From Microcella pacifica (GTDB lineage: Bacteria; Actinomycetota; Actinomycetes; Actinomycetales; Microbacteriaceae): a stretch of DNA of 64,000 bases. Made by a program: the position numbers and the translations under genes. The notes beneath the pieces were generated by a model. The model searched no databases. It was not told where the DNA came from and saw nothing but the letters and a program-made list of their open reading frames with translations. The stretch covers positions 71,813 through 135,812 of the forward strand of contig NZ_VIKT02000003.1 of the NCBI RefSeq assembly GCF_009371975.2, in the 5' to 3' direction. Positions 1 to 64,000 of the stretch are shown one piece after another. Positions within the stretch are counted from its first letter, which is position 1. Every line of letters begins with the position of its first letter.

Positions 1-1405
1 AGAACTCGGTCTCGCTCAGCAGGCCCAGCGTCAGCTCGGGCAGTTCGAAGCCGTGCTCGACGCTGCCCTGCACGAGGTACACAACCCCGGCCTCGAGAGA
101 CTCGGGCAGCTCGGCGACCTCCCGCGCGGCGACCTCCTGCTCCGCGAGCACGTCGGCAGCGCGCTCGATGAGACCGTGGCCGCCCGCGACGACGATCATC
201 GTCCAGCCCGCCCGCGCGCGGTCGGCGACGTGGTCGACGGCGCCCGCGCTCGTGCCCGCGAAGCTGGGGGGCTCGGAGGCGTCGATGCGCACGACGTCGG
301 GGTCGTCGGCATCGAACGCGCTCACGGTGAACCAGGCGCGATCGCCCGCCGCGCGGCGCAGCCCGTTCACGGTGAGGAAGTCGCCAGCGTCGAGGTCGAT
401 CGGCGCCTCGGCCCCCGCGGTCGCCGCGTGCCAGGCCGCGGTGAGGAACTCGCGGTTCGTCTCGGCGAGGCTCACGGCGCGCGTGGCGACCCGTTCGGGG
501 CTCAGGACGGCGACCGCGGACGCTGCGGGCAGGTAGTGCGTGAGCGGCACGAGCTCGTCGACGAGCGCGGGTGCGAGGCTCTCCATGCCCTCGACCGGGA
601 TTCCCTCGCCGATCTTCTCGAGCAGCTGCTGCAGGCTCGGGAACTCGTGCTGCATCTCGCGCGCCCGCTGCCGCACCGCGTCGGTGAGCAGCAGCTCGCG
701 CGTGGGTGGCAGCTCGACGCTCGCGACCTCCTCCGGCAGCGACCGCTGGTCGGCGACGGAGAACTCGCGCAGCTGCTCGACCTCGTCGCCGAAGAACTCG
801 ACGCGCACGGGGTGCTCGGCGACCGCGGGAAAGACATCGAGGATGCCGCCGCGCACCGCGAACTCGCCGCGGCGGGTCACCATGTCGACGCGCGTGTAGG
901 CCAGGTCGACGAGCCGGCGGGTCACCTCGGCGAGGTCGTGGCCCCGCGCTCCCGCCACGAGAGTCACCGGCTCGATGTCGGTCAGGCCGGTGGCGAGAGG
1001 CTGCAGGGCGGCGCGCACGGACGCGACGACGACGAGGTCGCTGCGCCGGTCATCCTCATCGGCCTCCCATGCCGCGAGGGCGCGCAGCGTGCGGATGCGG
1101 CGGCCGACCGTCTCGGCGCTCGGGCTCAACCGCTCGTGCGGCAGGGTCTCCCACGCGGGCAGGTCGAGGATCGTCGCGCCCGGAGCGACGCACGCGAGCG
1201 CCTGCTGCACGGCCTCGGCCTCGCGGCCGGTCGCGGCGATGACGAGCAGGCACTGCGGGCCGTCACGGCGCTCGAGGAGGCCCGCGAGGAGCGGTACACG
1301 CAGGCCCTCGACGATGGAGAAGTCGGTGCTGCGTGCGGCGTGATCGAGCGCCGTCTCGAGGGTGCGGGCGCGCGACAGGGCAGGGATCAACCGCTCGAGA
1401 CTCAC
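1..1405 (-). CDS. mfd: Transcription-repair coupling factor Mfd, N-terminal part (cut by window edge)
   Basis: Mfd is the ATP-dependent translocase that removes stalled RNA polymerase and recruits UvrA for strand-specific repair. Translating the minus strand from a GTG at 1405 gives about 468 residues that run off the left edge. The N-terminal UvrB-like domain is clear: the motif WETLPHERLSP near residue 90 and the RRGEFAVRGGILDVFP block near residue 180 are typical of Mfd. The helicase motor domains would lie outside the window. The GTG start has no strong Shine-Dalgarno sequence, so the true start could differ by a few codons. The next gene upstream is pth, on the same strand. Confidence 0.93.
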   Translation of the reverse strand, partial: MSLERLIPALSRARTLETALDHAARSTDFSIVEGLRVPLLAGLLERRDGPQCLLVIAATGREAEAVQQALACVAPGATILDLPAWETLPHERLSPSAETVGRRIRTLRALAAWEADEDDRRSDLVVVASVRAALQPLATGLTDIEPVTLVAGARGHDLAEVTRRLVDLAYTRVDMVTRRGEFAVRGGILDVFPAVAEHPVRVEFFGDEVEQLREFSVADQRSLPEEVASVELPPTRELLLTDAVRQRAREMQHEFPSLQQLLEKIGEGIPVEGMESLAPALVDELVPLTHYLPAASAVAVLSPERVATRAVSLAETNREFLTAAWHAATAGAEAPIDLDAGDFLTVNGLRRAAGDRAWFTVSAFDADDPDVVRIDASEPPSFAGTSAGAVDHVADRARAGWTMIVVAGGHGLIERAADVLAEQEVAAREVAELPESLEAGVVYLVQGSVEHGFELPELTLGLLSETEF

Positions 1406-1460
1406 GTCGGCCGAGTCTACGCGGCCACCCTGACGCTCCGCCCGAGACGGGATGCTCGGC

Positions 1461-2084
1461 TCAAGCCCGCGGAGCGTGCACGCGCTGCTGCGCCGCGAGC
1501 AGACCCTCGTCGACGATGAGCTCGACCGCGTCGGCGGCATCCGACAGCACGAACGGCAGTCGGGCGCGCTCCGCGGCCGGGAAGTCGCGCAGAACGTAGT
1601 CGGCCGCCTCCTGGCGCCCCGGGGGTCGCCCCACCCCGATGCGCACGCGCACGAACTCGGGCGTACCGAGCGCCTTGATGACGTCGCGCACGCCGTTCTG
1701 GCCGCCATGACCGCCGTCGGCCTTGAGCTTGATCGTCTCGAACGGCAGGTCGATGTCGTCGTGGATGACGATCGTGCGCTCCGGGGGGATGCCGAAGTAG
1801 GCGGCGGCGCTCGAGACGGGGCCACCCGAGGTGTTCATGTAGCTCAACGGGCGCGCCAGCACGAGCTTCGGCCCGCCCGGCCGCACGCGTCCCTCAGCGA
1901 GCATCGTCGTCGTGCGGTGCCGACTGAAGCGCGCGCCGATGCGGTCGGCGAGCTCGTCGAGCACCATCGCGCCCACGTTGTGGCGGTTGCCGGCGTAGCC
2001 GGGCCCGGGGTTGCCGAGCCCGGCCACAAGCCAGGTACTGCCGTCCGCCGCGCTCGGCTGCGAGCGCCGCTGCAGGCCGAACAT
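1461..2084 (-). CDS. pth: Peptidyl-tRNA hydrolase
   Basis: This enzyme cleaves the ester bond of peptidyl-tRNAs released from stalled ribosomes and recycles the tRNA. The 207-residue product has the family's landmarks: WLVAGLGNPGPGYAGNRHNVG with the catalytic His and nearby Asn, LARPLSYMNTSG, and the HDDIDLP and GGHGGQNG segments. Its length fits bacterial Pth. It lies 21 nt downstream of rplY on the same strand. Linkage of rplY, pth and mfd is common in actinobacteria, so co-transcription is likely. Confidence 0.96.
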   Translation of the reverse strand: MFGLQRRSQPSAADGSTWLVAGLGNPGPGYAGNRHNVGAMVLDELADRIGARFSRHRTTTMLAEGRVRPGGPKLVLARPLSYMNTSGGPVSSAAAYFGIPPERTIVIHDDIDLPFETIKLKADGGHGGQNGVRDVIKALGTPEFVRVRIGVGRPPGRQEAADYVLRDFPAAERARLPFVLSDAADAVELIVDEGLLAAQQRVHAPRA

Positions 2085-2105
2085 GGTGGCGGGGTGCTCG
2101 GCTCG

Positions 2106-2747
2106 CTAGTCGTCCGACTCGGAGTCGGCGGCCTCGCCGGACTCGTCCTCGGCGGTCTCGCCCTCGGCGGTCTCGCCCTCAGCAGCCTCGTCGTCCTCGG
2201 CCACCGTCGCGCGCGGCACCGTGATGTTGACCACGAGCGCCTCGGGGTCGGTGATGAGGGTCGTGCCCGAGGGCAGCTCGACGTCGGAGGCGTGGATCTG
2301 GCTGCCCTCTTCGAGGCCCTCGATCGAGACCGTGAAGGACTCGGGAATGTGCGTGGCCTCAGCCTCGACGGTGAGCGTGTTGTGGTCGACCATCGCGATC
2401 GTGCCGGGGGCCGACTCGCCCTCGAGGTGCACGTAGACGTCGACGGTGACCTTCTCGCCCTTGCGCACGACGATCATGTCGATGTGCTCGATGAGCTGGC
2501 GCACCGGGTCCTTCTGCACGTCCTTGACGAGCGCGAGCAGCTTCTCGCCCTCGATGTCGAGCGTCACGATGACATTCGACTTGCGCAGCAGCAGCGCGGT
2601 CTCGTGGCCCGGCAGTGCGACGTGGCGCGGCTCGGTGCCGTGGCCGTACACGACGGCGGGAATCTTGTGGGTGGCGCGCAGCTTGCGGGCCGCGCCCTTG
2701 CCGAAGGACGTGCGGTCCTCCGCGACGAGCTTGTTCTGGTCAGCCAT
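2106..2747 (-). CDS. rplY: 50S ribosomal protein L25/Ctc
   Basis: A 5S rRNA-binding ribosomal protein of the long CTC form: an N-terminal L25 domain (residues 1 to about 95, with KLVAEDRTSFGKGAARKLR and VVYGHG), a C-terminal TL5 beta domain, and an acidic tail rich in Glu, Asp and Ala after about residue 185. The ATG at 2747 is chosen because AAGGAG lies 8 nt upstream and the L25 domain begins there. An in-frame extension upstream has no domain content. The 213-residue length is normal for the CTC type. Confidence 0.95.
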   Translation of the reverse strand: MADQNKLVAEDRTSFGKGAARKLRATHKIPAVVYGHGTEPRHVALPGHETALLLRKSNVIVTLDIEGEKLLALVKDVQKDPVRQLIEHIDMIVVRKGEKVTVDVYVHLEGESAPGTIAMVDHNTLTVEAEATHIPESFTVSIEGLEEGSQIHASDVELPSGTTLITDPEALVVNITVPRATVAEDDEAAEGETAEGETAEDESGEAADSESDD

Positions 2748-2855
2748 GGGTGAATCTCCTTGATCGGTGGGCTCGTGGCCCGGTCTGTGGTGTCGTCTCG
2801 AACGCGCGAACGCGTGAGGAAAGACCGTGAATGCCTTGCCCACCGCGTCGATCAC

Positions 2856-2874
2856 GGAGCGTGAAGCACGCTCC
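2856..2874 (-). terminator. Hairpin between gluconokinase gene and rplY
   Basis: A perfect 8-bp inverted repeat, GGAGCGTG-AAG-CACGCTCC, lies just downstream of the gluconokinase gene and upstream of rplY. No T-tract follows on the minus strand, so it may act with Rho or as a leader hairpin of the rplY mRNA rather than as a classical intrinsic terminator. Confidence 0.45.
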
Positions 2875-2912
2875 CTCGCCGAAGTCCGCCCGTCAGTCTA
2901 CCCGAGCGGCGA

Positions 2913-3392
2913 CTACTCGAGCACCGGCCGGTCGAACACCGCCGCGATCTCCTCGGCGAGCGACTCGATGCTGCGCGCGGCGTCGACCTCGATGACGACC
3001 TCGTCGTCCTCCGGGTCGTCGAGCGTCGCGAGCTGCGAATCGAGCAGCTGCTCGGTCATGTAGTGGCCCGTGCGACCGGCTAGGCGCTCGGCGAGCAGTT
3101 CGCGCGTGGCCCTCAGCAGGACGAAGGCCGTGAGCGGAGCATCCTGCCGCAGCCGATCGCGATACGACCGGCGCAGGGCGCTGCACGCCATGATGCACGG
3201 GGCATCGTCGCGCAGGGATGCTGCGACGGCGTCCAACCACGGGGCGCGATCCTCATCGGTGAGCGGGATGCCCGACCGCATCTTCTCGACGTTCGCCGGG
3301 CTGTGCAGGTCGTCGGCATCGAGGAACCGCACGCCCGCGAGCGCGGCCGCCTCAAGGCCCACGGTCGTCTTGCCGGCGCCCGAGACGCCCAT
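2913..3392 (-). CDS. Gluconokinase (P-loop, GntK family)
   Basis: It phosphorylates gluconate to 6-phosphogluconate, the substrate of the 6-phosphogluconate dehydrogenase encoded about 500 bp away. The P-loop GVSGAGKT lies at residues 2 to 9, followed by FLDADDLHSPANVEKM, a typical gluconokinase substrate segment, and CSALRRSYRDRLR. With the ATG at 3392 the protein has 159 residues and lacks the beta strand that normally precedes the P-loop. A CTG at 3419, overlapping the TGA of the upstream gene by 4 nt, would restore an N-terminus of normal length (about 168 residues). No ATG, GTG or TTG lies in frame between the two. Confidence 0.85.
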   Translation of the reverse strand: MGVSGAGKTTVGLEAAALAGVRFLDADDLHSPANVEKMRSGIPLTDEDRAPWLDAVAASLRDDAPCIMACSALRRSYRDRLRQDAPLTAFVLLRATRELLAERLAGRTGHYMTEQLLDSQLATLDDPEDDEVVIEVDAARSIESLAEEIAAVFDRPVLE

Positions 3393-3415
3393 GAGGACGA
3401 GGGAGACGGTGCCGC

Positions 3416-3739
3416 TCAGAGCGCACCCCGGCGAGCATCGCCGACGGGGAGCGGCGCGAGGCGCGTGACCTCGACCGGCCCGGCGAGGTGCCCGTCAAGA
3501 GCCGCGACGAGGTCCGCGACCGGGGCGCCCGCACCGTGCGCATCGAGATCGGCCGCGCTCGACCACTTCTCGAGCATGACGATGCTGCCGTCGGGAGCGT
3601 CGTGGATCGCGTAGAGCTCGCACCCCTCCTCCTCATGCACGCGCGGGATCGCCTCGTGCAGGGCAACGAGCACCGCACTGCGACTCTCGGGCAGCGGGCG
3701 GAAGTAGGCGGTCACGACGACGGGCTCGGGGGAGGTCAT
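3416..3739 (-). CDS. Antibiotic biosynthesis monooxygenase (ABM) domain protein
   Basis: A 107-residue single-domain protein of the dimeric alpha/beta-barrel ABM family, which includes quinol- and heme-acting monooxygenases such as YgiN. The opening beta strand (VVVTAYFRPLPESR) and the segment CELYAIHDAPDGSIVMLEKW fit the family. Its substrate cannot be read from the sequence. It is probably translationally coupled to the gluconokinase gene downstream and faces gnd across a divergent promoter region of about 150 bp. Confidence 0.8.
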   Translation of the reverse strand: MTSPEPVVVTAYFRPLPESRSAVLVALHEAIPRVHEEEGCELYAIHDAPDGSIVMLEKWSSAADLDAHGAGAPVADLVAALDGHLAGPVEVTRLAPLPVGDARRGAL

Positions 3740-3892
3740 GGGGTCAGGGTACCCGTCGCGCCGCAGAATCCTGGGCGCGGGCTCACGGTGCGAGGGGCTC
3801 GCGAGAGGAGAGGCTCTAGGCTGGGAAGAGCCGTGCGGCCGCGTCCCGCACCCTCGCGCATCTCATCCGCCCCACACCCGCAGGAGTTCGCC

Positions 3893-5341
3893 GTGACCCA
3901 GCCCACCGCCAACATCGGAGTCGTCGGACTCGCCGTCATGGGGTCGAACCTGGCCCGCAACCTCGCCAGTCGCGAGGGCAACACGGTCGCTGTCTACAAC
4001 CGCTCCTACGAGAAGACCGAGACCCTCCTCACCGAGCACCCCGAAGCCGGCTTCGTCGCCACGCAGGACTACGCCGAGTTCGCCGCCGCCCTGCAGAAGC
4101 CGCGCACCGCCATCATCATGGTGCAGGCCGGGCGCGGCACCGACGCCGTCATCGACGCCCTCACCGAGGTCTTCGAGCCGGGCGACATCATCGTCGACGG
4201 AGGCAACGCTCTCTTCACCGATACGATCCGCCGCGAGAAGGCCGTGCGCGAGACGGGCATCAACTTCGTCGGCGCCGGCATCTCCGGCGGTGAGGAGGGT
4301 GCCCTGCTCGGCCCCTCGATCATGCCCGGCGGCTCGGCCGAGGCCTGGGTCACGCTCAAGCCCATTCTCGAATCGATCGCCGCCGTCGCCGAAGGCGAGC
4401 CGTGCGTCACCCACATCGGCACCGACGGCGCCGGCCACTTCGTCAAGATGATCCACAACGGCATCGAGTACGCGGACATGCAGCTCATCGCCGAAGGCTA
4501 CGACCTGCTGCGCCGCGTCGGCGGGCTCGACCCCGCCGAGATCGCCGACATCTTCGCCGAGTGGAACACCGGCGAGCTCGAGAGCTACCTCATCGAGATC
4601 ACGGCCGAAGTGCTGCGCCAGGTGGACGCCGAGACCGGCAAGCCGCTCGTCGACGTCATCCTCGACCAGGCGGGCGCCAAGGGCACCGGGGCCTGGACGG
4701 TCAAGAGCGCCCTCGACCTCGGCGTGCCTGTGAGCGGCATCGCCGAGGCCGTCTTCGCCCGCTCCCTCTCCTCCAAGCCCGCCCAGCGCACCGCGTCCTC
4801 CGGCATGCCAGCCGGCGCCGAGGAGTGGCAGGTCACCGATCGCGATTCCTTCATCGAGGATGTTCGGCGCGCGCTCTTCGCCTCCAAGATCGTGGCGTAC
4901 AGCCAGGGGTTCGACGCCATCGTGGCCGGCGCCGAGGAGTTCGGCTGGAGCATCGAGAAGGGCGACATCGCGAAGATCTGGCGTGCCGGCTGCATCATTC
5001 GCGCGCGCTTCCTCAACCGCATCACCGAGGCCTACGCCGAGCAGCCCGACCTCGTCGCGCTCCTCACCGCGCCCTACTTCGCCGACGCCGTCGGAGGCGC
5101 GCTGCCCTCCTGGCGCCGCGTCGTCGCCGGTGCCGCACTCGCCGGCATCCCCACGCCCGCCTTCGCCTCCTCGCTCTCCTACTACGACGGCCTCCGCGCT
5201 GACCGCCTCCCCGCCGCCCTCATCCAGGGCCAGCGCGACTTCTTCGGCGCCCACACCTATAAGCGCGTCGACAAGGACGGCACCTTCCACACACTGTGGA
5301 GCGGCGACCGCACTGAAGTGAGCGCCGCCGACGCACACTGA
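3893..5341 (+). CDS. gnd: 6-phosphogluconate dehydrogenase, decarboxylating
   Basis: It catalyses oxidative decarboxylation of 6-phosphogluconate to ribulose 5-phosphate in the pentose phosphate pathway. The GTG at 3893 follows AGGAG by 6 nt and begins directly before the Rossmann motif (NIGVVGLAVMGSNLARN). Other landmarks are GAGISGGEEGALLGPSIMPGG, HFVKMIHNGIEY with the catalytic Lys, and the C-terminal RAGCIIRARFLNRI block. The 482-residue length is that of the standard long form. The gluconokinase gene lies on the opposite strand across the divergent promoter. Confidence 0.96.
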   Translation: MTQPTANIGVVGLAVMGSNLARNLASREGNTVAVYNRSYEKTETLLTEHPEAGFVATQDYAEFAAALQKPRTAIIMVQAGRGTDAVIDALTEVFEPGDIIVDGGNALFTDTIRREKAVRETGINFVGAGISGGEEGALLGPSIMPGGSAEAWVTLKPILESIAAVAEGEPCVTHIGTDGAGHFVKMIHNGIEYADMQLIAEGYDLLRRVGGLDPAEIADIFAEWNTGELESYLIEITAEVLRQVDAETGKPLVDVILDQAGAKGTGAWTVKSALDLGVPVSGIAEAVFARSLSSKPAQRTASSGMPAGAEEWQVTDRDSFIEDVRRALFASKIVAYSQGFDAIVAGAEEFGWSIEKGDIAKIWRAGCIIRARFLNRITEAYAEQPDLVALLTAPYFADAVGGALPSWRRVVAGAALAGIPTPAFASSLSYYDGLRADRLPAALIQGQRDFFGAHTYKRVDKDGTFHTLWSGDRTEVSAADAH

Positions 5342-5349
5342 GTCTTCTG

Positions 5350-5374
5350 TCGCGCCGCCGCCCCTGCGGCGCGA
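5350..5374. terminator. Strong hairpin after gnd
   Basis: A perfect 9-bp stem (TCGCGCCGC / GCGGCGCGA) with a 7-nt loop lies 8 nt after the gnd stop codon and 68 nt past the end of the convergent CoA-transferase gene. It is placed to stop transcription from both sides, although neither strand shows a T-tract. Confidence 0.6.
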
Positions 5375-5441
5375 CCCCGCTACCGCGCGACGAGCGCGGT
5401 CGCCGCGCTTCGCGGCCGCCTCACGCGCTTCTCGGGAGGCT

Positions 5442-7370
5442 TCAGCCTCGCGCGTAGCGGGTCTGGGCGAGGGACTGGTCGCCGCTCACACGGCCGACGA
5501 ACAAGCGGGTGAAGAGGAGCAGGCCGGGCACGAGGAGTGCCACGAGCGCGGCGCCCGTCGAGAGCGAGACGACGAGCACCGTCACGAAAGACTCCGCCGC
5601 GAACGGTTCTCCCACGCGCAGAACCCCTGCGGCAGCCGTCACGAGAACGCTCGCGGCATAGCCCGCGAGGGTCGTGAGAGCCACGGCGGGCGCCACGGTC
5701 ACGAGGCGCGAGGTGGCGTACCAGGCACCCGCGAGAGCAGCGGCCTGTGCGGCAGCACCTGCGAGCCACTCCGGCTGCGTCCAGAAGTACAGCTGGGGTG
5801 CGCCGCCCAGGGCCAGCGAGCCCAGCAGCCCGATCACTCCTTGCAGACCCCACACGAGCACCGCGCTCAGGAGCCCCCATACGAGAGTGCGCCCAGCGCC
5901 CAGCGCCGCCACGGCTCGCGCCGAGGAACCAGCCGTGGCTCCCGCGCGGCGCGACGGCAGCACCTCGTCGAGGTCCGACTGCCATTCGGGCTCGTCCGAG
6001 CCGAGCGGTCGGGGCGCCACGAACGTCTCGATGCGCACGCCGGCGACGCTCAGAGGCGGGTCGAGCACGAGTGCCTCGCCCCAGAACGTGTCGATCGTGC
6101 GACCCGGCAGCGTCGGCGGCGCGGGTGCCGCCGGAAACGCGGACGTGGCGTGCGCGTCAGCCTGCGACGCGAGCGCGGCGTCGCGCAGCAACTGCAGCTC
6201 GAGCGCGGTGCGCGCCAGCGAGAGTCGGCTCACCGACCCCGCACCGGTGTGACGGGCGCGCGCGACCCCGCGCAGAGCGGCTGCTGCCGCGAACCAGCCC
6301 GTGGCGTGATCGAGGGCCTGCACAGGAAGGGGCACCGGTACCTCGGCGGCGGCGTGCAGCATTCCGAGATGGGCGATGCCGGAGGACATCTGCACGAGGC
6401 TGTCGAAGCCGCGCCGCCCCGCCCACGGGCCCGAATAGCCATACGCGTCGACTTGCACCTCCACGAGTCCGGGGCGCACGCGACGCAGCGTCGCGGCATC
6501 GAGCCCCATCGAGTCGAGGGCTCCCGGGCGATAGCCGTGCACGAGGATGTCCGCCTCCGCAAGCAGGGCCAGTAGCTCCGCGCGATCCTCCACGTCGTCG
6601 GTGTCGAGGCGCGTGCACCGCTTGCCGAGCGTCATGTCCGGCGCGACCGACGGCTCATTCCAGCTCGGAGGATCCACGCGCAGTACGTCCGCCCCCAGCA
6701 GGGCGAGCACGCGCGTCGCCACCGGACCGGCGAGCACGCGCGTCAGGTCGAGCACGCGCACACCCGCAAGAGGCCGCTCCGCCACCCCCGCCGGGAACGG
6801 GCGACCCGACTCGCGCACGTCCGCCGCGACGAGAGGCTCTGCAGCCACGGCGATGCCCTGAGGATGCCGAGCCCACTGCTCGACGGACCGCATGACCGCG
6901 GCGCACCCGCCCGCGATCACGACCTCCGTCTCGAGCACGTCGCCAGTCCACCGCTCCACCGCGGCGGCGACGGCCGGGCGGTCGACAGGCTCCGGCAGTC
7001 CGAGCACGCGGAGCGCGGCCGCCCGGTGGTGGGGAGCGTTCGTGTGCAGGCGGATCCAGCCGTCTGCGGTGCGGTAGTCGCCCGCGACCGCGTCCCACGG
7101 CGAGGCGAGCGGCTGAGTCGGTCGCACCGCCGCGGAGAACCAGGCGTCGGCGAGGGGGCCGTCGACGATGACGGAACCACTCGCACTCGCCCCCTCGCTC
7201 GCCTCGCTCGCGAGCGCGGCGCCATTCGCAGCGGGGCGGTCGGACTCGTCGGCGAGCTTCGCGAGCGCGAGGCCGACCGCGCCCACGGCCTGCGCGGCGA
7301 ACGCGCTCACCGGGTACGCGCCGCCCAGGGTCGGCTTGCCCGTCACGGCGACGGCGGGGCTCTCGGTCAT
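5442..7370 (-). CDS. CaiB/BaiF (family III) CoA-transferase with a C-terminal membrane domain
   Basis: Family III CoA-transferases move CoA between carboxylic acids. Residues 1 to about 490 fit the family: DGWIRLH near 103, LAGVRVLDLTRVLAGP at 201 to 216, and the conserved GFDSLVQMSSG block near 300 that carries the expected Asp nucleophile. From about residue 494 the same frame continues, with no stop, into a roughly 140-residue tail of four or five hydrophobic segments (from RTLVWGLLSAVLVWGL to LLVPGLLLFTRLFVG). That tail is not part of the enzyme family. There is no ATG at the junction. The start at 7370 overlaps the permease stop (ATGA). The substrate is unknown. Confidence 0.8.
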   Translation of the reverse strand: MTESPAVAVTGKPTLGGAYPVSAFAAQAVGAVGLALAKLADESDRPAANGAALASEASEGASASGSVIVDGPLADAWFSAAVRPTQPLASPWDAVAGDYRTADGWIRLHTNAPHHRAAALRVLGLPEPVDRPAVAAAVERWTGDVLETEVVIAGGCAAVMRSVEQWARHPQGIAVAAEPLVAADVRESGRPFPAGVAERPLAGVRVLDLTRVLAGPVATRVLALLGADVLRVDPPSWNEPSVAPDMTLGKRCTRLDTDDVEDRAELLALLAEADILVHGYRPGALDSMGLDAATLRRVRPGLVEVQVDAYGYSGPWAGRRGFDSLVQMSSGIAHLGMLHAAAEVPVPLPVQALDHATGWFAAAAALRGVARARHTGAGSVSRLSLARTALELQLLRDAALASQADAHATSAFPAAPAPPTLPGRTIDTFWGEALVLDPPLSVAGVRIETFVAPRPLGSDEPEWQSDLDEVLPSRRAGATAGSSARAVAALGAGRTLVWGLLSAVLVWGLQGVIGLLGSLALGGAPQLYFWTQPEWLAGAAAQAAALAGAWYATSRLVTVAPAVALTTLAGYAASVLVTAAAGVLRVGEPFAAESFVTVLVVSLSTGAALVALLVPGLLLFTRLFVGRVSGDQSLAQTRYARG

Positions 7371-8647
7371 GCATCCTCCTGGGGTCGACTCGGCGGTGCG
7401 CCACCGCGGCGGACGGCGATCAGGCGCAGGAGCAGCCCCACCGCGAGAAGCACGGCCGTGCCGAGCAGCGAGCCCCACGGCAGCGCGGCGACCAGCAGCA
7501 CGCAGCCGAGCAGGCCCACCACCGCGACGGCACGCGGCTGCCAGCGGTGCTCGGCCTCCTGACGCAGCACCGCGAGGTGCGCGATCGCGTAGTACAGGAG
7601 CACCGCGGCACTCGACGCCGCCACCAGCTGAGCCGGCTCGAGCAGCAGCACGATCACGATCGCGACCGCAGCGATCACCCCCTCGGCGACGACGGGAGCG
7701 TGGGTGCGCGGCGACACGCGGGCGAGCACGCCGGGCAGGTCGCGCTCGCGGGCCATCGCGAGCGACGTGCGGCTGAGGCCCGCGAGGATCGCCATGAGCG
7801 AGCCCAGGCACGCGACACCCGCGAGCACCGCGATGAACGGGCGCCACGCGGGGTCGAGCAGCTCGGCCAACGGAGAGGTGCTCGCGGCGAGAGCTCCCGA
7901 CGACAGCCGGCTTGTGAGTGTGAGCTCGATGACCGCGTAGAGGGCGAGCACGACGCTGAGGGCGAGCAGGATCGCGCGCGGCAGCGTGCGCCGAGGGTCG
8001 CGCACCTCCTCCCCCAGGGTCGCCATGCGTGCATAGCCCGCGAAGGCGAAGAAGAGGAGGGCCGCGGCCTGCACGACGCCGTACGGTGTCGCGAGCGACA
8101 GATCGAGCTCGGTGCCGCCCGGCTGGGGGGCGGCAGAGGCCGCGACGAGCATCCCGATCAGGCCCGTGAGCACGACCGAGACGATGACCAACGACACCCG
8201 GGCCGTGGTGCGCACTCCCGTCATGTTGAGCGCGGCGAACACGACGATGAGGCCGACCGCGAGCGGCGTGCGGGCCTCCGGCCACAGATACGCGGCAGCC
8301 ACCGAGGCGATCGCCGCCGCCGACGCCGTCTTGCCCGTCACGAACAGCCACCCCGCGGTGAAGCCCCACCACGGGCCCACCCAGCGGCGCCCGAACGCGT
8401 ATGCCCCGCCCGACACCGGGTGCGCCATAGCGAGCTGCGTCGTGCTGAACGCGTTGAGCGTCGCGACGACCGCGGCGACGAGCAGCGCCACGAGCAGACC
8501 GCCCGCGCCGGCAGCCGCCGACGCCGGCGCCCACACGAAGAACGCCCCAGCACCGATCATCGACGCGAGCCCGATGCCCACCGCCCCGACGACGCCGAGG
8601 CTGCGAACGAGCCCCCCGGGCGACGACGTCGGCACGCTCGGGCTCAT
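7367..8647 (-). CDS. APC-family amino acid/polyamine permease
   Basis: A 426-residue integral membrane protein with about 12 hydrophobic segments. The first helix has the APC signature (GIGLASMIGAGAFFVWAP), and HPVSGGAYAFGRRWVGP and EEVRDPRRTLPRAI are typical of amino acid/cation symporters. The ATG at 8647 precedes a short hydrophilic lead into TM1. It overlaps the CoA-transferase gene by 4 nt, so the two are probably translated together. The transported substrate cannot be decided from sequence. The gene is divergent from a small membrane protein gene. Confidence 0.88.
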   Translation of the reverse strand: MSPSVPTSSPGGLVRSLGVVGAVGIGLASMIGAGAFFVWAPASAAAGAGGLLVALLVAAVVATLNAFSTTQLAMAHPVSGGAYAFGRRWVGPWWGFTAGWLFVTGKTASAAAIASVAAAYLWPEARTPLAVGLIVVFAALNMTGVRTTARVSLVIVSVVLTGLIGMLVAASAAPQPGGTELDLSLATPYGVVQAAALLFFAFAGYARMATLGEEVRDPRRTLPRAILLALSVVLALYAVIELTLTSRLSSGALAASTSPLAELLDPAWRPFIAVLAGVACLGSLMAILAGLSRTSLAMARERDLPGVLARVSPRTHAPVVAEGVIAAVAIVIVLLLEPAQLVAASSAAVLLYYAIAHLAVLRQEAEHRWQPRAVAVVGLLGCVLLVAALPWGSLLGTAVLLAVGLLLRLIAVRRGGAPPSRPQEDA

Positions 8648-8705
8648 GGACGCCAGACTATCGGCGCGCATGGGGCTCAGAGCGGCGAGTGCGACACTGG
8701 AAGGG

Positions 8706-9080
8706 ATGACCGACGACGAGAACCCCCGCGAGCTCGACGACTGGGAGCCGTACGGCGCTCCCGGCGACGAGACGACCTCCCCGTGGGAGCGCCGCCGCCG
8801 GGTCATGCGCATCGTCGCCCTCGTCACCATGATCGCGATGGTCGTGCCCGGCGCCCTCACCTCGTGGGCGATCGCGCAGTCCACCGCCGAGCGATCGTGC
8901 CGCATCGCGGTCGACTATTACGCCAACGAGCGCACGCCCTCACGAGTGGCCTTCGAGCTCGGCTCGCCCGACACGCTCGGCTGGAACTGCTACGCCATCG
9001 CCCCCACCGGTGAGGTGCGCGTCGCGCTGCTCGGGCTCATCCCGGGCCCGCCCCGCCTCGTGCCGACGACGCGCGTCTGA
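8706..9080 (+). CDS. Small single-pass membrane protein of unknown function
   Basis: A 124-residue protein with an acidic N-terminus (residues 1 to about 28), an Arg-rich stretch, one membrane helix at about 34 to 57 (RIVALVTMIAMVVPGALTSW) and an outside domain with two Cys (in RSCRIAV and WNCYAI). The predicted topology is N-in, with the two Cys able to form a disulfide outside. I do not recognise a named family. It lies divergent to the APC permease gene, with only 58 bp between the two starts. Confidence 0.65.
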   Translation: MTDDENPRELDDWEPYGAPGDETTSPWERRRRVMRIVALVTMIAMVVPGALTSWAIAQSTAERSCRIAVDYYANERTPSRVAFELGSPDTLGWNCYAIAPTGEVRVALLGLIPGPPRLVPTTRV

Positions 9081-9148
9081 GGTGCCGTGGTCGGGACTGC
9101 ACGAGTGCGCACTGCACTCTCCCCGCCACTCCGGGCCAGAATGAGCGC

Positions 9149-10510
9149 ATGACCGTCATCGATCGCACCCGCCTCACCGAACTCGCCGAGCGCGAGCAGG
9201 CCGCCTTCGCCGCGGCGCGACCCCGCTCACGCGCCGCCTACGAGAGCGCCGACCACCTCTTCGGCCGTGTGCCTATGACGTGGATGAACAAGAAGTCGAG
9301 TGCCTTCCCCGTCTACCTCGACCGCGCGCAGGGCAACCGTGTGTGGGACATCGACGGGCACGAGTACATCGACTTCGCCCTCGGCGACACCGGCGCGATG
9401 GCGGGCCACTCTCACCCCGCCGTCGTCGAGGCGGTGCAGCGCCGCATCGGCGAGCAGGGCGGGCTCACGACGATGCTGCCGACGGAGGACGCCGAGTGGG
9501 TGGGCGCCGAGCTGTCGCGCCGGTTCCGCATGGACCGGTGGAGCTTCGCGCTGACGGCGACGGATGCGAATCGCTGGGCGATTCGACTCGTGCGCGCGAT
9601 CACCGGAAAACCGAAGATCGTCTTCCACTCGTACTGCTACCACGGATCGGTCGACGAGTCGCTCGTCGTCGTCGGGCCCGACGGCGAGAGCATGTCGCGC
9701 CCCGGCAACGTCGGCGCGCCTGTCGACGTGACCGAGACCTCGCGCGCCGCCGAGTACAACGACCTGCCGGGCCTCGAGCGCGCCCTCGCGCACGGCGATG
9801 TCGCCGCGGTGCTCATCGAGCCCGCCCTGACGAACATCGGCATCGTGCTGCCCGAGCCCGGCTACCTCGAGGGCGTGCGCGAGCTGACCCGTCAGTACGA
9901 CGCGCTGCTCATCATCGATGAGACCCACACGTTCTCGGCCGGGCCCGGTGGCATGACGACGGCGTACAACCTCGAGCCCGACCTGGTCGTCATCGGCAAG
10001 TCGATCGGCGGGGGCATCCCGACCGGGGCCTACGGCCTCTCAGCCGAGTTCGCCGAGCGCGCGCTCGCGCGCGACGACCTCGACCTCGTCGACATGGGCG
10101 GCGTCGGCGGCACCCTCGCGGGCAACCCGGTCTCCGTCGCGGCGATGCGCGCGACGCTCGAGCACGTGCTGACCGACGAGGCCTTCGCGCACATGATCGA
10201 CACGGCGACGTACTTCACCGACGGAGTCAACGAGCTGTTCGACCGGTACGACCTGCCGTGGGCGATCAACCAGCTCGGGGCGCGCGCCGAGTACCGCTTC
10301 GCCCGGCCGTACCCGATCAACGGCACGCTCGCGGCCGAGGCCGCCGACGGCGAGCTCGAAGACGTCATCCACCTCTACCTCGCCAACCGCGGCATCATGC
10401 TGACGCCGTTCCACAACATGGCGCTCATGGCGCCCATGACGACGCGGGCCGACGTGGATGCTCACCACGAGGTCTTCGAGGCGTGCATCCGCGAGCTGCT
10501 CGCGCTCTAG
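9149..10510 (+). CDS. Class III PLP-dependent aminotransferase (glutamate-1-semialdehyde aminomutase-like)
   Basis: A 453-residue fold-type I PLP enzyme. It has the HemL-like layout: GDTGAMAGHSHPAVVEAV near residue 75, the DETHTF segment with the PLP-contacting Asp near 255, and the Schiff-base Lys in VIGKSIGGGIPTGAYG near 280. It is more divergent than true HemL, which is usually linked to other heme genes, so the substrate is open; an omega-aminotransferase or a racemase-like activity is possible. It is a single gene flanked on both sides by the short repeat GCACGAGTG(T/C)GC. Confidence 0.82.
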   Translation: MTVIDRTRLTELAEREQAAFAAARPRSRAAYESADHLFGRVPMTWMNKKSSAFPVYLDRAQGNRVWDIDGHEYIDFALGDTGAMAGHSHPAVVEAVQRRIGEQGGLTTMLPTEDAEWVGAELSRRFRMDRWSFALTATDANRWAIRLVRAITGKPKIVFHSYCYHGSVDESLVVVGPDGESMSRPGNVGAPVDVTETSRAAEYNDLPGLERALAHGDVAAVLIEPALTNIGIVLPEPGYLEGVRELTRQYDALLIIDETHTFSAGPGGMTTAYNLEPDLVVIGKSIGGGIPTGAYGLSAEFAERALARDDLDLVDMGGVGGTLAGNPVSVAAMRATLEHVLTDEAFAHMIDTATYFTDGVNELFDRYDLPWAINQLGARAEYRFARPYPINGTLAAEAADGELEDVIHLYLANRGIMLTPFHNMALMAPMTTRADVDAHHEVFEACIRELLAL

Positions 10511-10530
10511 CTGTCTCCGGCGCACGAGTG

Positions 10531-10596
10531 TGCCACGTAGTGGCAACCGTGCTCGCTGTAGGCGGCACAGTTGCCACCCACGGGCACAGTTGTGCC
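10531..10596. terminator. Clustered small hairpins between convergent genes
   Basis: Between the aminotransferase gene and prs, which converge here, are TGCCAC-GTA-GTGGCA (10531-10545) and GGCACA-GT-TGTGCC (10583-10596), with a further GGCACAGTTGCCAC between them. They probably end both transcripts. The related unit elements (GGCACA, TGCCAC) suggest a small repeat family. Confidence 0.5.
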
Positions 10597-10617
10597 AAGC
10601 GGAGGTGCCGCAGCAGG

Positions 10618-11595
10618 TTAGGCGGCGCCGTCGAACATCGACGTGACCGACCCGTCGTCGAACACCTCGTGGATGGCCCGCGCGAGCAGAGGCGCGATGG
10701 GCAGCACCGTGAGGCGATCCCAGCGCTTGTCGGCCGGCACGGGCAGCGTGTCGGTCACGACGACCTGGTCGATCGACTCATCCTGGAGGATCTCGAAGGC
10801 CGGGTCGCTGAAGATCGCGTGAGTCGCGGCGACGACGACGCCCGTGGCGCCCGACTTCTTGAGCGCCTCCGCGGCCTTGACGATCGTGCGACCGGTGTCG
10901 ATCATGTCGTCGACGAGCAGGCACACTCGGCCCTCCACCTCGCCGACGATCTCGTGCACGGTCACCTGGTTGTGCACCATCGGGTCGCGCCGCTTGTGGA
11001 TGATCGCGAGTGGAGCATCCAGCTTCTGGCTCCAGATGTCGGCGACGCGCACGCGCCCCATGTCGGGCGAGACGACGGTGAGCGTCGCCGGGTCGAGCTG
11101 GGCGCGGAAGTGCTCGAGCAGCACGGGCATCGCGAAGAGGTGGTCGACGGGGCCATCGAAGAAGCCTTGAATCTGAGCGGCGTGGAGGTCGACGCTCATG
11201 ATGCGGTCGGCGCCGGCGGCCTTGAACAGGTCAGCAACCAGTCGCGCGCTGATGGGCTCGCGACCTCTGCCCTTCTTGTCTTGACGCGAGTAGGGGTAGA
11301 AGGGCGCGACGACCGTGATGCGCTTGGCGCTGGCCCGCTTGAGGGCGTCGACCATGACGAGCTGCTCCATGAGCGCCTCGTTGATGGGCTTCGCGTGCGA
11401 CTGCAGCACGAAGGCGTCGCACCCGCGCACGCTCTCGTCGTAGCGAGCGTAGATCTCGCCGTTGGCGAAGGTGCGGGCGTCGGTGTGCACGACGTCGGTC
11501 TGCAGGTATTCGGCGACCTGCGCGGCGAGCTCGGGGTGGGAGCGCCCCGACACGATGACGAGTCTCTTCTGGCCGGTGATCTTGATGCTGGCCAC
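10618..11595 (-). CDS. prs: Ribose-phosphate pyrophosphokinase (PRPP synthase)
   Basis: It makes PRPP from ribose 5-phosphate and ATP for nucleotide, His and Trp synthesis. The 325-residue sequence shows the flexible loop Arg/Lys region (YSRQDKKGRGREPISARLVADL), the MSVDLHAAQIQGFF segment and the PRPP-binding motif LLVDDMIDTGRTIVKAA near residue 225. Its length is that of class I PRPP synthases. glmU lies immediately upstream on the same strand with a gap of about 48 nt, the usual actinobacterial glmU-prs order. Confidence 0.97.
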   Translation of the reverse strand: MASIKITGQKRLVIVSGRSHPELAAQVAEYLQTDVVHTDARTFANGEIYARYDESVRGCDAFVLQSHAKPINEALMEQLVMVDALKRASAKRITVVAPFYPYSRQDKKGRGREPISARLVADLFKAAGADRIMSVDLHAAQIQGFFDGPVDHLFAMPVLLEHFRAQLDPATLTVVSPDMGRVRVADIWSQKLDAPLAIIHKRRDPMVHNQVTVHEIVGEVEGRVCLLVDDMIDTGRTIVKAAEALKKSGATGVVVAATHAIFSDPAFEILQDESIDQVVVTDTLPVPADKRWDRLTVLPIAPLLARAIHEVFDDGSVTSMFDGAA

Positions 11596-11643
11596 TACTG
11601 CCCGCCTTCCGCCGCGATGTGCGACTTGTCGTGTTCTGGTCGC

Positions 11644-13092
11644 CTACTCGGTGCTCTGGTCCCCGTCGGCCTCGGATGCGGCCGCTGCCGCCTCCGCCGC
11701 AGCCGTCCCCGGGCGATTCGCCGCCACCCACCGTGGAACAGTGCGCTGAGGTGCGTGGTTCACCGCGAGGGCGCCGGCCGGAACATCCTTGCGGACCACC
11801 GTTCCCGCTCCCGTGTACGCTCCGTCCCCAATCCTAACGGGGGCGACGAACACGTTGTGCGAGCCCGTGCGCACATGCGCGCCGACCTCGGTGCGGTGCT
11901 TCGTGACGCCGTCGTAGTTGGCGGTGATCGTGCCGGCTCCGATGTTGGAACCCTCCCCCACGGTCGTGTCGCCGATGTAGCTCAGGTGCGGCACCTTGCT
12001 GCCGAGCCCGATGACCGCGTTCTTCGTCTCGACGAAGGTGCCGATCTTGCCGCCTGCCGCAAGCTGGGTGCCGGGGCGCAGGTAGGCGAAGGGGCCGACG
12101 GAGGCGCCCGCCCCGATGACGGCGAGCGTCCCGTCGGTGCGGCTCACGCGCGCGCCCTCCCCGACCTCGCAGTCGGTCAGGGTCGTGTCGGGGCCGACGA
12201 CGGCGCCGCGCGCGATGCTCGTGGCGCCCTTGAGCTGGGTGCCCGGCAAGATCTCGACGTCCTCGTCGAGCGTGACGGTGCGGTCGATCCACACGCTCGC
12301 CGGGTCGCTGATCGTGACGCCCGCGAGCTGCCACCCGCGCACGATCATCTGGTTGAGGCGCAGTGCGGCGTCGGCGAGCTGCACGCGGTCGTTGACGCCC
12401 GCGACGATCCAGCTCTGGCCGGCAGGCAGGGCGGCGACCGGCTGCCCGGCGGCCCGCATGAGGCCGATGACGTCGGTGAGGTACTTCTCTTGCTGCACGT
12501 TGTCGGTGCTCACGAGGGCGAGCGAGTCGCGCAGGGCCGGCACGCTGAACACGTAGGTGCCCGAGTTGACCTCGGTGAGGGCGCGCTCGGCGTCGGTGGC
12601 ATCTTTCTGCTCGACGATGCGGTCGAGTGCTCCGGCCGCGTCGCGCACCACGCGGCCGTAGCCGGTGGCGTCGTCGAGCACGGCGCTGAGCACGGTCGCG
12701 GCAGCGGCGTGATCCCGGTGCTCGGCGATGAGCCGGGTCAGGGTGTCGGCGTCGAGCAGCGGCACGTCGCCCGAGACGACGAGCACGTCGCCTGCGAAGT
12801 CTGCCGGTAGGGCATCCAGCGCCACTTCGGCGGCCCGCCCCGTGCCCGGAATCTCGTCTTGATCGACGATCGTGCAGTCGCCGTCGCACTCGAGCACGGT
12901 CGCCGCGACGCGGTCGCGCTCGTGCCGCACGACGGTCACGAGGTGGGCCGGATCGAGAGCGCGCGCGGTGGCGAGCACGTGGCCGATGAGCGGGATGCCC
13001 GCCAGACCGTGCAGCACCTTGGGGGTCTGCGACTTCATGCGGGTGCCTTGCCCGGCGGCGAGCACTACGACGGCGAGGCGCGAGTCAGTCAT
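11644..13092 (-). CDS. glmU: Bifunctional GlmU (GlcNAc-1-P uridyltransferase / GlcN-1-P acetyltransferase)
   Basis: It makes UDP-GlcNAc for peptidoglycan. Residues 1 to about 230 form the pyrophosphorylase domain (VVLAAGQGTRMKSQTPKVLH, the GTGRAAEVAL region). Residues 250 to 460 form a left-handed beta-helix acetyltransferase with repeated hexapeptides (IGAGTITANYDGVTKHRTEVG with the catalytic His). The C-terminal tail is Ala-rich and hydrophilic. The ATG at 13092 overlaps the SRPBCC gene stop by 4 nt. The 482-residue length is normal for actinobacteria. Confidence 0.97.
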   Translation of the reverse strand: MTDSRLAVVVLAAGQGTRMKSQTPKVLHGLAGIPLIGHVLATARALDPAHLVTVVRHERDRVAATVLECDGDCTIVDQDEIPGTGRAAEVALDALPADFAGDVLVVSGDVPLLDADTLTRLIAEHRDHAAAATVLSAVLDDATGYGRVVRDAAGALDRIVEQKDATDAERALTEVNSGTYVFSVPALRDSLALVSTDNVQQEKYLTDVIGLMRAAGQPVAALPAGQSWIVAGVNDRVQLADAALRLNQMIVRGWQLAGVTISDPASVWIDRTVTLDEDVEILPGTQLKGATSIARGAVVGPDTTLTDCEVGEGARVSRTDGTLAVIGAGASVGPFAYLRPGTQLAAGGKIGTFVETKNAVIGLGSKVPHLSYIGDTTVGEGSNIGAGTITANYDGVTKHRTEVGAHVRTGSHNVFVAPVRIGDGAYTGAGTVVRKDVPAGALAVNHAPQRTVPRWVAANRPGTAAAEAAAAASEADGDQSTE

Positions 13093-13439
13093 TCCTCTAT
13101 CTTCTCGCACAGCGCGGCGAGCCGACGCAGGTCGGCGGCGACAGCCTCGGCGTCATCGCGCCACTGCTCGTCGGTCATGCCGGGCAGCCGCTCGAGTGTG
13201 AAGACGATCTCGCTGCCGGCGCCTCGCGGTTCCACGCGCAGGCGCACGGGCACGACGGTGCCGTCGTGCAGCGTGACCTCGTGGTCGAGAATGCCGCGCT
13301 CGACGTCGATCGAGAACTCGATCTGCGCGTCGCTCGACAGGCCGCTCGCCCACTCGGGCATGCGGTCGAGGTCGGCGGCGACGGTCATGACCTGCGCGAC
13401 CGTGCGGTCGACGCGCTGGCGGATGTCTCGAGAGAACAT
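13089..13439 (-). CDS. SRPBCC-family (polyketide cyclase-like) protein
   Basis: A 116-residue START/SRPBCC-fold protein. It opens with a VDRTVAQVMTVAADLDRMPEW segment typical of these ligand-binding domains and alternates beta strands (VVPVRLRVEPRGAGSEIVFTL). Ligand and role are unknown. It lies between sdaA and glmU on the same strand with a 4-nt overlap into glmU, so it is probably co-expressed with that gene. Confidence 0.75.
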   Translation of the reverse strand: MFSRDIRQRVDRTVAQVMTVAADLDRMPEWASGLSSDAQIEFSIDVERGILDHEVTLHDGTVVPVRLRVEPRGAGSEIVFTLERLPGMTDEQWRDDAEAVAADLRRLAALCEKIEE

Positions 13440-13443
13440 GGGC

Positions 13444-14853
<1,410 letters not shown>

Positions 14854-15300
14854 GACGGCTCCTTGTCGCGCGGGCCGGGTTACGGCGCCGCGGGTCTCAG
14901 GCCAACCGCTGCTACCGGTTGCGGCGCTCACGGTCGGTCGGCGGCGCGCAGGCACCCGGGTGCGGGCGCCGTCGAACCGCTGCAGACATTCTGGCGCAGG
15001 TCGCTCGCGGCCGCACGACGCGACGCGTGCGGGTGGTGTAGAGCGCGTCACGCTCGTTGAGCCGTAATGGTGAACCTGTGCGCGGACGCCGGTCAACTCC
15101 TTCCCATGAGGTAGGTCGGCTTTGCCGGGTTCCGCTTCACCCTCTCATCACCTGAGATCACGCGGCGAAGACTCTGGCGTGTGAGCGGCAAAGGTGCCAG
15201 ACGCTGCATGCCTACACTCATGGCAGGTTTTCTCGAGCTTCGATGCAACGTCGGGGCAGCACTGCAAGGGCGCACCTAGCGGCTCGATCCTGTGAGTGCC
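14854..15300. other. Gene-poor junction between housekeeping block and catabolic island
   Basis: About 450 bp without a convincing gene. It holds the sdaA promoter region and then sequence of visibly lower GC that leads into the island. Only short minus-strand open frames without ribosome-binding sites are present. I see no tRNA, direct repeat or transposase remnant that would define an integration site. Confidence 0.6.
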
Positions 15301-16212
15301 TCACCAGGCCTTCGAGATCTCTCGCTGAATCTTCTCAACCGCATCCCTGACATCGTCTCGGCGATACGACAGCGTGGCCACATCGGCGGGCGAGGGCTGA
15401 TAGGCGATGACACGACCGCGACCCTGCACGATGAAGCGATCCGGTTGATACGGGCACTCCTCATCGCGTTCTGGCACCCGCAGAGTCGAGCCCGCAACAT
15501 CGGCAAGCACCTGGAAGAACTCTTGGTAGCGAAGGTTCTGATCGCCGATCAGATAGGCGGTGCCGGGTTCGCCTCGCTCGAGGGCGCCGAGCGTCGCTTC
15601 GGCGAGTGACCGCACCGACATGTAATTGGTGCCGCCGGGGGGGGCGAAGACATTTTCTGGGCGCTCACCGCGAAGCCACGAGAACATGCGTGCGAAACGG
15701 CGCAACGATGATCCCTGGATCGCCCCGACAATCGACGGCGGGTTCAGAGTGATCGCGGCGAAGGTGTCGTCGGTCAGGGCGCGCGTGCGCTCATCGGCCG
15801 CCTTGCGGGCTGCGACATAGGGCAGGTTCTTCGCCCACTCTGGGTACAGCTGATGGTAATAGCTTCCGATCTGCACGAACCGCCGCACACCGGCTCGGCG
15901 AGCGGCGTCGGCGAAGGCGGGCACTCCTCGAGTCTGCACGCGCTCCCAGATCTCGTCGCCCTCTTCGTCTGCGGGGATATGCCGAATGTCTTGCCCAGCA
16001 GCGAAAACCACCTGTTCGAAAGGTTCTAGCGCAGACGGGTCGGTGACGTCGGTGTAGTCGGCCACCAGTCGGGGCATTCCGACGATCTGCGCCGGGTCTT
16101 CGCTGGAGCCCTCCCGCCGCGCCATGATCGTCACGCCGTGCCCCTGGGCAGCCAGAAGTTCAGCGATGTGCGCACCGATCATGCCGGTGCCTCCCACGAC
16201 GAGGGTGTTCAT
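15301..16212 (-). CDS. NAD(P)-dependent epimerase/dehydratase family protein (atypical SDR)
   Basis: A 303-residue extended-type SDR. It starts with the Rossmann motif VVGGTGMIGAHIAELL and has a Tyr in the QIGSYYHQLYPEW region and a Lys in VAARKAADERT, a spacing typical of NAD-dependent epimerase or 3-beta-hydroxysteroid dehydrogenase-like proteins. Its substrate is unknown. It is the last gene of a three-gene minus-strand operon, and its ATG overlaps the MaoC stop by 4 nt. Operon position suggests a role in reduction or isomerisation of a ring intermediate. Confidence 0.78.
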   Translation of the reverse strand: MNTLVVGGTGMIGAHIAELLAAQGHGVTIMARREGSSEDPAQIVGMPRLVADYTDVTDPSALEPFEQVVFAAGQDIRHIPADEEGDEIWERVQTRGVPAFADAARRAGVRRFVQIGSYYHQLYPEWAKNLPYVAARKAADERTRALTDDTFAAITLNPPSIVGAIQGSSLRRFARMFSWLRGERPENVFAPPGGTNYMSVRSLAEATLGALERGEPGTAYLIGDQNLRYQEFFQVLADVAGSTLRVPERDEECPYQPDRFIVQGRGRVIAYQPSPADVATLSYRRDDVRDAVEKIQREISKAW

Positions 16213-16991
16213 GAGAAGACCGCCCTTCCGTGCGAAATCGCCGTCTCCGTGCCCCGAAGAACAGAGAATCGCCCCTCCTGGTCAGCCACCACCGTCAGCA
16301 TGTCTCCGGGGAGCACCATCCCAGAGAATCGGCCATCGAGGCTCGTAAGGTCAGCCGGATGCGCTCCGCGGTGTGCCGCGAGGGGCAGTGTCGCCGCGGC
16401 GAGAGTGCAGAGCCCCTGCAAGATCGGCCGTGGCTGCCCGATCTGCGCAGCGGCATCCGGATCGATGTGAATGTGGTGCCGGTCACCCGTCAGCCGATAG
16501 AGGGCGGCCTGGTTCTCGACAGTCTGCAGCGGCAGCTCGGCCACCTCTGCGCCGAGTTCGTGCGGAGCACTAGAAGGACCTCTGTCTCCGCCGAACCCGC
16601 CCTGCCCCGGAGCGAAGATGCCCCAGGTCGCCGTGAAGGCATCGCATTCGATGATGACGGTGTAGACCGCTGCGGAACCCTTGTCCCAGACATCACCGAC
16701 ACGAGCACGCATGCGCAGCTCTCCCGAGCGCTCCAGCGGCGCATGCACCTGGAGGTTCTGCGAACCGTGCACAGACTGCGGTCCGAATGCTCCCGCCTCG
16801 GCCATGACGTCGGGAGCCCATTGGGCGAGGGTCAGGCCGAAAGTCGGAAGCACCCGGAGGCGATCCTCGAAGACGAGGTCGAGCTGATGAGCTGCGGCGC
16901 CGACCGCCAGCGCGTACAGGATGACGTCGCGGTCGCTATACGCAATCGTGCGCTCACCGAGATCGCGCCCGATCCAGTCACCGGCACTCAT
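16209..16991 (-). CDS. MaoC-like double-hotdog enoyl-CoA hydratase
   Basis: R-specific hydratase-2 type enzymes add water to trans-2-enoyl-CoA. The 260-residue protein has the double-hotdog length, and the hydratase-2 active-site pattern appears in the second hotdog as YRLTGDRHHIHIDPDAA (Asp and His near residues 170 to 175). The N-terminal half (DVILYALAVGAAAHQLDLVFED) is the substrate-binding hotdog seen in ChsH3/Hsd4B-type proteins. It overlaps its neighbours by 4 nt on both sides. A hydration step in side-chain beta-oxidation of a polycyclic acyl-CoA is a reasonable inference. Confidence 0.85.
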   Translation of the reverse strand: MSAGDWIGRDLGERTIAYSDRDVILYALAVGAAAHQLDLVFEDRLRVLPTFGLTLAQWAPDVMAEAGAFGPQSVHGSQNLQVHAPLERSGELRMRARVGDVWDKGSAAVYTVIIECDAFTATWGIFAPGQGGFGGDRGPSSAPHELGAEVAELPLQTVENQAALYRLTGDRHHIHIDPDAAAQIGQPRPILQGLCTLAAATLPLAAHRGAHPADLTSLDGRFSGMVLPGDMLTVVADQEGRFSVLRGTETAISHGRAVFS

Positions 16992-17893
16992 GCGCCGTAC
17001 ACCGGCTCGGGCGTGGCGCCCTGAGCGATCAACTCGCGCAGTAGCGGACCCACCTCAGCCGCCTGCCAGCGCTTACCCAGGTCACGCACGGGGCCGTGAC
17101 GCCACCCTTCTTCGACACACACTCGGCCTCCCTCGATCTCGATCACGCGACCGGTGACATCTCCTGCGTCGGGGCTGGCCAGCCAGGCGACGATCGGCGA
17201 GACGTTCGCAGGATCCATCTTGTCGAAACCTGCCTCCGGCGCCGCCATCGCGTCAGCGAAGGGCCCCTCGGTCATGCGCGTGCGCGCCGATGGTGCGATC
17301 GCGTTGACGGTGACGCCGTAGCGACCGAGTTCTTGGGCGGCGACAAGAGTGAGAGAGGCGATGCCGCCCTTCGCAGCCGAGTACGCCCCCTGGCCGACGC
17401 TGCCCTGCAGCCCCGCTCCCGACGAGGTGTTGATGACCCTGGCGACCGGCATTCGGCCCGCTTTGACCTCCCCACGCCAGTATGCCGAAGCGTGGCGGAG
17501 CGGAGCGAAGTGACCCTTGAGGTGCACGCGAATCACCGCATCCCACTCGTCTTCTTCCGCGCTGACGATCATGCGATCGCGCACGAATCCAGCGTTGTTG
17601 ACCAAGATGTCGAGTCGCCCGAAGTCGTCGATCGCCTGCTGCACCATGGCTCGTGCCTGCTCGAAGTCGGCGACGTCAGCTCCATTCGCCACGGCTTCTC
17701 CGCCGCGCGCGCGAATGATATCCACCACATCCTGGGCTGGTCCGGTCGAGGTGCCGTCGCCGTTGAGGGTGGTGCCGAGGTCGTTGACGACCACCTTGGC
17801 TCCCTGCCGGGCGAGCTCGAGCGCGTGTTCCCGGCCCAAACCTCGGCCGGCTCCGGTGACGATCGCCACCCGTCCTTCACATATTCCTGACAT
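16988..17893 (-). CDS. SDR oxidoreductase, Rv3548c/MFE-2 dehydrogenase type
   Basis: A 301-residue short-chain dehydrogenase with TGAGRGLG near residue 13, NNAGF near 95 and YSAAK near 170. The block AKVVVNDLGTTLNGDG is typical of hydroxyacyl-CoA dehydrogenases of the MFE-2/peroxisomal type and of the SDRs next to echA20 in mycobacteria. With the overlapping MaoC hydratase it forms a hydratase-dehydrogenase pair suited to beta-oxidation of a bulky acyl-CoA. It is divergent from another SDR gene, with an operator in between. Confidence 0.85.
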   Translation of the reverse strand: MSGICEGRVAIVTGAGRGLGREHALELARQGAKVVVNDLGTTLNGDGTSTGPAQDVVDIIRARGGEAVANGADVADFEQARAMVQQAIDDFGRLDILVNNAGFVRDRMIVSAEEDEWDAVIRVHLKGHFAPLRHASAYWRGEVKAGRMPVARVINTSSGAGLQGSVGQGAYSAAKGGIASLTLVAAQELGRYGVTVNAIAPSARTRMTEGPFADAMAAPEAGFDKMDPANVSPIVAWLASPDAGDVTGRVIEIEGGRVCVEEGWRHGPVRDLGKRWQAAEVGPLLRELIAQGATPEPVYGA

Positions 17894-17938
17894 GGGCCTC
17901 TCCTTCGAGTGGGGTTGCTCGCCAGCCTATCCAAGGTG

Positions 17939-17956
17939 ACCAAGCAACTGCTAGTT
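17939..17956. promoter_or_regulatory. KstR2-type operator 1
   Basis: ACCAAGCAACTGCTAGTT lies in the 98-bp gap between divergent SDR genes. The right half reads CTAG instead of CTTG and forms a TAGTTT -10-like hexamer (17952-17957) facing the plus-strand gene. Confidence 0.7.
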
Positions 17957-17991
17957 TGGCAGAGGTTCTGTTTATCGACGAAGGAGTCAGC

Positions 17992-18900
17992 ATGCCCCGG
18001 CAGACCGTGACGGTCGTCACCGGCGCGAGCACGGGAATCGGGCGCGCGGTCGCCCTACGTCAGGCTCGCGCCGGCGATCGCGTGTGGGCCTTGGTGCGAG
18101 ATCCGGCAGCGTGTGCCGAGATCGAGAACACCGCACAGCACGAAGGGCTCGCCCTTCATCTCGTCGCGGGAGACGTCACCGACGACGCGTCAACCGCAGC
18201 GGCCTTCAAGCACATTCTCGATGTGAGCGGGCATGTCGACCGCCTGATCAGCAACGCCGGTGCCTATCTGGGGGCACCCTTCGAGTCGATGACCGTGGAC
18301 GAGCTCCGCGGCGTCTTCGAGGTCAACTACTTTGGTGCCCTTCGCTGCGTGTCCCACGTGCTCCCCGGCATGCGTCGCGCCGGTGGCGGCATCATCATCG
18401 CAGTGAGCTCGCAATCCTCCGAGGCGATTTTTCCTACTTGGACGGCATACGCAGGTTCCAAGCGCGCGCTCGAGGCTTCTCTCGAGTCGCTCGCGCTCGA
18501 GGTCGCCAGCCTGGGAATCAGGATCGCGATTGTGCAGCCGGGAATCACCGCGACCGCCATGCGCACAAAGATTCAGCCCCGCAGCAATCCTCCGGCGTAC
18601 GACGCACTGCTACAGCGGTATCGCACGATCATCGCCGCCGACCGCGGCGACAGCATGGAGCCAGACGACGTCGCGCAAGCCATTCAACGCACCATCGAAG
18701 ACGCTCAATCACCGTGGCGCGTTCGGGTAGGTCGGGATGCGCAGCGCAACATCGACATGCGGCAGGCCGCTGGCGACGAGCAGTGGATCAGCTTGTTCGG
18801 CGCGACGAGCGACGACACGTTTTTCGCGGCGTGGACAGCGCTCAGCGGCTCGCCAGACCCGCGCGATCGTGCGGATGAGTCCCTCGCCGATCCACACTGA
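17992..18900 (+). CDS. SDR oxidoreductase
   Basis: A 302-residue classical SDR: TGASTGIG near residue 9, a SNAGAY segment near 85 and YAGSK near 155. The C-terminus is longer than usual and resembles 17-beta-HSD-like SDRs. The ATG at 17992 is preferred over an upstream TTG because AAGGAG lies 5 nt before it. The substrate is not readable from sequence. It precedes echA20 by 59 bp, a gap that contains two further operators, so the two genes can be controlled separately. Confidence 0.85.
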   Translation: MPRQTVTVVTGASTGIGRAVALRQARAGDRVWALVRDPAACAEIENTAQHEGLALHLVAGDVTDDASTAAAFKHILDVSGHVDRLISNAGAYLGAPFESMTVDELRGVFEVNYFGALRCVSHVLPGMRRAGGGIIIAVSSQSSEAIFPTWTAYAGSKRALEASLESLALEVASLGIRIAIVQPGITATAMRTKIQPRSNPPAYDALLQRYRTIIAADRGDSMEPDDVAQAIQRTIEDAQSPWRVRVGRDAQRNIDMRQAAGDEQWISLFGATSDDTFFAAWTALSGSPDPRDRADESLADPH

Positions 18901-18910
18901 CCCCCGGTCA

Positions 18911-18928
18911 ACCAAGCAAGTGCTAGGG
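18911..18928. promoter_or_regulatory. KstR2-type operator 2 (first of a tandem pair)
   Basis: ACCAAGCAAGTGCTAGGG, upstream of echA20. TAGGGT at 18924-18929 is a possible -10. Its centre is 20 bp from the second site, about two helical turns, so two dimers could bind the same face of the DNA. Confidence 0.75.
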
Positions 18929-18930
18929 TA

Positions 18931-18948
18931 AACAAGCAATCGTTAGGT
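18931..18948. promoter_or_regulatory. KstR2-type operator 3 (second of a tandem pair)
   Basis: AACAAGCAATCGTTAGGT ends 11 nt before the echA20 start codon and runs into its Shine-Dalgarno sequence (AAGGA). A repressor here would block the main echA20-ipdABC transcript. Confidence 0.7.
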
Positions 18949-18959
18949 AAGGAATTCCC

Positions 18960-19718
18960 ATGGCAGTGAGTTCAACCGTTCGTCACAAGGGCGTTCGCGT
19001 CGTCACGATGGACTACCCCCCGGTCAACGCACTCCCCGTGGCGGGCTGGTACGCCGTCGCCGATGCGGTGCGCGATGCCGGAAACGACGGCGAGACGCGC
19101 GTGGTCGTACTGCGCGCCGAAGGCCGAGGCTTCAATGCCGGAGTCGACATCAAGGAGATTCAGGCGACGGAGGGGCACAGTGCCCTGCTCGAGGTAAACC
19201 GCGCATGCTACGCGGCCTTCAAGGCGATCTACGAGTGCGCCGTGCCGGTCATCTCGGCGGTCAATGGCTTCTGTCTCGGCGGAGGCGTGGGCTTGGTCGG
19301 CAGCAGTGATGTCATCGTCGCCTCCGACGACGCCTACTTCGGAGTGCCCGAAGTCGACCGCGGTGCACTCGGGGCGGCCACACACCTGGGCCGCCTGGTT
19401 CCACAGCACATGCTGCGAGCGCTCTACTACACGAGCACGACCGTTTCGGCCCAGCGCCTTCACGACCTCGGCACGGTGCACGCGGTGGTGCCGAGTGCCG
19501 ACCTCGACGATGCGGCATTCGCCTTCGCCGACCAGATTGCCGCGAAAGACACTCGGGTGATCCGGGCGGCCAAAGAAGCGCTCAACGGGATTGATCCGAT
19601 CGACATCAACCTGAGCTACCGCTTCGAACAGGGCTTCACCTACGAACTGAACCTCGCGGGAGTCGCCGACGAACATCGCGACGCCTTCGTGCAGCACGGC
19701 GGCACCCTCTCCACGTGA
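18960..19718 (+). CDS. echA20: EchA20-type ring-D hydrolase (crotonase superfamily)
   Basis: In the mycobacterial pathway EchA20 hydrolyses the five-membered ring of the oxidised HIC-CoA intermediate to give COCHEA-CoA. The 252-residue product resembles that family over its full length: DYPPVNALP near residue 20, RAEGRGFNAGVDIKE near 55, VNGFCLGGGVGLVG near 100, GVPEVDRGALGAATHLGRLVPQH near 125 and the C-terminal FTYELNLAGVADEHRDAF. As in mycobacterial EchA20, the first crotonase Glu is replaced (GGGVGLVG) and the second is kept (PEVDRG). AAGGA precedes the ATG. It is first of a four-gene overlapping operon with ipdA, ipdB and ipdC. Confidence 0.92.
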   Translation: MAVSSTVRHKGVRVVTMDYPPVNALPVAGWYAVADAVRDAGNDGETRVVVLRAEGRGFNAGVDIKEIQATEGHSALLEVNRACYAAFKAIYECAVPVISAVNGFCLGGGVGLVGSSDVIVASDDAYFGVPEVDRGALGAATHLGRLVPQHMLRALYYTSTTVSAQRLHDLGTVHAVVPSADLDDAAFAFADQIAAKDTRVIRAAKEALNGIDPIDINLSYRFEQGFTYELNLAGVADEHRDAFVQHGGTLST

Positions 19719-20587
19719 ACGACCCACAGATCGAGCTCGACGACGTCGCGGACCTCATCCACGACGGCATGACGATCGGCATCGGGGGCTGGGGCTCGCG
19801 CCGCAAGCCACTCTCTCTTGTCCGGGCCGTCGTGCGGTCGGGTGCGCAGGACCTCACGATCGTGAGTTTTGGCGGACCCGATGTGGGGATTCTCTCGGCC
19901 ACCGGCCAGGCAACGACCGTGATCCACGGTTTCGTCTCCCTCGACTCTGTCGCCATCGACCCGCACTTCGCCGCACGACGTGAGGCCGGCACGATCTCGA
20001 GCATCGAATGGGATGAAGCAATGCTGGTCGCCGGGCTTCGCGCCGCAGCCCGCCGACTGCCCTTCGAGGTAGTGCGATCGGGAGTCGGCTCAGACGCCGT
20101 TGAGCGAGACCCCTCCTTGCGCACGATCGCCTCACCGTACGGCGACGGGGAAGAGCTGCTCGCTGTGCCCGCCGTGCCACTCGATCTGGCCCTGATCCAC
20201 CTCGATCGTGCCGACGAAACAGGCAATGTGCAACTGCTCGGACCCGATCTGTTCTTCGACGACCTCTTTGTCGACGCGGCGCAGACCGCCATCGTGAGTG
20301 TGGAAGAAATCGTGCCGCGCGGAAAGCTCGCGACGACCGAGGCTCTCTCGTCGATCGTGCTCACGCGCGCCTCGGTCGACCACCTCGTGCTGGCCCCCGG
20401 CGGAGCAGGCTTCACAGCCCACCCGCCCTACGCGGAGCGCGACGAGGCGCTGCAGTCGCACTACGTCGACGCTGCTCGGGATCCCCAGGCGTGGGCGGCC
20501 TTCGCCACACAGTTCCTCACAGTGTCCGACGAGCAATACCGCGCGTCGGTCACCGCCTTCGCTCGAAATGTCGCGGGTGCGCAGTGA
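19715..20587 (+). CDS. ipdA: IpdA-type subunit of ring-cleaving hydrolase (copy 1)
   Basis: IpdA and IpdB form a CoA-transferase-fold enzyme that hydrolyses the six-membered ring of COCHEA-CoA. This 290-residue subunit has the family opening GMTIGIGGWGSRRKPLSLVRA near residue 18, GGPDVGIL near 50, GFVSLDS near 75, and the acidic WDEAM segment near 100, which probably corresponds to the catalytic-Glu region of mycobacterial IpdA. The GTG at 19715 overlaps the echA20 stop (GTGA). It differs clearly from the second copy near 32.5 kb; for example, it has WDEAM where copy 2 has YDEGM. Confidence 0.9.
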   Translation: MNDPQIELDDVADLIHDGMTIGIGGWGSRRKPLSLVRAVVRSGAQDLTIVSFGGPDVGILSATGQATTVIHGFVSLDSVAIDPHFAARREAGTISSIEWDEAMLVAGLRAAARRLPFEVVRSGVGSDAVERDPSLRTIASPYGDGEELLAVPAVPLDLALIHLDRADETGNVQLLGPDLFFDDLFVDAAQTAIVSVEEIVPRGKLATTEALSSIVLTRASVDHLVLAPGGAGFTAHPPYAERDEALQSHYVDAARDPQAWAAFATQFLTVSDEQYRASVTAFARNVAGAQ

Positions 20588-21336
20588 TGGCCACTCGGGC
20601 AGAGGTTGCCGTAACGGCCTGCAGCGACCTGTTCCGTGGTGCCGGCGCGATCCTGGCGAGCCCTACCGGCATCGTCGCGGGCATCGGCGCACGCCTCGCG
20701 CGCCTGACCCACGCTCCCGACTTGCTGCTGAGTGACGGTGAGGCCACCCTGTATGCCGACACCCCCGCTATCGACGAGCCGTTCCGCGAACCCGAAGCAC
20801 CTCTTCCCTACCGCGCGCTGTTCGAGCTCATCGCGCGCGGTCGGCGCCACGTCGTGATGGGCGCCGCACAGATCGACCGTTTCGGCAACCAGAACCTCTC
20901 AGCGATCGGCGATCGCGACCACCCCCGGCGGCAGCTGCTCGGCGCTCGCGCCGCCTCGACCAACACCCTGAACCACCGCACGAGCTACTGGATCGCGCGC
21001 CACGCACCGCGCACCTTTGTCGAACGGGTCGATGTCGTGACGGGGATCGGTACCGATCGCGCCGCTGCGCTCGGAAGGGCAGGGCGCTTTCACGACCTGC
21101 ATCGCATCGTCACCAACCTCGCCGTGCTTGACCTCAGCGGGCCCGAGGGCACCATGGCCATCGTGAGCACGCACCCCGGCGTGAGCGTTGACGAGGTGCA
21201 AGCAGCGACCGGTTTCGAACTGTGGGTGCCGCCCACGGTGCCGACGACCCGCGAACCCGACGACGACGAGGTGTCGATCATCCGCGACCTCCTCGACCCC
21301 CGAGGCTTACGAGAACGAGAGGTTCCTCAGCCATGA
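20587..21336 (+). CDS. ipdB: IpdB-type subunit of ring-cleaving hydrolase (copy 1)
   Basis: The partner of IpdA copy 1, with 249 residues, which matches the family length. Landmarks are RAEVAVTACSDLFRGAGAIL at the start, LARLTHAPDLLLSDGEA near 40, MGAAQIDRFGNQNLSAIGD near 100 and SYWIARHAPRTFVERVDVV near 140. The ATG at 20587 shares its first base with the last base of the ipdA stop (TGATG). No CoA-transferase Glu in an EN/ENG-type motif is visible, in agreement with the hydrolase rather than transferase activity known for IpdAB. Confidence 0.9.
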   Translation: MATRAEVAVTACSDLFRGAGAILASPTGIVAGIGARLARLTHAPDLLLSDGEATLYADTPAIDEPFREPEAPLPYRALFELIARGRRHVVMGAAQIDRFGNQNLSAIGDRDHPRRQLLGARAASTNTLNHRTSYWIARHAPRTFVERVDVVTGIGTDRAAALGRAGRFHDLHRIVTNLAVLDLSGPEGTMAIVSTHPGVSVDEVQAATGFELWVPPTVPTTREPDDDEVSIIRDLLDPRGLREREVPQP

Positions 21337-22406
21337 GCACTCCACCGAAGATTCGCACCGCGCTCACCGAACTCACCGGTGTCGACCACCCGATCGTCCA
21401 GACCGGTATGGGATGGGTCGCCGGGCCACGTCTGGTCTCAGCCAGCGCCGAAGCCGGTGCCCTGGCGATCCTCGCCTCGGCGACGATGACGATCGAAGAA
21501 CTCGAGAGAGCGATCATCGAGGTGAAGGGTCGCACCGAACGCCCCTTCGGCGTGAACCTGCGCGCAGACGCTGCGGATGCCAGCGCTCGAGCCGAGCTGC
21601 TGATCCGCCACGATGTCGCCGTCGCCTCGTTCGCTCTCGCCCCCAAACGTGAACTCATCGACAAACTGAAAGAGCACGGCATCGTCGTGATTCCGTCGAT
21701 CGGGGCCGTGCGGCACGCCCAAAAAGTGCAGGAGTGGGGTGCCGACGCGGTCATGGTTCAGGGCGGAGAAGGGGGCGGCCACACCGGTGCGGTGCCCACC
21801 TCGATACTGCTCCCCTCGGTCGTGTCGGCGGTCGACATTCCGGTGATTGCGGCGGGCGGTTTCCACGACGGTCGCGGCCTGGCGGCAGCCCTGGCCTACG
21901 GGGCAGTGGGGGTCGGAATGGGCACTCGCTTTCTCCTCACCAGCGACAGCGCGGTTCCCGAGGCCATCAAGCGTCGGTATCTCGAGTTCGGTCTTGACGG
22001 CACCGTCGTGACGACAAAGGCCGACGGCATGCCCCACCGCCTGCTGCGCACCGAGTATGTCGAGGAGCTCGAGAGCACCAATCGGCTGCGCACTCTGATT
22101 CCGACGGCACGTCGTGCCCTAGAGTTCCGGCGCATCAGCGGAATGTCGTGGCCGCAGTTCCTCACCGACGGTCTCGCGATGAAGAAAGCCACCGGCCGCA
22201 GCTGGTCGCAGATGGCGGTCGCCGCGAACACTCCCATGCTGCTCAAGGCGGGGCTGGTCGACGGCGACACGAAGGCCGGGATGCTCGCCTCCGGCCAGGT
22301 CGTCGGCCTCATCGATGACCTGCCGAGCTGCCAAGAGCTCGTCGATCGGGTGATCAACGATGCCGTGACGCATCTGGAGCGCGCCGCCGCCACCATCATC
22401 CGGTGA
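21333..22406 (+). CDS. ipdC: IpdC-type FMN-dependent oxidoreductase (nitronate monooxygenase fold)
   Basis: IpdC acts with IpdF and EchA20 on 5-OH-HIC-CoA in mycobacteria and Rhodococcus. The 357-residue product is a TIM-barrel flavoprotein of the nitronate monooxygenase/2-nitropropane dioxygenase superfamily. It has HPIVQTGMGWVAGPRLVSA near residue 17, VMVQGGEGGGHTG near 135 and AAGGFHDGRGLAAALAYGAVGVGMGTRFL near 175, the FMN phosphate site. The ATG at 21333 overlaps the ipdB stop by 4 nt. It ends the operon; a strong hairpin follows. Confidence 0.9.
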   Translation: MSTPPKIRTALTELTGVDHPIVQTGMGWVAGPRLVSASAEAGALAILASATMTIEELERAIIEVKGRTERPFGVNLRADAADASARAELLIRHDVAVASFALAPKRELIDKLKEHGIVVIPSIGAVRHAQKVQEWGADAVMVQGGEGGGHTGAVPTSILLPSVVSAVDIPVIAAGGFHDGRGLAAALAYGAVGVGMGTRFLLTSDSAVPEAIKRRYLEFGLDGTVVTTKADGMPHRLLRTEYVEELESTNRLRTLIPTARRALEFRRISGMSWPQFLTDGLAMKKATGRSWSQMAVAANTPMLLKAGLVDGDTKAGMLASGQVVGLIDDLPSCQELVDRVINDAVTHLERAAATIIR

Positions 22407-22414
22407 TAGCGAGC

Positions 22415-22444
22415 GCGGGCTGGCCTCTCGCTCGGCCAGCCCGC
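22415..22444. terminator. Bidirectional hairpin terminator between ipdC and fadA6
   Basis: A perfect 11-bp stem (GCGGGCTGGCC / GGCCAGCCCGC) with an 8-nt loop lies in the 48-bp gap between two convergent operons. It can end both transcripts. No T-tract is visible on either side. Confidence 0.75.
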
Positions 22445-22454
22445 CCGCTCGGTG

Positions 22455-23606
22455 TTAGAGACGCTCGATGATCGTCACGTTGGCGACGCCGCCGCCCTCG
22501 CACATCGTCTGAAGCCCGTAGCGGCCGCCGCGACGTTCAAGCTCGTTGAGCATGGTGGTCATGAGTCGCGTGCCGGTCGCGCCGATCGGGTGCCCGAGAG
22601 CGATACCTCCACCGTTCACGTTGACCCGCGAGTGATCGGCCCCGGTCTCTTTTATCCAGGCCATCACGACCGACGCGAAGGCCTCGTTGACCTCGAACAG
22701 ATCGATGTCGTCGATGCTCATGCCCGCGCGCTGCAGAGCATGTTTCGTCGCCGGAATGGGTGCGGTGAGCATCCACACCGGATCAGCGGCCCGCACCGAC
22801 AGGTGGTGGATGCGCGCCCGCGGGGTGAGACCGTGCGTGCGTACCGCGCTCTCGGAGGCGATGAGCATGGCAGAGGACGCATCGCTGATCTGCGAGGACA
22901 CCGCTGCCGTGACCCGACCACCTTCGACCAGCGTCGGCAGGGAGGCCATCTTTTCGAGCGAGGTCTCACGACGCGGGCCCTCATCGACCGAGAGGCCCGC
23001 CAAGGGCGCGATCTCTGCCTCGAATCGACCCTCATCGGTGGCGGCGATCGCACGCCGGTGACTCTCGAGGGCGAAGACCTCCATCTCTTCCCGGCTGAGG
23101 TTCCAGTGCGTGGCGATCATCTCGGCCGCGCGAAACTGTGAGACCTCTTGGTCGCCGTAGCGTGCGCGCCAGCCCGGCGACTCGGCAAACGGAGTCGTGA
23201 ACCCGAACTCGGCACCGGCCATCATGGCCGATGAGATGGGAATGGCCGACATGTTCTGCAGCCCGCCCGCCACGACCAGATCGGCCGTTCCCGACATCAC
23301 CGCTTGCGCCGCGAAGTGAACGGCCTGCTGGCTCGACCCGCACTGCCGGTCGACGGTCACCCCGGGAACATGCTCCGGCAGGCCCGCGACGAGCCAGGCC
23401 GTGCGCGCAATGTTGCCCGCCTGCGAGCCCAGTGTGTCGGTGCACCCCATGATGACGTCGTCGACCGCGGCGGGGTCAATGCCCGAGCGCTCCATGAGCG
23501 CGCCGATCGCGTGCGCGCCCAGATCTGCGGAGTGCACGGCGGCGAGGCTTCCGCCGCGCTTGCCCACGGGGCTCCGAACAGCGTCGATGATGTAGGCAGT
23601 GCTCAT
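22455..23606 (-). CDS. fadA6: FadA6-type thiolase
   Basis: FadA6 is the KstR2-regulon thiolase that cleaves the beta-keto acyl-CoA made after ring opening. The 383-residue product shows the nucleophile Cys in [18 protein letters not shown] near residue 90, the His in [14 protein letters not shown] near 340 and the second Cys in [16 protein letters not shown] at the C-terminus. The ending and the [11 protein letters not shown] and [15 protein letters not shown] segments resemble mycobacterial FadA6 rather than FadA5. The ATG at 23606 is chosen because the family start ([16 protein letters not shown]) follows at once. It is last of a fadE30-ipdF-fadA6 operon. Confidence 0.92.
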
Positions 23607-23629
23607 GGCGGGGTTCCCTTCGATGGGTG

Positions 23630-24421
23630 TCACGGGTGCTGGCTGCTGACGGAGACGACCTCGCCCGTCATGTACGAGGAGTAGTCGCTCGCGAGGAAGA
23701 CCATGACGTTCGCGATCTCCCACGGCTCCGCCGCGCGCCCGAAGGCTTCGCGCGATTTGAGCTCCTCGAGAAGTTCGGGCGTCGTCACCTTCTCGAGAAA
23801 GGGGTGCATGGCCAGACTCGGCGAGACGGCGTTCACCCGAATACCGTGCGGAGCAAGATCTTTCGCCGCCGAGCGAGTGAGTGCCATCACGCCGGCCTTA
23901 GCGGCCGCGTAGTGCGCTTGACCCTCCTGGGCGCGCCATCCAATGACGGAGGCGTTGTTGACGATGACCCCGGGATGCTGCGCCTCCACCATGCGTCGCG
24001 CTGCGGCCCGCACACAGCGGAAGGTTCCCGTCACGGTCACGTCAAGCACGAGCGACCACTGCTCATCGGTCATCTCGAGAATCGAGACGGTGCCCCCGAG
24101 GCCAGCGTTGTTGATCATGACGTCGATCGGTCCGGCAAGCTCTGCCGCATCGAGCATGGCGGCAATCTGCTCTTCGCGAGTCACGTCGCACACGACAGCG
24201 GTCACGCGCTCAGCCCCGAACTTCTCGGCCAGCTCGGCTCGAGAAGCCTCGAGCCTGCCCTCATGCGTGTCACCGATCGTGACGTGCGCCGCGCCCTCTT
24301 CGAGGCACCGCAGTGCGGTGGCGGAGCCGATCCCCGCTCCGGCCGCCGCAGTGATGACGACTCGGCGGCTCGCGAGCAGGCCGTGTCCGCTCGGGTAGTC
24401 GGGAAGTGTGCTGGGGGTCAT
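23630..24421 (-). CDS. ipdF: IpdF-type SDR (5-hydroxy-HIC-CoA dehydrogenase)
   Basis: IpdF oxidises the 5-hydroxyl of the HIC-CoA intermediate. The 263-residue SDR has the unusual cofactor loop TAAAGAGIGSATA near residue 24, NNAGLGG near 110, and the block VIVNNASVIGWRAQEGQAHYAAAKAG with the catalytic Tyr and Lys near 170. The C-terminus, AFGRAAEPWEIANVMVFLASDYSSYMTGEVVSVSSQHP, ends in SSQHP, much like mycobacterial IpdF. It overlaps fadE30 by 4 nt, the same order as in mycobacteria. Confidence 0.92.
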   Translation of the reverse strand: MTPSTLPDYPSGHGLLASRRVVITAAAGAGIGSATALRCLEEGAAHVTIGDTHEGRLEASRAELAEKFGAERVTAVVCDVTREEQIAAMLDAAELAGPIDVMINNAGLGGTVSILEMTDEQWSLVLDVTVTGTFRCVRAAARRMVEAQHPGVIVNNASVIGWRAQEGQAHYAAAKAGVMALTRSAAKDLAPHGIRVNAVSPSLAMHPFLEKVTTPELLEELKSREAFGRAAEPWEIANVMVFLASDYSSYMTGEVVSVSSQHP

Positions 24422-25587
24422 GACCGCGCCTCTCTGGGTAGTCCGAGCACGCGCTCGGCGAGCACGTTACGCAGGATCTCGTCCGAGCCGCCATAGAGGG
24501 TGTCTGCACGGCTGAACAAGAACAGTGTCTGGAGATCGTCAAGGTCGTAGGGCTCGGCCGCGACCGTGAGAGCTTCGGGGCCGGCCACCGCCATCGCCAG
24601 TTCTCCGAGGTCGCGATGCCACCGTGCCCAGAGAATCTTCGCCACGGACGACTCATAACCCTGCTCACCCCCGAGGGAGCGCAGAGCGTGGAGTCGGATG
24701 ATCTCGAGCCCGAGGTGCGCCTCGGTGATGCGGTCACGAAGTACGGGATCATCGATGGCACCCGTGCGACGGGCCGTCTCGATGACCACCTCGAGTTCAC
24801 GCCGGTACGAGATCTGCTGAGCCAGCGTCGACACACCGCGCTCGTAGCCGAGGGTCGCCATCGCTACCCCCCAGCCCTTGCCGGGTTCTCCGACGACGAG
24901 GTCAGCGTCAGTGCGGGCATCATCGAAGAAGACCTCGTTGAACTCGCTCGTACCGGTGAGTTGAAGAATGGGGCGAATCTCGACGCCCTCCTGCTCGAGG
25001 GGCACCAGAAGGTACGAGAGTCCGTCATGACGGCGCTCACCGTCGCTCGTTCGAGCCACCACGAAGCACCACTGAGCGTGTTGGGCGAGCGAGGTCCAGA
25101 CCTTCTGCCCGTTGATCACCCACTGGTCACCCTCGAGTCGAGCACGAGTGGAGACGTTCGCGAGGTCTGAGCCAGCCCCGGGTTCGGAATAGCCCTGGCT
25201 CCACAACTCTTCTACGGCGACGATCTTGGGGAGGAAGCGCTGCTGCTGCTCGGGCGTTCCGAGGTCGATCAGCGTCGGGCCGAGCAGTTCTTCTCCCAGG
25301 TGGTTCACGCGAGCGGGCGCGTTCGATCGCGCGTACTCCTGGTGGAAGATCACCTGCTGGGCGAGGCTGAGACCACGGCCACCGTGTTCGACGGGCCACG
25401 CGACGCAGGTCCAGCCCGCCGCCGCCATGTGACGGTTCCATTCCAGACGCTCTTCGAAGGCTTCGTGCTCGCGTCCGGAACCGCCGAGACCCTTGAGGCG
25501 GCCGAACTCGCCCTGCAGGTTGGCGTCTAGCCAATCGCGAATTTCCCCGCGAAACTGCTCGTCCTCTGGAGAATAGGTGAGATCCAC
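24418..25587 (-). CDS. fadE30: FadE30-type acyl-CoA dehydrogenase
   Basis: FadE30 carries out the first dehydrogenation of HIP-CoA. The 389-residue flavoprotein has the acyl-CoA dehydrogenase layout: GYSEPGAGSDLANVSTRARLEGDQWVING near residue 130, WTSLAQHAQWCF near 165, and the C-terminal FAD/substrate block LFLFSRADTLYGGSDEILRNVLAERVLGLP. ETF is the expected electron acceptor. The ATG at 25587 begins the standard LTYSPEDEQFRGEIRDWL helix. It is first of its operon, 66 bp from the operator shared with the divergent crotonase gene. Confidence 0.92.
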   Translation of the reverse strand: MDLTYSPEDEQFRGEIRDWLDANLQGEFGRLKGLGGSGREHEAFEERLEWNRHMAAAGWTCVAWPVEHGGRGLSLAQQVIFHQEYARSNAPARVNHLGEELLGPTLIDLGTPEQQQRFLPKIVAVEELWSQGYSEPGAGSDLANVSTRARLEGDQWVINGQKVWTSLAQHAQWCFVVARTSDGERRHDGLSYLLVPLEQEGVEIRPILQLTGTSEFNEVFFDDARTDADLVVGEPGKGWGVAMATLGYERGVSTLAQQISYRRELEVVIETARRTGAIDDPVLRDRITEAHLGLEIIRLHALRSLGGEQGYESSVAKILWARWHRDLGELAMAVAGPEALTVAAEPYDLDDLQTLFLFSRADTLYGGSDEILRNVLAERVLGLPREARS

Positions 25588-25653
25588 GTCGTCGTCTCCT
25601 CGCTGAGCTCAGGGGGTGGCTGTCGAACTCTTCCGTCACGTATAGTAGCAATA

Positions 25654-25671
25654 ACCAAGCATTTGTTTGGT
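25654..25671. promoter_or_regulatory. KstR2-type operator 4
   Basis: ACCAAGCATTTGTTTGGT is nearly symmetrical in its outer arms. It sits in the 135-bp divergent region between fadE30 and the crotonase gene. Its first 14 bases fit AnCAAGnnCTTGnT with one change. A TATAGT hexamer lies just upstream (25641-25646). Confidence 0.85.
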
Positions 25672-25722
25672 GGATTGGCCGGATTGCCCATCAGGTCGAC
25701 CCACCCACGGTGAGGAGAGCTG

Positions 25723-26577
25723 ATGTCGGCCGAAGAAGATCCCGTCGTCACCTATGAGGTTCGCGACTCTATTGCGATCATTCGACTGAATCGACCGCGG
25801 TATCGCAACGCCCAGAACTCGGCGGTCACCTACGCGCTCGATGCAGCCTTCGTGCAAGCCACCAACGACGACGCCGTCTCGGTCATCGTGCTCGGCGGCA
25901 ACGGCGACCACTTCTGCGCCGGTCACGACATCGGAACCCCCGGTCGGGATATCGACCAGAGCTTCGAGCGCAAGGCAGTGATCTGGTGGGATCACGTGGG
26001 TGCCGAGGGAGTCGATTCTCGCTTCGCACGCGAGTCGGAGGTGTACCTCGGCATGTGCCGTCGCTGGCGAGAGATTCCCAAACCCGTGATCGCCATGGTG
26101 CAGGGTGCCTGCATCGCGGGCGGCCTCATGCTGGCGTGGTCGTGCGACTTCATCGTCGCCTCCGACGACGCGTTCTTCCAAGATCCCGTCGTGCGCATGG
26201 GGATTCCCGGAGTGGAGTACTTCGCCCACCCCTGGGTCACCAATCCGCGTGCGGCGAAAGAGATGCTGTACACCGGTGACCGCATGCCCGCCCAGCGGGC
26301 ACACGAGCTGGGGATGGTCAACCATGTCGTGCCGCGCGACCAGCTCGAGCAGCACACCTTCGATCTGGCGGCGCGCATCGCGCAGATGCCCCGACTCGGC
26401 TTGGCACTCAGCAAGAAGGCGGTCAACCAGGCGGAAGACCTGCAGGGCATGCGTGCAGGAATGGACTCGGTGTTCGGTCTGCACCATGCCGCGCACGCGC
26501 ACAATGCCGAAGTCGGCGGCGACTCGCTCGGCGGCGTCGGGGTGACCTCCATTCGGAAGGCGAGCGAGAAGCCATGA
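25723..26577 (+). CDS. Crotonase-superfamily protein lacking the usual catalytic glutamates
   Basis: A 284-residue enoyl-CoA hydratase/isomerase-fold protein. The oxyanion-hole segment HFCAGHDIGTPG near residue 63 and GACIAGGLMLAWSCDFIVASDDAFF near 130 are clear. In the positions of the two catalytic Glu of classical hydratases it has Met (GGLMLAW) and Val (DPVVRMGIPG). It may therefore not be a simple hydratase; hydrolase, isomerase or lyase chemistry is possible. It starts an overlapping four-gene operon with three acyl-CoA dehydrogenase genes. A GAGGAGAG Shine-Dalgarno sequence precedes the ATG. Confidence 0.85.
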   Translation: MSAEEDPVVTYEVRDSIAIIRLNRPRYRNAQNSAVTYALDAAFVQATNDDAVSVIVLGGNGDHFCAGHDIGTPGRDIDQSFERKAVIWWDHVGAEGVDSRFARESEVYLGMCRRWREIPKPVIAMVQGACIAGGLMLAWSCDFIVASDDAFFQDPVVRMGIPGVEYFAHPWVTNPRAAKEMLYTGDRMPAQRAHELGMVNHVVPRDQLEQHTFDLAARIAQMPRLGLALSKKAVNQAEDLQGMRAGMDSVFGLHHAAHAHNAEVGGDSLGGVGVTSIRKASEKP

Positions 26578-27749
26578 ATCTCGACCTGACCCCTGAACAC
26601 GAGACGTTCGCGGCCGAGGCGCGCGCCTGGCTCGCCGAGAACGTGCCCGCGCAGCGCCTGCCCTCCATGGACAGCGCCGAGGGCTTCGTCGCCCATCGAC
26701 AGTGGGAAGCCACGCTCGCGGAGGGCCGCTGGTCAGTTGTCTCGTGGCCCGAGCAGTTCGGAGGCCGCGATGCCGGCCTCGTGGAGTGGGTGCTCTTCGA
26801 AGAGGAGTACTACCGTGCGGGCGCGCCGACCAGGGTGGCACAGAACGGCATCTCGTTGCTCGCGCCGATTCTGTTCGACCACGGCACCGAGAGTCAGCGC
26901 GAGCGCTACCTCGCCGACATGGCCAACGGCACCACCATCTGGGCTCAGGCGTGGTCAGAGCCGGGTGCGGGCAGCGACCTCGCTGCGATCCGCAGCACCG
27001 CCCGTCGCGACGAGGGCCGCCAGGGTTGGGTGCTCAACGGGCAGAAGATCTGGAGTTCGCGCGCCGTATGGGCTGATCGCGGATTCGGCCTTTTTCGATC
27101 TGACCCCGAGGCGCAGCGACACCGCGGCCTCACCTACTTCTTGTTCCCCCTCGATGCCGAGGGAATCACCGTGCGCCCCATCGCCCAACTCGACGGCGAG
27201 ACCGGGTTCGCGGAGATCTTCTTCGACGACGTCTTCGTACCCGACGATGATGTGCTCGGCGCTCCGGGAGACGGGTGGCGCGTGGCGATGAGTACGGCCG
27301 GCAACGAGCGCGGCCTGTCACTTCGGGCCCCCGGGCGCTTCCTCGCCGCGGCAGAACGGCTTCGATCACTATGGGTGCGCGAAGGGGCGAATGACCCCGC
27401 ACTCGACGATGCCGTGGTCGACGCCTGGATCGGCGCCGAGGCCTACCGACTCTTCACCTGGAACACGGTTGCTCGAGCACTCGACGGCGCAGACCTCGGT
27501 GCCGAGGGGAGCATGAACAAGTTGTTCTGGTCCGAGCTCGACGTGAGCATCCACGAGACCGGTCTCAGCCTGCTCGGAGCGCGAGCGGAATCTCGCAGCA
27601 CCGCAGCCGTCGATGGCGGCCGCTGGGTTGACGACTACCTCTTCGCCCTCGCCGGCCCGATCTATGCCGGCACCAACGAGATTCAACGCAACATCGTCGC
27701 CGAACGCATCCTCGGACTGCCGCGCGGCGAGAGGAGAGAACGCTCATGA
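26574..27749 (+). CDS. fadE31: FadE31-type acyl-CoA dehydrogenase
   Basis: In mycobacteria FadE31 pairs with smaller FadE subunits to form mixed tetramers that act late in HIP degradation. The 391-residue product has the close family pattern: AQAWSEPGAGSDLAAIRSTA near residue 125, GQKIWSSRAVWADRGFGLFRSDPEAQRHRGLTY near 155, and FALAGPIYAGTNEIQRNIVAERILGLPRG at the C-terminus. Overlaps of 4 nt on both sides show tight coupling with the crotonase gene before it and the small FadE gene after it. Confidence 0.9.
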   Translation: MNLDLTPEHETFAAEARAWLAENVPAQRLPSMDSAEGFVAHRQWEATLAEGRWSVVSWPEQFGGRDAGLVEWVLFEEEYYRAGAPTRVAQNGISLLAPILFDHGTESQRERYLADMANGTTIWAQAWSEPGAGSDLAAIRSTARRDEGRQGWVLNGQKIWSSRAVWADRGFGLFRSDPEAQRHRGLTYFLFPLDAEGITVRPIAQLDGETGFAEIFFDDVFVPDDDVLGAPGDGWRVAMSTAGNERGLSLRAPGRFLAAAERLRSLWVREGANDPALDDAVVDAWIGAEAYRLFTWNTVARALDGADLGAEGSMNKLFWSELDVSIHETGLSLLGARAESRSTAAVDGGRWVDDYLFALAGPIYAGTNEIQRNIVAERILGLPRGERRERS

Positions 27750-28702
27750 GGTTCGTGCCGACCGACGAACATGAAGCGCTGGGCGAGGCGATCGACGAGA
27801 TCATCGCCGGTTGCGGTGGTGTCGATGTCCCTCGTGGTTGGGCGAACGGCGACACCGCGTCGGGCCGCCGGCTGTGGTCGCAACTGGCGGACCTCGGGCT
27901 CACCGGTCTTCGGGTGTCTGAAGACGACGGAGGAATGGGCGGCACCCCGCAAGATATGGTGGTCGCGTTCGAACGCCTCGGGTACCACGCGGCTCCCGGC
28001 CCGTACATCGAGTCGGTCGCCTTCCTTCCGCACGTCGTCCCCTCCGACATCCGTGCACAGATCGCACAGGGAGTCATCGCCACCACCAGTGCGGCACCCC
28101 ACGCACCGTGGGCAGTGGATGCGCAGATTTCTGACTTGATCTACGCCGTCGGCGACTCTTGGTGGGCCGAAGCGACGGTCGGGTCAGAGGAAGAGTCGCT
28201 GTCGGCTCTGCGTCGACTCGTCGTCGTGGATCCGGGCGAGCGCACCTCTTCAGACTCCGCAGCGATCGCCTTCGCGCACGATGAGGCGTCGCTCGCGGCC
28301 GCCGCCTACCTCGTCGGCGCCGGCGAGCGCCTACTCGACGAGGCGGTGTCGTACGCGGGCGTGCGTGAGCAGTTTGGGCGCCCGATCGGCGAGTATCAGT
28401 CGCTCAAGCATCAGCTCGCCGACGTGAGAGTGGCCCTGAGTTTCGCGCGACCTCTCGTGCACGGCGCCGCGGTGACGCTCAGCGACCACACCGGCCCCCG
28501 TGCGGTGTCGGCCGCGAAGGTGGCAGCCGGGGTAGCGGCGCGGCGGGCAGCACGCACCGCTCTTCAAGTGCACGGTGCCATTGGCTACACCGCCGAGCAT
28601 CATCTGGGCCTGTGGGTCACGCAAGTGCCTGCCCTCGACACGGCCTGGGGAACACCAGCCACACACCGCGCCCGTATCGCCCGCGCTCTGCGCGCTGAGT
28701 GA
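27746..28702 (+). CDS. Small acyl-CoA dehydrogenase subunit (FadE32/FadE33-like)
   Basis: At 318 residues it is shorter than normal acyl-CoA dehydrogenases and matches the length of mycobacterial FadE32/FadE33. The middle beta domain is reduced: the usual SEPGAGSD-type motif is absent. The C-terminal helical part is kept (VSYAGVREQFGRPIGEYQSLKHQLADVRVAL near residue 205, then QVHGAIGYTAEHHLGLW with the likely catalytic Glu near 280). Such small chains work as heterotetramers with a larger partner, here probably FadE31. Assignment to FadE32 or FadE33 specifically is not possible by eye. Confidence 0.85.
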   Translation: MRFVPTDEHEALGEAIDEIIAGCGGVDVPRGWANGDTASGRRLWSQLADLGLTGLRVSEDDGGMGGTPQDMVVAFERLGYHAAPGPYIESVAFLPHVVPSDIRAQIAQGVIATTSAAPHAPWAVDAQISDLIYAVGDSWWAEATVGSEEESLSALRRLVVVDPGERTSSDSAAIAFAHDEASLAAAAYLVGAGERLLDEAVSYAGVREQFGRPIGEYQSLKHQLADVRVALSFARPLVHGAAVTLSDHTGPRAVSAAKVAAGVAARRAARTALQVHGAIGYTAEHHLGLWVTQVPALDTAWGTPATHRARIARALRAE

Positions 28703-28716
28703 AGGAGCAGCCTCCG

Positions 28717-29832
28717 ATGCAGTTCGACCTCACCGACGAGCAACAAGAGCTCGTCTCGTTCGTTCGCGAGCTTCTCACCCAGCGCTCCGACAGCGGTGCC
28801 GTGCGCGCCGTCATGGGCACACCGGATGGTTTCGATCGGGGACTCTGGGCGGTGCTCTGCGGCGAGATCGGCGCGGCGTCTCTCGCGATTCCTGAGGAGT
28901 TCGGTGGTGCCGGATTCAGTTCTTACGAAACGCACCTCGTACTGGAGGAGCTCGGATACGCCCTCACCCCCTCGCCCTTCTTGGCGTCAGCCATCCTGGC
29001 AACGCAGGCGCTCCTCGTGGCGAACAACTCCGAGGCCAGCACTCGACTGCTGCCCGGCATCGCCGACGGCTCCCACATCGCCACGCTCGCCTGGGCGGCT
29101 CCCGATGGCCGATGGCGACCTGATCAGATCGGCGTTGATGCGACTCCGAACGGCGAGAGCTGGTCTCTCTCCGGCGAGGTGCCGCTTGTCGCCTATGGCG
29201 CCCAGGCCGACACCCTGCTGGTGATCGCGCGCACCTCGGCGGGGGTGGCACTGTTTGAGATCACCGGCGAGAGCGGAGTTACCCGCGAGGAGACCAGCGC
29301 CATGGATCCGACGCTGCGGTTCACGACCGTAAGGCTCACCGAGGCGCAGGGGCGGGAAGTCGCGGCAGGAGGCACCATCGACCTCGAGCTGCTGCGAGCT
29401 CGGGTCTTGACCGCGGTCAGCGCGCTGCAGGTCGGAACCGCAGCACGCGGACTGGATATGACACTCGCGTACGCCGGCCAGCGCGTGCAGTTTGGGCGCA
29501 CCATCGGCTCGTTTCAGGTCGTCAAGCACCGCCTGGCCGACATGTACGTGCAGCTCGAGACCGCCCGCACGGCATCGCGGGCAGCCGCGTGGGCTGTCGC
29601 GAACGACTCAGACGACGTCACCGAGCTGGCCCGAATCGCCAAAGTGTGGTGCTCACGAGCACTTGATTTCGTCGCCAGCGAGACCGTTCAGTTGCATGGT
29701 GGAATCGCGATCACCTGGGAGCACGACGCCCACCTGGTGTTCAAGAGAGCACACGCGACGGCGCAGTTGTTCGCCAGCCCCTCCGAGGTTCGTCGCGAGG
29801 TCGAAGAGTCGCTGCTCGCCGCTTCTGCCTAG
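28717..29832 (+). CDS. Acyl-CoA dehydrogenase subunit (FadE32/FadE33 group)
   Basis: A 371-residue acyl-CoA dehydrogenase homologue with a divergent central domain and a conserved C-terminal half: LAYAGQRVQFGRTIGSFQVVKHRLADMYVQLE near residue 250 and QLHGGIAITWEHDAHLVFKRA near 325, with a Glu in the usual W-E-H position. The ATG at 28717 is chosen because AAGGAG lies 9 nt upstream and MQFDLTDEQQELV is a standard start; an in-frame GTG at 28699 would read through that Shine-Dalgarno sequence. It is the last gene of the crotonase-fadE31 operon and ends 1 nt from a convergent gene. Confidence 0.85.
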   Translation: MQFDLTDEQQELVSFVRELLTQRSDSGAVRAVMGTPDGFDRGLWAVLCGEIGAASLAIPEEFGGAGFSSYETHLVLEELGYALTPSPFLASAILATQALLVANNSEASTRLLPGIADGSHIATLAWAAPDGRWRPDQIGVDATPNGESWSLSGEVPLVAYGAQADTLLVIARTSAGVALFEITGESGVTREETSAMDPTLRFTTVRLTEAQGREVAAGGTIDLELLRARVLTAVSALQVGTAARGLDMTLAYAGQRVQFGRTIGSFQVVKHRLADMYVQLETARTASRAAAWAVANDSDDVTELARIAKVWCSRALDFVASETVQLHGGIAITWEHDAHLVFKRAHATAQLFASPSEVRREVEESLLAASA

Positions 29833-29833
29833 A

Positions 29834-30454
29834 TCACTCTGGACGACGACGGGTCTCGTGCAAGGGTTGTGAGACGTCTTTGCCCGTGCTGACCCTCGGG
29901 CGGTTCGGTTCGGGCTCGGCCAAGGGTGTCACGGGGCGCAGAGTCGCCCGGCTTCGCTGTGCGAGCTCTTGATAGATGCGCACCCCGTTGGCCTTCCACG
30001 CGAGGGCCTCATCGTCGAGTTCACGAATCACCCGAGCCGGGCTGCCGAGAACGAGCGACCGCGGGGGAATCTCGGTGCCCGCGGTCACCACCGCTCCTGC
30101 ACCGACGAGAGATCCTTCGCCCACCACGACGCCGTCCAAGATGACTGCGCCGATTCCCACCAGCGCGTACGACTCGATGCGACAGCCGTGCAGCACGGCC
30201 GCGTGGCCGATGTGACTGTGAGGCTCGAGAACGGCATCTGCGCCCGGAAAGGCGTGGATGACGCTGGAGTCCTGCACATTCGAGCCCTCACCGACGAGGA
30301 TGCGCCCGAAGTCGCCCCGCAGGCTCGCGAACGGCCCGATGTAGCAGCCGGCTGCGATCTGAACATCGCCGATGAGGCTCGCAGACTCATGCACGAACGC
30401 CGTGGGGTGAACAACGGGGATGACGCCGTCGATCTCGTAGCTCGTCACGGTCAC
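29834..30454 (-). CDS. Gamma-carbonic-anhydrase-like hexapeptide protein (PaaY/CaiE type)
   Basis: A 206-residue left-handed beta-helix protein. Hexapeptide repeats run from IPVVHPTAFVHESASLIGDVQI (residue 10 on) to about 150, with IHAFPGADAVLEPHSHIGHAAVLHGC holding the His ligands seen in gamma-carbonic anhydrases. A basic tail follows. PaaY-like members are thioesterases or housekeeping proteins in acyl-CoA catabolic clusters, so an acyl-CoA proofreading role is possible. The GTG at 30454 overlaps the stop of the upstream SDR gene (GTGA). Confidence 0.82.
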   Translation of the reverse strand: MTVTSYEIDGVIPVVHPTAFVHESASLIGDVQIAAGCYIGPFASLRGDFGRILVGEGSNVQDSSVIHAFPGADAVLEPHSHIGHAAVLHGCRIESYALVGIGAVILDGVVVGEGSLVGAGAVVTAGTEIPPRSLVLGSPARVIRELDDEALAWKANGVRIYQELAQRSRATLRPVTPLAEPEPNRPRVSTGKDVSQPLHETRRRPE

Positions 30455-31191
30455 GCCGCCTGTCCGCCATCGATGACGTATTCGTGACCCGTGCAGTAGC
30501 TGCTCGCGTCGCTGGCGAGGAACGCGACGAGGTTCGAGACCTCTTCGGGTCGCCCCGCTCGAGGAATCGGGATCGTCGAGATGAATCCGACGCCCTGCCG
30601 CGTCTCCTCGCTGATCATCGGGGTGTCGACAGCGCCCGGGCAGATGGCGTTGACGCGGATTCCGAGGGCGCCGAACTCCCGGGCGGCCGAATGCGTGGCC
30701 CCCAGCAAGCCCCACTTGGAGGCCGAATACGGAACGCGATCGGCATAGCCGGCCAGTCCTGCGGTGGAGGAGATGTTGATGATCGAACCACCGTGCCGCC
30801 CCATCACGGGGGCCACCGCTTTCATGCCCAGCATGGGCCCCACGAGATTGATGTCGATCGTGCGCCGCATCGTGGCCTCATCGGTGTCGACCAGCGGCGC
30901 CACGGGGCTGTATCCGGCGTTGTTCACCAGAACGTCGACGCGCCCGAAGGTGGACTCGGCGAGCGCGACCACGGCATCCCAGTCCTCTGCCGAGGTCACA
31001 TCGTGGCGCGTTGCCACCGCGTCATCGCCGAACTCTGCGGCGATGGCACGGACTCCCTCGAGGTCGAGGTCGGTGAGAACGAGTTTCGCACCGAGCTGGT
31101 GCAGCAGTGCCGCGTGCGCGCGGCCTTGGCCACCGGAAGCGCCGGTGAGCAGAACGACCTTGCCGGTGAGGTGAACGAGGGGATCAGACAT
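30451..31191 (-). CDS. SDR oxidoreductase
   Basis: A 246-residue classical SDR with TGASGGQGRAHA near residue 14, NNAGY near 90, SAVSS-like IINISSTAGLAGY and the YSASKWG active site near 155, and a C-terminus TGHEYVIDGGQAA. The ATG at 31191 is preferred to a GTG nine bases upstream because AAAGG then stands 8 nt from the start. It is coupled to the hexapeptide protein gene. Probably an NAD-dependent hydroxyacyl or alcohol dehydrogenase; the substrate is unknown. Confidence 0.85.
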   Translation of the reverse strand: MSDPLVHLTGKVVLLTGASGGQGRAHAALLHQLGAKLVLTDLDLEGVRAIAAEFGDDAVATRHDVTSAEDWDAVVALAESTFGRVDVLVNNAGYSPVAPLVDTDEATMRRTIDINLVGPMLGMKAVAPVMGRHGGSIINISSTAGLAGYADRVPYSASKWGLLGATHSAAREFGALGIRVNAICPGAVDTPMISEETRQGVGFISTIPIPRAGRPEEVSNLVAFLASDASSYCTGHEYVIDGGQAA

Positions 31192-31249
31192 GGGAAACAC
31201 CTTTCTGCGTAGAGTGTCGTCCGGTCATCGGCACGACGAGAGGATTCGC

Positions 31250-31729
31250 ATGGCTCGGCTCCACCACATGGGCATCACCGTGAGCGACATGGCATCGGCG
31301 GTGGAGTTCTACCGCGAGCTCACCGGGGGTGAGGTCATCGGCCCTCTGGAGAAGAGCGGCCCCGCCGTCGAGGCGGCGACAGGGTACCCGGGCATCGTCA
31401 TCACGCTGAGCTTCGTGTCGTTCGACGAGGGCTCGACGGTGATCGAGCTCGCCGAGTACCGCAACGGCTCTGGCGAGCGAATTCAGCCTGACACGGGGCG
31501 AGCGGGGGTTGCGCATCCGGCGATCGTCGTCGACGACATTGATGCGACGCTCGCCCGACTGGCCGAGCGGGGGGTGCGTGCCTTGTCGCAGCCCATGACC
31601 GCCACTGCCGGCCCGTTGGAGGGGTATCGCTACGTCTACGTTCTCGGCCCGGATGACGTGCGGGTTGAGCTGCTGCAGGAGCCTCACCGGCCGACCGTGG
31701 TCCACCCGCCGTCGACGGCCACGCACTGA
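31250..31729 (+). CDS. VOC-family (glyoxalase/epimerase-like) protein
   Basis: A 159-residue protein of the vicinal oxygen chelate superfamily with two beta-alpha-beta-beta-beta modules. The first begins LHHMGITVSDMASAVEFYRELTGGEV (metal His near residue 5). The second has HPAIVVDDIDATLARLAERGV, and YVLGPDDVRVELLQ holds the metal Glu. It could be a methylmalonyl-CoA epimerase-like enzyme or a dioxygenase relative. An AGAGGA Shine-Dalgarno sequence precedes the ATG. Its 3' end overlaps the convergent SDR gene by 46 bp. I see no KstR2-type site in its promoter. Confidence 0.78.
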   Translation: MARLHHMGITVSDMASAVEFYRELTGGEVIGPLEKSGPAVEAATGYPGIVITLSFVSFDEGSTVIELAEYRNGSGERIQPDTGRAGVAHPAIVVDDIDATLARLAERGVRALSQPMTATAGPLEGYRYVYVLGPDDVRVELLQEPHRPTVVHPPSTATH

Positions 31730-32409
31730 CCGGTGACGAAGGTGGCCTCGTCGAGCAGGTGCGCAATGGTGACGGCCATTTCGCTCGGCTGCGCTAGTCG
31801 CCCCAGTGGCATGCGCTTCTCGGTCTCCCGAATGTCGTAGCCGTTCGCGATGAGGTCCTCGACCATGGGGGTGCGGGTGTGGCCAGGAGCCACGGCGTTC
31901 ACGCGCACTCCCATCGGCGCCCACTCGATGGCGAGGTTCTGGGTGAGTTGGCGCACGGCCGCCTTGGCGAGACCGTAGTCGACCTGGTGCGACCACCCTC
32001 CGTACGCGGTGGTGGACGAAATCAGAACGAGGGATGCGGGCTCGCCATCGAGTCGGCGCACGATCTCCCGCGCAACGACGAAGGCCCCCAGCACGTGAAT
32101 ATCGAACTGACGACGGACGTCGTCGAGGGTCATCTCCATCGCGGGCACGAAGCGCCCCCGGATTCCGTGACTCGCCACCAGGCCGTTGACTCGTCCTTGA
32201 CGAGCCATCACGGCATCGACCGCCTGTGAGACCGCGCTCTCGTCGGTGACGTCGACGGTTTCGGTCGGAACGTCGGCGTCGGGGTGGGGAGTCAGATCGA
32301 ACACCGTGACGGCGTGACCCCGCCGCCGCAGATCGTCGACCACGGCGAGTCCGATGCCGCTGGCCCCTCCGGTCACGATCGTGCTCCGGGCTGGGGGGGT
32401 TTCTGACAT
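31684..32409 (-). CDS. SDR oxidoreductase
   Basis: A 241-residue SDR with TGGASGIGLAVV near residue 14, the cofactor-acid position at the end of beta-2 (VFDLTPHPDAD, which favours NAD), SHGIRGRF, and the active site YGLAKAAVRQL near 150. GGAGG lies 7 nt before the ATG at 32409. It is divergent from ipdA copy 2 with operator 5 in between, so it is probably induced together with it. Confidence 0.85.
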   Translation of the reverse strand: MSETPPARSTIVTGGASGIGLAVVDDLRRRGHAVTVFDLTPHPDADVPTETVDVTDESAVSQAVDAVMARQGRVNGLVASHGIRGRFVPAMEMTLDDVRRQFDIHVLGAFVVAREIVRRLDGEPASLVLISSTTAYGGWSHQVDYGLAKAAVRQLTQNLAIEWAPMGVRVNAVAPGHTRTPMVEDLIANGYDIRETEKRMPLGRLAQPSEMAVTIAHLLDEATFVTGQCVAVDGGWTTVGR

Positions 32410-32464
32410 CGCCGTCCTCCTCGACTCGACCCACCATGCGGTGTGCGGTCATGCTAGCCTGATT

Positions 32465-32482
32465 ACCAAGCAAGCGCTAGGT
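32465..32482. promoter_or_regulatory. KstR2-type operator 5
   Basis: ACCAAGCAAGCGCTAGGT has 17 of 18 bases equal to the local consensus. It contains AGCAAGCGCTAGGT, which is one base from the 14-bp KstR2 box. It lies between a minus-strand SDR gene and ipdA copy 2. Confidence 0.85.
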
Positions 32483-32521
32483 ATGACCTTCCGAGCGCGC
32501 CATCTCGACGAGGAGCAGGAT

Positions 32522-33388
32522 GTGGCCGAGAAGCTCATGACGCCAACCGAGGCCGTGGCCTCAATCGAGAGCGGGATGACCATCGGTATCGGCGGGTGGG
32601 GCTCCCGACGCAAACCCATGGCTCTCGTTCGAGAGCTCTTGCGGACCGATGTGACCGACCTCACGGTGGTCGCCTTCGGTGGCCCCGACGTCGGTCTTCT
32701 CGCCGCCGCCGGGAAGATTCGGAAGCTCGTCTACGGCTTCGTCTCACTAGACAGCATTCCGCTGGACCCGCTCTTCACTCAGGCCCGTGAACGCGGCGAA
32801 CTCGACGTCGAAGAGTACGACGAGGGCATGTTCGTCGCTGGACTGCGTGCCGCCGCTGCCCGCCTCGACTTTCTACCGATTCGCGCCGGCCTCGGATCAG
32901 ATGTCCTCCCGGCCAATCCGCGGGTCGCCACCATCGCCTCCCCCTACAGCGACGACGTGTATGTCGCGATGCCGGCGCTACCCCTGGACGTGGCATTGAT
33001 CCACATGAATCGCGCTGACCCGCAGGGCAATGGCCAGTTTCTCGGCCCCGACCCCTACTTCGATGACCTCTTCGCCATGGCGGCGACCTCCACGATAATG
33101 TCAGCTGAGAAGGTCGTCCCGACCGAGCAGCTGCTCCACGACAGCAGCTTTCACACCTTGCTGATCAGCAGGATGTTCGTCTCGTCTGTCGTCGAGACAC
33201 CGCGCGGTGCCCACTTCACGACGTGCGAGCCCGACTACGACCGCGACGAGGCATTTCAGCGGCACTACGTGGAGTCTGCCAAGGACCCGGAACCGTGGAC
33301 CGCCTTCACGCAGCGTTTCCTGAGCGGTAATGAACAGAACTACCACGACGCCGTCGAGGCGTTCCACCAGACAGAGGGAGCGAAATGA
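32522..33388 (+). CDS. ipdA: IpdA-type subunit of ring-cleaving hydrolase (copy 2)
   Basis: A second IpdA subunit, 288 residues from a GTG at 32522 (GAGGAG 6 nt upstream). Upstream in-frame ATGs would place the operator inside the gene and are rejected. It has GMTIGIGGWGSRRKPMALVRE, GGPDVGLLAAAGK, YDEGMFVAGLRAAAARLDFLPIRAGLG and GAHFTTCEPDYDRDEAFQRHYVESAKD. Of the two copies this one looks closer to mycobacterial IpdA, for example in DEGM, FLPIRAGLGS and GAHFTT. It overlaps its ipdB partner by 4 nt. Confidence 0.9.
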   Translation: MAEKLMTPTEAVASIESGMTIGIGGWGSRRKPMALVRELLRTDVTDLTVVAFGGPDVGLLAAAGKIRKLVYGFVSLDSIPLDPLFTQARERGELDVEEYDEGMFVAGLRAAAARLDFLPIRAGLGSDVLPANPRVATIASPYSDDVYVAMPALPLDVALIHMNRADPQGNGQFLGPDPYFDDLFAMAATSTIMSAEKVVPTEQLLHDSSFHTLLISRMFVSSVVETPRGAHFTTCEPDYDRDEAFQRHYVESAKDPEPWTAFTQRFLSGNEQNYHDAVEAFHQTEGAK

Positions 33389-34143
33389 CCAGCGACGTGA
33401 CCCGTGCTGAGGTGTGCATCGCCGCCTGTGCGGACACCTATCGGGAGTCCGGTGAGGTGCTGGCCCATGCAGTCGGCATCGTTCCCACACTCGGCGCTCG
33501 TCTGGCGAAGCTCACTTCGGCTCCGCAGATCGTGCTGACCGACGGTGAGGCCTTTCTGATGAGCACACCTCCACCGCTCGGAAAGTCCGCCTCGGGCGGC
33601 GGCGTCATCGAGGGCTGGGCGCCGTTCCGACGCATCTTCGACATCCTCGCGACCGGGAGACGGCAGAGCATGATGGGTGCTAGCCAGATCGACCGCTTCG
33701 GCAACCAGAATATCTCGTTGATTGGCGATTGGGCCCAGCCGAGTCGGCAGCTCATCGGGGTGCGGGGCGCTCCGGGCAACACGGCGAACCACCGAGTCGA
33801 CTACTGGATCTCGCGGCATTCTCCTCGAATTTTCGTGGAGTCTGTCGACATGGTCTCGGGCGTCGGCAATGACCGCGCTCGAGCGGCCGGGCCAGCGCTG
33901 AAGTACCACCACCTCGGAGCCATCGTCACCAACCTCGCCGTGTTCGGATTCGACGCTGATGGTCGCGTGATGCTGCGTTCCATCCATCCCGGGGTCGACC
34001 CTGACGAAGTGGCGCGGAACACCGGGTTCCCGGTCGACGTGCAGAACGTCCCCCTCACCCGCATCCCCGACGCAGAAGAAGTGCGATTGGTCCGCGAGGT
34101 GCTCGATCCGCGGGGAGCGCGGTCGCGAGAAGTCCCGGACTGA
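33385..34143 (+). CDS. ipdB: IpdB-type subunit of ring-cleaving hydrolase (copy 2)
   Basis: The partner of IpdA copy 2, 252 residues. It opens TRAEVCIAACADTYRESGEVLAHAVGIVPTLGARLAKLT, then has MMGASQIDRFGNQNISLIGD near residue 97 and DYWISRHSPRIFVESVDMVSGVGNDRA near 140. The C-terminus ends DPRGARSREVPD. Against copy 1 the architecture is the same but identity looks moderate, so the pair is not a recent duplication. It ends 5 nt from the convergent kstR2 gene. Confidence 0.9.
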   Translation: MTSDVTRAEVCIAACADTYRESGEVLAHAVGIVPTLGARLAKLTSAPQIVLTDGEAFLMSTPPPLGKSASGGGVIEGWAPFRRIFDILATGRRQSMMGASQIDRFGNQNISLIGDWAQPSRQLIGVRGAPGNTANHRVDYWISRHSPRIFVESVDMVSGVGNDRARAAGPALKYHHLGAIVTNLAVFGFDADGRVMLRSIHPGVDPDEVARNTGFPVDVQNVPLTRIPDAEEVRLVREVLDPRGARSREVPD

Positions 34144-34148
34144 TGCGA

Positions 34149-34760
34149 TCAGTCGGCGAGCAACCCCTGGTGCAGAAAGTCCAAGTAGTGAGCGCTCAGA
34201 CTCTCGGCCGTGTGTCGACCGCCGGGGCGGAACCATCGACCGGTCGCCCACACAGAGTCTCGAATGAAGCGGTAGGTGATCGCCGGGTCGACGCTCGCGC
34301 GGAAGTCCCCCGACGCCTGCCCGTCGCGAATGGCGGTCATCCAGATCTGCTCAATGCGCGCGGAGTGCTCGGACACGAACTCGAACCCCTGCTGCGTCGC
34401 CAAGAAGGACGACTCGTTTTGGTAAATGCCAACCGCATCAGGTTCGCTCTCGATGGTGCGAAAAGCCTGGTCAACGAGAAGGTCGAGAGCTTCACGGGGA
34501 CTATCAGTCTCCGCAGCGATCTTCTCAAAGCGATCGAGCAGTGTGGTCATGAACCGCTTCAAGAGTTCGGCGAGGATCGCCTCTTTCGAGGAGAAGTGGT
34601 GGTACAGACTGCCCGAGAGAATGCCCGCCTCATCGGCGACATCGCGCACGGTGGTCGCCGAGAAACCGCGCGTGGCAATCAAGCGAGCAGCGATCGCGAG
34701 CAGTTCGTCGCGACGTTCCGACGTGGGAGCACTGCGCCCATTCTTGGTGACCGCGACCAT
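34149..34760 (-). CDS. kstR2: TetR-family repressor, KstR2 homologue
   Basis: KstR2 represses the HIP-degradation regulon and is released by HIP-CoA in mycobacteria. The 203-residue protein has an N-terminal helix-turn-helix (RRDELLAIAARLIATRGFSATTVRDVADEAGILSGSLYHHFSSKEAIL, residues 18 to 65) that is nearly the KstR2 recognition region. The ligand domain keeps the C-terminal pattern YRFIRDSVWATGRWFRPGG of KstR2. It is divergent from fadD3, with an operator 25 bp upstream, so it is probably autoregulated. No other TetR gene is present in the window, which makes it the best candidate for reading all operators listed here. Confidence 0.93.
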   Translation of the reverse strand: MVAVTKNGRSAPTSERRDELLAIAARLIATRGFSATTVRDVADEAGILSGSLYHHFSSKEAILAELLKRFMTTLLDRFEKIAAETDSPREALDLLVDQAFRTIESEPDAVGIYQNESSFLATQQGFEFVSEHSARIEQIWMTAIRDGQASGDFRASVDPAITYRFIRDSVWATGRWFRPGGRHTAESLSAHYLDFLHQGLLAD

Positions 34761-34784
34761 CGCAGCACGTCCTTCCGGCTATCT

Positions 34785-34802
34785 ATCAAGCGTTTGCTCG
34801 AT
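34785..34802. promoter_or_regulatory. KstR2-type operator 6 (kstR2-fadD3 divergent promoter)
   Basis: ATCAAGCGTTTGCTCGAT. Its first 14 bases (ATCAAGCGTTTGCT) fit AnCAAGnnCTTGnT with one change. It lies between kstR2 and fadD3, 20 nt from the fadD3 start and 24 nt from the kstR2 start. Confidence 0.8.
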
Positions 34803-34822
34803 TCTGCCGCATGAGGAGCGAT

Positions 34823-36481
34823 ATGACTACTAGAACACCCCTGACAGAGACGACAGGAACACCAAGCATGCGTCACTCCACAGCCGACACTATCCCTCGG
34901 CTCCTCGCAGACCAGGCAACACTCGGAGATCATCCCGCCGTGGTTGCTCGCGACGGGTCGCTATCGTATCGAGAACTCGAGCAATCCGTGCATGCAGTCG
35001 CCAAGGCTTATCTCGCTCAAGGCGTGCGCCACGGCGACCGCGTGGCAGTGTGGGCACCCAATCGGCTCCGGTTCATTCTCGCGATGCTCGGTGCTCAGGC
35101 AATCGGTGCAGCGGTCGTTCCGCTCAATACTCGATTCACCGGCCACGAGGCGGCGACCATCCTCGACCGCTCCGGCACCTCGGTGCTCGTGCTCGTCGAC
35201 GGCTTTTTGGGCAAGTCGTACTCGCAGATGGTGCTCGACGCCGCCGCTCAGCTCGGCAGCGAGGGGCCGAGCGTACCGGGGCTCCCCGAGCTGCGACTGG
35301 TCGTCGGCATGGATGCCGAACCGGCGGGCAAAGCGGTGTACGACTGGTCGACGTTCCTCAGCAGTGGCGAGTCGATCTCTGATGACGTTCTCGCTACCGC
35401 TCTCGAGGCCGTCACGCCCGACGACGTGATGGACATTCTTTACACCTCGGGAACCACCGGGCTTCCCAAGGGCGTCATGAGTTCGCACCGCCAGTCGATC
35501 GGTGTCGCTCAGGCATGGGCGCTCGGCGCCGATCTCAGCACCGACGATCGCTATGCCGTGGTCAATCCCTTCTTCCACGGTTTCGGGTACAAGGCCGGCA
35601 TGATTACCTCTTTGGTGGCGGGCGCGACCATCTACCCGGTCGAGACATTCGATCCCGACCAGGTGCTCGAGCTCATCCAGTCAGAACGAATCTCCGTGCT
35701 CCCCGGGGTGCCGACCATCTTCACGACCTTGATCGATCACCCCAGGCTGAAGGAGTACGACCTCTCCTCGCTGCGCTTCGCCATCGCCGGCGCGACGGCG
35801 GCTCCGGCCACGCTGTTCCGCGACATGGTGCACATTCTCGGGTTCCAGCGCGTCGCCCAGGCCTACGGCCTGACCGAGTGCATCGTCGCCACGATGTCGC
35901 GGCCAGGCGAATCACTGGAGCATGCGCAGCAGACCACCGGGCCAGCCGTGTCGGGCATCGAGATTCGCACCGTCGACGAAGAGGGTCACGACGTGGGCAT
36001 CGACGTCGATGGAGAAATCCTCTTGCGCGGCGACAATGTCATGCTCGGCTACTTCGAAGATGACGAGGCGACTCGGGCGGTAATCGATGCCGACGGCTGG
36101 TTCCACACCGGAGACGTCGGGCGCATCGACGAGCACGGCTGCGTCAAGATCACTGATCGGTTGAAAGATATGTTCATCGTCGGGGGCTTCAACGTCTACC
36201 CCGCCGAGATCGAGAACGTTCTGCGCCAGCACCCTGCGGTCAATGAATCTGCCGTGATCGATGTTCAGGATGCTCGTCTCGGCGCCGTGGGTCGCGCCTA
36301 CGTTGCGCTGCTGCACGATATCGAGCAGCCTCCGACTGAGCACGACCTCGAAGCCTTCTGCCGCGAACGCCTTGCCAATTTCAAGGTTCCCCGCGAGTTC
36401 ATCTTCGTCGAAGACTTTCCCCGCAACGCGACCGGCAAGATCCTCAAGGCCGAGTTGCGAGCACGAGCGAACGACGAGTAG
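34823..36481 (+). CDS. fadD3: FadD3-type acyl-CoA synthetase (HIP-CoA ligase)
   Basis: FadD3 activates HIP to HIP-CoA, the entry step and inducer source of the KstR2 regulon. The product is an ANL-superfamily ligase: DILYTSGTTGLPKGVMSSH (P-loop, near residue 210), YGLTECIVATMSRPGE near 350, HTGDVGRIDEHG near 430, and RNATGKILKAELR with the catalytic Lys near the C-terminus. The ATG at 34823 has GAGGAG 5 nt upstream. It gives 552 residues, longer than mycobacterial FadD3 (about 500), so the later ATG at 34868 before RHSTADTIPRLL may be the true start. Confidence 0.9.
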   Translation: MTTRTPLTETTGTPSMRHSTADTIPRLLADQATLGDHPAVVARDGSLSYRELEQSVHAVAKAYLAQGVRHGDRVAVWAPNRLRFILAMLGAQAIGAAVVPLNTRFTGHEAATILDRSGTSVLVLVDGFLGKSYSQMVLDAAAQLGSEGPSVPGLPELRLVVGMDAEPAGKAVYDWSTFLSSGESISDDVLATALEAVTPDDVMDILYTSGTTGLPKGVMSSHRQSIGVAQAWALGADLSTDDRYAVVNPFFHGFGYKAGMITSLVAGATIYPVETFDPDQVLELIQSERISVLPGVPTIFTTLIDHPRLKEYDLSSLRFAIAGATAAPATLFRDMVHILGFQRVAQAYGLTECIVATMSRPGESLEHAQQTTGPAVSGIEIRTVDEEGHDVGIDVDGEILLRGDNVMLGYFEDDEATRAVIDADGWFHTGDVGRIDEHGCVKITDRLKDMFIVGGFNVYPAEIENVLRQHPAVNESAVIDVQDARLGAVGRAYVALLHDIEQPPTEHDLEAFCRERLANFKVPREFIFVEDFPRNATGKILKAELRARANDE

Positions 36482-36509
36482 GACTCCTCAGGTGCCCAAG
36501 CGGCGCCGG

Positions 36510-37748
36510 TCAGGCTTGAGCGTTCACCACGGCGTGTGAGCGATCGAGCTCTCGCCGGTACTGCAAGAACTCTCGAGGGCTACTGACCGCCGTCACCCCG
36601 ACGAGCACACCGTCGCGGCGGTGCTCCACCACGAGCTTCTCGGGGGTGTCCCCGGCGAACACCGTGGTGTCGGTGTCGTGACCGGTGTCACCCACCGTCT
36701 GCAGCTTCAGATCGAATTGATCTGACCAGAACCACGGGACCTGCTTCGACGGCGGTGCGGCCTCCACGATGGCGGCGGCCACGGCCTTCGCCTGCTGCAC
36801 GGCATTGTGCACCGACTCGGTACGCTCTGTGGCGCCCGAGGCCAAAAGGCGCGTGGCGCAGTCACCCGCCGCGTAGATGGCCGGGTGGCTCGTTCGCCCC
36901 GCGTCATCGACGAGAATGCCCCGGTCGATCACCAGTCCAATCTGTTCGGCCAATGCCGTGTCAGCGGTCAGCCCGATGCCGACCACAACGCAGTCCGCCT
37001 CGACGCGTCGCCCATCGGAGAGCTGGACTGCGGCAACCCGCCGACCGTCCGCGACGAGCGCAGTGACCTGCGCTCCGAACTCGAGAGACACACCGCGCGC
37101 GAGATGTGCGCGACGAAAGATATCGGCGACGTACGGGTGCACCACCCGTGACATCAGTCGGTCTCCCCGCACGAGAACCGTCGCAGCGACTCCCCGCGAT
37201 GAGAGCGATGCCGCGACTTCCAGGCCGATGAAACTGCCGCCGATGGCGACGAGCCGGCTGACCTTCGACGCGGCCGCCCGAAGAGCGAGCGCGTCGTCTG
37301 CGGTGCGCAGAAGATGCACGCCCTCGAGACTGCTCGTGGAGGTGACGAGATCGCCCGTCGCGCCGTCGATGATCGGAACATCCAATTCGGAGGGGCGTCC
37401 GCCAACAGCGAGAACGAGGTGATCCCAGCTGAGCTCCGCACCGCTCGCCCGCTGCACCAGCGCGCGTGCGGCATCGATCGCCGTCACCGCATCGCCCACC
37501 ATGACTTCGATGTCGTGGCGGGCATACGCCGGCTCACCGCGCAGGGCGAGAGTCGCAGGCTGCGCATCCCCCGCAAGAAAGGCTTTCGAGAGCGGGGGGC
37601 GCTGATACGGCAGGTACGGCTCTGCGGCGATCAGCACGATGCGGTCGGTGTACCCGGCCTCACGCAGACTCACGGCAGTCTGTGACCCCGCTTGCCCCCC
37701 ACCGATGATGATGGTTCCCGCGTGCTCTGGTGGGGTCGTGCCCCTCAT
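36510..37748 (-). CDS. NAD(P)H-dependent ferredoxin reductase (FAD, putidaredoxin-reductase type)
   Basis: It passes electrons from NAD(P)H to the [2Fe-2S] ferredoxin encoded directly upstream. The 412-residue flavoprotein has TIIIGGGQAGSQTAVSLREAG at residue 12 (FAD ADP-binding), LPYQRPPLSKAFLAG near 48, a second dinucleotide fold (VAIGGSFIGLEVAASLSSRG near 165) and AAGDCATRLLASG near 290. The length and domain order match rhodocoxin/putidaredoxin reductase. It is the last gene of the P450 operon and overlaps the ferredoxin gene by 4 nt. Confidence 0.9.
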   Translation of the reverse strand: MRGTTPPEHAGTIIIGGGQAGSQTAVSLREAGYTDRIVLIAAEPYLPYQRPPLSKAFLAGDAQPATLALRGEPAYARHDIEVMVGDAVTAIDAARALVQRASGAELSWDHLVLAVGGRPSELDVPIIDGATGDLVTSTSSLEGVHLLRTADDALALRAAASKVSRLVAIGGSFIGLEVAASLSSRGVAATVLVRGDRLMSRVVHPYVADIFRRAHLARGVSLEFGAQVTALVADGRRVAAVQLSDGRRVEADCVVVGIGLTADTALAEQIGLVIDRGILVDDAGRTSHPAIYAAGDCATRLLASGATERTESVHNAVQQAKAVAAAIVEAAPPSKQVPWFWSDQFDLKLQTVGDTGHDTDTTVFAGDTPEKLVVEHRRDGVLVGVTAVSSPREFLQYRRELDRSHAVVNAQA

Positions 37749-38065
37749 GCCGAGTCCGGCACCGTGACCACGACCTCACCCTCCGACTGTGCGGGGTACA
37801 GCTGGCACGACAGTCGGCTCAGCGCGCTGCAGTTCTCCAGGCCATCGATCAGGTCGCGCTCCATGTCCTCCTTTGGCTCGAACGCCTCGTTTGCCTGAGG
37901 CTCGAGGTACACATGGCACGTTGCGCACGACATGCTGCCGCCGCATTCTGCGACGATCCCGGGCACGCCCTCGCGCACGGCGACCTCCATGACCGTGTCG
38001 CTGTCGGTCATCGTCGTCTCGACGAGCACGTCGCCCTCGGGGGTAGTGAAGGTGATGCTCAGCAT
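37745..38065 (-). CDS. [2Fe-2S] ferredoxin, adrenodoxin/putidaredoxin type
   Basis: A 106-residue electron carrier. The cluster ligands are in CGGSMSCATCHV (C-x5-C-x2-C, residues about 41 to 50) with the fourth Cys in SRLSCQLYP near 88, the vertebrate-type ferredoxin pattern. The acidic stretch NEAFEPKEDMERDLID is the usual docking surface for P450 and reductase. Together with the reductase and P450 genes it makes a complete class I P450 chain. Confidence 0.93.
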   Translation of the reverse strand: MLSITFTTPEGDVLVETTMTDSDTVMEVAVREGVPGIVAECGGSMSCATCHVYLEPQANEAFEPKEDMERDLIDGLENCSALSRLSCQLYPAQSEGEVVVTVPDSA

Positions 38066-38068
38066 CCG

Positions 38069-39322
38069 TCAGTTCTCCTTTGTCACGAGACGGAACGTTT
38101 CGCGCATGTCTGTGATCCAGGCTTCGGGGTTTTCCCACGCTGCGAAGTGGCCACCGCGCTCGTGACCCTTGACGTTCACGAGGTTGTACCAGCGCGCACT
38201 GCGGTCGCTCGGGCTTCGCGACGCGGAGGCCGAGAGGTAGGCCTGGGCTCGCTGCTCCGCGGTCACCCCGGGCGGGTTCTCGAACCCCAAGAAGGTGATG
38301 CCGGTCGGAGGCTCGATCTGCGGCACGCGGTCGTGCTCGGGCGCCCAGGGGTACAGTGCCGAGTTCGCGTACGTGCGGATGCTCGAACCGATCGTGTTCG
38401 TCAGCCAGAACATCGTCACCACGCTGAGCAGATCGTCTTTCGAGAACACCGACTCGAGGTCACCTCGGTGATCCACCCAGAGCTGGTATCGCCGCACGAG
38501 CCACGCGAGCAGGCCGACCGGCGAGTCGGCGAGCCCCAGGGTGAGCGTCTGCGAATCAAGCATGTGCACGGCGATGTGGGCGACGAACTTCTTCATGTAG
38601 GCCTGCAGGCCATCGCGCTCGACCTGCGTGGCGTCCGGCGGCGAGACCCGCCCCTCGGTGATGTCCCACCACCGCTCGCCCTGGAAGATGTCGAGCGGGG
38701 TGGGAGTGCTCACGTGCAGGCCGATCACGGAGTCACCGAACTTGTGGCCCAGTTGGGCGGTGACCAGCGCTCCGAAGTCTCCCCCTCCAGCCCCGTAGCG
38801 CTCACAGCAGAGCACACCGGTCATGAGCTCGTGCCACAGGTCGGCGATCTTCCAGAAGTTCAAGTCGTCGCGCGTCGACGGTGACGACAGCGCGAAGCCC
38901 GGGTACGACGGAACAATCAACTCGAAGGCCGGAGCATCCGGGGCCCCATGCGCAGCAGGGTCTGCCAGTTGCTCAATGACCCGGCTCCAGTGCCAGAACG
39001 TCCACGGCCAGCCATGCGTCAAGATGACGGGGATCGCATCGGCCCGGGGTGAGGGCCGGTGCAGGAAGTGGATGGTCTCTCCATCGACCTCGGCGAGGTA
39101 GTGATCGTAGGCGTTGAACCGGGCCTCTGCCGCGCGCCAGTCGTACTGCGTAAGCCAGTAGTCAACCAACTCTTTGACATACGACACCTCGATGCCATAC
39201 CGGTCAGAGTCGGCTCCGGCAAGCTCAGGCCAGCGCGTCAGACGCAGCCGCTCCCGCAGAGCCTCGAGCTCGTGGTCGGGGAAAGCGATAGTGATCTTGC
39301 GGGCCGACGAGAGGTCGACCAT
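38069..39322 (-). CDS. Epoxide hydrolase (EPHX1-like, alpha/beta hydrolase with EHN domain)
   Basis: It should open an epoxide to a trans-diol through an Asp-ester intermediate. The 417-residue protein has the N-terminal EHN region (residues 1 to about 110, ending in ...VDGETIHFLHRPS), the oxyanion motif VILTHGWPWTFWHWSRV near 120, the nucleophile Asp in GAGGGDFGALVTAQ near 190, and the catalytic His in RGGHFAAWENPEAW near 390. The ATG at 39322 shares one base with the P450 stop (TGATG), so it should be made together with the P450, which may produce its epoxide substrate. Confidence 0.88.
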   Translation of the reverse strand: MVDLSSARKITIAFPDHELEALRERLRLTRWPELAGADSDRYGIEVSYVKELVDYWLTQYDWRAAEARFNAYDHYLAEVDGETIHFLHRPSPRADAIPVILTHGWPWTFWHWSRVIEQLADPAAHGAPDAPAFELIVPSYPGFALSSPSTRDDLNFWKIADLWHELMTGVLCCERYGAGGGDFGALVTAQLGHKFGDSVIGLHVSTPTPLDIFQGERWWDITEGRVSPPDATQVERDGLQAYMKKFVAHIAVHMLDSQTLTLGLADSPVGLLAWLVRRYQLWVDHRGDLESVFSKDDLLSVVTMFWLTNTIGSSIRTYANSALYPWAPEHDRVPQIEPPTGITFLGFENPPGVTAEQRAQAYLSASASRSPSDRSARWYNLVNVKGHERGGHFAAWENPEAWITDMRETFRLVTKEN

Positions 39323-40533
39323 CAGGAGGCGCCCTCTCGAGCGCGGAACGTCACGTTCACGTACTCCGGCCCGCCGATGGTTCCACCCACCTTGTAAATC
39401 ACCTTCTCAGCCAGTTCGACATCGGTCAGACGGTCGACGAGGGTCTGCACGCCAATGGTGATCTCGGCTGTGGCGAGTGCCCACCCGATGCAGTGATGGC
39501 CGCCGAAGCCGAACCCGAGGTCCCAGCCGGGTGCGGGACGGTCGAGGTCAACCTGGTCAGGGTTCTCGAACACCTCGGGGTCGCGGGCGGCGCCGGTGAG
39601 GTTCATCGCGATGCGTCCGCCGGGCTCGAAGTGCATACCTTCGATGTCCAGTTCGTCGATCACGATGCGCGGAAAGCGATGGGCGGCGGGGTAGAGCCGC
39701 AATGCCTCTTTCACCGCACGTGGCACGACGGTGGGGTCGGTGCTGGCCGCCTCCCACAGTCCCGCGTCGAGCAGCATCCGCGCCGTAGACGCGATCTGCG
39801 CACGGGTGGTGTCGTGCCCGGCGAGAAGCAAGAAGACGATCGACCAGACAAGCTCGGTCTGGCTGAGCTTGCCACCCTCAGCCTGAATGGCGATGAGGTC
39901 GCTGATGAAATCGTCCGCGGGCGCCGCACGACGCTGATCGACGAGCGAGTTCACATAGTCGAAGATCTGACGAAGGGCTTGCTCCAAGCGGGGGATGCCC
40001 GGCTCGAAGGGTATCGCCCCGAGCAGGATCAACTCGACCGTGGCGTCTTCGAAGCGATGCACGTCTTCCGGAGGCACCCCGACAAAGTTGGAGATGGTGC
40101 GCACCGAGACGTGATGCGAGTAGTCGTGGACGAGATTGGCCGTGGTTCCGCGCTCGAGGATGCCGTCGACGAGGTCAGTGGCGATGGACTGAATCAGCGG
40201 CTCCGCGTCCTTGATGCGGACCGGGCGGAAGCCCTTGAGCACGAGGGGCCGAATGCGATCGTGCCCCTCCTGCGACATCATGTTGAAGTTGCCGTTCTCG
40301 AGGAACTCGAGAATCGGGCTTCCCTCCTGCACCCCCATCTGGCGGTACACATCGGCAGTCTTGGGCCGCACCCGGTCGTCACGGAACAGTGAACGCACCG
40401 TCTCGTAGCGGAAGTACTCGGTGCCCGAGATTCCCTCCTGATGCGCGAGGCGCGCGTGCGGGCACCCCAGTGCGGCGTTGGGGTTCTCGAGGTAGTCCTG
40501 CGACTGAACATCTACGGCTGGCGTCTTTGCCAT
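39322..40533 (-). CDS. Cytochrome P450
   Basis: A 403-residue soluble bacterial P450 with all key motifs: I-helix FLLLAGHDTTRAQ near residue 240, K-helix ExxR in KEALRLYPAAHRFPR near 280, and the heme loop FGFGGHHCIGWALA with Cys near 350. The ATG at 40533 is preferred because GGAG lies 11 nt upstream and an operator sits further upstream; an earlier in-frame start would run through that operator. The substrate is unknown. It leads an operon with an epoxide hydrolase, a ferredoxin and a reductase, so epoxidation or hydroxylation of a cyclic substrate is likely. Confidence 0.92.
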   Translation of the reverse strand: MAKTPAVDVQSQDYLENPNAALGCPHARLAHQEGISGTEYFRYETVRSLFRDDRVRPKTADVYRQMGVQEGSPILEFLENGNFNMMSQEGHDRIRPLVLKGFRPVRIKDAEPLIQSIATDLVDGILERGTTANLVHDYSHHVSVRTISNFVGVPPEDVHRFEDATVELILLGAIPFEPGIPRLEQALRQIFDYVNSLVDQRRAAPADDFISDLIAIQAEGGKLSQTELVWSIVFLLLAGHDTTRAQIASTARMLLDAGLWEAASTDPTVVPRAVKEALRLYPAAHRFPRIVIDELDIEGMHFEPGGRIAMNLTGAARDPEVFENPDQVDLDRPAPGWDLGFGFGGHHCIGWALATAEITIGVQTLVDRLTDVELAEKVIYKVGGTIGGPEYVNVTFRAREGAS

Positions 40534-40545
40534 GCGGCCTCTCCT

Positions 40546-40563
40546 AACGAGCGCTTGCTTGCT
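40546..40563. promoter_or_regulatory. KstR2-type operator 7
   Basis: AACGAGCGCTTGCTTGCT, best read on the minus strand as AGCAAGCAAGCGCTCGTT. It lies 13 bp upstream of the P450 start, in the divergent region with the second epoxide hydrolase gene. Confidence 0.75.
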
Positions 40564-40648
40564 ATTGAGGCTATGGTGAAAGTCTTGTGGCCGCAAGGCT
40601 CAGCGCCGAGACTGAAGCCGCTGGGCTCCTCCCGAGAGAGTGCGTGAG

Positions 40649-41812
40649 ATGACCCTTGACCTCGAGGCCTTCACCCTGGCGGTTTCTGACGATGATCTCG
40701 ACGAGTTGCGCCGGCGTCTTCGACAAGCGCGCGTGCCCGATGACTTCGCGAACGACGATGGTTCCTACGGGCTGGCGCGCGCGTGGGTGGCCGACATGCT
40801 CGACTACTGGTCCGGCGACTTCGACTGGCGCGCCCAGGAAGAGCGCATCAACGCTGTCCCCCAATTCCGTGTCACTCTCGACGACGTTCCGATCCATTTC
40901 CAGTGGGTGCGCGGAGAGGGTAAACGAACCGTCCCGGTCATCCTCAGTCACGGCTGGCCCTGGACCTTCTGGGATTGGAACCAGGTCATCGGTCCACTGA
41001 CCGATCCCGCCGCCCACGGCATCTCCAGTGAGATCGCGTTCGATGTGGTTGTGCCCTCCCTGCCGGGGTTCGGCTTCTCGAGCCCCCTTCGCCGGCCGAT
41101 GGGTTGCCGTGACGTCGCCGAGCTCTGGAACACCCTCATGCACGACGTGCTGGGGTATGACCGCTATGCGGCTGTCGGAGGCGACTGGGGAGGGAAAGTC
41201 ACCGGCGAGCTCGCCCAGCTCTACCCAGAGCACGTCATCGGCGCCTACTCCACCCTGCAGACGATTCCCGGGGTGACCCCTTCGCTCGACGGCGCCGACC
41301 GCTTCGCACCAGATGAGCGCTGGATGTTCGAGCAGATGGCCGCAGCGCGACCGACCGTCACCAGCCACCTTGAGGTGCACCGACGCGACCCTCAGACACT
41401 CGCCTACGCACTGAACGACTCGCCCGCGGGCCTCGCTGCGTGGATCTGGGAGAGACGCCGCAACTGGCGTGATCCCGACACCCTCGACGACGTCGCGGCC
41501 GACCGCGACTTTCTTTGCACGACCGCATCGATCTATTGGTTCACCCAGACGATCGGCACCTCTATGCGGTTCTACCGCGACAACTTCGGCGAGCGCATCC
41601 CGCCGCCCCTGCCACGCTCCGGGCCGTCTCCCACCCCCGTCGGGTTCGGCATCACCCCGCGCGATGTGCTGTACATGCCGCGGGCTGAGGCCCAGCAGCA
41701 TGTGAACCTCGTGCATTGGTCGCACTTGCCCCGGGGAGGCCACTTTTCGGCCTACGAGATTCCGCACGAACTTGCCAGCGACATCCACACCTTTGTGAGG
41801 CCGCTCGTCTGA
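40649..41812 (+). CDS. Epoxide hydrolase (EPHX1-like), second copy
   Basis: A 387-residue relative of the epoxide hydrolase on the other side of the P450 gene. It has the EHN-type N-terminus, VILSHGWPWTFWDWNQV near residue 105, the nucleophile Asp in AVGGDWGGKVTGELA near 180, and the His in RGGHFSAYEIPHELA near 365. Both proteins carry the rare HGWPWTFW form of the oxyanion motif, where relatives usually have HGWPGS, so they form a local subfamily and may handle related bulky epoxides. The ATG at 40649 is chosen over a GTG nine bases upstream. Confidence 0.88.
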   Translation: MTLDLEAFTLAVSDDDLDELRRRLRQARVPDDFANDDGSYGLARAWVADMLDYWSGDFDWRAQEERINAVPQFRVTLDDVPIHFQWVRGEGKRTVPVILSHGWPWTFWDWNQVIGPLTDPAAHGISSEIAFDVVVPSLPGFGFSSPLRRPMGCRDVAELWNTLMHDVLGYDRYAAVGGDWGGKVTGELAQLYPEHVIGAYSTLQTIPGVTPSLDGADRFAPDERWMFEQMAAARPTVTSHLEVHRRDPQTLAYALNDSPAGLAAWIWERRRNWRDPDTLDDVAADRDFLCTTASIYWFTQTIGTSMRFYRDNFGERIPPPLPRSGPSPTPVGFGITPRDVLYMPRAEAQQHVNLVHWSHLPRGGHFSAYEIPHELASDIHTFVRPLV

Positions 41813-41823
41813 GCGAGGGCCCG

Positions 41824-42690
41824 TCAGTCCGAAACCACCCACTGCGGGCGCGGTGAGTTCATGAGCCCGACGGGCGCGACGCCGGGTGCGAGAACACCGG
41901 CGAGTGCCTCCGCGACATCTTCGGGACTCCAGGTGGGGCGCTCCGTCACGATGGTCAGATGTGACGGTGTGACGAGGCCCAAACGCTTGCCGTCGAACCG
42001 GAGGATCTGCCCCGTGAGTGGCGCCGATCGGGCACTCAGCAAGTGCAGGAGAGCCGGAGCGATCAGGGCCGGGTCTGGCCCTTTGTGCTCGTCGGGAATG
42101 TTCATCTGATCAGACATCGCGGTGTGGGCTAGCGGGGCGATGGCGTTGCAGCGAATCCCGTACCTCTCCCACTCCAGCGCCCAGCCGTACGTGAGTGACG
42201 CCGTCGCCCCCTTGGTCGCCCCGTACAGTGCCAGATCGTCCAGGCCCTGCAACGCGCCAGAACTCACGTTGACAATAGAGCCGGGTGTGCCCGCGTCTCG
42301 CATGGCGCGTGCCGCGGCCACCCCACACAGGATGCTGCCGGTCACATTCACGTCGACCAGCAGTCGCACATCTCGCGCCGACAGGTCGAGCGAGGAGCCC
42401 GGAAAGATCACACCGGCGTTGTTGACCAGACCATCGAGCCGGCCGAACGTGGCGAGACAGGTGTCGACGAAAGACTGCGCTGTCTCCGGCTGCACCACAT
42501 CACCCACCACCCCGACCGCCGTACCGCCGGCCGTGCTGATGAGATCGACCGTCTCGTGCACGCCTTCTGCACGAAGGTCGCCCACGATGACGCCTGCCCC
42601 CGCTTCAGCCGCGGCGAGTGCATACGCCCGACCGAGTCCGTGTGCGGCCCCTGTCACGATGACAGCGGTGCCCTCGAGCACCCCGCTCAT
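41824..42690 (-). CDS. SDR oxidoreductase (multifunctional hydroxyacyl-CoA dehydrogenase-like)
   Basis: A 288-residue SDR with TGAAHGLGRAYALAAAEAG near residue 12, NNAGVIFPG near 90 and YGATKGA near 155. It is longer than minimal SDRs because of a C-terminal extension with SARSAPLTGQILRFDGKRLGLVTPSHL. The ATG at 42690 is directly before the dinucleotide motif. It is the last gene of a minus-strand operon with a thiolase and another SDR, a set that fits removal of a side-chain unit by beta-oxidation. Confidence 0.83.
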   Translation of the reverse strand: MSGVLEGTAVIVTGAAHGLGRAYALAAAEAGAGVIVGDLRAEGVHETVDLISTAGGTAVGVVGDVVQPETAQSFVDTCLATFGRLDGLVNNAGVIFPGSSLDLSARDVRLLVDVNVTGSILCGVAAARAMRDAGTPGSIVNVSSGALQGLDDLALYGATKGATASLTYGWALEWERYGIRCNAIAPLAHTAMSDQMNIPDEHKGPDPALIAPALLHLLSARSAPLTGQILRFDGKRLGLVTPSHLTIVTERPTWSPEDVAEALAGVLAPGVAPVGLMNSPRPQWVVSD

Positions 42691-42695
42691 GAGGT

Positions 42696-43916
42696 CTAGC
42701 TCATCCGCTCGAGCAGAAGCGCCATGCCTTGGCCGCCCGCGACACACATGGTCTCGATCGCAAACTGCTCATCGCGCTCTTGCAGAGCGTGGATCGCGGT
42801 GGTCGCCATGCGAGCCCCGGTCATGCCGAAGGGGTGGCCGAGCGCGATGGCTCCGCCGTTCACGTTGACCCGCTCGGGATCGATGCCGATGTCGTCGATA
42901 CTCGGCAACGCCTGCGCCGCGAAGGCCTCGTTGAGTTCAAGAATGTCGATGTCCGAAATCGACATGCGAGCGTTGTCGAGGGCTCGCCGCACCGCATCCA
43001 CGGGCCCCAAGCCCATGATTTCGGGGCTGATGGCAGAGACTCCGGTGGAGACGACGCGGGCGAGCGGGGTGATGCCGAGTTCTTTCGCGCGCACGTCGCT
43101 CATCACGACCAGTGCCGCGGCACCATCGTTGAGGGGGCAGCAGTTCGCCGCCGTGACGGTGCCGTGCGGACGGAAGACGGGCTGCAGCCCCGAGATCCCG
43201 TCGAGGGTGACTCCTGCGCGGGGCCCGTCGTCGGTCGACACCACGGAGCCGTCGGGCAAGGTGACCGGGGTGATGTCTTTCTGCCAGAACCCGCGCGCGC
43301 CAGCGGCCTCGGCGCTGTTCTGACTGCGCACGGCCCACTCGTCCTGCGCCTGGCGCGACACCCCGCGCAACTGCGCAACGTTCTCGGCAGTGTCGCCCAT
43401 CTGGATGTAGATGTCGGGATGCTCTCCGCGGTCGCGCGGATCACTCCACACCGCCTCGGGGTCGGCCGCCAGGGCCTGCGTGCGCGCCATCGCGTCGGCA
43501 TAGGCCGGGTTCTTGGTGTCGGGCATGCCGTCGGACTTTCCCGCTCCGAAACGGGAGACGGTTTCCACTCCGGCCGAGACGAAGACGTCTCCTTCGCCGG
43601 CACGGATCGCGTGCAGTGCCATCCGTGTGGTCTGCAGCGACGATGAGCAGTAGCGGTGCACCGTCGTTCCCGGAACGCCATCAAGGCCGAGTTGTAGGCT
43701 CGCCATCCGGCCGATGTTGTAGCCCTGCTCGCCCGCTGGCTGCGCGCAGCCGATCATGATGTCTTCGATCGTCTGAGGGTCCAGTTCCGGAACCTGATCG
43801 AGGGCGGCGCGGATCATCTGGACGACGAGGTCGTCAGCGCGCATGTCTTTCAGGGAGCCCTTGTGGGCGCGACCGATCGGCGAGCGGGCGACGGAGACGA
43901 TGACTGCTTCGGTCAT
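42696..43916 (-). CDS. Acetyl-CoA acyltransferase (thiolase), second paralogue
   Basis: A 406-residue thiolase with the nucleophile Cys in HRYCSSSLQTTRMALHAI near residue 93, His in NVNGGAIALGHPFGMTG near 355 and the second Cys in TMCVAGGQGMALLLERM at the C-terminus. It is clearly different from fadA6 in this cluster and does not look like FadA5. It overlaps the upstream SDR gene by 4 nt. A role in thiolysis of a second acyl-CoA intermediate, such as the side chain of HIP or a related acid, is inferred. Confidence 0.9.
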   Translation of the reverse strand: MTEAVIVSVARSPIGRAHKGSLKDMRADDLVVQMIRAALDQVPELDPQTIEDIMIGCAQPAGEQGYNIGRMASLQLGLDGVPGTTVHRYCSSSLQTTRMALHAIRAGEGDVFVSAGVETVSRFGAGKSDGMPDTKNPAYADAMARTQALAADPEAVWSDPRDRGEHPDIYIQMGDTAENVAQLRGVSRQAQDEWAVRSQNSAEAAGARGFWQKDITPVTLPDGSVVSTDDGPRAGVTLDGISGLQPVFRPHGTVTAANCCPLNDGAAALVVMSDVRAKELGITPLARVVSTGVSAISPEIMGLGPVDAVRRALDNARMSISDIDILELNEAFAAQALPSIDDIGIDPERVNVNGGAIALGHPFGMTGARMATTAIHALQERDEQFAIETMCVAGGQGMALLLERMS

Positions 43917-44713
43917 GAGGGATCACTTTCTCTGGGCCGCATGATGTCGGCATTAGGGGTGTGGGCAAGAAACGCCGGCCACTCGCCGCCACCGTCGACC
44001 GGTAGCACGGCGCCGGTGATGTGGCTCGACATCGGCGACGCGAGCATCACGCAGACGGCGCCGATCTCTTCGGGTGATGCCAGCTGGCCGCGCGGGATAG
44101 TCGCGGAGACCCGGGCGAACTGCTCGGGAGTTCCGTAGTGCTCGAGGCCAGCATCCGTCGCGACGAGTCCGCAGCTGACGGCGTTCACCCGCACCTGCGG
44201 GGCCCACTCGACAGCGGTGCTCTGGGTGAGGCTCTCGAGCGCGGCTTTCGCGGCACCGTAGACCGCCGTGCCGGGGCTCGGGCGACGAGCGCTGATCGAC
44301 GTGATGTTGACGACCGATCCGCGCGTCGCGGCCAAGAGAGGGTACGCGGCGCGACTCAGGAAGGCAGCCGAGAGAAAGTTCAGTTCGGTGATCGCGCGCA
44401 TGTAGCGCGGCGAGCCCTCTTCGAAGCGCGAGAACGGGCCACCGCCGGCGTTGTTGACCAGGGTGTCGATGCGCCCGTGCCGTTCCACCACGTCGGCGAT
44501 CCACTGATCGACGGCCTCGGGGTCACGCACATCGGCTTCGCGGAAGATCGCGGTGCGACCTGAACTCTGCACGGGCACCTCGGGGGCGGTGCGCCCGCAG
44601 ATCTCCACCTCGGCGCCGGCATCGAGAAAGCGTGTCGAGATGCCCTTGCCCACTCCCCGCCCACCGCCGCTGATCAGAACGACGGTGCCCTGCAGATCAA
44701 TGGTCAGGCTCAT
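43913..44713 (-). CDS. SDR oxidoreductase
   Basis: A 266-residue SDR with SGGGRGVGKGISTRF near residue 15, NNAGGGPFSRFEEGSP near 95 and YGAAKAALESL near 160. The C-terminus SHITGAVLPVDGGGEWPAFLAHTPNAD is typical of 2,4-dienoyl-CoA reductase or citronellol-type SDRs. The ATG at 44713 follows GGAGAG by 5 nt. It is first of an operon with thiolase and SDR genes, and divergent to another SDR gene across operator 8. Confidence 0.85.
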   Translation of the reverse strand: MSLTIDLQGTVVLISGGGRGVGKGISTRFLDAGAEVEICGRTAPEVPVQSSGRTAIFREADVRDPEAVDQWIADVVERHGRIDTLVNNAGGGPFSRFEEGSPRYMRAITELNFLSAAFLSRAAYPLLAATRGSVVNITSISARRPSPGTAVYGAAKAALESLTQSTAVEWAPQVRVNAVSCGLVATDAGLEHYGTPEQFARVSATIPRGQLASPEEIGAVCVMLASPMSSHITGAVLPVDGGGEWPAFLAHTPNADIMRPRESDPS

Positions 44714-44753
44714 GTGTCTCTCCTCACGCCGCGGTGCGAATCTCGTCCACCCT

Positions 44754-44771
44754 ACCAACCAAATGCTAGGT
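44754..44771. promoter_or_regulatory. KstR2-type operator 8 with embedded -10
   Basis: ACCAACCAAATGCTAGGT. The TAGGTT hexamer (44767-44772) overlaps its right half and ends 6 nt before the ATG at 44779, the spacing of a leaderless promoter. It also lies 40 bp upstream of the divergent SDR operon. Confidence 0.7.
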
Positions 44772-44778
44772 TTGTGCG

Positions 44779-45603
44779 ATGACGGCTTCTTCCTCGCGAC
44801 CCCTGGCAGTTGTTACTGGTGGAGTGCACGGAATCGGTGGTGCCACCAGCAGACGGCTTGCGGCAGACGGCTACGATCTCATCGTCGTCGACATCGATGC
44901 CGAGGCTGCCCTCCCGTTTCGCGAGCATCTCGTGGCCCAGGGTTCGCGCTGCGAATTGGTGGTGGGCGACATCACCGATGACGCCACTCTCGCGCAGCTC
45001 GGCGCGGTGATCCACAACGTCTCCAACGGCCGCGTCGACGTGCTGGTGAACAATGTGGGTGACTTCCGGCCAGCTCGCGCCGTCTTCCACAAGAGCGACC
45101 CCGCCCAATGGCGCCGACTGCACGAGCTCAACTTCTGGCACGTGCTCACGGTCTCGCACCTGGTGATTCCGGGAATGATCGAGCGAGCATCCGGAACCAT
45201 CATCAACGTTTCCACCGTCGAGGCCTACCGGGGAATACCCGGCAACGCGGTCTACTCGGGCTACAAGGCTGCGGTGTCAGCGTTCACCAAGAGTCTCGCC
45301 GTCGAGCTGGGTCCGAGCGGTATTCGAGTCAATGCGATCGCACCCGACTTGGCAGACACGCCGCAGACTCCTGCCGCCCTCATGCTCGACGGCCGGGACC
45401 CAGACCTGGTTCGATCGTGGGTTCCGCTCGGACGCTTCGGGCACCCAGACGACTACGCCGAGGTGATCGCCTTCCTGGCTTCCGACGCGGCGCGGTTCGT
45501 CACCGGACACACCATCCCCGTGGATGGCGGCACGCTGGCCGCTTCCGGCTGGTACGGCCGCGCCAAGAGCCGCGGCTGGACCAACCTGCCCAACGAGGCG
45601 TGA
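44779..45603 (+). CDS. SDR oxidoreductase, probably from a leaderless mRNA
   Basis: A 274-residue SDR with TGGVHGIGGATSRRL near residue 13, NNVGDFRPA near 95 and YSGYKAAVSAF near 165. The C-terminus FVTGHTIPVDGGTLAASGWYG fits FabG-like enzymes. No Shine-Dalgarno sequence precedes the ATG; the nearest promoter element ends 6 nt upstream. Its 3' end is 6 nt from the convergent livF gene. Substrate unknown. Confidence 0.85.
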   Translation: MTASSSRPLAVVTGGVHGIGGATSRRLAADGYDLIVVDIDAEAALPFREHLVAQGSRCELVVGDITDDATLAQLGAVIHNVSNGRVDVLVNNVGDFRPARAVFHKSDPAQWRRLHELNFWHVLTVSHLVIPGMIERASGTIINVSTVEAYRGIPGNAVYSGYKAAVSAFTKSLAVELGPSGIRVNAIAPDLADTPQTPAALMLDGRDPDLVRSWVPLGRFGHPDDYAEVIAFLASDAARFVTGHTIPVDGGTLAASGWYGRAKSRGWTNLPNEA

Positions 45604-45609
45604 ATCGGC

Positions 45610-46335
45610 TCAGGCCGCGGTACCGAAGTAGGCGGCCTGAATCTGCCCGAAGGTGATCTCTTCCGCCGGTCCCGTCAACACGGTACGGCCCATCTCGACC
45701 ACCGACACCTCGTCGGCGATCGCCACAGAATCTTGCACGTCTTGTTCGACGAGCAGGATTCCGATGCCGGTGGCCTTGAGGGCGTGAATGCGCTCGAGCA
45801 CCTCCTTGACGACCACGGGCGCCAGACCCTGGCTGGGCTCGTCGAGAATGAGCAGCTTGGGGCGAGCCATCAGAGCCTGACCGATGGCAAGCATCTGCTG
45901 CTGCCCACCCGACATACTCGATGCCGGCAGGTGGCGCTTCTCCCCCAGAATGGCGAAGAGGTCATAGATCTCGGCGACGTGCTGCTGCAACTTCTTCTTG
46001 CGCTCGCCGGTCGAGAAACCTCCCAAGAGAAGGTTCTGTTCGATCGTGAGCTCACGGAAGATGCGCTTGCCCTCCTGCACGTACGACATGCCGCGGGAGA
46101 CCCGAGCGTGCGACGGCACCGAGGTGATCGTCTCGCCGAGGTAACGAACCTCTCCCGCGGTCACCCGGTTGAGACCGGTGATCGCGCGCAAAGTGGTCGT
46201 CTTTCCTGCTCCATTGCGCCCGAGCAAAACCGTGATCTCACCCGCACGCACCGTCACAGAGACATCGCGCACGACCTGCAAATCGCCGTAGCCGGTCTGC
46301 AGGTTCTCGACCTGCAACAACACCTCGTCACTCAT
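45610..46335 (-). CDS. livF: Branched-chain-type ABC transporter ATP-binding protein LivF
   Basis: A 241-residue cytoplasmic ATPase with Walker A GRNGAGKTTTLRAI near residue 40, signature MSGGQQQMLAIGQAL near 140 and Walker B LLILDEPSQGL near 160. The short C-terminus is typical of LivF. Its start overlaps the livMG stop by 8 nt. It is the second ATPase of a four-gene importer with livMG, livH and a binding protein; the promoter of the set carries two KstR2-type sites. Confidence 0.93.
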   Translation of the reverse strand: MSDEVLLQVENLQTGYGDLQVVRDVSVTVRAGEITVLLGRNGAGKTTTLRAITGLNRVTAGEVRYLGETITSVPSHARVSRGMSYVQEGKRIFRELTIEQNLLLGGFSTGERKKKLQQHVAEIYDLFAILGEKRHLPASSMSGGQQQMLAIGQALMARPKLLILDEPSQGLAPVVVKEVLERIHALKATGIGILLVEQDVQDSVAIADEVSVVEMGRTVLTGPAEEITFGQIQAAYFGTAA

Positions 46336-48148
46336 GGTGGCCTCCGGTCTGGTTCGCCTCGTCTTCTGGAGTCACACCGAGGTACTCCTCCATGACGCGC
46401 GGGTTGTTCTCAATTTCGTCGGGGGTGCCCTGCGCCATGACCTTGCCCTGGGCGAGCACGTAGATCACGTCGGCAAGACGGAGCACGAGACGGAAGTTGT
46501 GCTCGACGAGCACCACTGTCATGCCGGAGTCGCGGAGTCGCAGGATCAAGCTCGCGAGTACTTCGATTTCGTCTTCATCGAGACCCGATGCGACCTCGTC
46601 GAGCAGCAGAACCTTCGGCGAGCCAACGAGGCTGCGCGCTACCTCCAGCAGACGTCGGTTGCCGAGCGGCAGCGAGTCTGCCATGGCGTGACGCTGCTCG
46701 CTCAGGCCCACGAGCGCGAGCGCTCGTTCAGCCTCGATCCGGTCATCGCGGGTCACCCGCCAGTAGCTCGGCAGACGAAGAACGGCGGCGAGAATTGACG
46801 AGCGATCGCGTGCATACCGTCCGGCCTCCACGGCCTCGAGCACCGTCAGCTTCTCCGGCACATTCGGGGTCTGGAAGGTGCGGGAGACACCGGAGCGCGC
46901 GACACGGAAAGACGAGAGCCCGTGAACCGCCTGGCCATCGATCGTGATGGTTCCCTGGTCGGTGCGGTAGAAGCCCGAAATCATGTTCAGCAGGGTGGTC
47001 TTGCCCGAGCCGTTCGGCCCGATGATCGCGGTGACCGCCCCGGGCTTCGCCTCGACCGAGACATCGCTCAGCGCCTGGTTTCCGCCGAACGCCTTCGACA
47101 CGTTGTCGGTGCGCAACAAGGCACCCTCGCGCCGTTCGACGATGGCTTCCGACGCCGGCGCCTCGACATAGCCGGTCTTCGCTCTCGCCGCGGCGTCGGC
47201 CCGACGAACGAGCAGCCGAGCGAGGGCAGAGATTCCGCCGGTGAAGGCGACGCCGCCGATGAGCAGGAAGGTACCGGTGATGATGAGGCCGTATTCCTGG
47301 AAGTTCGTCGACTGGTTCATGCCGAATTGCAGCACGAACGCGCCCACGATCGCGCCATAGACGCTCGCGGACCCGCCGAAGATTGACGCCGCGAGCACCG
47401 TCATCGCGAAGGAGAACGCGAAGGCCTCCGGGGACAAGAACAGGTCGAGGTTCGCGAACAGCACGCCAGCGAGGCCGGCCGGAATCGCGCCCATGGCATA
47501 GGCCGACAGCTTCGTGCGGAACACCGAGATGCCCATCGACGAGGCCAGAACGGGGCTCTGCTTCAGCACCCTCAGTGCGATGCCGTGGCGCGAAACGATC
47601 ATGTTGCGCATGGCGGCGAACCACAGGATGCCGACCACGATGATGATCACGTAGTAGGTGCGGCTGTCGATCATCTCGCCGAACAGCGTCGCAGGGCGGA
47701 TTCCCGAGAGCCCGTTGCGCCCGCCCGTCTCCGACTTGAAGAGTGACAAGACATCGGGCACAAGCAGGATGAGGAAGAACGAGGTCATCGCCAACGACCA
47801 TCCGCCCAAGCGCAGCCCGGGAATCCCCGAAATGAGGCCCACGACGAGCGCGGCGGCCGCGCCCACGAGCAGCTGGAAGAGCAGATCGGTGTTGCCGGCC
47901 TTGCTCACCAGGCCCGCGGCGTAGGCACCGGCCGCGTACATCGCGACCTGGCCCATGGCCAGTTCACCCGCGTAGCCGAGCGACAGGTTCAACCCGGAGA
48001 CGATGAGGGCAAGCATGATCGTGAGCTCGACCTGGCGGATCATCGGATACGGGGCCCCGATGAACGGCAACAGGATGAGGATCACGGCGAAGAGCAGGGG
48101 CCACACCCAGCCGGGGATGGCGCGGAGCTTCAACCACAACGAAGCCAT
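46328..48148 (-). CDS. Fused permease-ATPase LivM-LivG of a Liv-type ABC importer
   Basis: A 606-residue fusion. Residues 1 to about 315 are a LivM permease with about nine hydrophobic segments (MLALIVSGLNLSLGYAGELAMGQVAMYAAGAYAAGL near 50 and the EAA-like FRTKLSAYAMGAIPAGLAGVLF). Residues 345 to 600 are a LivG ATPase: TAIIGPNGSGKTTLLNMISGF near 378, LPLGNRRLLEVARSL near 495, VLLLDEVASGL near 515, and the LivG-type C-terminus IYVLAQGKVMAQGTPDEI. A linker rich in Ala and Glu joins them. Import substrate: classic Liv systems take branched amino acids, but related ones import acids and aromatic compounds. Confidence 0.92.
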   Translation of the reverse strand: MASLWLKLRAIPGWVWPLLFAVILILLPFIGAPYPMIRQVELTIMLALIVSGLNLSLGYAGELAMGQVAMYAAGAYAAGLVSKAGNTDLLFQLLVGAAAALVVGLISGIPGLRLGGWSLAMTSFFLILLVPDVLSLFKSETGGRNGLSGIRPATLFGEMIDSRTYYVIIIVVGILWFAAMRNMIVSRHGIALRVLKQSPVLASSMGISVFRTKLSAYAMGAIPAGLAGVLFANLDLFLSPEAFAFSFAMTVLAASIFGGSASVYGAIVGAFVLQFGMNQSTNFQEYGLIITGTFLLIGGVAFTGGISALARLLVRRADAAARAKTGYVEAPASEAIVERREGALLRTDNVSKAFGGNQALSDVSVEAKPGAVTAIIGPNGSGKTTLLNMISGFYRTDQGTITIDGQAVHGLSSFRVARSGVSRTFQTPNVPEKLTVLEAVEAGRYARDRSSILAAVLRLPSYWRVTRDDRIEAERALALVGLSEQRHAMADSLPLGNRRLLEVARSLVGSPKVLLLDEVASGLDEDEIEVLASLILRLRDSGMTVVLVEHNFRLVLRLADVIYVLAQGKVMAQGTPDEIENNPRVMEEYLGVTPEDEANQTGGHHE

Positions 48149-48152
48149 GAGG

Positions 48153-49010
48153 TTACACCGCCCGTTCTGTTCGACGGGTGAAGAGGCCCGTCGGCTTGAG
48201 CATGAGGATCACAATGAGGATGAAGAAGACCGAGAGGTTCGCGAAGTCTCCGCCGATGTACCTCGCGGCCAGGGCTTCGGTGAGCCCAACGATGAGGCCA
48301 CCGACGAGGGTGCCCCACATCGAGCCAAAGCCTCCGATCGCGAGCACCACAAAGCCCTTGATGGCGAGAGCCGCACCGAGCGTGGCGACAGCGTAGGTCT
48401 TGGGGCCGACAAGAACACCCAGCAGACCGGCCAGCACGCCCGTGAAGACGAAGGCCCAGAAGGCGAAGCGACGCACGTTGACGCCGCGCAGCATTGCCGC
48501 CTCGCGGTCTTCGCTCATGCCCAGCAGTGCGATACCGGTCATCGACCGCTTCGAGTACTGGGTGAGGGCGACGACCAAGAGTACGACGACGATCACGAGT
48601 GCGATCTCAACCGGATACACCCGGCCGCCCGCAAGGTCGATCACCCCGTCGCCGAGGAAGAACGGAACGCGACGCGGTTCACCACCCCAGATGAGCTGAG
48701 CGACGCCCTCCATGATGATGGAGGCACCGAGCGTGGTGACCAGCAGGTTGTGGTGGTCCTTCACCGGGCGAATGGCGACGACCTCCTCCAATGCTGCGAC
48801 ACCGCCGATGACGATGGCAGCGACGATGGCGACGAGCCACCAGGGAAGTCCGAGGACGGCGATGCCCATGTAGGCGACGAACGCGCCGAGCATCATGAGC
48901 GCGGCTTGCGCGAAGTTGAACGTCTTCTGCGAGAGGAAGACGATGTTGTATCCGATCGCCACGAGCGCGTAGACGGCTCCGATGGCGAGTCCGGACATGA
49001 TGATCGTCAT
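48153..49010 (-). CDS. livH: Branched-chain-type ABC transporter permease LivH
   Basis: A 285-residue permease with eight or so hydrophobic segments: MSGLAIGAVYALVAIGYNIVFLSQKTFNFAQAALMMLGAFVAY at the N-terminus is the LivH signature, and AVATLGAALAIKGFVVLAIGGFGSMWGTLVGGLIVGLTEAL near 200 is the ABC-contact loop. It pairs with the LivM half of the fused protein encoded 4 nt downstream. A 9-bp hairpin separates it from the binding-protein gene upstream. Confidence 0.93.
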   Translation of the reverse strand: MTIIMSGLAIGAVYALVAIGYNIVFLSQKTFNFAQAALMMLGAFVAYMGIAVLGLPWWLVAIVAAIVIGGVAALEEVVAIRPVKDHHNLLVTTLGASIIMEGVAQLIWGGEPRRVPFFLGDGVIDLAGGRVYPVEIALVIVVVLLVVALTQYSKRSMTGIALLGMSEDREAAMLRGVNVRRFAFWAFVFTGVLAGLLGVLVGPKTYAVATLGAALAIKGFVVLAIGGFGSMWGTLVGGLIVGLTEALAARYIGGDFANLSVFFILIVILMLKPTGLFTRRTERAV

Positions 49011-49046
49011 GGACCTGTCGTCCTTCCAGACTGAGTGAGTAGGGGT

Positions 49047-49089
49047 GAGCGGGGGCCCGACGCCGGCGTAGCGCGCCAGACCCCCGCTC
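49047..49089 (-). terminator. Intra-operon hairpin between binding-protein gene and livH
   Basis: A perfect 9-bp inverted repeat (GAGCGGGGG / CCCCCGCTC) with a 25-nt loop lies 17 nt after the binding-protein gene in the direction of transcription. Such hairpins between a binding-protein gene and its permease genes usually attenuate or stabilise the upstream message, giving excess binding protein. Confidence 0.55.
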
Positions 49090-49106
49090 TCATGATTCTC
49101 TGATGA

Positions 49107-50324
49107 CTACTGGTACTGACCGTTGACCAGCGGCCCCGGCCCGATGAACAAGAAGTCCTCGGGTGCAACATGCGGGGTGTGCGAGTCAGCGGTAAAGCGG
49201 TACCACGAGATCATCTGCGTGTTCGCGGCCTGCTGTACCTCTTCGTCGAGCAGAGCTGCGGCAAGCGCATCGACATCGTCGATCGAGCCCGCCGACTCGG
49301 CGGCAGCCTTGACCAGCAGCATGCCATCGTAGTTGTAGGCCAGAATCAGCGACGACAGAATGTCACCCGCGGCCGCCATGCGCTCAACAGCCTCGTTGAC
49401 CTCGGTCGCTGCCGGGTCGAACTTCGTGCTCTTGAACACCTGCATGGTGAGGTTGCGCACCTGATCGGTTCCGAGAACGCCCGAGGGCGGTTCGGTAGCG
49501 ATAAGGCCCGTGGCCGACACCGAGGTGTTGCCCATGATCGGGATGTCCCAGCCGAGACGCTCGATGCCCTGCAAAACGTAGCCGAGCGGCGCGCCGTAGG
49601 CGTCGAGCACGAGCACGTCAGGGTTCGTGGCCTGCAGCGATTCCAGCTGCGGGGTCATGTCGAGCGATGCGTTGTCGTAGCCCTGGGCGCCGCTGATCGT
49701 AAAGCCAGCCTCCGCGAAGGTCTCCTGCGTCAGCGAGCCGAACAGCTCACCGTAGGCGCTGGAGCCGTGGAGAATAGCGACGTTCTCGTAGCCGCGCTCG
49801 CCGAGCTCATACGTGAACGACCCGAGGTAGTCGGGCACAGAGGCCGACAGGTCGAAGTTGTATGGGCTGACCGACGGGTCACCCGAGGTCGGTGTCGGAC
49901 CAATGTTGAACGACAGAACCCGCTCCTGCGTCAGGATGGGGATCATGGCGTCCGCCACCGTCGACGGACCCGAGTTCATGACGACGTGCGGACGTTCGTC
50001 GCTCGCCATCAGTTCCCGCAGACGCGTCACCGCGACGGTCGGGTCTGCGGTGTCATCGATGACGTCGATGACAACCTCGCGGCCGAGGATTCCCCCCATC
50101 TCGTTGACCGCGGCGACCGAAGCCTGTGCCGCCGTGACAGAGGTGGTGGCGTTGTTGGCAAGAATGCCCTCCGCGCCGATGCCTCCGAATACCACAACCC
50201 TGATCGGACCCTCGGAGGAGGCGTTGTCGTCGGGTGACGTCGTGTCTCCTCCTGCGCAACCGGCGAGCGCCAGTGCGGATACGGCCAAGGCTGCGAATGC
50301 TGCTTTCACTCTGATGCGTTGCAT
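49107..50324 (-). CDS. Periplasmic-type ligand-binding lipoprotein of the Liv importer
   Basis: A 405-residue LivK/Leu-Ile-Val-binding family protein. It begins with a lipoprotein signal peptide (basic RIRVKAAFAALAVSALALAGC, lipobox Cys near residue 22), then the mature type I binding fold (IRVVVFGGIGAEGILANNATTSVTAAQASVAAVNEMGG). As a lipoprotein it is expected on the outer face of the membrane. The ATG at 50324 has AGGGAAGGG upstream and starts the signal peptide at once; a longer frame upstream is rejected. Two KstR2-type sites lie 34 and 80 bp upstream. The ligand could be HIP or a related acid. Confidence 0.92.
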   Translation of the reverse strand: MQRIRVKAAFAALAVSALALAGCAGGDTTSPDDNASSEGPIRVVVFGGIGAEGILANNATTSVTAAQASVAAVNEMGGILGREVVIDVIDDTADPTVAVTRLRELMASDERPHVVMNSGPSTVADAMIPILTQERVLSFNIGPTPTSGDPSVSPYNFDLSASVPDYLGSFTYELGERGYENVAILHGSSAYGELFGSLTQETFAEAGFTISGAQGYDNASLDMTPQLESLQATNPDVLVLDAYGAPLGYVLQGIERLGWDIPIMGNTSVSATGLIATEPPSGVLGTDQVRNLTMQVFKSTKFDPAATEVNEAVERMAAAGDILSSLILAYNYDGMLLVKAAAESAGSIDDVDALAAALLDEEVQQAANTQMISWYRFTADSHTPHVAPEDFLFIGPGPLVNGQYQ

Positions 50325-50357
50325 GTGCCCTTCCCTCTCTTCGTTGAGCGGACAACT

Positions 50358-50375
50358 ACCAAATGCTTGCTTAGT
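50358..50375. promoter_or_regulatory. KstR2-type operator 9
   Basis: ACCAAATGCTTGCTTAGT lies 33 bp upstream of the binding-protein start. Its first 14 bases fit AnCAAGnnCTTGnT with one change. It is placed to repress the importer operon. Confidence 0.75.
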
Positions 50376-50403
50376 CAAACACAGCGTGCGGTTCGTGACA
50401 ACT

Positions 50404-50421
50404 ACCAAACATGCGTTTGTT
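50404..50421. promoter_or_regulatory. KstR2-type operator 10
   Basis: ACCAAACATGCGTTTGTT, with the symmetrical core CAAACATGCGTTTG. It lies 23 bp before the divergent SDR start at 50445. TATGGT (50433-50438) follows, ending 6 nt before that ATG, a leaderless-type promoter. Confidence 0.75.
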
Positions 50422-50444
50422 CGGTCGAATGCTATGGTTCAGCC

Positions 50445-51224
50445 ATGAGGGACACCAAATCGACTCAGCAGCACCAGGAATTTCCTACCGACGGCGTAGC
50501 GATCGTCACCGGCGGATCTGGCGGAATCGGGTCTGCGATCGCGCGCCGACTGGTGAGCGGAGGCGCTCGCGTCGCGCTCACCTATCGCCGGACACGCCCC
50601 GACGAGCTCCTCACTGAACTAGGCGAAGCCGCAGAAGCCCACGCTCTCGATGTCGCCGATGCCGATGCTACGGCGGCAGTGATCGCGCAGATTTTCGAAC
50701 GCTGGGGAAGCATCCACACGCTCGTCCACGCGGCTGGTCCACACGTGCCCATGGTGCACCTTTCTCGAGTCTCGCCGCAGCAGTTCGCCCAGCAGGTCAC
50801 CGACGACCTCAACGGATTCTTCGCCGTGACCCACGCCGCTCTCCCTGCACTGCGCGCGAGCGCGGGGTCAATCGTCGCGGTCACCACGGCAGCGACCACT
50901 CGATATCCGGTCCGCGACGGACTCTCCGCCGCGCCCAAGGGCGGCATCGAAGCCCTCGCCCGCGGCTTGGCCGCCGAAGAAGGCCGTTTCGGCATCCGCG
51001 TCAATTGCGTCGGGCCCGGGATGCTCACCGATGGCATGTCTGCGCGACTCATGAGTTCAGGCGACCTCGATGAGAGAGCGCTCGCGGTAGCCATGGCCAA
51101 CATCCCCCTGCGACGCTTCGGCAGTGCGGATGACATCGCCGAAGCCGTGGCCTTTCTTGCGTCGTCACGTGCCGGATTCATCACCGGGCACAAGCTCGAC
51201 GTCGACGGCGGCTACGGCGTGTAG
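50445..51224 (+). CDS. SDR-like protein with Ser in place of the catalytic Tyr
   Basis: A 259-residue FabG-like protein. The cofactor motif TGGSGGIGSAIARRL near residue 22 is intact and the C-terminus GFITGHKLDVDGGYGV is normal. In the active-site segment RDGLSAAPKGGIEAL the Lys is present, but four residues earlier there is Ser where classical SDRs have Tyr. It may be an atypical SDR or inactive in the usual chemistry. No Shine-Dalgarno sequence precedes the ATG; TATGGT ends 6 nt upstream, so the mRNA is probably leaderless. It overlaps padR at the 3' end by 13 bp. Confidence 0.8.
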   Translation: MRDTKSTQQHQEFPTDGVAIVTGGSGGIGSAIARRLVSGGARVALTYRRTRPDELLTELGEAAEAHALDVADADATAAVIAQIFERWGSIHTLVHAAGPHVPMVHLSRVSPQQFAQQVTDDLNGFFAVTHAALPALRASAGSIVAVTTAATTRYPVRDGLSAAPKGGIEALARGLAAEEGRFGIRVNCVGPGMLTDGMSARLMSSGDLDERALAVAMANIPLRRFGSADDIAEAVAFLASSRAGFITGHKLDVDGGYGV

Positions 51225-51793
51225 TCGTTCTGGCGAGACAGCCGTTCGATCAACCACTCGGTGCGCGCGGCTTCGTCACGGTAGTAGCGATCGGCCCACT
51301 CCAGAGCGACCGACGAGAAGTGCCATTCGGGAACGTCGGCGGAGTGCTCGGCGTGAAGGCGAGCCTGGTCCGCGCGCGTCAGCGCCGTCTCACGGTGCTG
51401 CCGCAGAATCTCGGCCAGGCGATTCCGATCGCCCATGTGAGCCGCCCACACTCGCAAGACGATCGGGTGCTTGAGAACGACAGCCTCCGGTGAGATGTCG
51501 TCGGCCCACCGCCGCATCGCCGCGACACCGTCGTCGGTGATGCCGTAGAGCCGCCGCGACTTCGCCTCGTGCGTCTGCTCGACGCGCGAGACGACCAGGC
51601 CGCGACTCTCGAGCCGCCGAAGCTCGCCGTAGATCTGGCTCTGCGAAGGCGCCCAGTAGAAGAACGCCAGGCTCTGATCGGCCCATCTCTTGACGTCGTA
51701 GCCCGAGAGTTCTGACCCAAAGGACAACACCCCGAGCACGGCCCAGGCGGTGGGAGGAAGCTCGTCGTCGCGCGCTGGGCTGCTCTCAGTCAC
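51212..51793 (-). CDS. PadR-family transcriptional regulator
   Basis: A 193-residue regulator with a PadR winged helix (TAWAVLGVLSFGSELSGYDVKRWADQSLAFFYWAPSQSQIYGELRRLESRGLV, residues 14 to 67) and a C-terminal dimerisation domain with coiled-coil character (ILRQHRETALTRADQARLHAEH). The GTG at 51793 is preferred because GAGGGG lies 7 nt upstream; an ATG 18 nt further upstream has no proper spacing. It is divergent from an esterase-BVMO operon and probably represses it through the palindrome at 51826-51842. Confidence 0.87.
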   Translation of the reverse strand: MTESSPARDDELPPTAWAVLGVLSFGSELSGYDVKRWADQSLAFFYWAPSQSQIYGELRRLESRGLVVSRVEQTHEAKSRRLYGITDDGVAAMRRWADDISPEAVVLKHPIVLRVWAAHMGDRNRLAEILRQHRETALTRADQARLHAEHSADVPEWHFSSVALEWADRYYRDEAARTEWLIERLSRQNDYTP

Positions 51794-51825
51794 GTGCGTT
51801 CCCCTCGACATCTTCCGGTAACTAT

Positions 51826-51842
51826 GCCTAATAGTATTATGC
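51826..51842. promoter_or_regulatory. Candidate PadR operator
   Basis: GCCTAATAGTATTATGC is an inverted repeat (perfect core TAATA-G-TATTA with flanking GC) in the gap between padR and the esterase gene. It is unlike the KstR2-type sites and very AT-rich for this DNA. PadR proteins commonly bind such symmetrical sites near their own promoters. Confidence 0.6.
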
Positions 51843-51872
51843 TCACCTGGCATACCGATCGAAGGAGATCCC

Positions 51873-52793
51873 ATGTCGCAGACCCAGCGCATGATCGAGC
51901 TGCTCAACGAGAACTTTCCCGACCTCGCTGCGCTGCCGCCGCTGGAGGCGCGTGCGACCGCCGACGCTCGCGTGAGGACTCCCGACAATCTGGATGACGT
52001 GGCCGGAGCGACCGATCACCGAATCGACGACCACGGCGTGCCGGTGCGGGTGTATGTGCCGCACTCCCCTCGGGCCGGAGCGCCAGTAACCGTCTTTGCC
52101 CACGGCGGCGGTTTTCTGCACGGTTCGATCGCCAGCCACGATGGCTTCTGCCGGCGCTGGTCGCGCGGCACCGGCACCATCGTCGTCTCCGTTGGTTATC
52201 GCCTCGCACCCGAGCACCGAGCGCCCGCGGGTGTCGACGATGTGCTGGCCGCCGTCGACTGGGTACTGCGTGAAGGGTTGGGCACCGAGGTGGTTCTCGC
52301 TGGCGACAGTGCCGGCGCCACCCTCGCGGCGATCGCCAGCCTCCGTCTTCGCGACCGAGGTCACTCTCCGGTCCGCGCACAGGTTTTGCTCTATCCCTTT
52401 CTCGATCCGACGATGTCGAGCGAGTCCCACCGGGCACTCGCCACGGGCACGTTTGTCACCGGCCGCCTCCTGTCGTACTACTGGGAGGTCTACCTCGGCG
52501 ATGAGCCTCGCTCGGCGATCACCGCTGACGTGAACCCGAGCCTCGCCGAGCGTCATGACGGGCTACCGCCAGCCATTGTCGTGACAGCGGGGCGCGATCC
52601 ACTCTGCGACGAGGGACGCGACTACGCACAGCTGCTCAGTCGCGCTGGCGTGCACACCACCCATCGTCACTACCCGGATCAGTTCCACGGCTTCGCCACG
52701 ATTCCGAACTACGCCCCGAGCGAGTCAGCCGCACACCTGTTGTGGTCCGACCTCGCCGATGCGCTGTCCGCCACTGCAGAGGAGACCCCCTGA
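51873..52793 (+). CDS. Alpha/beta hydrolase of the hormone-sensitive lipase (HSL) family
   Basis: A 306-residue esterase with the HSL signature FAHGGGFLHGS near residue 75, the nucleophile Ser in VLAGDSAGATLAAIAS near 150, Asp in TAGRDPLCDEG near 245 and His in DQFHGFATIP near 275. AAGGAG precedes the ATG. It shares one base with the monooxygenase gene stop/start junction, so the two are coupled: an esterase or lactonase next to a BVMO is the expected pair for opening the ester or lactone the BVMO makes. Confidence 0.88.
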   Translation: MSQTQRMIELLNENFPDLAALPPLEARATADARVRTPDNLDDVAGATDHRIDDHGVPVRVYVPHSPRAGAPVTVFAHGGGFLHGSIASHDGFCRRWSRGTGTIVVSVGYRLAPEHRAPAGVDDVLAAVDWVLREGLGTEVVLAGDSAGATLAAIASLRLRDRGHSPVRAQVLLYPFLDPTMSSESHRALATGTFVTGRLLSYYWEVYLGDEPRSAITADVNPSLAERHDGLPPAIVVTAGRDPLCDEGRDYAQLLSRAGVHTTHRHYPDQFHGFATIPNYAPSESAAHLLWSDLADALSATAEETP

Positions 52794-54394
52794 TGAGCAC
52801 TGCCCCCGTCGATTTGGTGATCATTGGCGCCGGCTTCGCTGGCATCTACACCACCCTTCACGCCCAGCGCCGTGGGCTCACCACCGTGGGAATCGATGCC
52901 GCGAGCGACGTTGGCGGCACCTGGTACTGGAATCGCTACCCGGGCGCGCGCTGCGATGTCGAGAGTCTTGACTACTCCTACTCGTTCGACGACGACCTTC
53001 AGCGAGAGTGGCGGTGGAGCGAGCGCTACGCGACGCAACCCGAGATCTTGCGCTATCTGGAGCATGTCGCAGACCGTTACGACGTTCGTCAGCACTATCG
53101 ATTCGGTGAACGGATGCTCAGCGCCGACTGGAGCGAGACGACGCACACCTGGACTGTGCGCACCGACGCTGGCTCGGTCGTCGAGAGTCGATGGCTCGTC
53201 ATGGCCACCGGCAGCCTGTCGGCGCCGATCCTGCCCGACCTTCCGGGTCGTGACACCTTCCGGGGCGAGGTTTACCAGACGGCGGCCTGGCCGATCGAGC
53301 ATCCCGACCTCCGCGGCAAGCGCATCGCGCTGATCGGCACCGGGTCGTCGGGCATTCAGGCTCTGCCCCACCTGGCGGCAGCAGGCTCCGAGGTTGTCGT
53401 GTATCAGCGCACGGCCAATTACAGCGTGCCCGCCTTCAATCGCAATATTGACGACGACGAGTGGCTGGCTGCGCTCGCCGACTATCCCGAACGCCGTCGC
53501 GCATCGTGGAACAGCTTGGCGGGCTCTCCGTGGACCAGCCACCCCGTGCCCTTCCACGAGGCGTCTCCCGACGAGCGCGAAGCGGTCTTCGAAGAGTTCT
53601 GGACTCGGGGCGGGGTTCTCTTCGCCAAGGCCTTTCAGGGCCTCACCGGCGATGCGGAGATTAACGCAGCGGCGACGGAGTTCTTCGAACGTCAGCTCGC
53701 GACACTGGTGGACGATCCGCACACCCTCGCCGACCTGACCCCCCACGACCACCCCCTGGGCACGAAGCGCATCTGCACCGACTCTGGCTATTACCAGACC
53801 TTCAATCAGGAGCACGTGCATCTCGTGAACCTCCAGCGTGAGCCCATCACAGCGGTGTCAGAGAGGGGCATCACCACGAGCTCGACGTTTCGTGAACACG
53901 ACGTGATCGTCTACGCCACGGGGTTCGATGCGATGACAGGCGCCTTGACCGAGGCTGACATTCGAGGTCGTGACGGCCGCCTGCTTCGAGATGAGTGGAA
54001 AGGCGGCCCCACGACGCTGCTGGGCATCGGCATTCCCGGCTTTCCGAATCTGCTGTCACTCAACGGACCCGGTTCTCCCAGTGTGCTGTCGAACATGGCG
54101 CTGTGCTCAGAACAGCAGGGAGACTTCGCCCTGCGCCTCATCGATCACTGCGCACAGACGGGGTTCACCTCTGCCGAGGCTCGATGGGACGCCGCGCTCG
54201 AGTGGACTGAGCACGGTCGAGAGCTCGCGAGTCGATCCTTCTTCGGATCAACCCGTTCCTGGTACACGGGCGCGAACGTCGAGGGGAAGGCGCGCGGTTT
54301 CTTGCCCTACATCGGCGGCTTCCGCCCCTACATCGAGCGGTGCGACGACGTTGCGGGCGCGGGTTACGCCGGTTTCGTGCTCAGCGAGCACTGA
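52793..54394 (+). CDS. Baeyer-Villiger-type flavin monooxygenase with altered fingerprint
   Basis: A 533-residue class B flavoprotein monooxygenase. It has the FAD motif LVIIGAGFAGIYTTLHAQRRG at residue 9, GTWYWNRYPGARCDVES near 43, and the second Rossmann motif IALIGTGSSGIQALPHL near 180. The BVMO fingerprint FxGxxxHxxxW(P/D) reads FRGEVYQTAAWP near 160: the His is replaced by Gln. A reduced-flavin ketone oxygenation role is likely from the overall similarity (to cyclohexanone- or steroid-type BVMOs), but activity could be changed by this substitution. Confidence 0.88.
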   Translation: MSTAPVDLVIIGAGFAGIYTTLHAQRRGLTTVGIDAASDVGGTWYWNRYPGARCDVESLDYSYSFDDDLQREWRWSERYATQPEILRYLEHVADRYDVRQHYRFGERMLSADWSETTHTWTVRTDAGSVVESRWLVMATGSLSAPILPDLPGRDTFRGEVYQTAAWPIEHPDLRGKRIALIGTGSSGIQALPHLAAAGSEVVVYQRTANYSVPAFNRNIDDDEWLAALADYPERRRASWNSLAGSPWTSHPVPFHEASPDEREAVFEEFWTRGGVLFAKAFQGLTGDAEINAAATEFFERQLATLVDDPHTLADLTPHDHPLGTKRICTDSGYYQTFNQEHVHLVNLQREPITAVSERGITTSSTFREHDVIVYATGFDAMTGALTEADIRGRDGRLLRDEWKGGPTTLLGIGIPGFPNLLSLNGPGSPSVLSNMALCSEQQGDFALRLIDHCAQTGFTSAEARWDAALEWTEHGRELASRSFFGSTRSWYTGANVEGKARGFLPYIGGFRPYIERCDDVAGAGYAGFVLSEH

Positions 54395-54431
54395 GGCTAG
54401 GACTGTCGAGCGTTCCCGGCTACGATCAGTT

Positions 54432-54449
54432 AGCAAGCAAATGCTTGGT
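54432..54449. promoter_or_regulatory. KstR2-type operator 11
   Basis: AGCAAGCAAATGCTTGGT ends 14 bp before the ATG of an SDR gene. The inner 14 bases AGCAAATGCTTGGT fit the KstR2 box with one change. It separates the BVMO operon from the SDR-thioesterase-SnoaL operon. Confidence 0.8.
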
Positions 54450-54463
54450 AGTGGAGGAGCGTC

Positions 54464-55207
54464 ATGGGCGATGCACAACTCGGCTTCACGGCCGACGACA
54501 CGATTTTGATCACAGGGGCGGGAAGCGGCATCGGCCGAGCCACGGCCTTGCGCGCGGCCGAACAGGGACTGCGCGTGAGCGCCTGGGACATTGCCCCCGG
54601 GGGAGTGCACGAGACGGTCGACCTCATCACTGCCGCGGGAGGAACCGCGCGCGCATGGGTCGGCGACGTGTCGGATCCCGAGATCGTGACCACCGGCTTG
54701 CGCGATGCGGTCGAGGCTCTCGGTCCCGTTCGCTATCTGCACAACAACGCCGGACCCGCCTCAGCACACCCACTCGAGTTCGACCGGGCCATCCACATCT
54801 CCCTGGGCAGTGTGCGCCGGATGACCGACACCTGGGCCGCGAGTGGCCTGCCCGAAGGCGCAGCCATGGTTGTCACCACCTCGGTTGCGGGCAACCTCGT
54901 CGGCACCGATGTCGACTGGTACTCCACGGCAAAGGCGGGCCTCATGGGCTACGTGCGACACCTGGCAGCGCACCGCGCCCACGAGTTTCGCAGCAATGGC
55001 GTGGCACCGGGTATGACAGACACCCCCCGGCTCGCCTCGTTCAAGGCAAGTGAGATCGGCAATCGCGTGCTCGAGCGAATCCCCCTCAAGCGCATGGCGA
55101 CGGCCGACGACATCGCGTGGGCGACGCTCTTCCTGTTCTCTCCCCTCGCCGGGTACATCAACGGTGTCTTTCTGCCGGTTGACGGGGGTTGGACGGTCAC
55201 GCAGTGA
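54464..55207 (+). CDS. SDR oxidoreductase
   Basis: A 247-residue SDR with TGAGSGIGRATALRAAEQG near residue 14, NNAGPASAHPLEF near 90 and YSTAKAGLMGYVRHLAAH near 150. The C-terminus INGVFLPVDGGWTVTQ is FabG-like. GGAGGAG precedes the ATG. It starts an operon with a hotdog thioesterase and a SnoaL-like protein, with overlaps at each junction. Confidence 0.86.
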   Translation: MGDAQLGFTADDTILITGAGSGIGRATALRAAEQGLRVSAWDIAPGGVHETVDLITAAGGTARAWVGDVSDPEIVTTGLRDAVEALGPVRYLHNNAGPASAHPLEFDRAIHISLGSVRRMTDTWAASGLPEGAAMVVTTSVAGNLVGTDVDWYSTAKAGLMGYVRHLAAHRAHEFRSNGVAPGMTDTPRLASFKASEIGNRVLERIPLKRMATADDIAWATLFLFSPLAGYINGVFLPVDGGWTVTQ

Positions 55208-55653
55208 GCACGGCCGCTTCGGTGCTGCACAGTCACACCATCCGCTTGAGCTACGCCGACACCGACCCCGCGGGCATCCTGTACTACGGTTCGTGGTTTC
55301 CGAAAATGGAAGGCCTGCAGAGCGAGTTTCTCTTTATGCAGGGCTTTCGTCAGGACACTCTGGCCGAACGCTTCGGCTGGTGGACGGTCTCGCGCGCGAC
55401 GCGCTGCGACTACCTCGCCGCCGCGCGCCTGTTCGATGAGATCAGAATCGACCTGCGCTTGGGTGAGATCGGCACCAGTTCGTTCCGCTTCGACTTCGAG
55501 ATGCGTCGCCTGAGCGATGACGTTCTGGTGGCCACCGCATCCAACACTGCGGTGACCGTTGATCTCAGCCAGCGCCCGGTTCGTATTCCCGACGATTTTC
55601 GGCGGCACCTCAACGGCTGGCTCGCCGCCCACCGAGAGGGCGCCCCCGCATGA
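55204..55653 (+). CDS. Acyl-CoA thioesterase (4-hydroxybenzoyl-CoA thioesterase-type hotdog)
   Basis: A 149-residue single-hotdog protein. LSYADTDPAGILYYGSWFPKMEGLQSEFLF near residue 12 contains the D-P-A-G-I-x-x-Y pattern and catalytic Asp of this thioesterase family. It should release a free acid from an acyl-CoA and so may relieve CoA trapping when a late intermediate accumulates. The GTG at 55204 overlaps the SDR stop (GTGA). Confidence 0.85.
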   Translation: MSTAASVLHSHTIRLSYADTDPAGILYYGSWFPKMEGLQSEFLFMQGFRQDTLAERFGWWTVSRATRCDYLAAARLFDEIRIDLRLGEIGTSSFRFDFEMRRLSDDVLVATASNTAVTVDLSQRPVRIPDDFRRHLNGWLAAHREGAPA

Positions 55654-56084
55654 GCACCGAGCTGCACGACCTGACTGCGCGCCTGGCCATCACGAGCCTG
55701 CTCGCGCGCATTGCCCACTTGGCCGACGACGGAGAGGTCGCCGAGTACCTGGCTTGCTTCACCGCAGACGCCAGTTGGGAGCTGAAGAACGGCCGCGGCC
55801 TCGACCTTGCGCCGCAGGTTCGCCGCGGCTACGACGAGCTCGCTGCCGGGGTGCATGAGCGACGCGCGAGCGGAATGCAGGGCCCCGGCAGCCACACGAT
55901 GCACGACATCTCGAGCATCGACATTCGGGTCGACGGCGACACCGCGCGGGCGACGAGCTACTTTCGCTACTACCGTTCGACCGACGCCACGCCAGAACTT
56001 GTCACGATGGGCCGGTACGACGACGAGTTCACGAAGACGGTGGACGGCTGGCGCATGCGGCGCCGCGTCATCCGTCGCGACTAG
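55650..56084 (+). CDS. SnoaL/NTF2-like protein
   Basis: A 144-residue cone-shaped alpha+beta barrel of the SnoaL-like family. It starts LTARLAITSLLARIAHLADDGEVAEYLACFTADASWEL, the typical helix-helix-strand entry, and ends RYDDEFTKTVDGWRMRRRVIRRD. Members are isomerases, hydrolases or hydroxynitrile-type enzymes; ketosteroid isomerase shares this fold. It overlaps the thioesterase gene by 4 nt and the convergent MBL gene by 17 bp. The reaction cannot be decided. Confidence 0.8.
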   Translation: MSTELHDLTARLAITSLLARIAHLADDGEVAEYLACFTADASWELKNGRGLDLAPQVRRGYDELAAGVHERRASGMQGPGSHTMHDISSIDIRVDGDTARATSYFRYYRSTDATPELVTMGRYDDEFTKTVDGWRMRRRVIRRD

Positions 56085-57123
56085 CGGCGACCGACAGCCA
56101 ACGCTCCGCGCGGCCGGTCTCGACGAACTCCTTGTGCAGTTCGGTCTGCCGGAGGGCGGAGTGTAGCCAGAAGTCGTGCATGCCGTCCCATCCCGCCGTC
56201 CAGGTCAGACGACGTGCGTATTCCCAGACGGGAGCGTCGCCCAGTGTCGGCACGAGCGCCGCCACTTCGCGAGTGCGACGCAGGTGGTGGTTCACGATCT
56301 CCTCACGGCGACCCTCGAGCCCGATGAAGCGAAACTCGTGCCCGGGCAGCACCTGATAGTCATCCATCGGCGCGAGACGGTCGAGCGACGTGAAGTAGTC
56401 GTGGAGGGGGTCGGTGTCGGGCAGAGTGCCCAGCCCGATTCCCGCGAAGATACGGGGCAGTACGTGGTCTCCGGAATAGACCAGGTGGCGGCGATGGTCG
56501 ACCAGGCAGACGTGTCCCCCGGTGTGCCCGGGGGTCTCGATGATCTCGAGGTCGTGCTCGGCAATCGGGAGGCGCTCACCGTGCTGCATCGTGAGGTCGG
56601 GCTCAAGGTCATCGACCTCCGCCGACCGCCCGAACGAGGCCAACAACTCGTCCTGGCGATCGCTGGGTACACCCCATCGCGTCAACTGAGCCGGAACATC
56701 GAGCTCGTCTGCTCGGGATGGTGCAGTCTCCTGTGCGAGAACGGCCCGTTCGGTGCTCGAGAGGATGATTCGGGCGCCCACCTGCTCGCGCACCGCAGCG
56801 CACAGCCCCAGGTGATCGGGGTGGAAGTGCGTCGCGATGACCGTCTCGACGGCATCGAGCGAATAACCGATGACTCCCAGTGAGCGCTCGAGCTCGCCCA
56901 TGGCGGCCTCCCCACCCCACCCCGGATCGATGAGGTGCACGGACCCGTCTCCGGAGACGAGAACGTAGGTCAGCGTGGCGGGGAGCGATCCCTGGGGGAT
57001 CGGCGAGGCTATCGCCCAAACGCCCTCAGCAACCTGTTCGGGATTCGCCGCGACACCGGAGTCCCAGGCGACTTGCTGGGCCTGGCTCGCAGGGTGTACT
57101 GAGGTCGAGCCCGCAACTGCCAT
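56068..57123 (-). CDS. MBL-fold metallo-hydrolase
   Basis: A 351-residue metallo-beta-lactamase-fold protein with the di-metal motif THFHPDHLG (HxHxDH) near residue 110, a His in ETPGHTGGHVCL near 215 and a C-terminal extension (RRTREVAALVPTLGDAPVWEYARRL). It could be a thioesterase or lactonase; the glyoxalase II-like layout supports hydrolysis of a thioester or lactone. It is divergent from an MFS exporter gene, with operator 12 between the starts. Confidence 0.83.
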   Translation of the reverse strand: MAVAGSTSVHPASQAQQVAWDSGVAANPEQVAEGVWAIASPIPQGSLPATLTYVLVSGDGSVHLIDPGWGGEAAMGELERSLGVIGYSLDAVETVIATHFHPDHLGLCAAVREQVGARIILSSTERAVLAQETAPSRADELDVPAQLTRWGVPSDRQDELLASFGRSAEVDDLEPDLTMQHGERLPIAEHDLEIIETPGHTGGHVCLVDHRRHLVYSGDHVLPRIFAGIGLGTLPDTDPLHDYFTSLDRLAPMDDYQVLPGHEFRFIGLEGRREEIVNHHLRRTREVAALVPTLGDAPVWEYARRLTWTAGWDGMHDFWLHSALRQTELHKEFVETGRAERWLSVAASRDG

Positions 57124-57165
57124 GCATCGAATCTAGTTCGCCGGAGCGCGCAAGGCCATTCCAAA

Positions 57166-57183
57166 ACCAAGGAAACGCTTGTT
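57166..57183. promoter_or_regulatory. KstR2-type operator 12
   Basis: ACCAAGGAAACGCTTGTT, between the divergent MBL-hydrolase and MFS genes. A TAGGCT -10-like hexamer (57187-57192) follows and faces the MFS gene. Confidence 0.7.
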
Positions 57184-57209
57184 TGCTAGGCTTCGAGAAG
57201 GAGGCGGGT

Positions 57210-58589
57210 ATGCGACGGTGGCGCACGGAACGAGCTCTCGTTCCGGTACTCGCTCTCGCCGGCATGCTGTCGTCTCTGCAGTTCACGCTGATTCTGCCGA
57301 CCTTGCCCGAGATTCCCGGCGTTCTCGGAATCTCGGCGAACGACGCCACCTGGATCGTGACGATCACGCTCCTGACCTCGACGGTCGGTAGCCCCATCAT
57401 CGGCAGGCTCGCCGATCTCTTCGGGCGTCGGCGTCTCCTTATCGCCGCCCTCGCCTCCCTGGTACTGGGCTCGCTGATCGCGGCTCTCGGCATGACCTTT
57501 CTCACGGTGCTCATCGGCCGTGCGCTGCAAGGACTGGCGGCAACGATCATTCCGGTCGGCATCAGCCTGCTCCGAGAGGTCGTCGGCCGCGAACGATCCA
57601 ACTCCGGAATCGGGTTCATCAGCGCCACCCTCGGCATCGGCTCAGCGCTCGGCCTTCCCCTCTCCGGCGTCCTCTCTAGCCTGGGCGGGCTCGCGGCCCT
57701 CTTCTGGTTCTCGGCTGCGACCGGAGCCGTGTTCCTCGTGCTCGTGATCCTGGTGCTGCCCGAGCCAGCGGGCCGCGCGACCGGCGGCTTCGACATCGCC
57801 GGCGCAGTCTTGCTCTCGATCACTCTGACCGCCGCCCTCATCGCCATCTCGAAGGTGCTGGTGTGGGGCCCGCTGAGCGCCGAGCTGCTCGCCGCTGTCG
57901 TCATCTGCCTCACCGCGCTCGTGGCGTGGATTGTGCGCTCGCTGCGCATCGCCAGCCCGATCATCGACCTCCGCCTCTCGTTCGGCATGCCGGTGGTGAT
58001 CATCAACATCGCCTCCTTCTTGATCACGTTCGGCATGTTCGCGAACCATTTCCTGACGATCCACGAGGCGCGGGCACCCCTCGACACCGACATGGGCTTG
58101 GGCATTCCCGCCATCAGCGCAGGGCTCATTCTGATGCCCTCTGCCATCGCCATGTTCTCCGTCGCTCCCCTCGCCGGAAAGCTGCTGAACCGAGTGGGTG
58201 GCCGCCCGACTCTGGCCCTCGGAAGCGCAATCATCGCCTCGGCCTATGTCTTCCGTCTGCTCGTGCACGGCGACATCGTCGCTGTCGTGGTGGGTGCCCT
58301 GCTGGTGGGAATCGGCACCGCATTCGCCTTCGCCGCCATGCCCTCGCTCATCAACGATGCGGTGCCGCTGCATTCCTTGGCCTCAGCAAACTCGGTCAAC
58401 GCCGTGGTGCGTTCGCTGTCGGGCGCAACGGCGAGCGCAACGCTGGCCTTTCTCATCGTGGCCGTGCCGAGTGCGGCCGATCCCGACTTTCTCGCCGAGT
58501 CTGGGCTGGTCATCGCCTTCGCCGTGACCGCGACCTTCGCCGCTGCGGCTGCCCTCCTGGCCTTCACCCTCCCCCGCCGAGCGCGCTGA
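57210..58589 (+). CDS. MFS exporter, DHA2-like (14-TM drug:H+ antiporter type)
   Basis: A 459-residue membrane transporter with about 14 hydrophobic segments. TLPEIPGVLGISANDATWIVTITLLTSTVGSPIIGRLADLFGRRRLL near residue 30 is the MFS TM1-TM2 region with the G-R-L-A-D-x-x-G-R-R loop. The ATG at 57210 with GAAGGAGG upstream is preferred to an upstream TTG. It probably exports a toxic intermediate or a related hydrophobic acid; substrate is not readable. Confidence 0.87.
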   Translation: MRRWRTERALVPVLALAGMLSSLQFTLILPTLPEIPGVLGISANDATWIVTITLLTSTVGSPIIGRLADLFGRRRLLIAALASLVLGSLIAALGMTFLTVLIGRALQGLAATIIPVGISLLREVVGRERSNSGIGFISATLGIGSALGLPLSGVLSSLGGLAALFWFSAATGAVFLVLVILVLPEPAGRATGGFDIAGAVLLSITLTAALIAISKVLVWGPLSAELLAAVVICLTALVAWIVRSLRIASPIIDLRLSFGMPVVIINIASFLITFGMFANHFLTIHEARAPLDTDMGLGIPAISAGLILMPSAIAMFSVAPLAGKLLNRVGGRPTLALGSAIIASAYVFRLLVHGDIVAVVVGALLVGIGTAFAFAAMPSLINDAVPLHSLASANSVNAVVRSLSGATASATLAFLIVAVPSAADPDFLAESGLVIAFAVTATFAAAAALLAFTLPRRAR

Positions 58590-58603
58590 CCTTCTGGACC
58601 CCT

Positions 58604-58621
58604 ACCAAGCACGCGCTTGGT
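58604..58621. promoter_or_regulatory. KstR2-type operator 13
   Basis: ACCAAGCACGCGCTTGGT, the most symmetrical site (arms ACCAAGC and GCTTGGT). A TAGTCT hexamer (58621-58626) follows and ends 6 nt before the ATG at 58633, so the message is probably leaderless. Confidence 0.85.
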
Positions 58622-58632
58622 AGTCTGGTGTG

Positions 58633-59847
58633 ATGGATGCTGTACCCCCGGTCTCGGACCCCGCCCTCTTTCGACCCCTGACGCTTCGGGGCGTCACGAT
58701 CCCGAACCGCGTCGGGGTCTCCCCGATGTGCATGTATTCCTCCACTGACGGGGCCGTCACTGACTTCCACCTGGTTCATCTGGGACGCTTCGCCCTCGGC
58801 GGCGCAGGTCTCGTCGTGATGGAGGCCACCGCGGTGACCCCCGCCGGCCGCATCTCGCCTCGCGACGCGGGCTTGTGGAGCGACGACCACCTTCCGGGGC
58901 TCCGCCGCATCGCTGGCGTCCTCACCGAGCAGGGCTCGGTTCCCGGAATCCAGCTTGGCCACGCAGGACGGCGAGCTGCCGTGACTGAACCGTGGCATGG
59001 CGGGCAGCCCCTGGTGTGGTCCGAGACAGAGCCCGGTCGCGAACCCTGGGCCCTGCAGGCACCCTCCGCCGCCCCGGCGGGCCCCGAGTGGCCCACACCT
59101 CGCGCGCTCTCCGAGTCTGAGCTCACGGCGAGCCTCGACCTGTGGGCGGCTGCGGCGCGCCGCGCATCCGAAGCCGGCTTTCGTTTCCTCGAACTGCATG
59201 GCGCTCACGGCTACCTGCTGCACTCCTTCCTCTCGCCGTTGTCGAACCATCGCAGCGACGCGTATGGGGGCACGCCCGAGGCCCGCATGCGGTACCCGCT
59301 CGAGGTCGTCCGCGCCGTGCGCGCGAGCCTGCCCGCCGAGACGGCCCTGTCGTATCGCGTGTCGACCGTTGATGGCATTGACGGAGGCCTCACTCTCGAC
59401 GACACGGTCGTCTTTGCCGAACGGCTGGCCGAGGCAGGAGTCGACATCATCGACACCTCGTCGGGCGGCATCACGACCGACCGCAGCGTCGACACCCGCG
59501 TGCGACGCGGCTTCGCCTTCCACGCCGATTTCTCCCGCGCCGTGCGCGAGCGCGTCGGCATCCCGACCGCGACGGTGGGCTTAATCGTCGACCCCCAGCA
59601 GGCTGATGCGCTGATCGATCACGGGGATGCTGACCTCGTGCTGCTCGGACGAACCGCGCTCGATGACCCCAACTGGCCGAACCGAGCACGCCATGTGCTC
59701 GGCGCCGTCGACCCGACTGCAGACCCGCGCTTCGAGAGCTACCTCACGCCGTGGCGCGCCGGAATCGAGCGTCTGTTGGCACGCGGCGAGTCGCCCCTGT
59801 CACGGTTCGAGATCGATGCCCCGGAGGAGGTCACGGGCCTCCCCTGA
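58633..59847 (+). CDS. Old yellow enzyme, YqjM/NamA class (flavin ene-reductase)
   Basis: It should reduce activated C=C bonds (enones) with NAD(P)H and FMN. The 404-residue protein has the class III OYE features: VGVSPMCMYSSTDGAVTDFHLVHLGRF near residue 30 (with the regulatory Cys), HAGRRA near 107, ELHGAHGYLLHSFLSPLSNHRSDAYGG near 185 (catalytic His pair and FMN contacts), and the C-terminal LVLLGRTALDDPNWP. It has no Shine-Dalgarno sequence; the start is fixed by the leaderless-type promoter. It overlaps the convergent SnoaL-like gene by 48 bp. Confidence 0.88.
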   Translation: MDAVPPVSDPALFRPLTLRGVTIPNRVGVSPMCMYSSTDGAVTDFHLVHLGRFALGGAGLVVMEATAVTPAGRISPRDAGLWSDDHLPGLRRIAGVLTEQGSVPGIQLGHAGRRAAVTEPWHGGQPLVWSETEPGREPWALQAPSAAPAGPEWPTPRALSESELTASLDLWAAAARRASEAGFRFLELHGAHGYLLHSFLSPLSNHRSDAYGGTPEARMRYPLEVVRAVRASLPAETALSYRVSTVDGIDGGLTLDDTVVFAERLAEAGVDIIDTSSGGITTDRSVDTRVRRGFAFHADFSRAVRERVGIPTATVGLIVDPQQADALIDHGDADLVLLGRTALDDPNWPNRARHVLGAVDPTADPRFESYLTPWRAGIERLLARGESPLSRFEIDAPEEVTGLP

Positions 59848-60264
59848 TCCGTTCAGCAACCGAGCGGTGCGGTGTCGCACCTTCCACGACCCCGCCACCC
59901 TCTCCAGCTCCCACCGATTGGCGCTCACCCGCACCGCAGCCCACTCGTTGCCGTCGTGTCGCAGCACGATGGAGTGATTGACCGCGTGCGCCCGGTCGCC
60001 CTGCAGGGTGACGCGCGGCGTGGAGAGCACGTGTGCGCAGCCCGCCGCGAGATAGTCGCGATGAGCATCCCACTCAACGAGCGCTGGCACCTCATCACCG
60101 ACCATCGTCACGGCATCCACGGTGTAGCTACCCTCCGGATGCCAGAGCTCCGCAATCGCCTCAGAGTCGGCAGCGTCTGCTGCTGGCCCGTATGCGGCGA
60201 GCAGGTTCATGATCGCGAGATGGTCTTCGACCGCCTGCAGGCGCTCTTCGAGCGACGAACTCAC
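59800..60264 (-). CDS. SnoaL-like (NTF2-fold) protein
   Basis: A 154-residue NTF2-fold protein that begins EERLQAVEDHLAIMNLLAAYGPAADAADSEAIAELWHPEGSYTVD, with the Tyr and Asp positions used by scytalone-dehydratase-like enzymes. The C-terminus has RWELERVAGSWKVRHRTARL. The GTG at 60264 overlaps the upstream gene's stop (GTGA). It is different from the SnoaL-like protein near 55.8 kb. A dehydratase or isomerase role is possible but not shown. Confidence 0.78.
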   Translation of the reverse strand: MSSSLEERLQAVEDHLAIMNLLAAYGPAADAADSEAIAELWHPEGSYTVDAVTMVGDEVPALVEWDAHRDYLAAGCAHVLSTPRVTLQGDRAHAVNHSIVLRHDGNEWAAVRVSANRWELERVAGSWKVRHRTARLLNGSGEARDLLRGIDLEP

Positions 60265-61016
60265 CAGTCTTGCCAGGGAATGATCGTGGTCACCGCGCTC
60301 GAGAGCAGCTCGCGCTCGACGGGGCTCTCGCCCATCTCACGTTGGAGGCGCTCGATCTCGGCAGCAACCGCCACGGGCTCGTCGTCGAGATAGGCCAGGC
60401 GGATGCGAATACTGCCCGGCCGATACGCGTCGTCTCCGTTCAGCGGGAGGGAAGAGTGTCGCTGGGAGTGACTGAATGAGAATGTCCAGGCACCGGCAAC
60501 ACCATCGAGCTCGAGCATGTCGGGAATCAGCTCGCGGTCTTCACGCTGGAAGACATCGTGTGCGTCGAGACTGTGCGGCTCGTCAAAGTGCGTCACTCGC
60601 ACATGCAGACCCTTGTTGGGACGATAGGGAAGCACATCGCTCGAGACCAGAGCTCGAGGCGCTGCGTATCCCTTGACCGGTCGGAAGAAGGCGAGCATGG
60701 CCCGCTCCACCCCCGGAATCAGCGGACCGCGACCCCACTGAAACGATGCTTCACCGAGGGCATCCCAGGCCGCGACAGCGTCGCTGACGGGCGGTCGAAA
60801 CCAGTACATGGCCATGTAGTCGACATCGACAAGCGGACCCTGCGCGCGGGAGTTCTCGGCGCAGTCGCCGCGTCGAGCCCACCGGTCGCCCCACGCGACA
60901 CCCGGCAACGCCAGGTTCTCAGGCCGATGGTCCAGCTGGTGCCACTCGTTGTAGGCCCGATGCTGCGTCGGATCGGTGAGGCGAACGAACGAGAAGAAGG
61001 CAAGCTCGGAGAACAT
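60261..61016 (-). CDS. Hypothetical protein, possibly of the EthD-like dimeric alpha/beta-barrel fold
   Basis: A 251-residue protein I do not recognise with certainty. It starts FSELAFFSFVRLTDPTQHRAYNEWHQLDHRPENLALPGVAWGDRW, which resembles EthD-like barrels in the Y-N-E-W-H-Q-x-D-H pattern, and its second half (LHVRVTHFDEPHSLDAHDVFQREDRELIPDMLELDGVAGAWTF) may be a second barrel. EthD-like proteins often accompany P450s. The ATG at 61016 has operator 14 directly upstream. It is followed in the same direction by a SnoaL-like gene with a 4-nt overlap. Confidence 0.6.
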   Translation of the reverse strand: MFSELAFFSFVRLTDPTQHRAYNEWHQLDHRPENLALPGVAWGDRWARRGDCAENSRAQGPLVDVDYMAMYWFRPPVSDAVAAWDALGEASFQWGRGPLIPGVERAMLAFFRPVKGYAAPRALVSSDVLPYRPNKGLHVRVTHFDEPHSLDAHDVFQREDRELIPDMLELDGVAGAWTFSFSHSQRHSSLPLNGDDAYRPGSIRIRLAYLDDEPVAVAAEIERLQREMGESPVERELLSSAVTTIIPWQDW

Positions 61017-61023
61017 GCCCCTA

Positions 61024-61041
61024 GTCAAGCGCTTGCTTGGT
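61024..61041. promoter_or_regulatory. KstR2-type operator 14
   Basis: GTCAAGCGCTTGCTTGGT contains the exact core CAAGCGCTTG of the KstR2 box. It lies 7 bp upstream of the hypothetical protein gene's ATG on the minus strand. Confidence 0.8.
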
Positions 61042-61062
61042 TATCGCGCAAGGCCCGAGTCG

Positions 61063-62469
61063 TCAGCGCGATGACACCGAACCGAACAGTCGCGCGATCG
61101 GGGCCAGCACGATCGGCCGCGCCGCGACCCAGGCCGCCACGAACACCGCCAGCGACAGCAGGAACATCCAGAAGCCGGTCCAGTTGTCGGCGAAGGCGTC
61201 AGGGTCAACCGAGCCCTGCGCGGCATACATGTGGTTCAAGTTGCGCAGGGCGCCGGTCGACAGCACCAGCGCAACGTGCACCACGATGAACACCACGAAG
61301 TACAGCATCACCGGGAAGTGCACGGCGCGGGCCCACTCGATGGGGTACGCCCGCGTGAGCTTCTCTGCCCGAGCGGGCCAGAGCGTGCTCATCCTGAAGC
61401 CGGTGATCGCGGCCAGGGGGGCTGCAATGAAGATGGTCGTGAAGTACGCCAGCTGCTGCAGCGAGTTGTAGTTCACCCAGCCGTTCTCCGTCGGCCAATC
61501 CAAGGACATGTACTGCAGCAGGGCCGACAGTGCGTTCGGGAAGACCTCGAGAGAGGTCGGCACCACCCGCATCCAGTGGCCCGTCGCCAGCAGCAGCACG
61601 ATGAACAGTGCGCCATTGACCAGCCAGAGGAGATCGAGGCCCTGGTGGAACCACACCGTAAGGCTGACCTTCGTCTCAGGGCGGTTGCGCGGAGTCCAGT
61701 AGGCGGGCGGCTTCTTCTGCGTACGCACCCCCCAACCGCTGCGAATGATCAGCAGCATGAAGAACGCGTTGAAGAAGTGCTGCCAGGCCAACCACGCGGG
61801 AATACCCACGGGTGCCGCCTCGGGCAGGTGGTACTCGCCCGGGAAGGTCTGCACGAAGTCAGCCACTGGCTCGAGGGTCAGGGCCCAGCGGGCAGTCAGA
61901 ACGGCAACCGTGGCCAGCACGCCGAGCACGATCGCGAGCACGGCGCTGACCCCGACCCACTGCTGCAGGGTGTAGCGGCCGTAGCGCTTCTGCTCTCGAG
62001 GGGCACCATCTGCCGGCACCGAGCGCGGAGCCCGTGCGGCGGGCTGCTCGGCGGGTGGTTCAGGGCTCGACGGCGCCGGAGCGGGCGCAGCGGTCTCGTG
62101 CGCTGGCGCGGTGGCCTCTCGCTCGGGGTAGAACGCAGGAGCCGCCACCTCACCCGGCCAGGGAGCAGCACCAGCGACGCGGGGGAGACCACGGCGGAGC
62201 ATCCCGGCCGTGGCGACCGCGCCGCCCGTCTCGGCGACGGCAGCATTCTGTACGGGGGTTGCCGTGACCGGCTCGGCCAGCGCTGCCTCGGCGGCCGCCG
62301 GGGATGCGACAACAGAAGCAACGGGTGCAGCAAACACCTCGTCGACGACTGTCGAGGCGGCAGGCGTGTGGTCACCAGGCGCTGAGGCGGCGCCGCTCAG
62401 TGGGGGCCATGGCTCGCCCCCCGGCACTCGGGGCAATCCGCGACGAAGAGTCCTGCTCTCGGCATCCAC
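61063..62469 (-). CDS. Cytochrome b561-like membrane protein with a long disordered N-terminus
   Basis: A 468-residue protein. Residues 1 to about 165 are low-complexity (Ala/Pro/Glu) and contain the short motif LRRGLPRVxGxxPWP twice (residues 8-22 and 91-105). From about residue 172 there are four to six membrane helices with His residues suited to bind heme (WQHFFNAFFM, WFHQGLDLLW, RAVHFPVMLYFVVFIVVHVAL), as in formate-dehydrogenase gamma or hydrogenase b-type cytochromes. The GTG at 62469 lies 5 nt after the etfA stop. Next to etfA/etfB it may carry electrons from ETF to the quinone pool; this is inference. Confidence 0.75.
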   Translation of the reverse strand: MDAESRTLRRGLPRVPGGEPWPPLSGAASAPGDHTPAASTVVDEVFAAPVASVVASPAAAEAALAEPVTATPVQNAAVAETGGAVATAGMLRRGLPRVAGAAPWPGEVAAPAFYPEREATAPAHETAAPAPAPSSPEPPAEQPAARAPRSVPADGAPREQKRYGRYTLQQWVGVSAVLAIVLGVLATVAVLTARWALTLEPVADFVQTFPGEYHLPEAAPVGIPAWLAWQHFFNAFFMLLIIRSGWGVRTQKKPPAYWTPRNRPETKVSLTVWFHQGLDLLWLVNGALFIVLLLATGHWMRVVPTSLEVFPNALSALLQYMSLDWPTENGWVNYNSLQQLAYFTTIFIAAPLAAITGFRMSTLWPARAEKLTRAYPIEWARAVHFPVMLYFVVFIVVHVALVLSTGALRNLNHMYAAQGSVDPDAFADNWTGFWMFLLSLAVFVAAWVAARPIVLAPIARLFGSVSSR

Positions 62470-62474
62470 GCTGT

Positions 62475-63434
62475 CTACCCCTTCTTCGCGTCGAGCGCTT
62501 CCAGCAACTGGGGCAGCACGGTGAACAGATCGCCCACGATGCCGAAGTCAGCAACATCGAAGATGGGGGCGTCAGCGTCTTTGTTGATGGCCACGATGGT
62601 CTTGGCCGTCTGCATGCCCGCACGGTGCTGAATGGCACCCGAGATACCCACAGCGATGTACAGCTGGGGCGACACCGAGACGCCGGTCTGGCCGACCTGC
62701 AGGGCATGCGGCACATAGCCGGCATCCACCGCTGCGCGCGACGCGCCGACCGCCGCCCCGAGGGCATCGGCCAGTGACTCCACCAGCGCGAAGCTCTCGG
62801 CAGACCCCAGACCACGACCACCGGAGACCACACGAGCGGCACTGCGCAGCTCTGGCCGCGTCGACGACACCACGACCGGCTCAACCGAGTCAATGGATGC
62901 GGCGGGAGCCTGAGTGGCAGCAACGTCGAGAGGAATGAGCTGCGCCTCTGCCGCAGTTGCCCGCGTCTCGACGGCGCCCTGACGCAGGGTAGCCAGCAAG
63001 GGCCCGAAGGTGGTGGCCGACTGGACGTTGTACGCCCCGCCATACACCGAGTGGTGCGCGACAACGCCCTGGTCGTCTCGGCTGATGTCCACAGCATCCA
63101 CCGCCACGGAAAGACCGAGGCGTGCTGCCAGTCGACCCGCAACATCGCGACCGTCGATTGAGTTGGAGATCAAGATGGCCTCCGGCTGCACGAGCTCGAC
63201 CGCGGCCGCGACCGCGTCGACCATCGGCACGGTGAGCCCATCACCGGCGGCAGCGTGCAGAACCTGCGCGGCCCCGAGCGCTCCGGCCCCGTCAGCCCCC
63301 TCACCCACGACGAGAGCAACGGGGGTACCAACCTGACTGGCAGCGCCCACGAGGGCCGCAGAACTCGCGGCCAGCTGACCGTCGGGCGTGGTGTCGAGAA
63401 GCACCAGAATGGAGTCGTTCGCAAATGTGGTCAT
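62475..63434 (-). CDS. etfA: Electron transfer flavoprotein alpha subunit (FixB/EtfA)
   Basis: ETF collects electrons from acyl-CoA dehydrogenases. The 319-residue alpha subunit has an N-terminal adenine-nucleotide fold and the C-terminal FAD-binding signature: [44 protein letters not shown] near residue 205 and the [50 protein letters not shown] block near 265. The ATG at 63434 follows GAGGAG by 7 nt. It is coupled to etfB with a 10-nt gap and to the cytochrome b561-like gene downstream. Confidence 0.95.
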
Positions 63435-63444
63435 GGGGTACTCC

Positions 63445-64000
63445 TCAGGCGAGTCGGTTCTCACGGAGGAAGTCAGCGAGCTTCTGACCAGCATCCCCCT
63501 CATCAACGATCTTCACGCCAGCCTGACGCGGCGGACGCTCGGCGATCGCCGTCATGATCGAGCGCGGTACATCCACCCGCTCCCCATCGATCTCCAGATC
63601 GGCGAGCGACCACGTCTCGTAGGGCTTCTTCTTGGCCGCCATGATGCCCTTGAAGTTCGGGAAGCGGGCGTCGGGAAGCGCCTCAGTGATCGAGACCAAT
63701 GCGGGCAACGGCGCACTCACCTGCATCGTCGCGACATCGGTGACGCGTCGACCCGACACGCGCTCCGCCTCGATCGTCACCTCGGTGAGGGCGGTCAGCT
63801 GCGGAATGCCCAAGCGTTCGGCGATCATCGCCGGAAGCACTCCGGCAACACCGTCGGTTGACTGGTTGCCGGTGATGACCAGATCAAAGCCAGCCTTCCG
63901 CAACGCGGCAGCCAACACTTCGGAGGTCAAGGAGAGGTCAGCGCCGTGGAGTGCCTCGTCCACAATGTGCACTGCCGACGCCGCGCCCATCGCCAATCCC
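63445..64000 (-). CDS. etfB: Electron transfer flavoprotein beta subunit (FixA/EtfB), N-terminus cut by window edge
   Basis: The C-terminal part (about 185 residues) of the ETF beta subunit. The AMP-binding signature region [32 protein letters not shown] and the C-terminal [26 protein letters not shown] match EtfB. The start lies beyond position 64000, so length cannot be given. Translation reads towards lower coordinates into etfA. Confidence 0.93.

Follow-up and report, generated by a model that had tools for sequence, protein, structure and literature searches.

HIP is the two-ring remnant of steroids, compounds whose degradation tends to be studied as the work of a single organism. The mycobacterial regulon of the repressor KstR2 is described as comprising 15 genes under three sites (Kendall 2010, PMC3068626). 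A wider KstR2 regulon was predicted earlier for Nocardioides simplex, in which only 10 of 29 operons are reported to be phytosterol-induced (PMC7807495). The gene with the strongest phytosterol induction there, 59-fold, belongs to cluster C and is given as an 'ABC amino acid transporter' (PMC7807495); that cluster is a predicted member of the KstR2 regulon (PMC7593942). In Rhodococcus jostii, the ABC system CamABCD and the MFS protein CamM are reported to re-import cholate metabolites, perhydroindane ones included (PMC8399759).

The window analysed here is a 64,000-nt stretch of the Microcella pacifica genome. A sequence-only reading had placed in it a KstR2-type regulon, defined by fourteen near-identical 18-bp operators in twelve promoter regions and wider than the mycobacterial one.

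Predicted operators

All fourteen palindromes were located, spread over 12 intergenic regions of the window. The sites do not end at 61041, as had been supposed, since a fifteenth (64266-64283, 26.5 bits) lies 266 bp beyond the window edge, upstream of etfB. The fourteen, with their conservation at orthologous promoters of six relatives, are as follows.

17939..17956, operator ACCAAGCAACTGCTAGTT between SDR 16988 (-) and SDR 17992 (+), 24.2 bits; at the 16988 orthologue in 4/4 relatives having that gene
18911..18928, operator upstream of echA20-ipdA-ipdB-ipdC, 22.3 bits
18931..18948, second operator upstream of echA20, 25.4 bits; at the echA20 orthologue in 4/5
25654..25671, operator between fadE30 (-) and echA (+), 29.2 bits; at fadE30 in 5/5, at echA in 6/6
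32465..32482, operator between SDR 31684 (-) and ipdA2 (+), 25.6 bits; at ipdA2 in 6/6
34785..34802, operator between kstR2 (-) and fadD3 (+), 21.0 bits; at kstR2 in 6/6, weak (14-16 bits) in three Microbacterium
40546..40563, operator between P450 operon (-) and epoxide-hydrolase-type gene (+), 19.6 bits; neither found in the six relatives' regions
44754..44771, operator between SDR 43913 (-) and SDR at 44.8 kb (+), 24.2 bits; at SDR 43913 in 5/5
50358..50375, operator upstream of ABC importer (-) and SDR 50445 (+), 19.5 bits; overlapped by a palindrome at 50354, 20.4 bits
50404..50421, second operator between ABC importer and SDR 50445, 23.6 bits; at the binding-protein gene in 4/4 relatives possessing it
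54432..54449, operator upstream of SDR 54464 (+), thioesterase and SnoaL-like genes, 27.3 bits; 4/5
57166..57183, operator between metallo-beta-lactamase-fold gene (-) and MFS (+), 23.1 bits; at MFS in 2/3, at the lactamase-fold gene in 2/5
58604..58621, operator upstream of old-yellow-enzyme-type (OYE) oxidoreductase, 25.9 bits; missing in 2/2
61024..61041, operator upstream of 60261-61016 (-) and SnoaL-like 59800 (-), 20.8 bits; 3/3

Genes with a site have 81 orthologues across these six relatives, and 69 of those carry one too, against 14 of 115 in the comparison set. The symmetric form ACCAAGCNNNNGCTTGGT, allowing three mismatches, recovers all 14 sites in the window and one extra at 3039, and the consensus of the sequence-only reading gives 10 strand matches (9 places) at the same tolerance where 0.03 are expected. 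The genome-wide scan that the reading had proposed bears out the specificity of the motif: ACCAAGCANNCGCTTGGT with up to three mismatches yields 31 strand matches, which comprise the 14 cluster places plus, in the 2.7 Mb outside the cluster, 10 places with 2-3 mismatches; a backwards control gives more, namely 16. With at most one mismatch, ACCWARCNNNNGYTWGGT occurs at nine places in the genome, all within the cluster (control, 3). Leave-one-out matrix scores of the cluster sites are 13.7-28.5, and 12 random 64-kb sequences gave on average 0.33 hits at or above 13.5 and none at or above 16.

All 15 sites, the one at 64266 included, are intergenic, as had been claimed, while intergenic DNA makes up 3.5% of the island described below. 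This count depends on start codons that we picked by hand, at 17992 (where the SDR profile begins at residue 4) and at 32504 and 50306 (where the resulting lengths match those of relatives); under the longest open frames, sites 32465 and 50358 become intragenic and 17939 falls at an edge.

To call the operators near-identical was generous, as their half-sites carry 0-3 mismatches. Each of the 14 does lie one or two changes from the published 14-bp box AnCAAGnnCTTGnT, but the exact box occurs nowhere in the genome, and with one mismatch it is not enriched there (51 matches against 73 in the control). The stronger palindrome of the cluster sites is ACCAAGC-N4-GCTTGGT. At the loci examined, CAAG/CTTG pairs are prominent with their starts either six or ten bases apart, the balance of the two spacings varying by group, and the box would thus be only part of the KstR2 operator picture. 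All nine operators published for KstR2 score 19-29 bits with our window matrix, and three of them are reported to bind in EMSA (PMC3068626). One of the nine, ro04652/04653, likewise departs from AnCAAGnnCTTGnT.

The regulator

34149..34760, -, kstR2, TetR-family repressor of 203 aa (TetR_N and TetR_C_24), with PDB KstR2 chains among its best three matches

Among solved structures this protein is closest to 2ibd (E 3e-48) and then to KstR2 itself (chains 4w1u and 4w97, 4e-46); no other chain does better than 2e-21. The entry 2ibd is titled 'possible transcriptional regulator'. Identity is 81/188 (43%) to 4w1u and 44-48% to five Mycobacteriales proteins. In the recognition segment 20 of 23 residues agree with KstR2, and the stretch yrfiRD..W, which we take to be the HIP-CoA contact region, is kept. 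At 43% the protein falls below the >50% identity to Mycobacterium tuberculosis KstR2 seen among the orthologues surveyed by Kendall, all from Mycobacteriales, and in our tree it stands outside the Mycobacteriales KstR2 branch, in a branch of 13 with support of 100/99. The gene sits among HIP genes, with a predicted operator in its own promoter (34785) and fadD3 (34868) divergent from it. On sequence evidence, the earlier assignment of the regulator as a KstR2 homologue with an adjoining site is supported, and its binding to the operators is predicted.

Gene content of the cluster

18960..22406, +, echA20-ipdA-ipdB-ipdC, ring D and C opening; by families, and ipdA to 6co6 at E 9e-79; echA20 64-70% and ipdC 63-65% to Mycobacteriales loci
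22455..25587, -, fadE30-ipdF-thiolase, 58-71% to Mycobacteriales loci
25723..29832, +, echA-fadE31-fadE32-fadE33; 27746 and 28717 match the IpdE2 model below its cut-off
32504..34143, +, second pair ipdA2-ipdB2; ipdA2 to 6co6 at E 3e-98
34868..36481, +, fadD3, HIP-CoA ligase type; NCBIfam 'FadD3 family acyl-CoA ligase' at 618 bits, below the cut-off of 657
36510..40533, -, P450, epoxide-hydrolase type, ferredoxin and ferredoxin reductase; without counterpart in the relatives' regions
42696..43916, -, second thiolase; NCBIfam PRK07851 at 714 bits, above the cut-off of 580
45610..50306, -, ABC importer of branched-chain type with binding protein, permeases and ATPases; candidate for HIP uptake
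51212..54394, PadR-like gene (-) and divergent lipase and steroid-monooxygenase-type BVMO (+), without operator
57210..58589, +, MFS transporter (Pfam MFS_1)
62475..63990, -, etfA and the larger part of etfB; the latter extends to 64221, with the fifteenth site upstream

The cluster has the ring C/D genes known from the mycobacterial KstR2 locus, with enzyme activities predicted from homology. At the Mycobacteroides chelonae KstR2 locus, 14 window genes including kstR2 are best matches, at 38-68% identity. That locus has counterparts of fadE31-33, and N. nova of all four genes from echA to fadE33; fadD3 is 43-45% identical to a ligase in four of five Mycobacteriales loci. Judged against mycobacterial ipdAB, ipdA2-ipdB2 is mostly a better match than ipdA-ipdB (we take 6co6 to be IpdA). 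The thiolase beside ipdF is the counterpart of the Mycobacteriales thiolase near kstR2 (fadA6 type), and the second thiolase, which is not its counterpart, was rejected as fadA6.

In four relatives, three Microbacterium and a Nocardioides, orthologues of the ABC importer are preceded by a site; in the 80 kb examined of a further relative, G096, no such importer was found. G096 supplies the 66% orthologue (Pfam ETF) by which etfB was identified, etfA being assigned by Pfam directly. The lipase is LipP1-like, below cut-off, and the best solved match of the BVMO is steroid monooxygenase 4aos (E 4e-168). Of the additions that the sequence-only reading drew into the regulon, the P450, ABC importer, OYE and MFS genes do lie behind sites, but the BVMO has none and stands beside the PadR-like gene; the P450 and OYE sites lack conservation, the former having no counterpart and the latter missing at both orthologues. 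From gene order we infer about 42 regulated genes in the window, or about 44 with all 15 sites, so the set does exceed the mycobacterial regulon.

An acquired island

15035..64000, part of the island inside the window; the whole is ~50.4 kb, from ~15035 to ~65451

The island adjoins tRNA-Gln. Its flanking genes are directly adjacent in the congener G189, and the locus is empty, with a join, in both congeners that could be judged of three compared; at E 1e-25, none of the three has KstR2. Third-position GC is mostly 0.74-0.88 within the island and 0.86-0.96 outside. The empty site in congeners, the different composition and the tRNA at one end, features expected of a genomic island, argue that the regulon was acquired as a single unit. 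No integrase or mobility gene was seen among 52 gene calls (etfB via its orthologue only).

Ring A/B genes in the host and its relatives

The host genome is small, a draft in 62 contigs with a completeness of 99.99%. Searches for HsaC at a limit of E 1e-3 and for KstD and KshA at E 1e-10 found nothing in it, and HsaD and KstR gave only generic scores, so that the complete set of a 9,10-seco steroid degrader was not found. HsaC, KstD and KshA are missing or weakly matched in six relatives. They are missing in Microbacterium sp. Se63.02b, whose record is titled a complete genome (HsaC, 37 bits), and likewise in G572 (2 contigs) and G581 (1 contig). In Microbacterium resistens the weak matches are KstD-like (82 bits) and KshA-like (118 bits), while Arthrobacter G202 has the same cluster plus KstD, KshA and an HsaC-like gene.

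Proposed function and alternatives

We consider it likely that the cluster is a KstR2 regulon acquired horizontally as one island, which serves HIP scavenging in a host where no upper pathway was found. KstR2, on 15 copies of the palindrome, would repress most island operons, its own gene included. As no ring A/B pathway was found, HIP or close relatives would probably be taken from outside, most likely via the branched-chain-type ABC importer, a role for which the cluster C transporter of N. simplex, likened by description, may also speak. FadD3 would convert HIP to HIP-CoA, KstR2 would be released, and IpdF, FadE30, EchA20, IpdC, IpdAB, FadE31-33, the thiolases, the electron-transfer flavoprotein and the importers would be derepressed. 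By its genes, then, the host appears to burn the last two steroid rings, and it may feed on scraps of other steroid eaters. The sites, the genes and their orthology, the limits of the island and the lack of the ring A/B genes sought are established from sequence; binding, HIP-CoA as the ligand, operon structure, the substrate of the importer and life as a scavenger are predictions. Weighing against this reading are the modest identity and separate branch of the regulator, the lack of the exact 14-bp box, the ring A/B genes that accompany the cluster in Arthrobacter G202 and the failure to find the importer in G096.

The regulon could instead belong to a degrader of whole steroids, its upper half being carried by a missing replicon, such as a plasmid that a draft of 62 contigs might lack, or by unrecognised enzymes. 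Candidates would be the BVMO, which stands together with a lipase, and the P450, which has its own ferredoxin and reductase behind a predicted operator; both halves do occur together in Arthrobacter G202 and Nocardioides G204. Estradiol transformation is reported for M. resistens MZT7, androstadienedione being among the products, and the KEGG steroid-degradation genes given for it are kshB and fadD3 only (PMC9518027); ring cleavage by Microbacterium proteolyticum is cited in a review (PMC12507874). Microbacterium may thus do more to steroids than scavenge. We regard a whole-steroid host as unlikely, however, given the completeness of the assembly, the equal lack of HsaC, KstD and KshA in Se63.02b, G572 and G581, and the varied solved relatives of the P450, none above 162 bits.

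Its separate branch might make the regulator a sister of KstR2 with another ligand, controlling breakdown of some other perhydroindane or terpenoid through the same downstream enzymes, and the added SDR, OYE, P450 and epoxide-hydrolase-type genes, absent from the mycobacterial regulon, would fit such a role. This is rather improbable, as 14 genes at the M. chelonae locus have counterparts here, the recognition segment is mostly conserved and the presumed contact stretch is kept. That the palindromes are a repeat family or chance matches, as two close pairs (18911/18931 and 50358/50404) might suggest, is hardly credible: they are symmetric, and their confinement to promoters, conservation at orthologous promoters across genera and match to EMSA-proven operators largely contradict it.

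A broader reading can be offered tentatively, at somewhat less than even confidence: that certain Microbacteriaceae form a guild of dedicated HIP scavengers, carrying the lower pathway as a self-contained transferable island that brings its own repressor and importer, and cross-feeding on complete degraders. KstR2 would then sense imported HIP, not an internal intermediate. Specialists would expect the regulator and enzymes; the missing upper pathway is unexpected. Were the lower half self-contained, regulated and transferable in this way, in genomes in which no upper half was found, a division of labour in steroid breakdown would become open to direct test, with a candidate HIP importer named.

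Comparison with known systems

With the mycobacterial and Rhodococcus regulons the island shares the TetR repressor, the kind of operator, divergent promoters on one site, and fadD3, echA20, ipdABC, ipdF, fadE30-33, the cluster thiolase and two SDRs. It differs in size (15 sites and an inferred ~44 genes) and in its additions, namely a second ipdAB, ABC, MFS, OYE, P450 and ETF genes; the mycobacterial regulon lies near KstR ring A/B genes, none of which was found in our host. The HIP clusters of Microbacterium paraoxydans, M. resistens and Se63.02b have mostly the same genes and operators, and their hosts resemble ours in their missing or weak HsaC, KstD and KshA. They differ from it in having no P450 operon in the regions examined, no site of its own at OYE (2/2) and none at etfB (3/3).

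The Nocardioides clusters (N. simplex and SLBN-35) have the same ipdA2B2-kstR2-fadD3 order and many operons, and SLBN-35 also has an ABC importer behind a site; unlike our host, SLBN-35 possesses KstD, KshA and HsaC, as well as a protein resembling KstR (265 bits against a cut-off of 280). CamABCD and CamM, as described, resemble the island in pairing one ABC with one MFS transporter, those of the island being distinguished by their KstR2-type sites.

Operators and their distribution

The sequence-only reading had proposed a KstR2-type regulon defined by fourteen 18-bp operators at 17939-61041, and all fourteen were recovered by script and pattern searches. A symmetric matrix built from these sites corresponds to ACCAAGC-N4-GCTTGGT and scores them at 13.7 to 28.5 bits when each is left out in turn. 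Twelve random 64-kb sequences sharing the base-step frequencies of the window gave on average 0.33 matches of at least 13.5 bits and none of at least 16. The matrix scan covered 104 kb (C23:51813-155812) and returned zero matches of at least 13 bits beyond the island. The whole genome was covered by a pattern search allowing up to three mismatches, which recovered the 14 places along with 10 more (31 strand matches altogether, versus 16 for a backwards control); a stricter pattern found nine places, all nine inside the cluster.

One further operator lies in the DNA past the window end (L008), and a tRNA gene marks that side of the island.

64266-64283 (L008 266-283): fifteenth operator, AACAAACAATTGCTTGCT, upstream of etfB, 26.5 bits
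65455-65527: tRNA-Gln, 3′ end facing the island

As had been claimed, the sites avoid coding DNA: 15 of 15 are intergenic, while intergenic DNA makes up 3.5% of the island, a count that depends on hand-chosen start codons, as the longest open frames before ipdA2 and the ABC binding protein cover two sites. The window has zero Rfam matches, and a search of 50000-62000 for sigma-70-like promoters found none where 0.9 were expected.

The regulator and operator architecture

The TetR gene at 34149-34760 is, as proposed, a KstR2 homologue, its product being closest to 2ibd and the KstR2 chains 4w1u and 4w97. It is identical to 4w1u at 81 of 188 residues, and within the recognition segment the two agree at 20 of 23. 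When the nine published KstR2 operators (Kendall et al., PMC3068626), of which three from Mycobacterium tuberculosis were bound in EMSA, are scored with the window matrix, all nine reach 19-29 bits. The matrix was built without any mycobacterial data, and these scores are the strongest link between the putative operators and KstR2. In a midpoint-rooted tree of 43 proteins hand-picked from more than 80, the window protein clusters with those of three Microbacterium, two Arthrobacter and the same-family relative G096, a long branch (support 100/98). This group falls within a branch of 13 (100/99) that includes Nocardioides SLBN-35 and is separate from Mycobacteriales. It is possible that the regulator serves a sister function and not that of KstR2 itself; we treat it as a probable KstR2 with a divergent ligand domain.

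The 14-bp box AnCAAGnnCTTGnT, said to be contained in the sites exactly or with one or two changes, occurs nowhere in the genome in its exact form. Operator shape was described from CAAG...CTTG pairs, counted independently of the matrix at all spacings from 4 to 24 in seven groups drawn from the cluster regions and a subset of the KstR2 loci retrieved. Two start-to-start spacings stand out, 6, as in the published box, and 10, as in the 18-bp palindrome; other spacings average 0.17-1.33 pairs.

Table. CAAG...CTTG pairs by group (spacing 6 / spacing 10)
Window stretch: 1 / 4
Microbacteriaceae and Arthrobacter relatives: 13 / 14
Nocardioides/Marmoricola: 5 / 4
Mycobacteriales: 14 / 10
Pseudonocardiales: 6 / 3
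Streptomyces: 4 / 5
Streptosporangiales: 30 / 3

Two overlapping 18-bp palindromes offset by four bases, the weaker of at least 12 bits, are present in 8 of the 9 published operators, and such pairs occur in 6 of the 14 window sites, in part because the motif resembles itself at a shift of four. We suggest that the paired palindromes may reflect two repressor dimers bound to sites that overlap. The spacing count replaced a de novo motif search upstream of kstR2 (64 non-redundant of 80 regions), which returned a non-palindromic segment that is probably conserved coding sequence. The observation of the fourteen sites is confirmed, and their reading as a predicted KstR2 regulon is supported with corrections, among them that the exact box is absent and that the BVMO has no site.

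Gene content and conservation of the predicted regulon

Regions from six relatives were compared: G096, Microbacterium sp. Se63.02b, M. paraoxydans, M. resistens, Arthrobacter sp. APC 3897 and Nocardioides sp. SLBN-35. Because our purpose-written codon-score script split or misread many genes in Se63.02b (G199) and M. resistens (G200), orthologues were taken as non-reciprocal tblastn best matches (44% identity, half coverage). A site is also present at 69 of 81 orthologues of site-fronted window genes and at 14 of 115 for genes lacking one; Fisher's test on these counts took genes as independent, and divergent genes share sites. Sites are kept at fadE30/echA, SDR31/ipdA2, SDR43/SDR44, ABC importer/SDR50, SDR54 and 60261 (SDR and numbered genes being named by their window position), as is the kstR2/fadD3 site, which is weak (14-16 bits) in three Microbacterium. 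The metallo-beta-lactamase-fold gene has its site in two of five relatives and etfB in one of four, at the matching place in G096, with the etfB site absent in three Microbacterium.

The wider membership that had been proposed is conserved in part. The ABC importer site is conserved; the P450 operon was found in none of the six regions, neither of two orthologues of the old-yellow-enzyme-type gene has its own site, and the lipase and BVMO genes are site-free in the window and in three Microbacterium. Divergent from lipase-BVMO is a PadR-like gene, and PadR control was considered for this siteless operon alone. The BVMO is nearest to the steroid monooxygenase 4aos.

At the KstR2 locus of Mycobacteroides chelonae, 14 window genes including kstR2 are best matches, at 38-68% identity. 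Since most NCBIfam matches were named otherwise or fell below cut-off, gene names come partly from this comparison and partly from mycobacterial usage. The gene at 42696-43916 was rejected as fadA6, the counterpart of fadA6 by locus comparison being 22455-23606. Gene order points to about 42 genes under control within the window, or 44 counting etfBA.

Two arrangements in relatives were also observed. In M. paraoxydans a site lies between the VOC and SDR30 orthologues (L097 11694), where the window lacks one; a site near SDR30 is also found in Se63.02b and Nocardioides. In Se63.02b a partial second ipdA/B/C-like set and two more KstR2-like genes, with operators nearby, occupy L092 6620-14153, which suggests a partial duplication of the HIP module in that genome.

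Acquisition of the island

Third-position GC is 0.86-0.96 in flanking genes and mostly 0.74-0.88 in the island, with one gene at 0.67. In the congener G189 the counterparts of 13444-14853 and 65664-66167 adjoin; nucleotide homology ends at window 15034 and restarts at 65452, giving an insertion of about 50.4 kb. The congener G137 shows this join too, its two sides about 1.7 kb apart, and the stretch fetched for G074 lacks the far flank. KstR2 was not found in these three congeners at E 1e-25. At this threshold it is rare, with 2 carriers among 199 genomes in the family and 6 among 396 in the order, own genome counted in both; two of the six carriers are only 36% identical. Among named sequences the closest KstR2 proteins are from Microbacterium, and the host thus probably belongs to Microbacteriaceae. 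G502 shares coordinates with the Arthrobacter genome G203, and the two look like one genome. No integrase was seen within the island.

A 13-bp direct repeat, CGCGACGCGTGCG, lies near both ends of the island, at 15019 and 65211, with about 240 bp separating the right copy from the tRNA; the repeat is thus an uncertain candidate for an attachment remnant. Beyond the island, about 66699-68394 (L008 2699-4394) carries Pfam matches to low-molecular-weight phosphatase (arsenate-reductase-like), ArsR-family and aquaporin-family genes; this stretch has no counterpart at the corresponding position of G137 or G189 and is perhaps a second, small insertion. On another stretch, L007, a tRNA-Leu at 2945-3019 is followed further on by a region, about 4001-8000, with 60% GC amid about 70%.

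Of wider reach than the sites themselves, the predicted regulon appears to be a transferred, self-contained lower steroid pathway. No paper on a KstR2 regulon or lone HIP pathway in Microbacteriaceae was found in openly licensed literature, as listings and abstract starts, and the word Microbacterium is absent from the excerpt of PMC4810484.

The upper pathway and the probable source of HIP

Markers of ring A/B degradation were sought in the own genome. The HsaC model had no match at E 1e-3, and the HsaD and KstR models gave generic scores of at most 40 and 43 bits. Both models also score generically in all but one of 14 control genomes, which makes only a lack of high scores informative; their searches left out the KstR2 carriers G572 and G581. 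Nocardia nova queries that we take to be KstD and KshA, from motif and sequence features alone, had no match at E 1e-10; high scores with them come from Nocardioides SLBN-35, Gordonia and Mycobacteroides. With the HsaC model, six further KstR2 carriers (G096, G199, G200, G201, G572, G581) reach 26-51 bits versus a cut-off of 450. KstD is absent from them except in G200, where a match of 33% identity scores 82 bits, and KshA is absent bar 28-29% matches in G096 and G200. The exceptions are Arthrobacter: G202 has HsaC-like (324 bits, under cut-off), KstD and KshA all present, and in G203 a KstD match reaches 383 bits but holds one internal stop.

Estradiol transformation is reported for M. resistens MZT7 (PMC9518027), and intact steroids may thus be substrates for some Microbacterium. 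Estrogen 4,5-seco degradation uses the P450 AedA and the dioxygenase AedB (PMC12507874); this role was rejected for the window P450, no match to the HsaC dioxygenase model being present in the genome at E 1e-3. Plasmid relatives of the P450 are 29-34% identical among the 8 listed of 135 records.

The simplest reading is that HIP, the two-ring steroid remnant, would be taken up from outside, because FadD3, ring C/D enzymes, ETF and a branched-chain-type ABC importer sit behind putative operators and no HIP-making route was seen. The ABC binding protein had zero matches in a plasmid collection at E 1e-20. HIP is described as a growth substrate of M. smegmatis (PMC5380842), and estrogen degradation has been followed with extracellular HIP as its biomarker (PMC12507874). 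Rhodococcus re-imports cholate metabolites by CamABCD and CamM (PMC8399759). In N. simplex the strongest induction by phytosterol is that of a cluster C gene for an 'ABC amino acid transporter' (PMC7807495).
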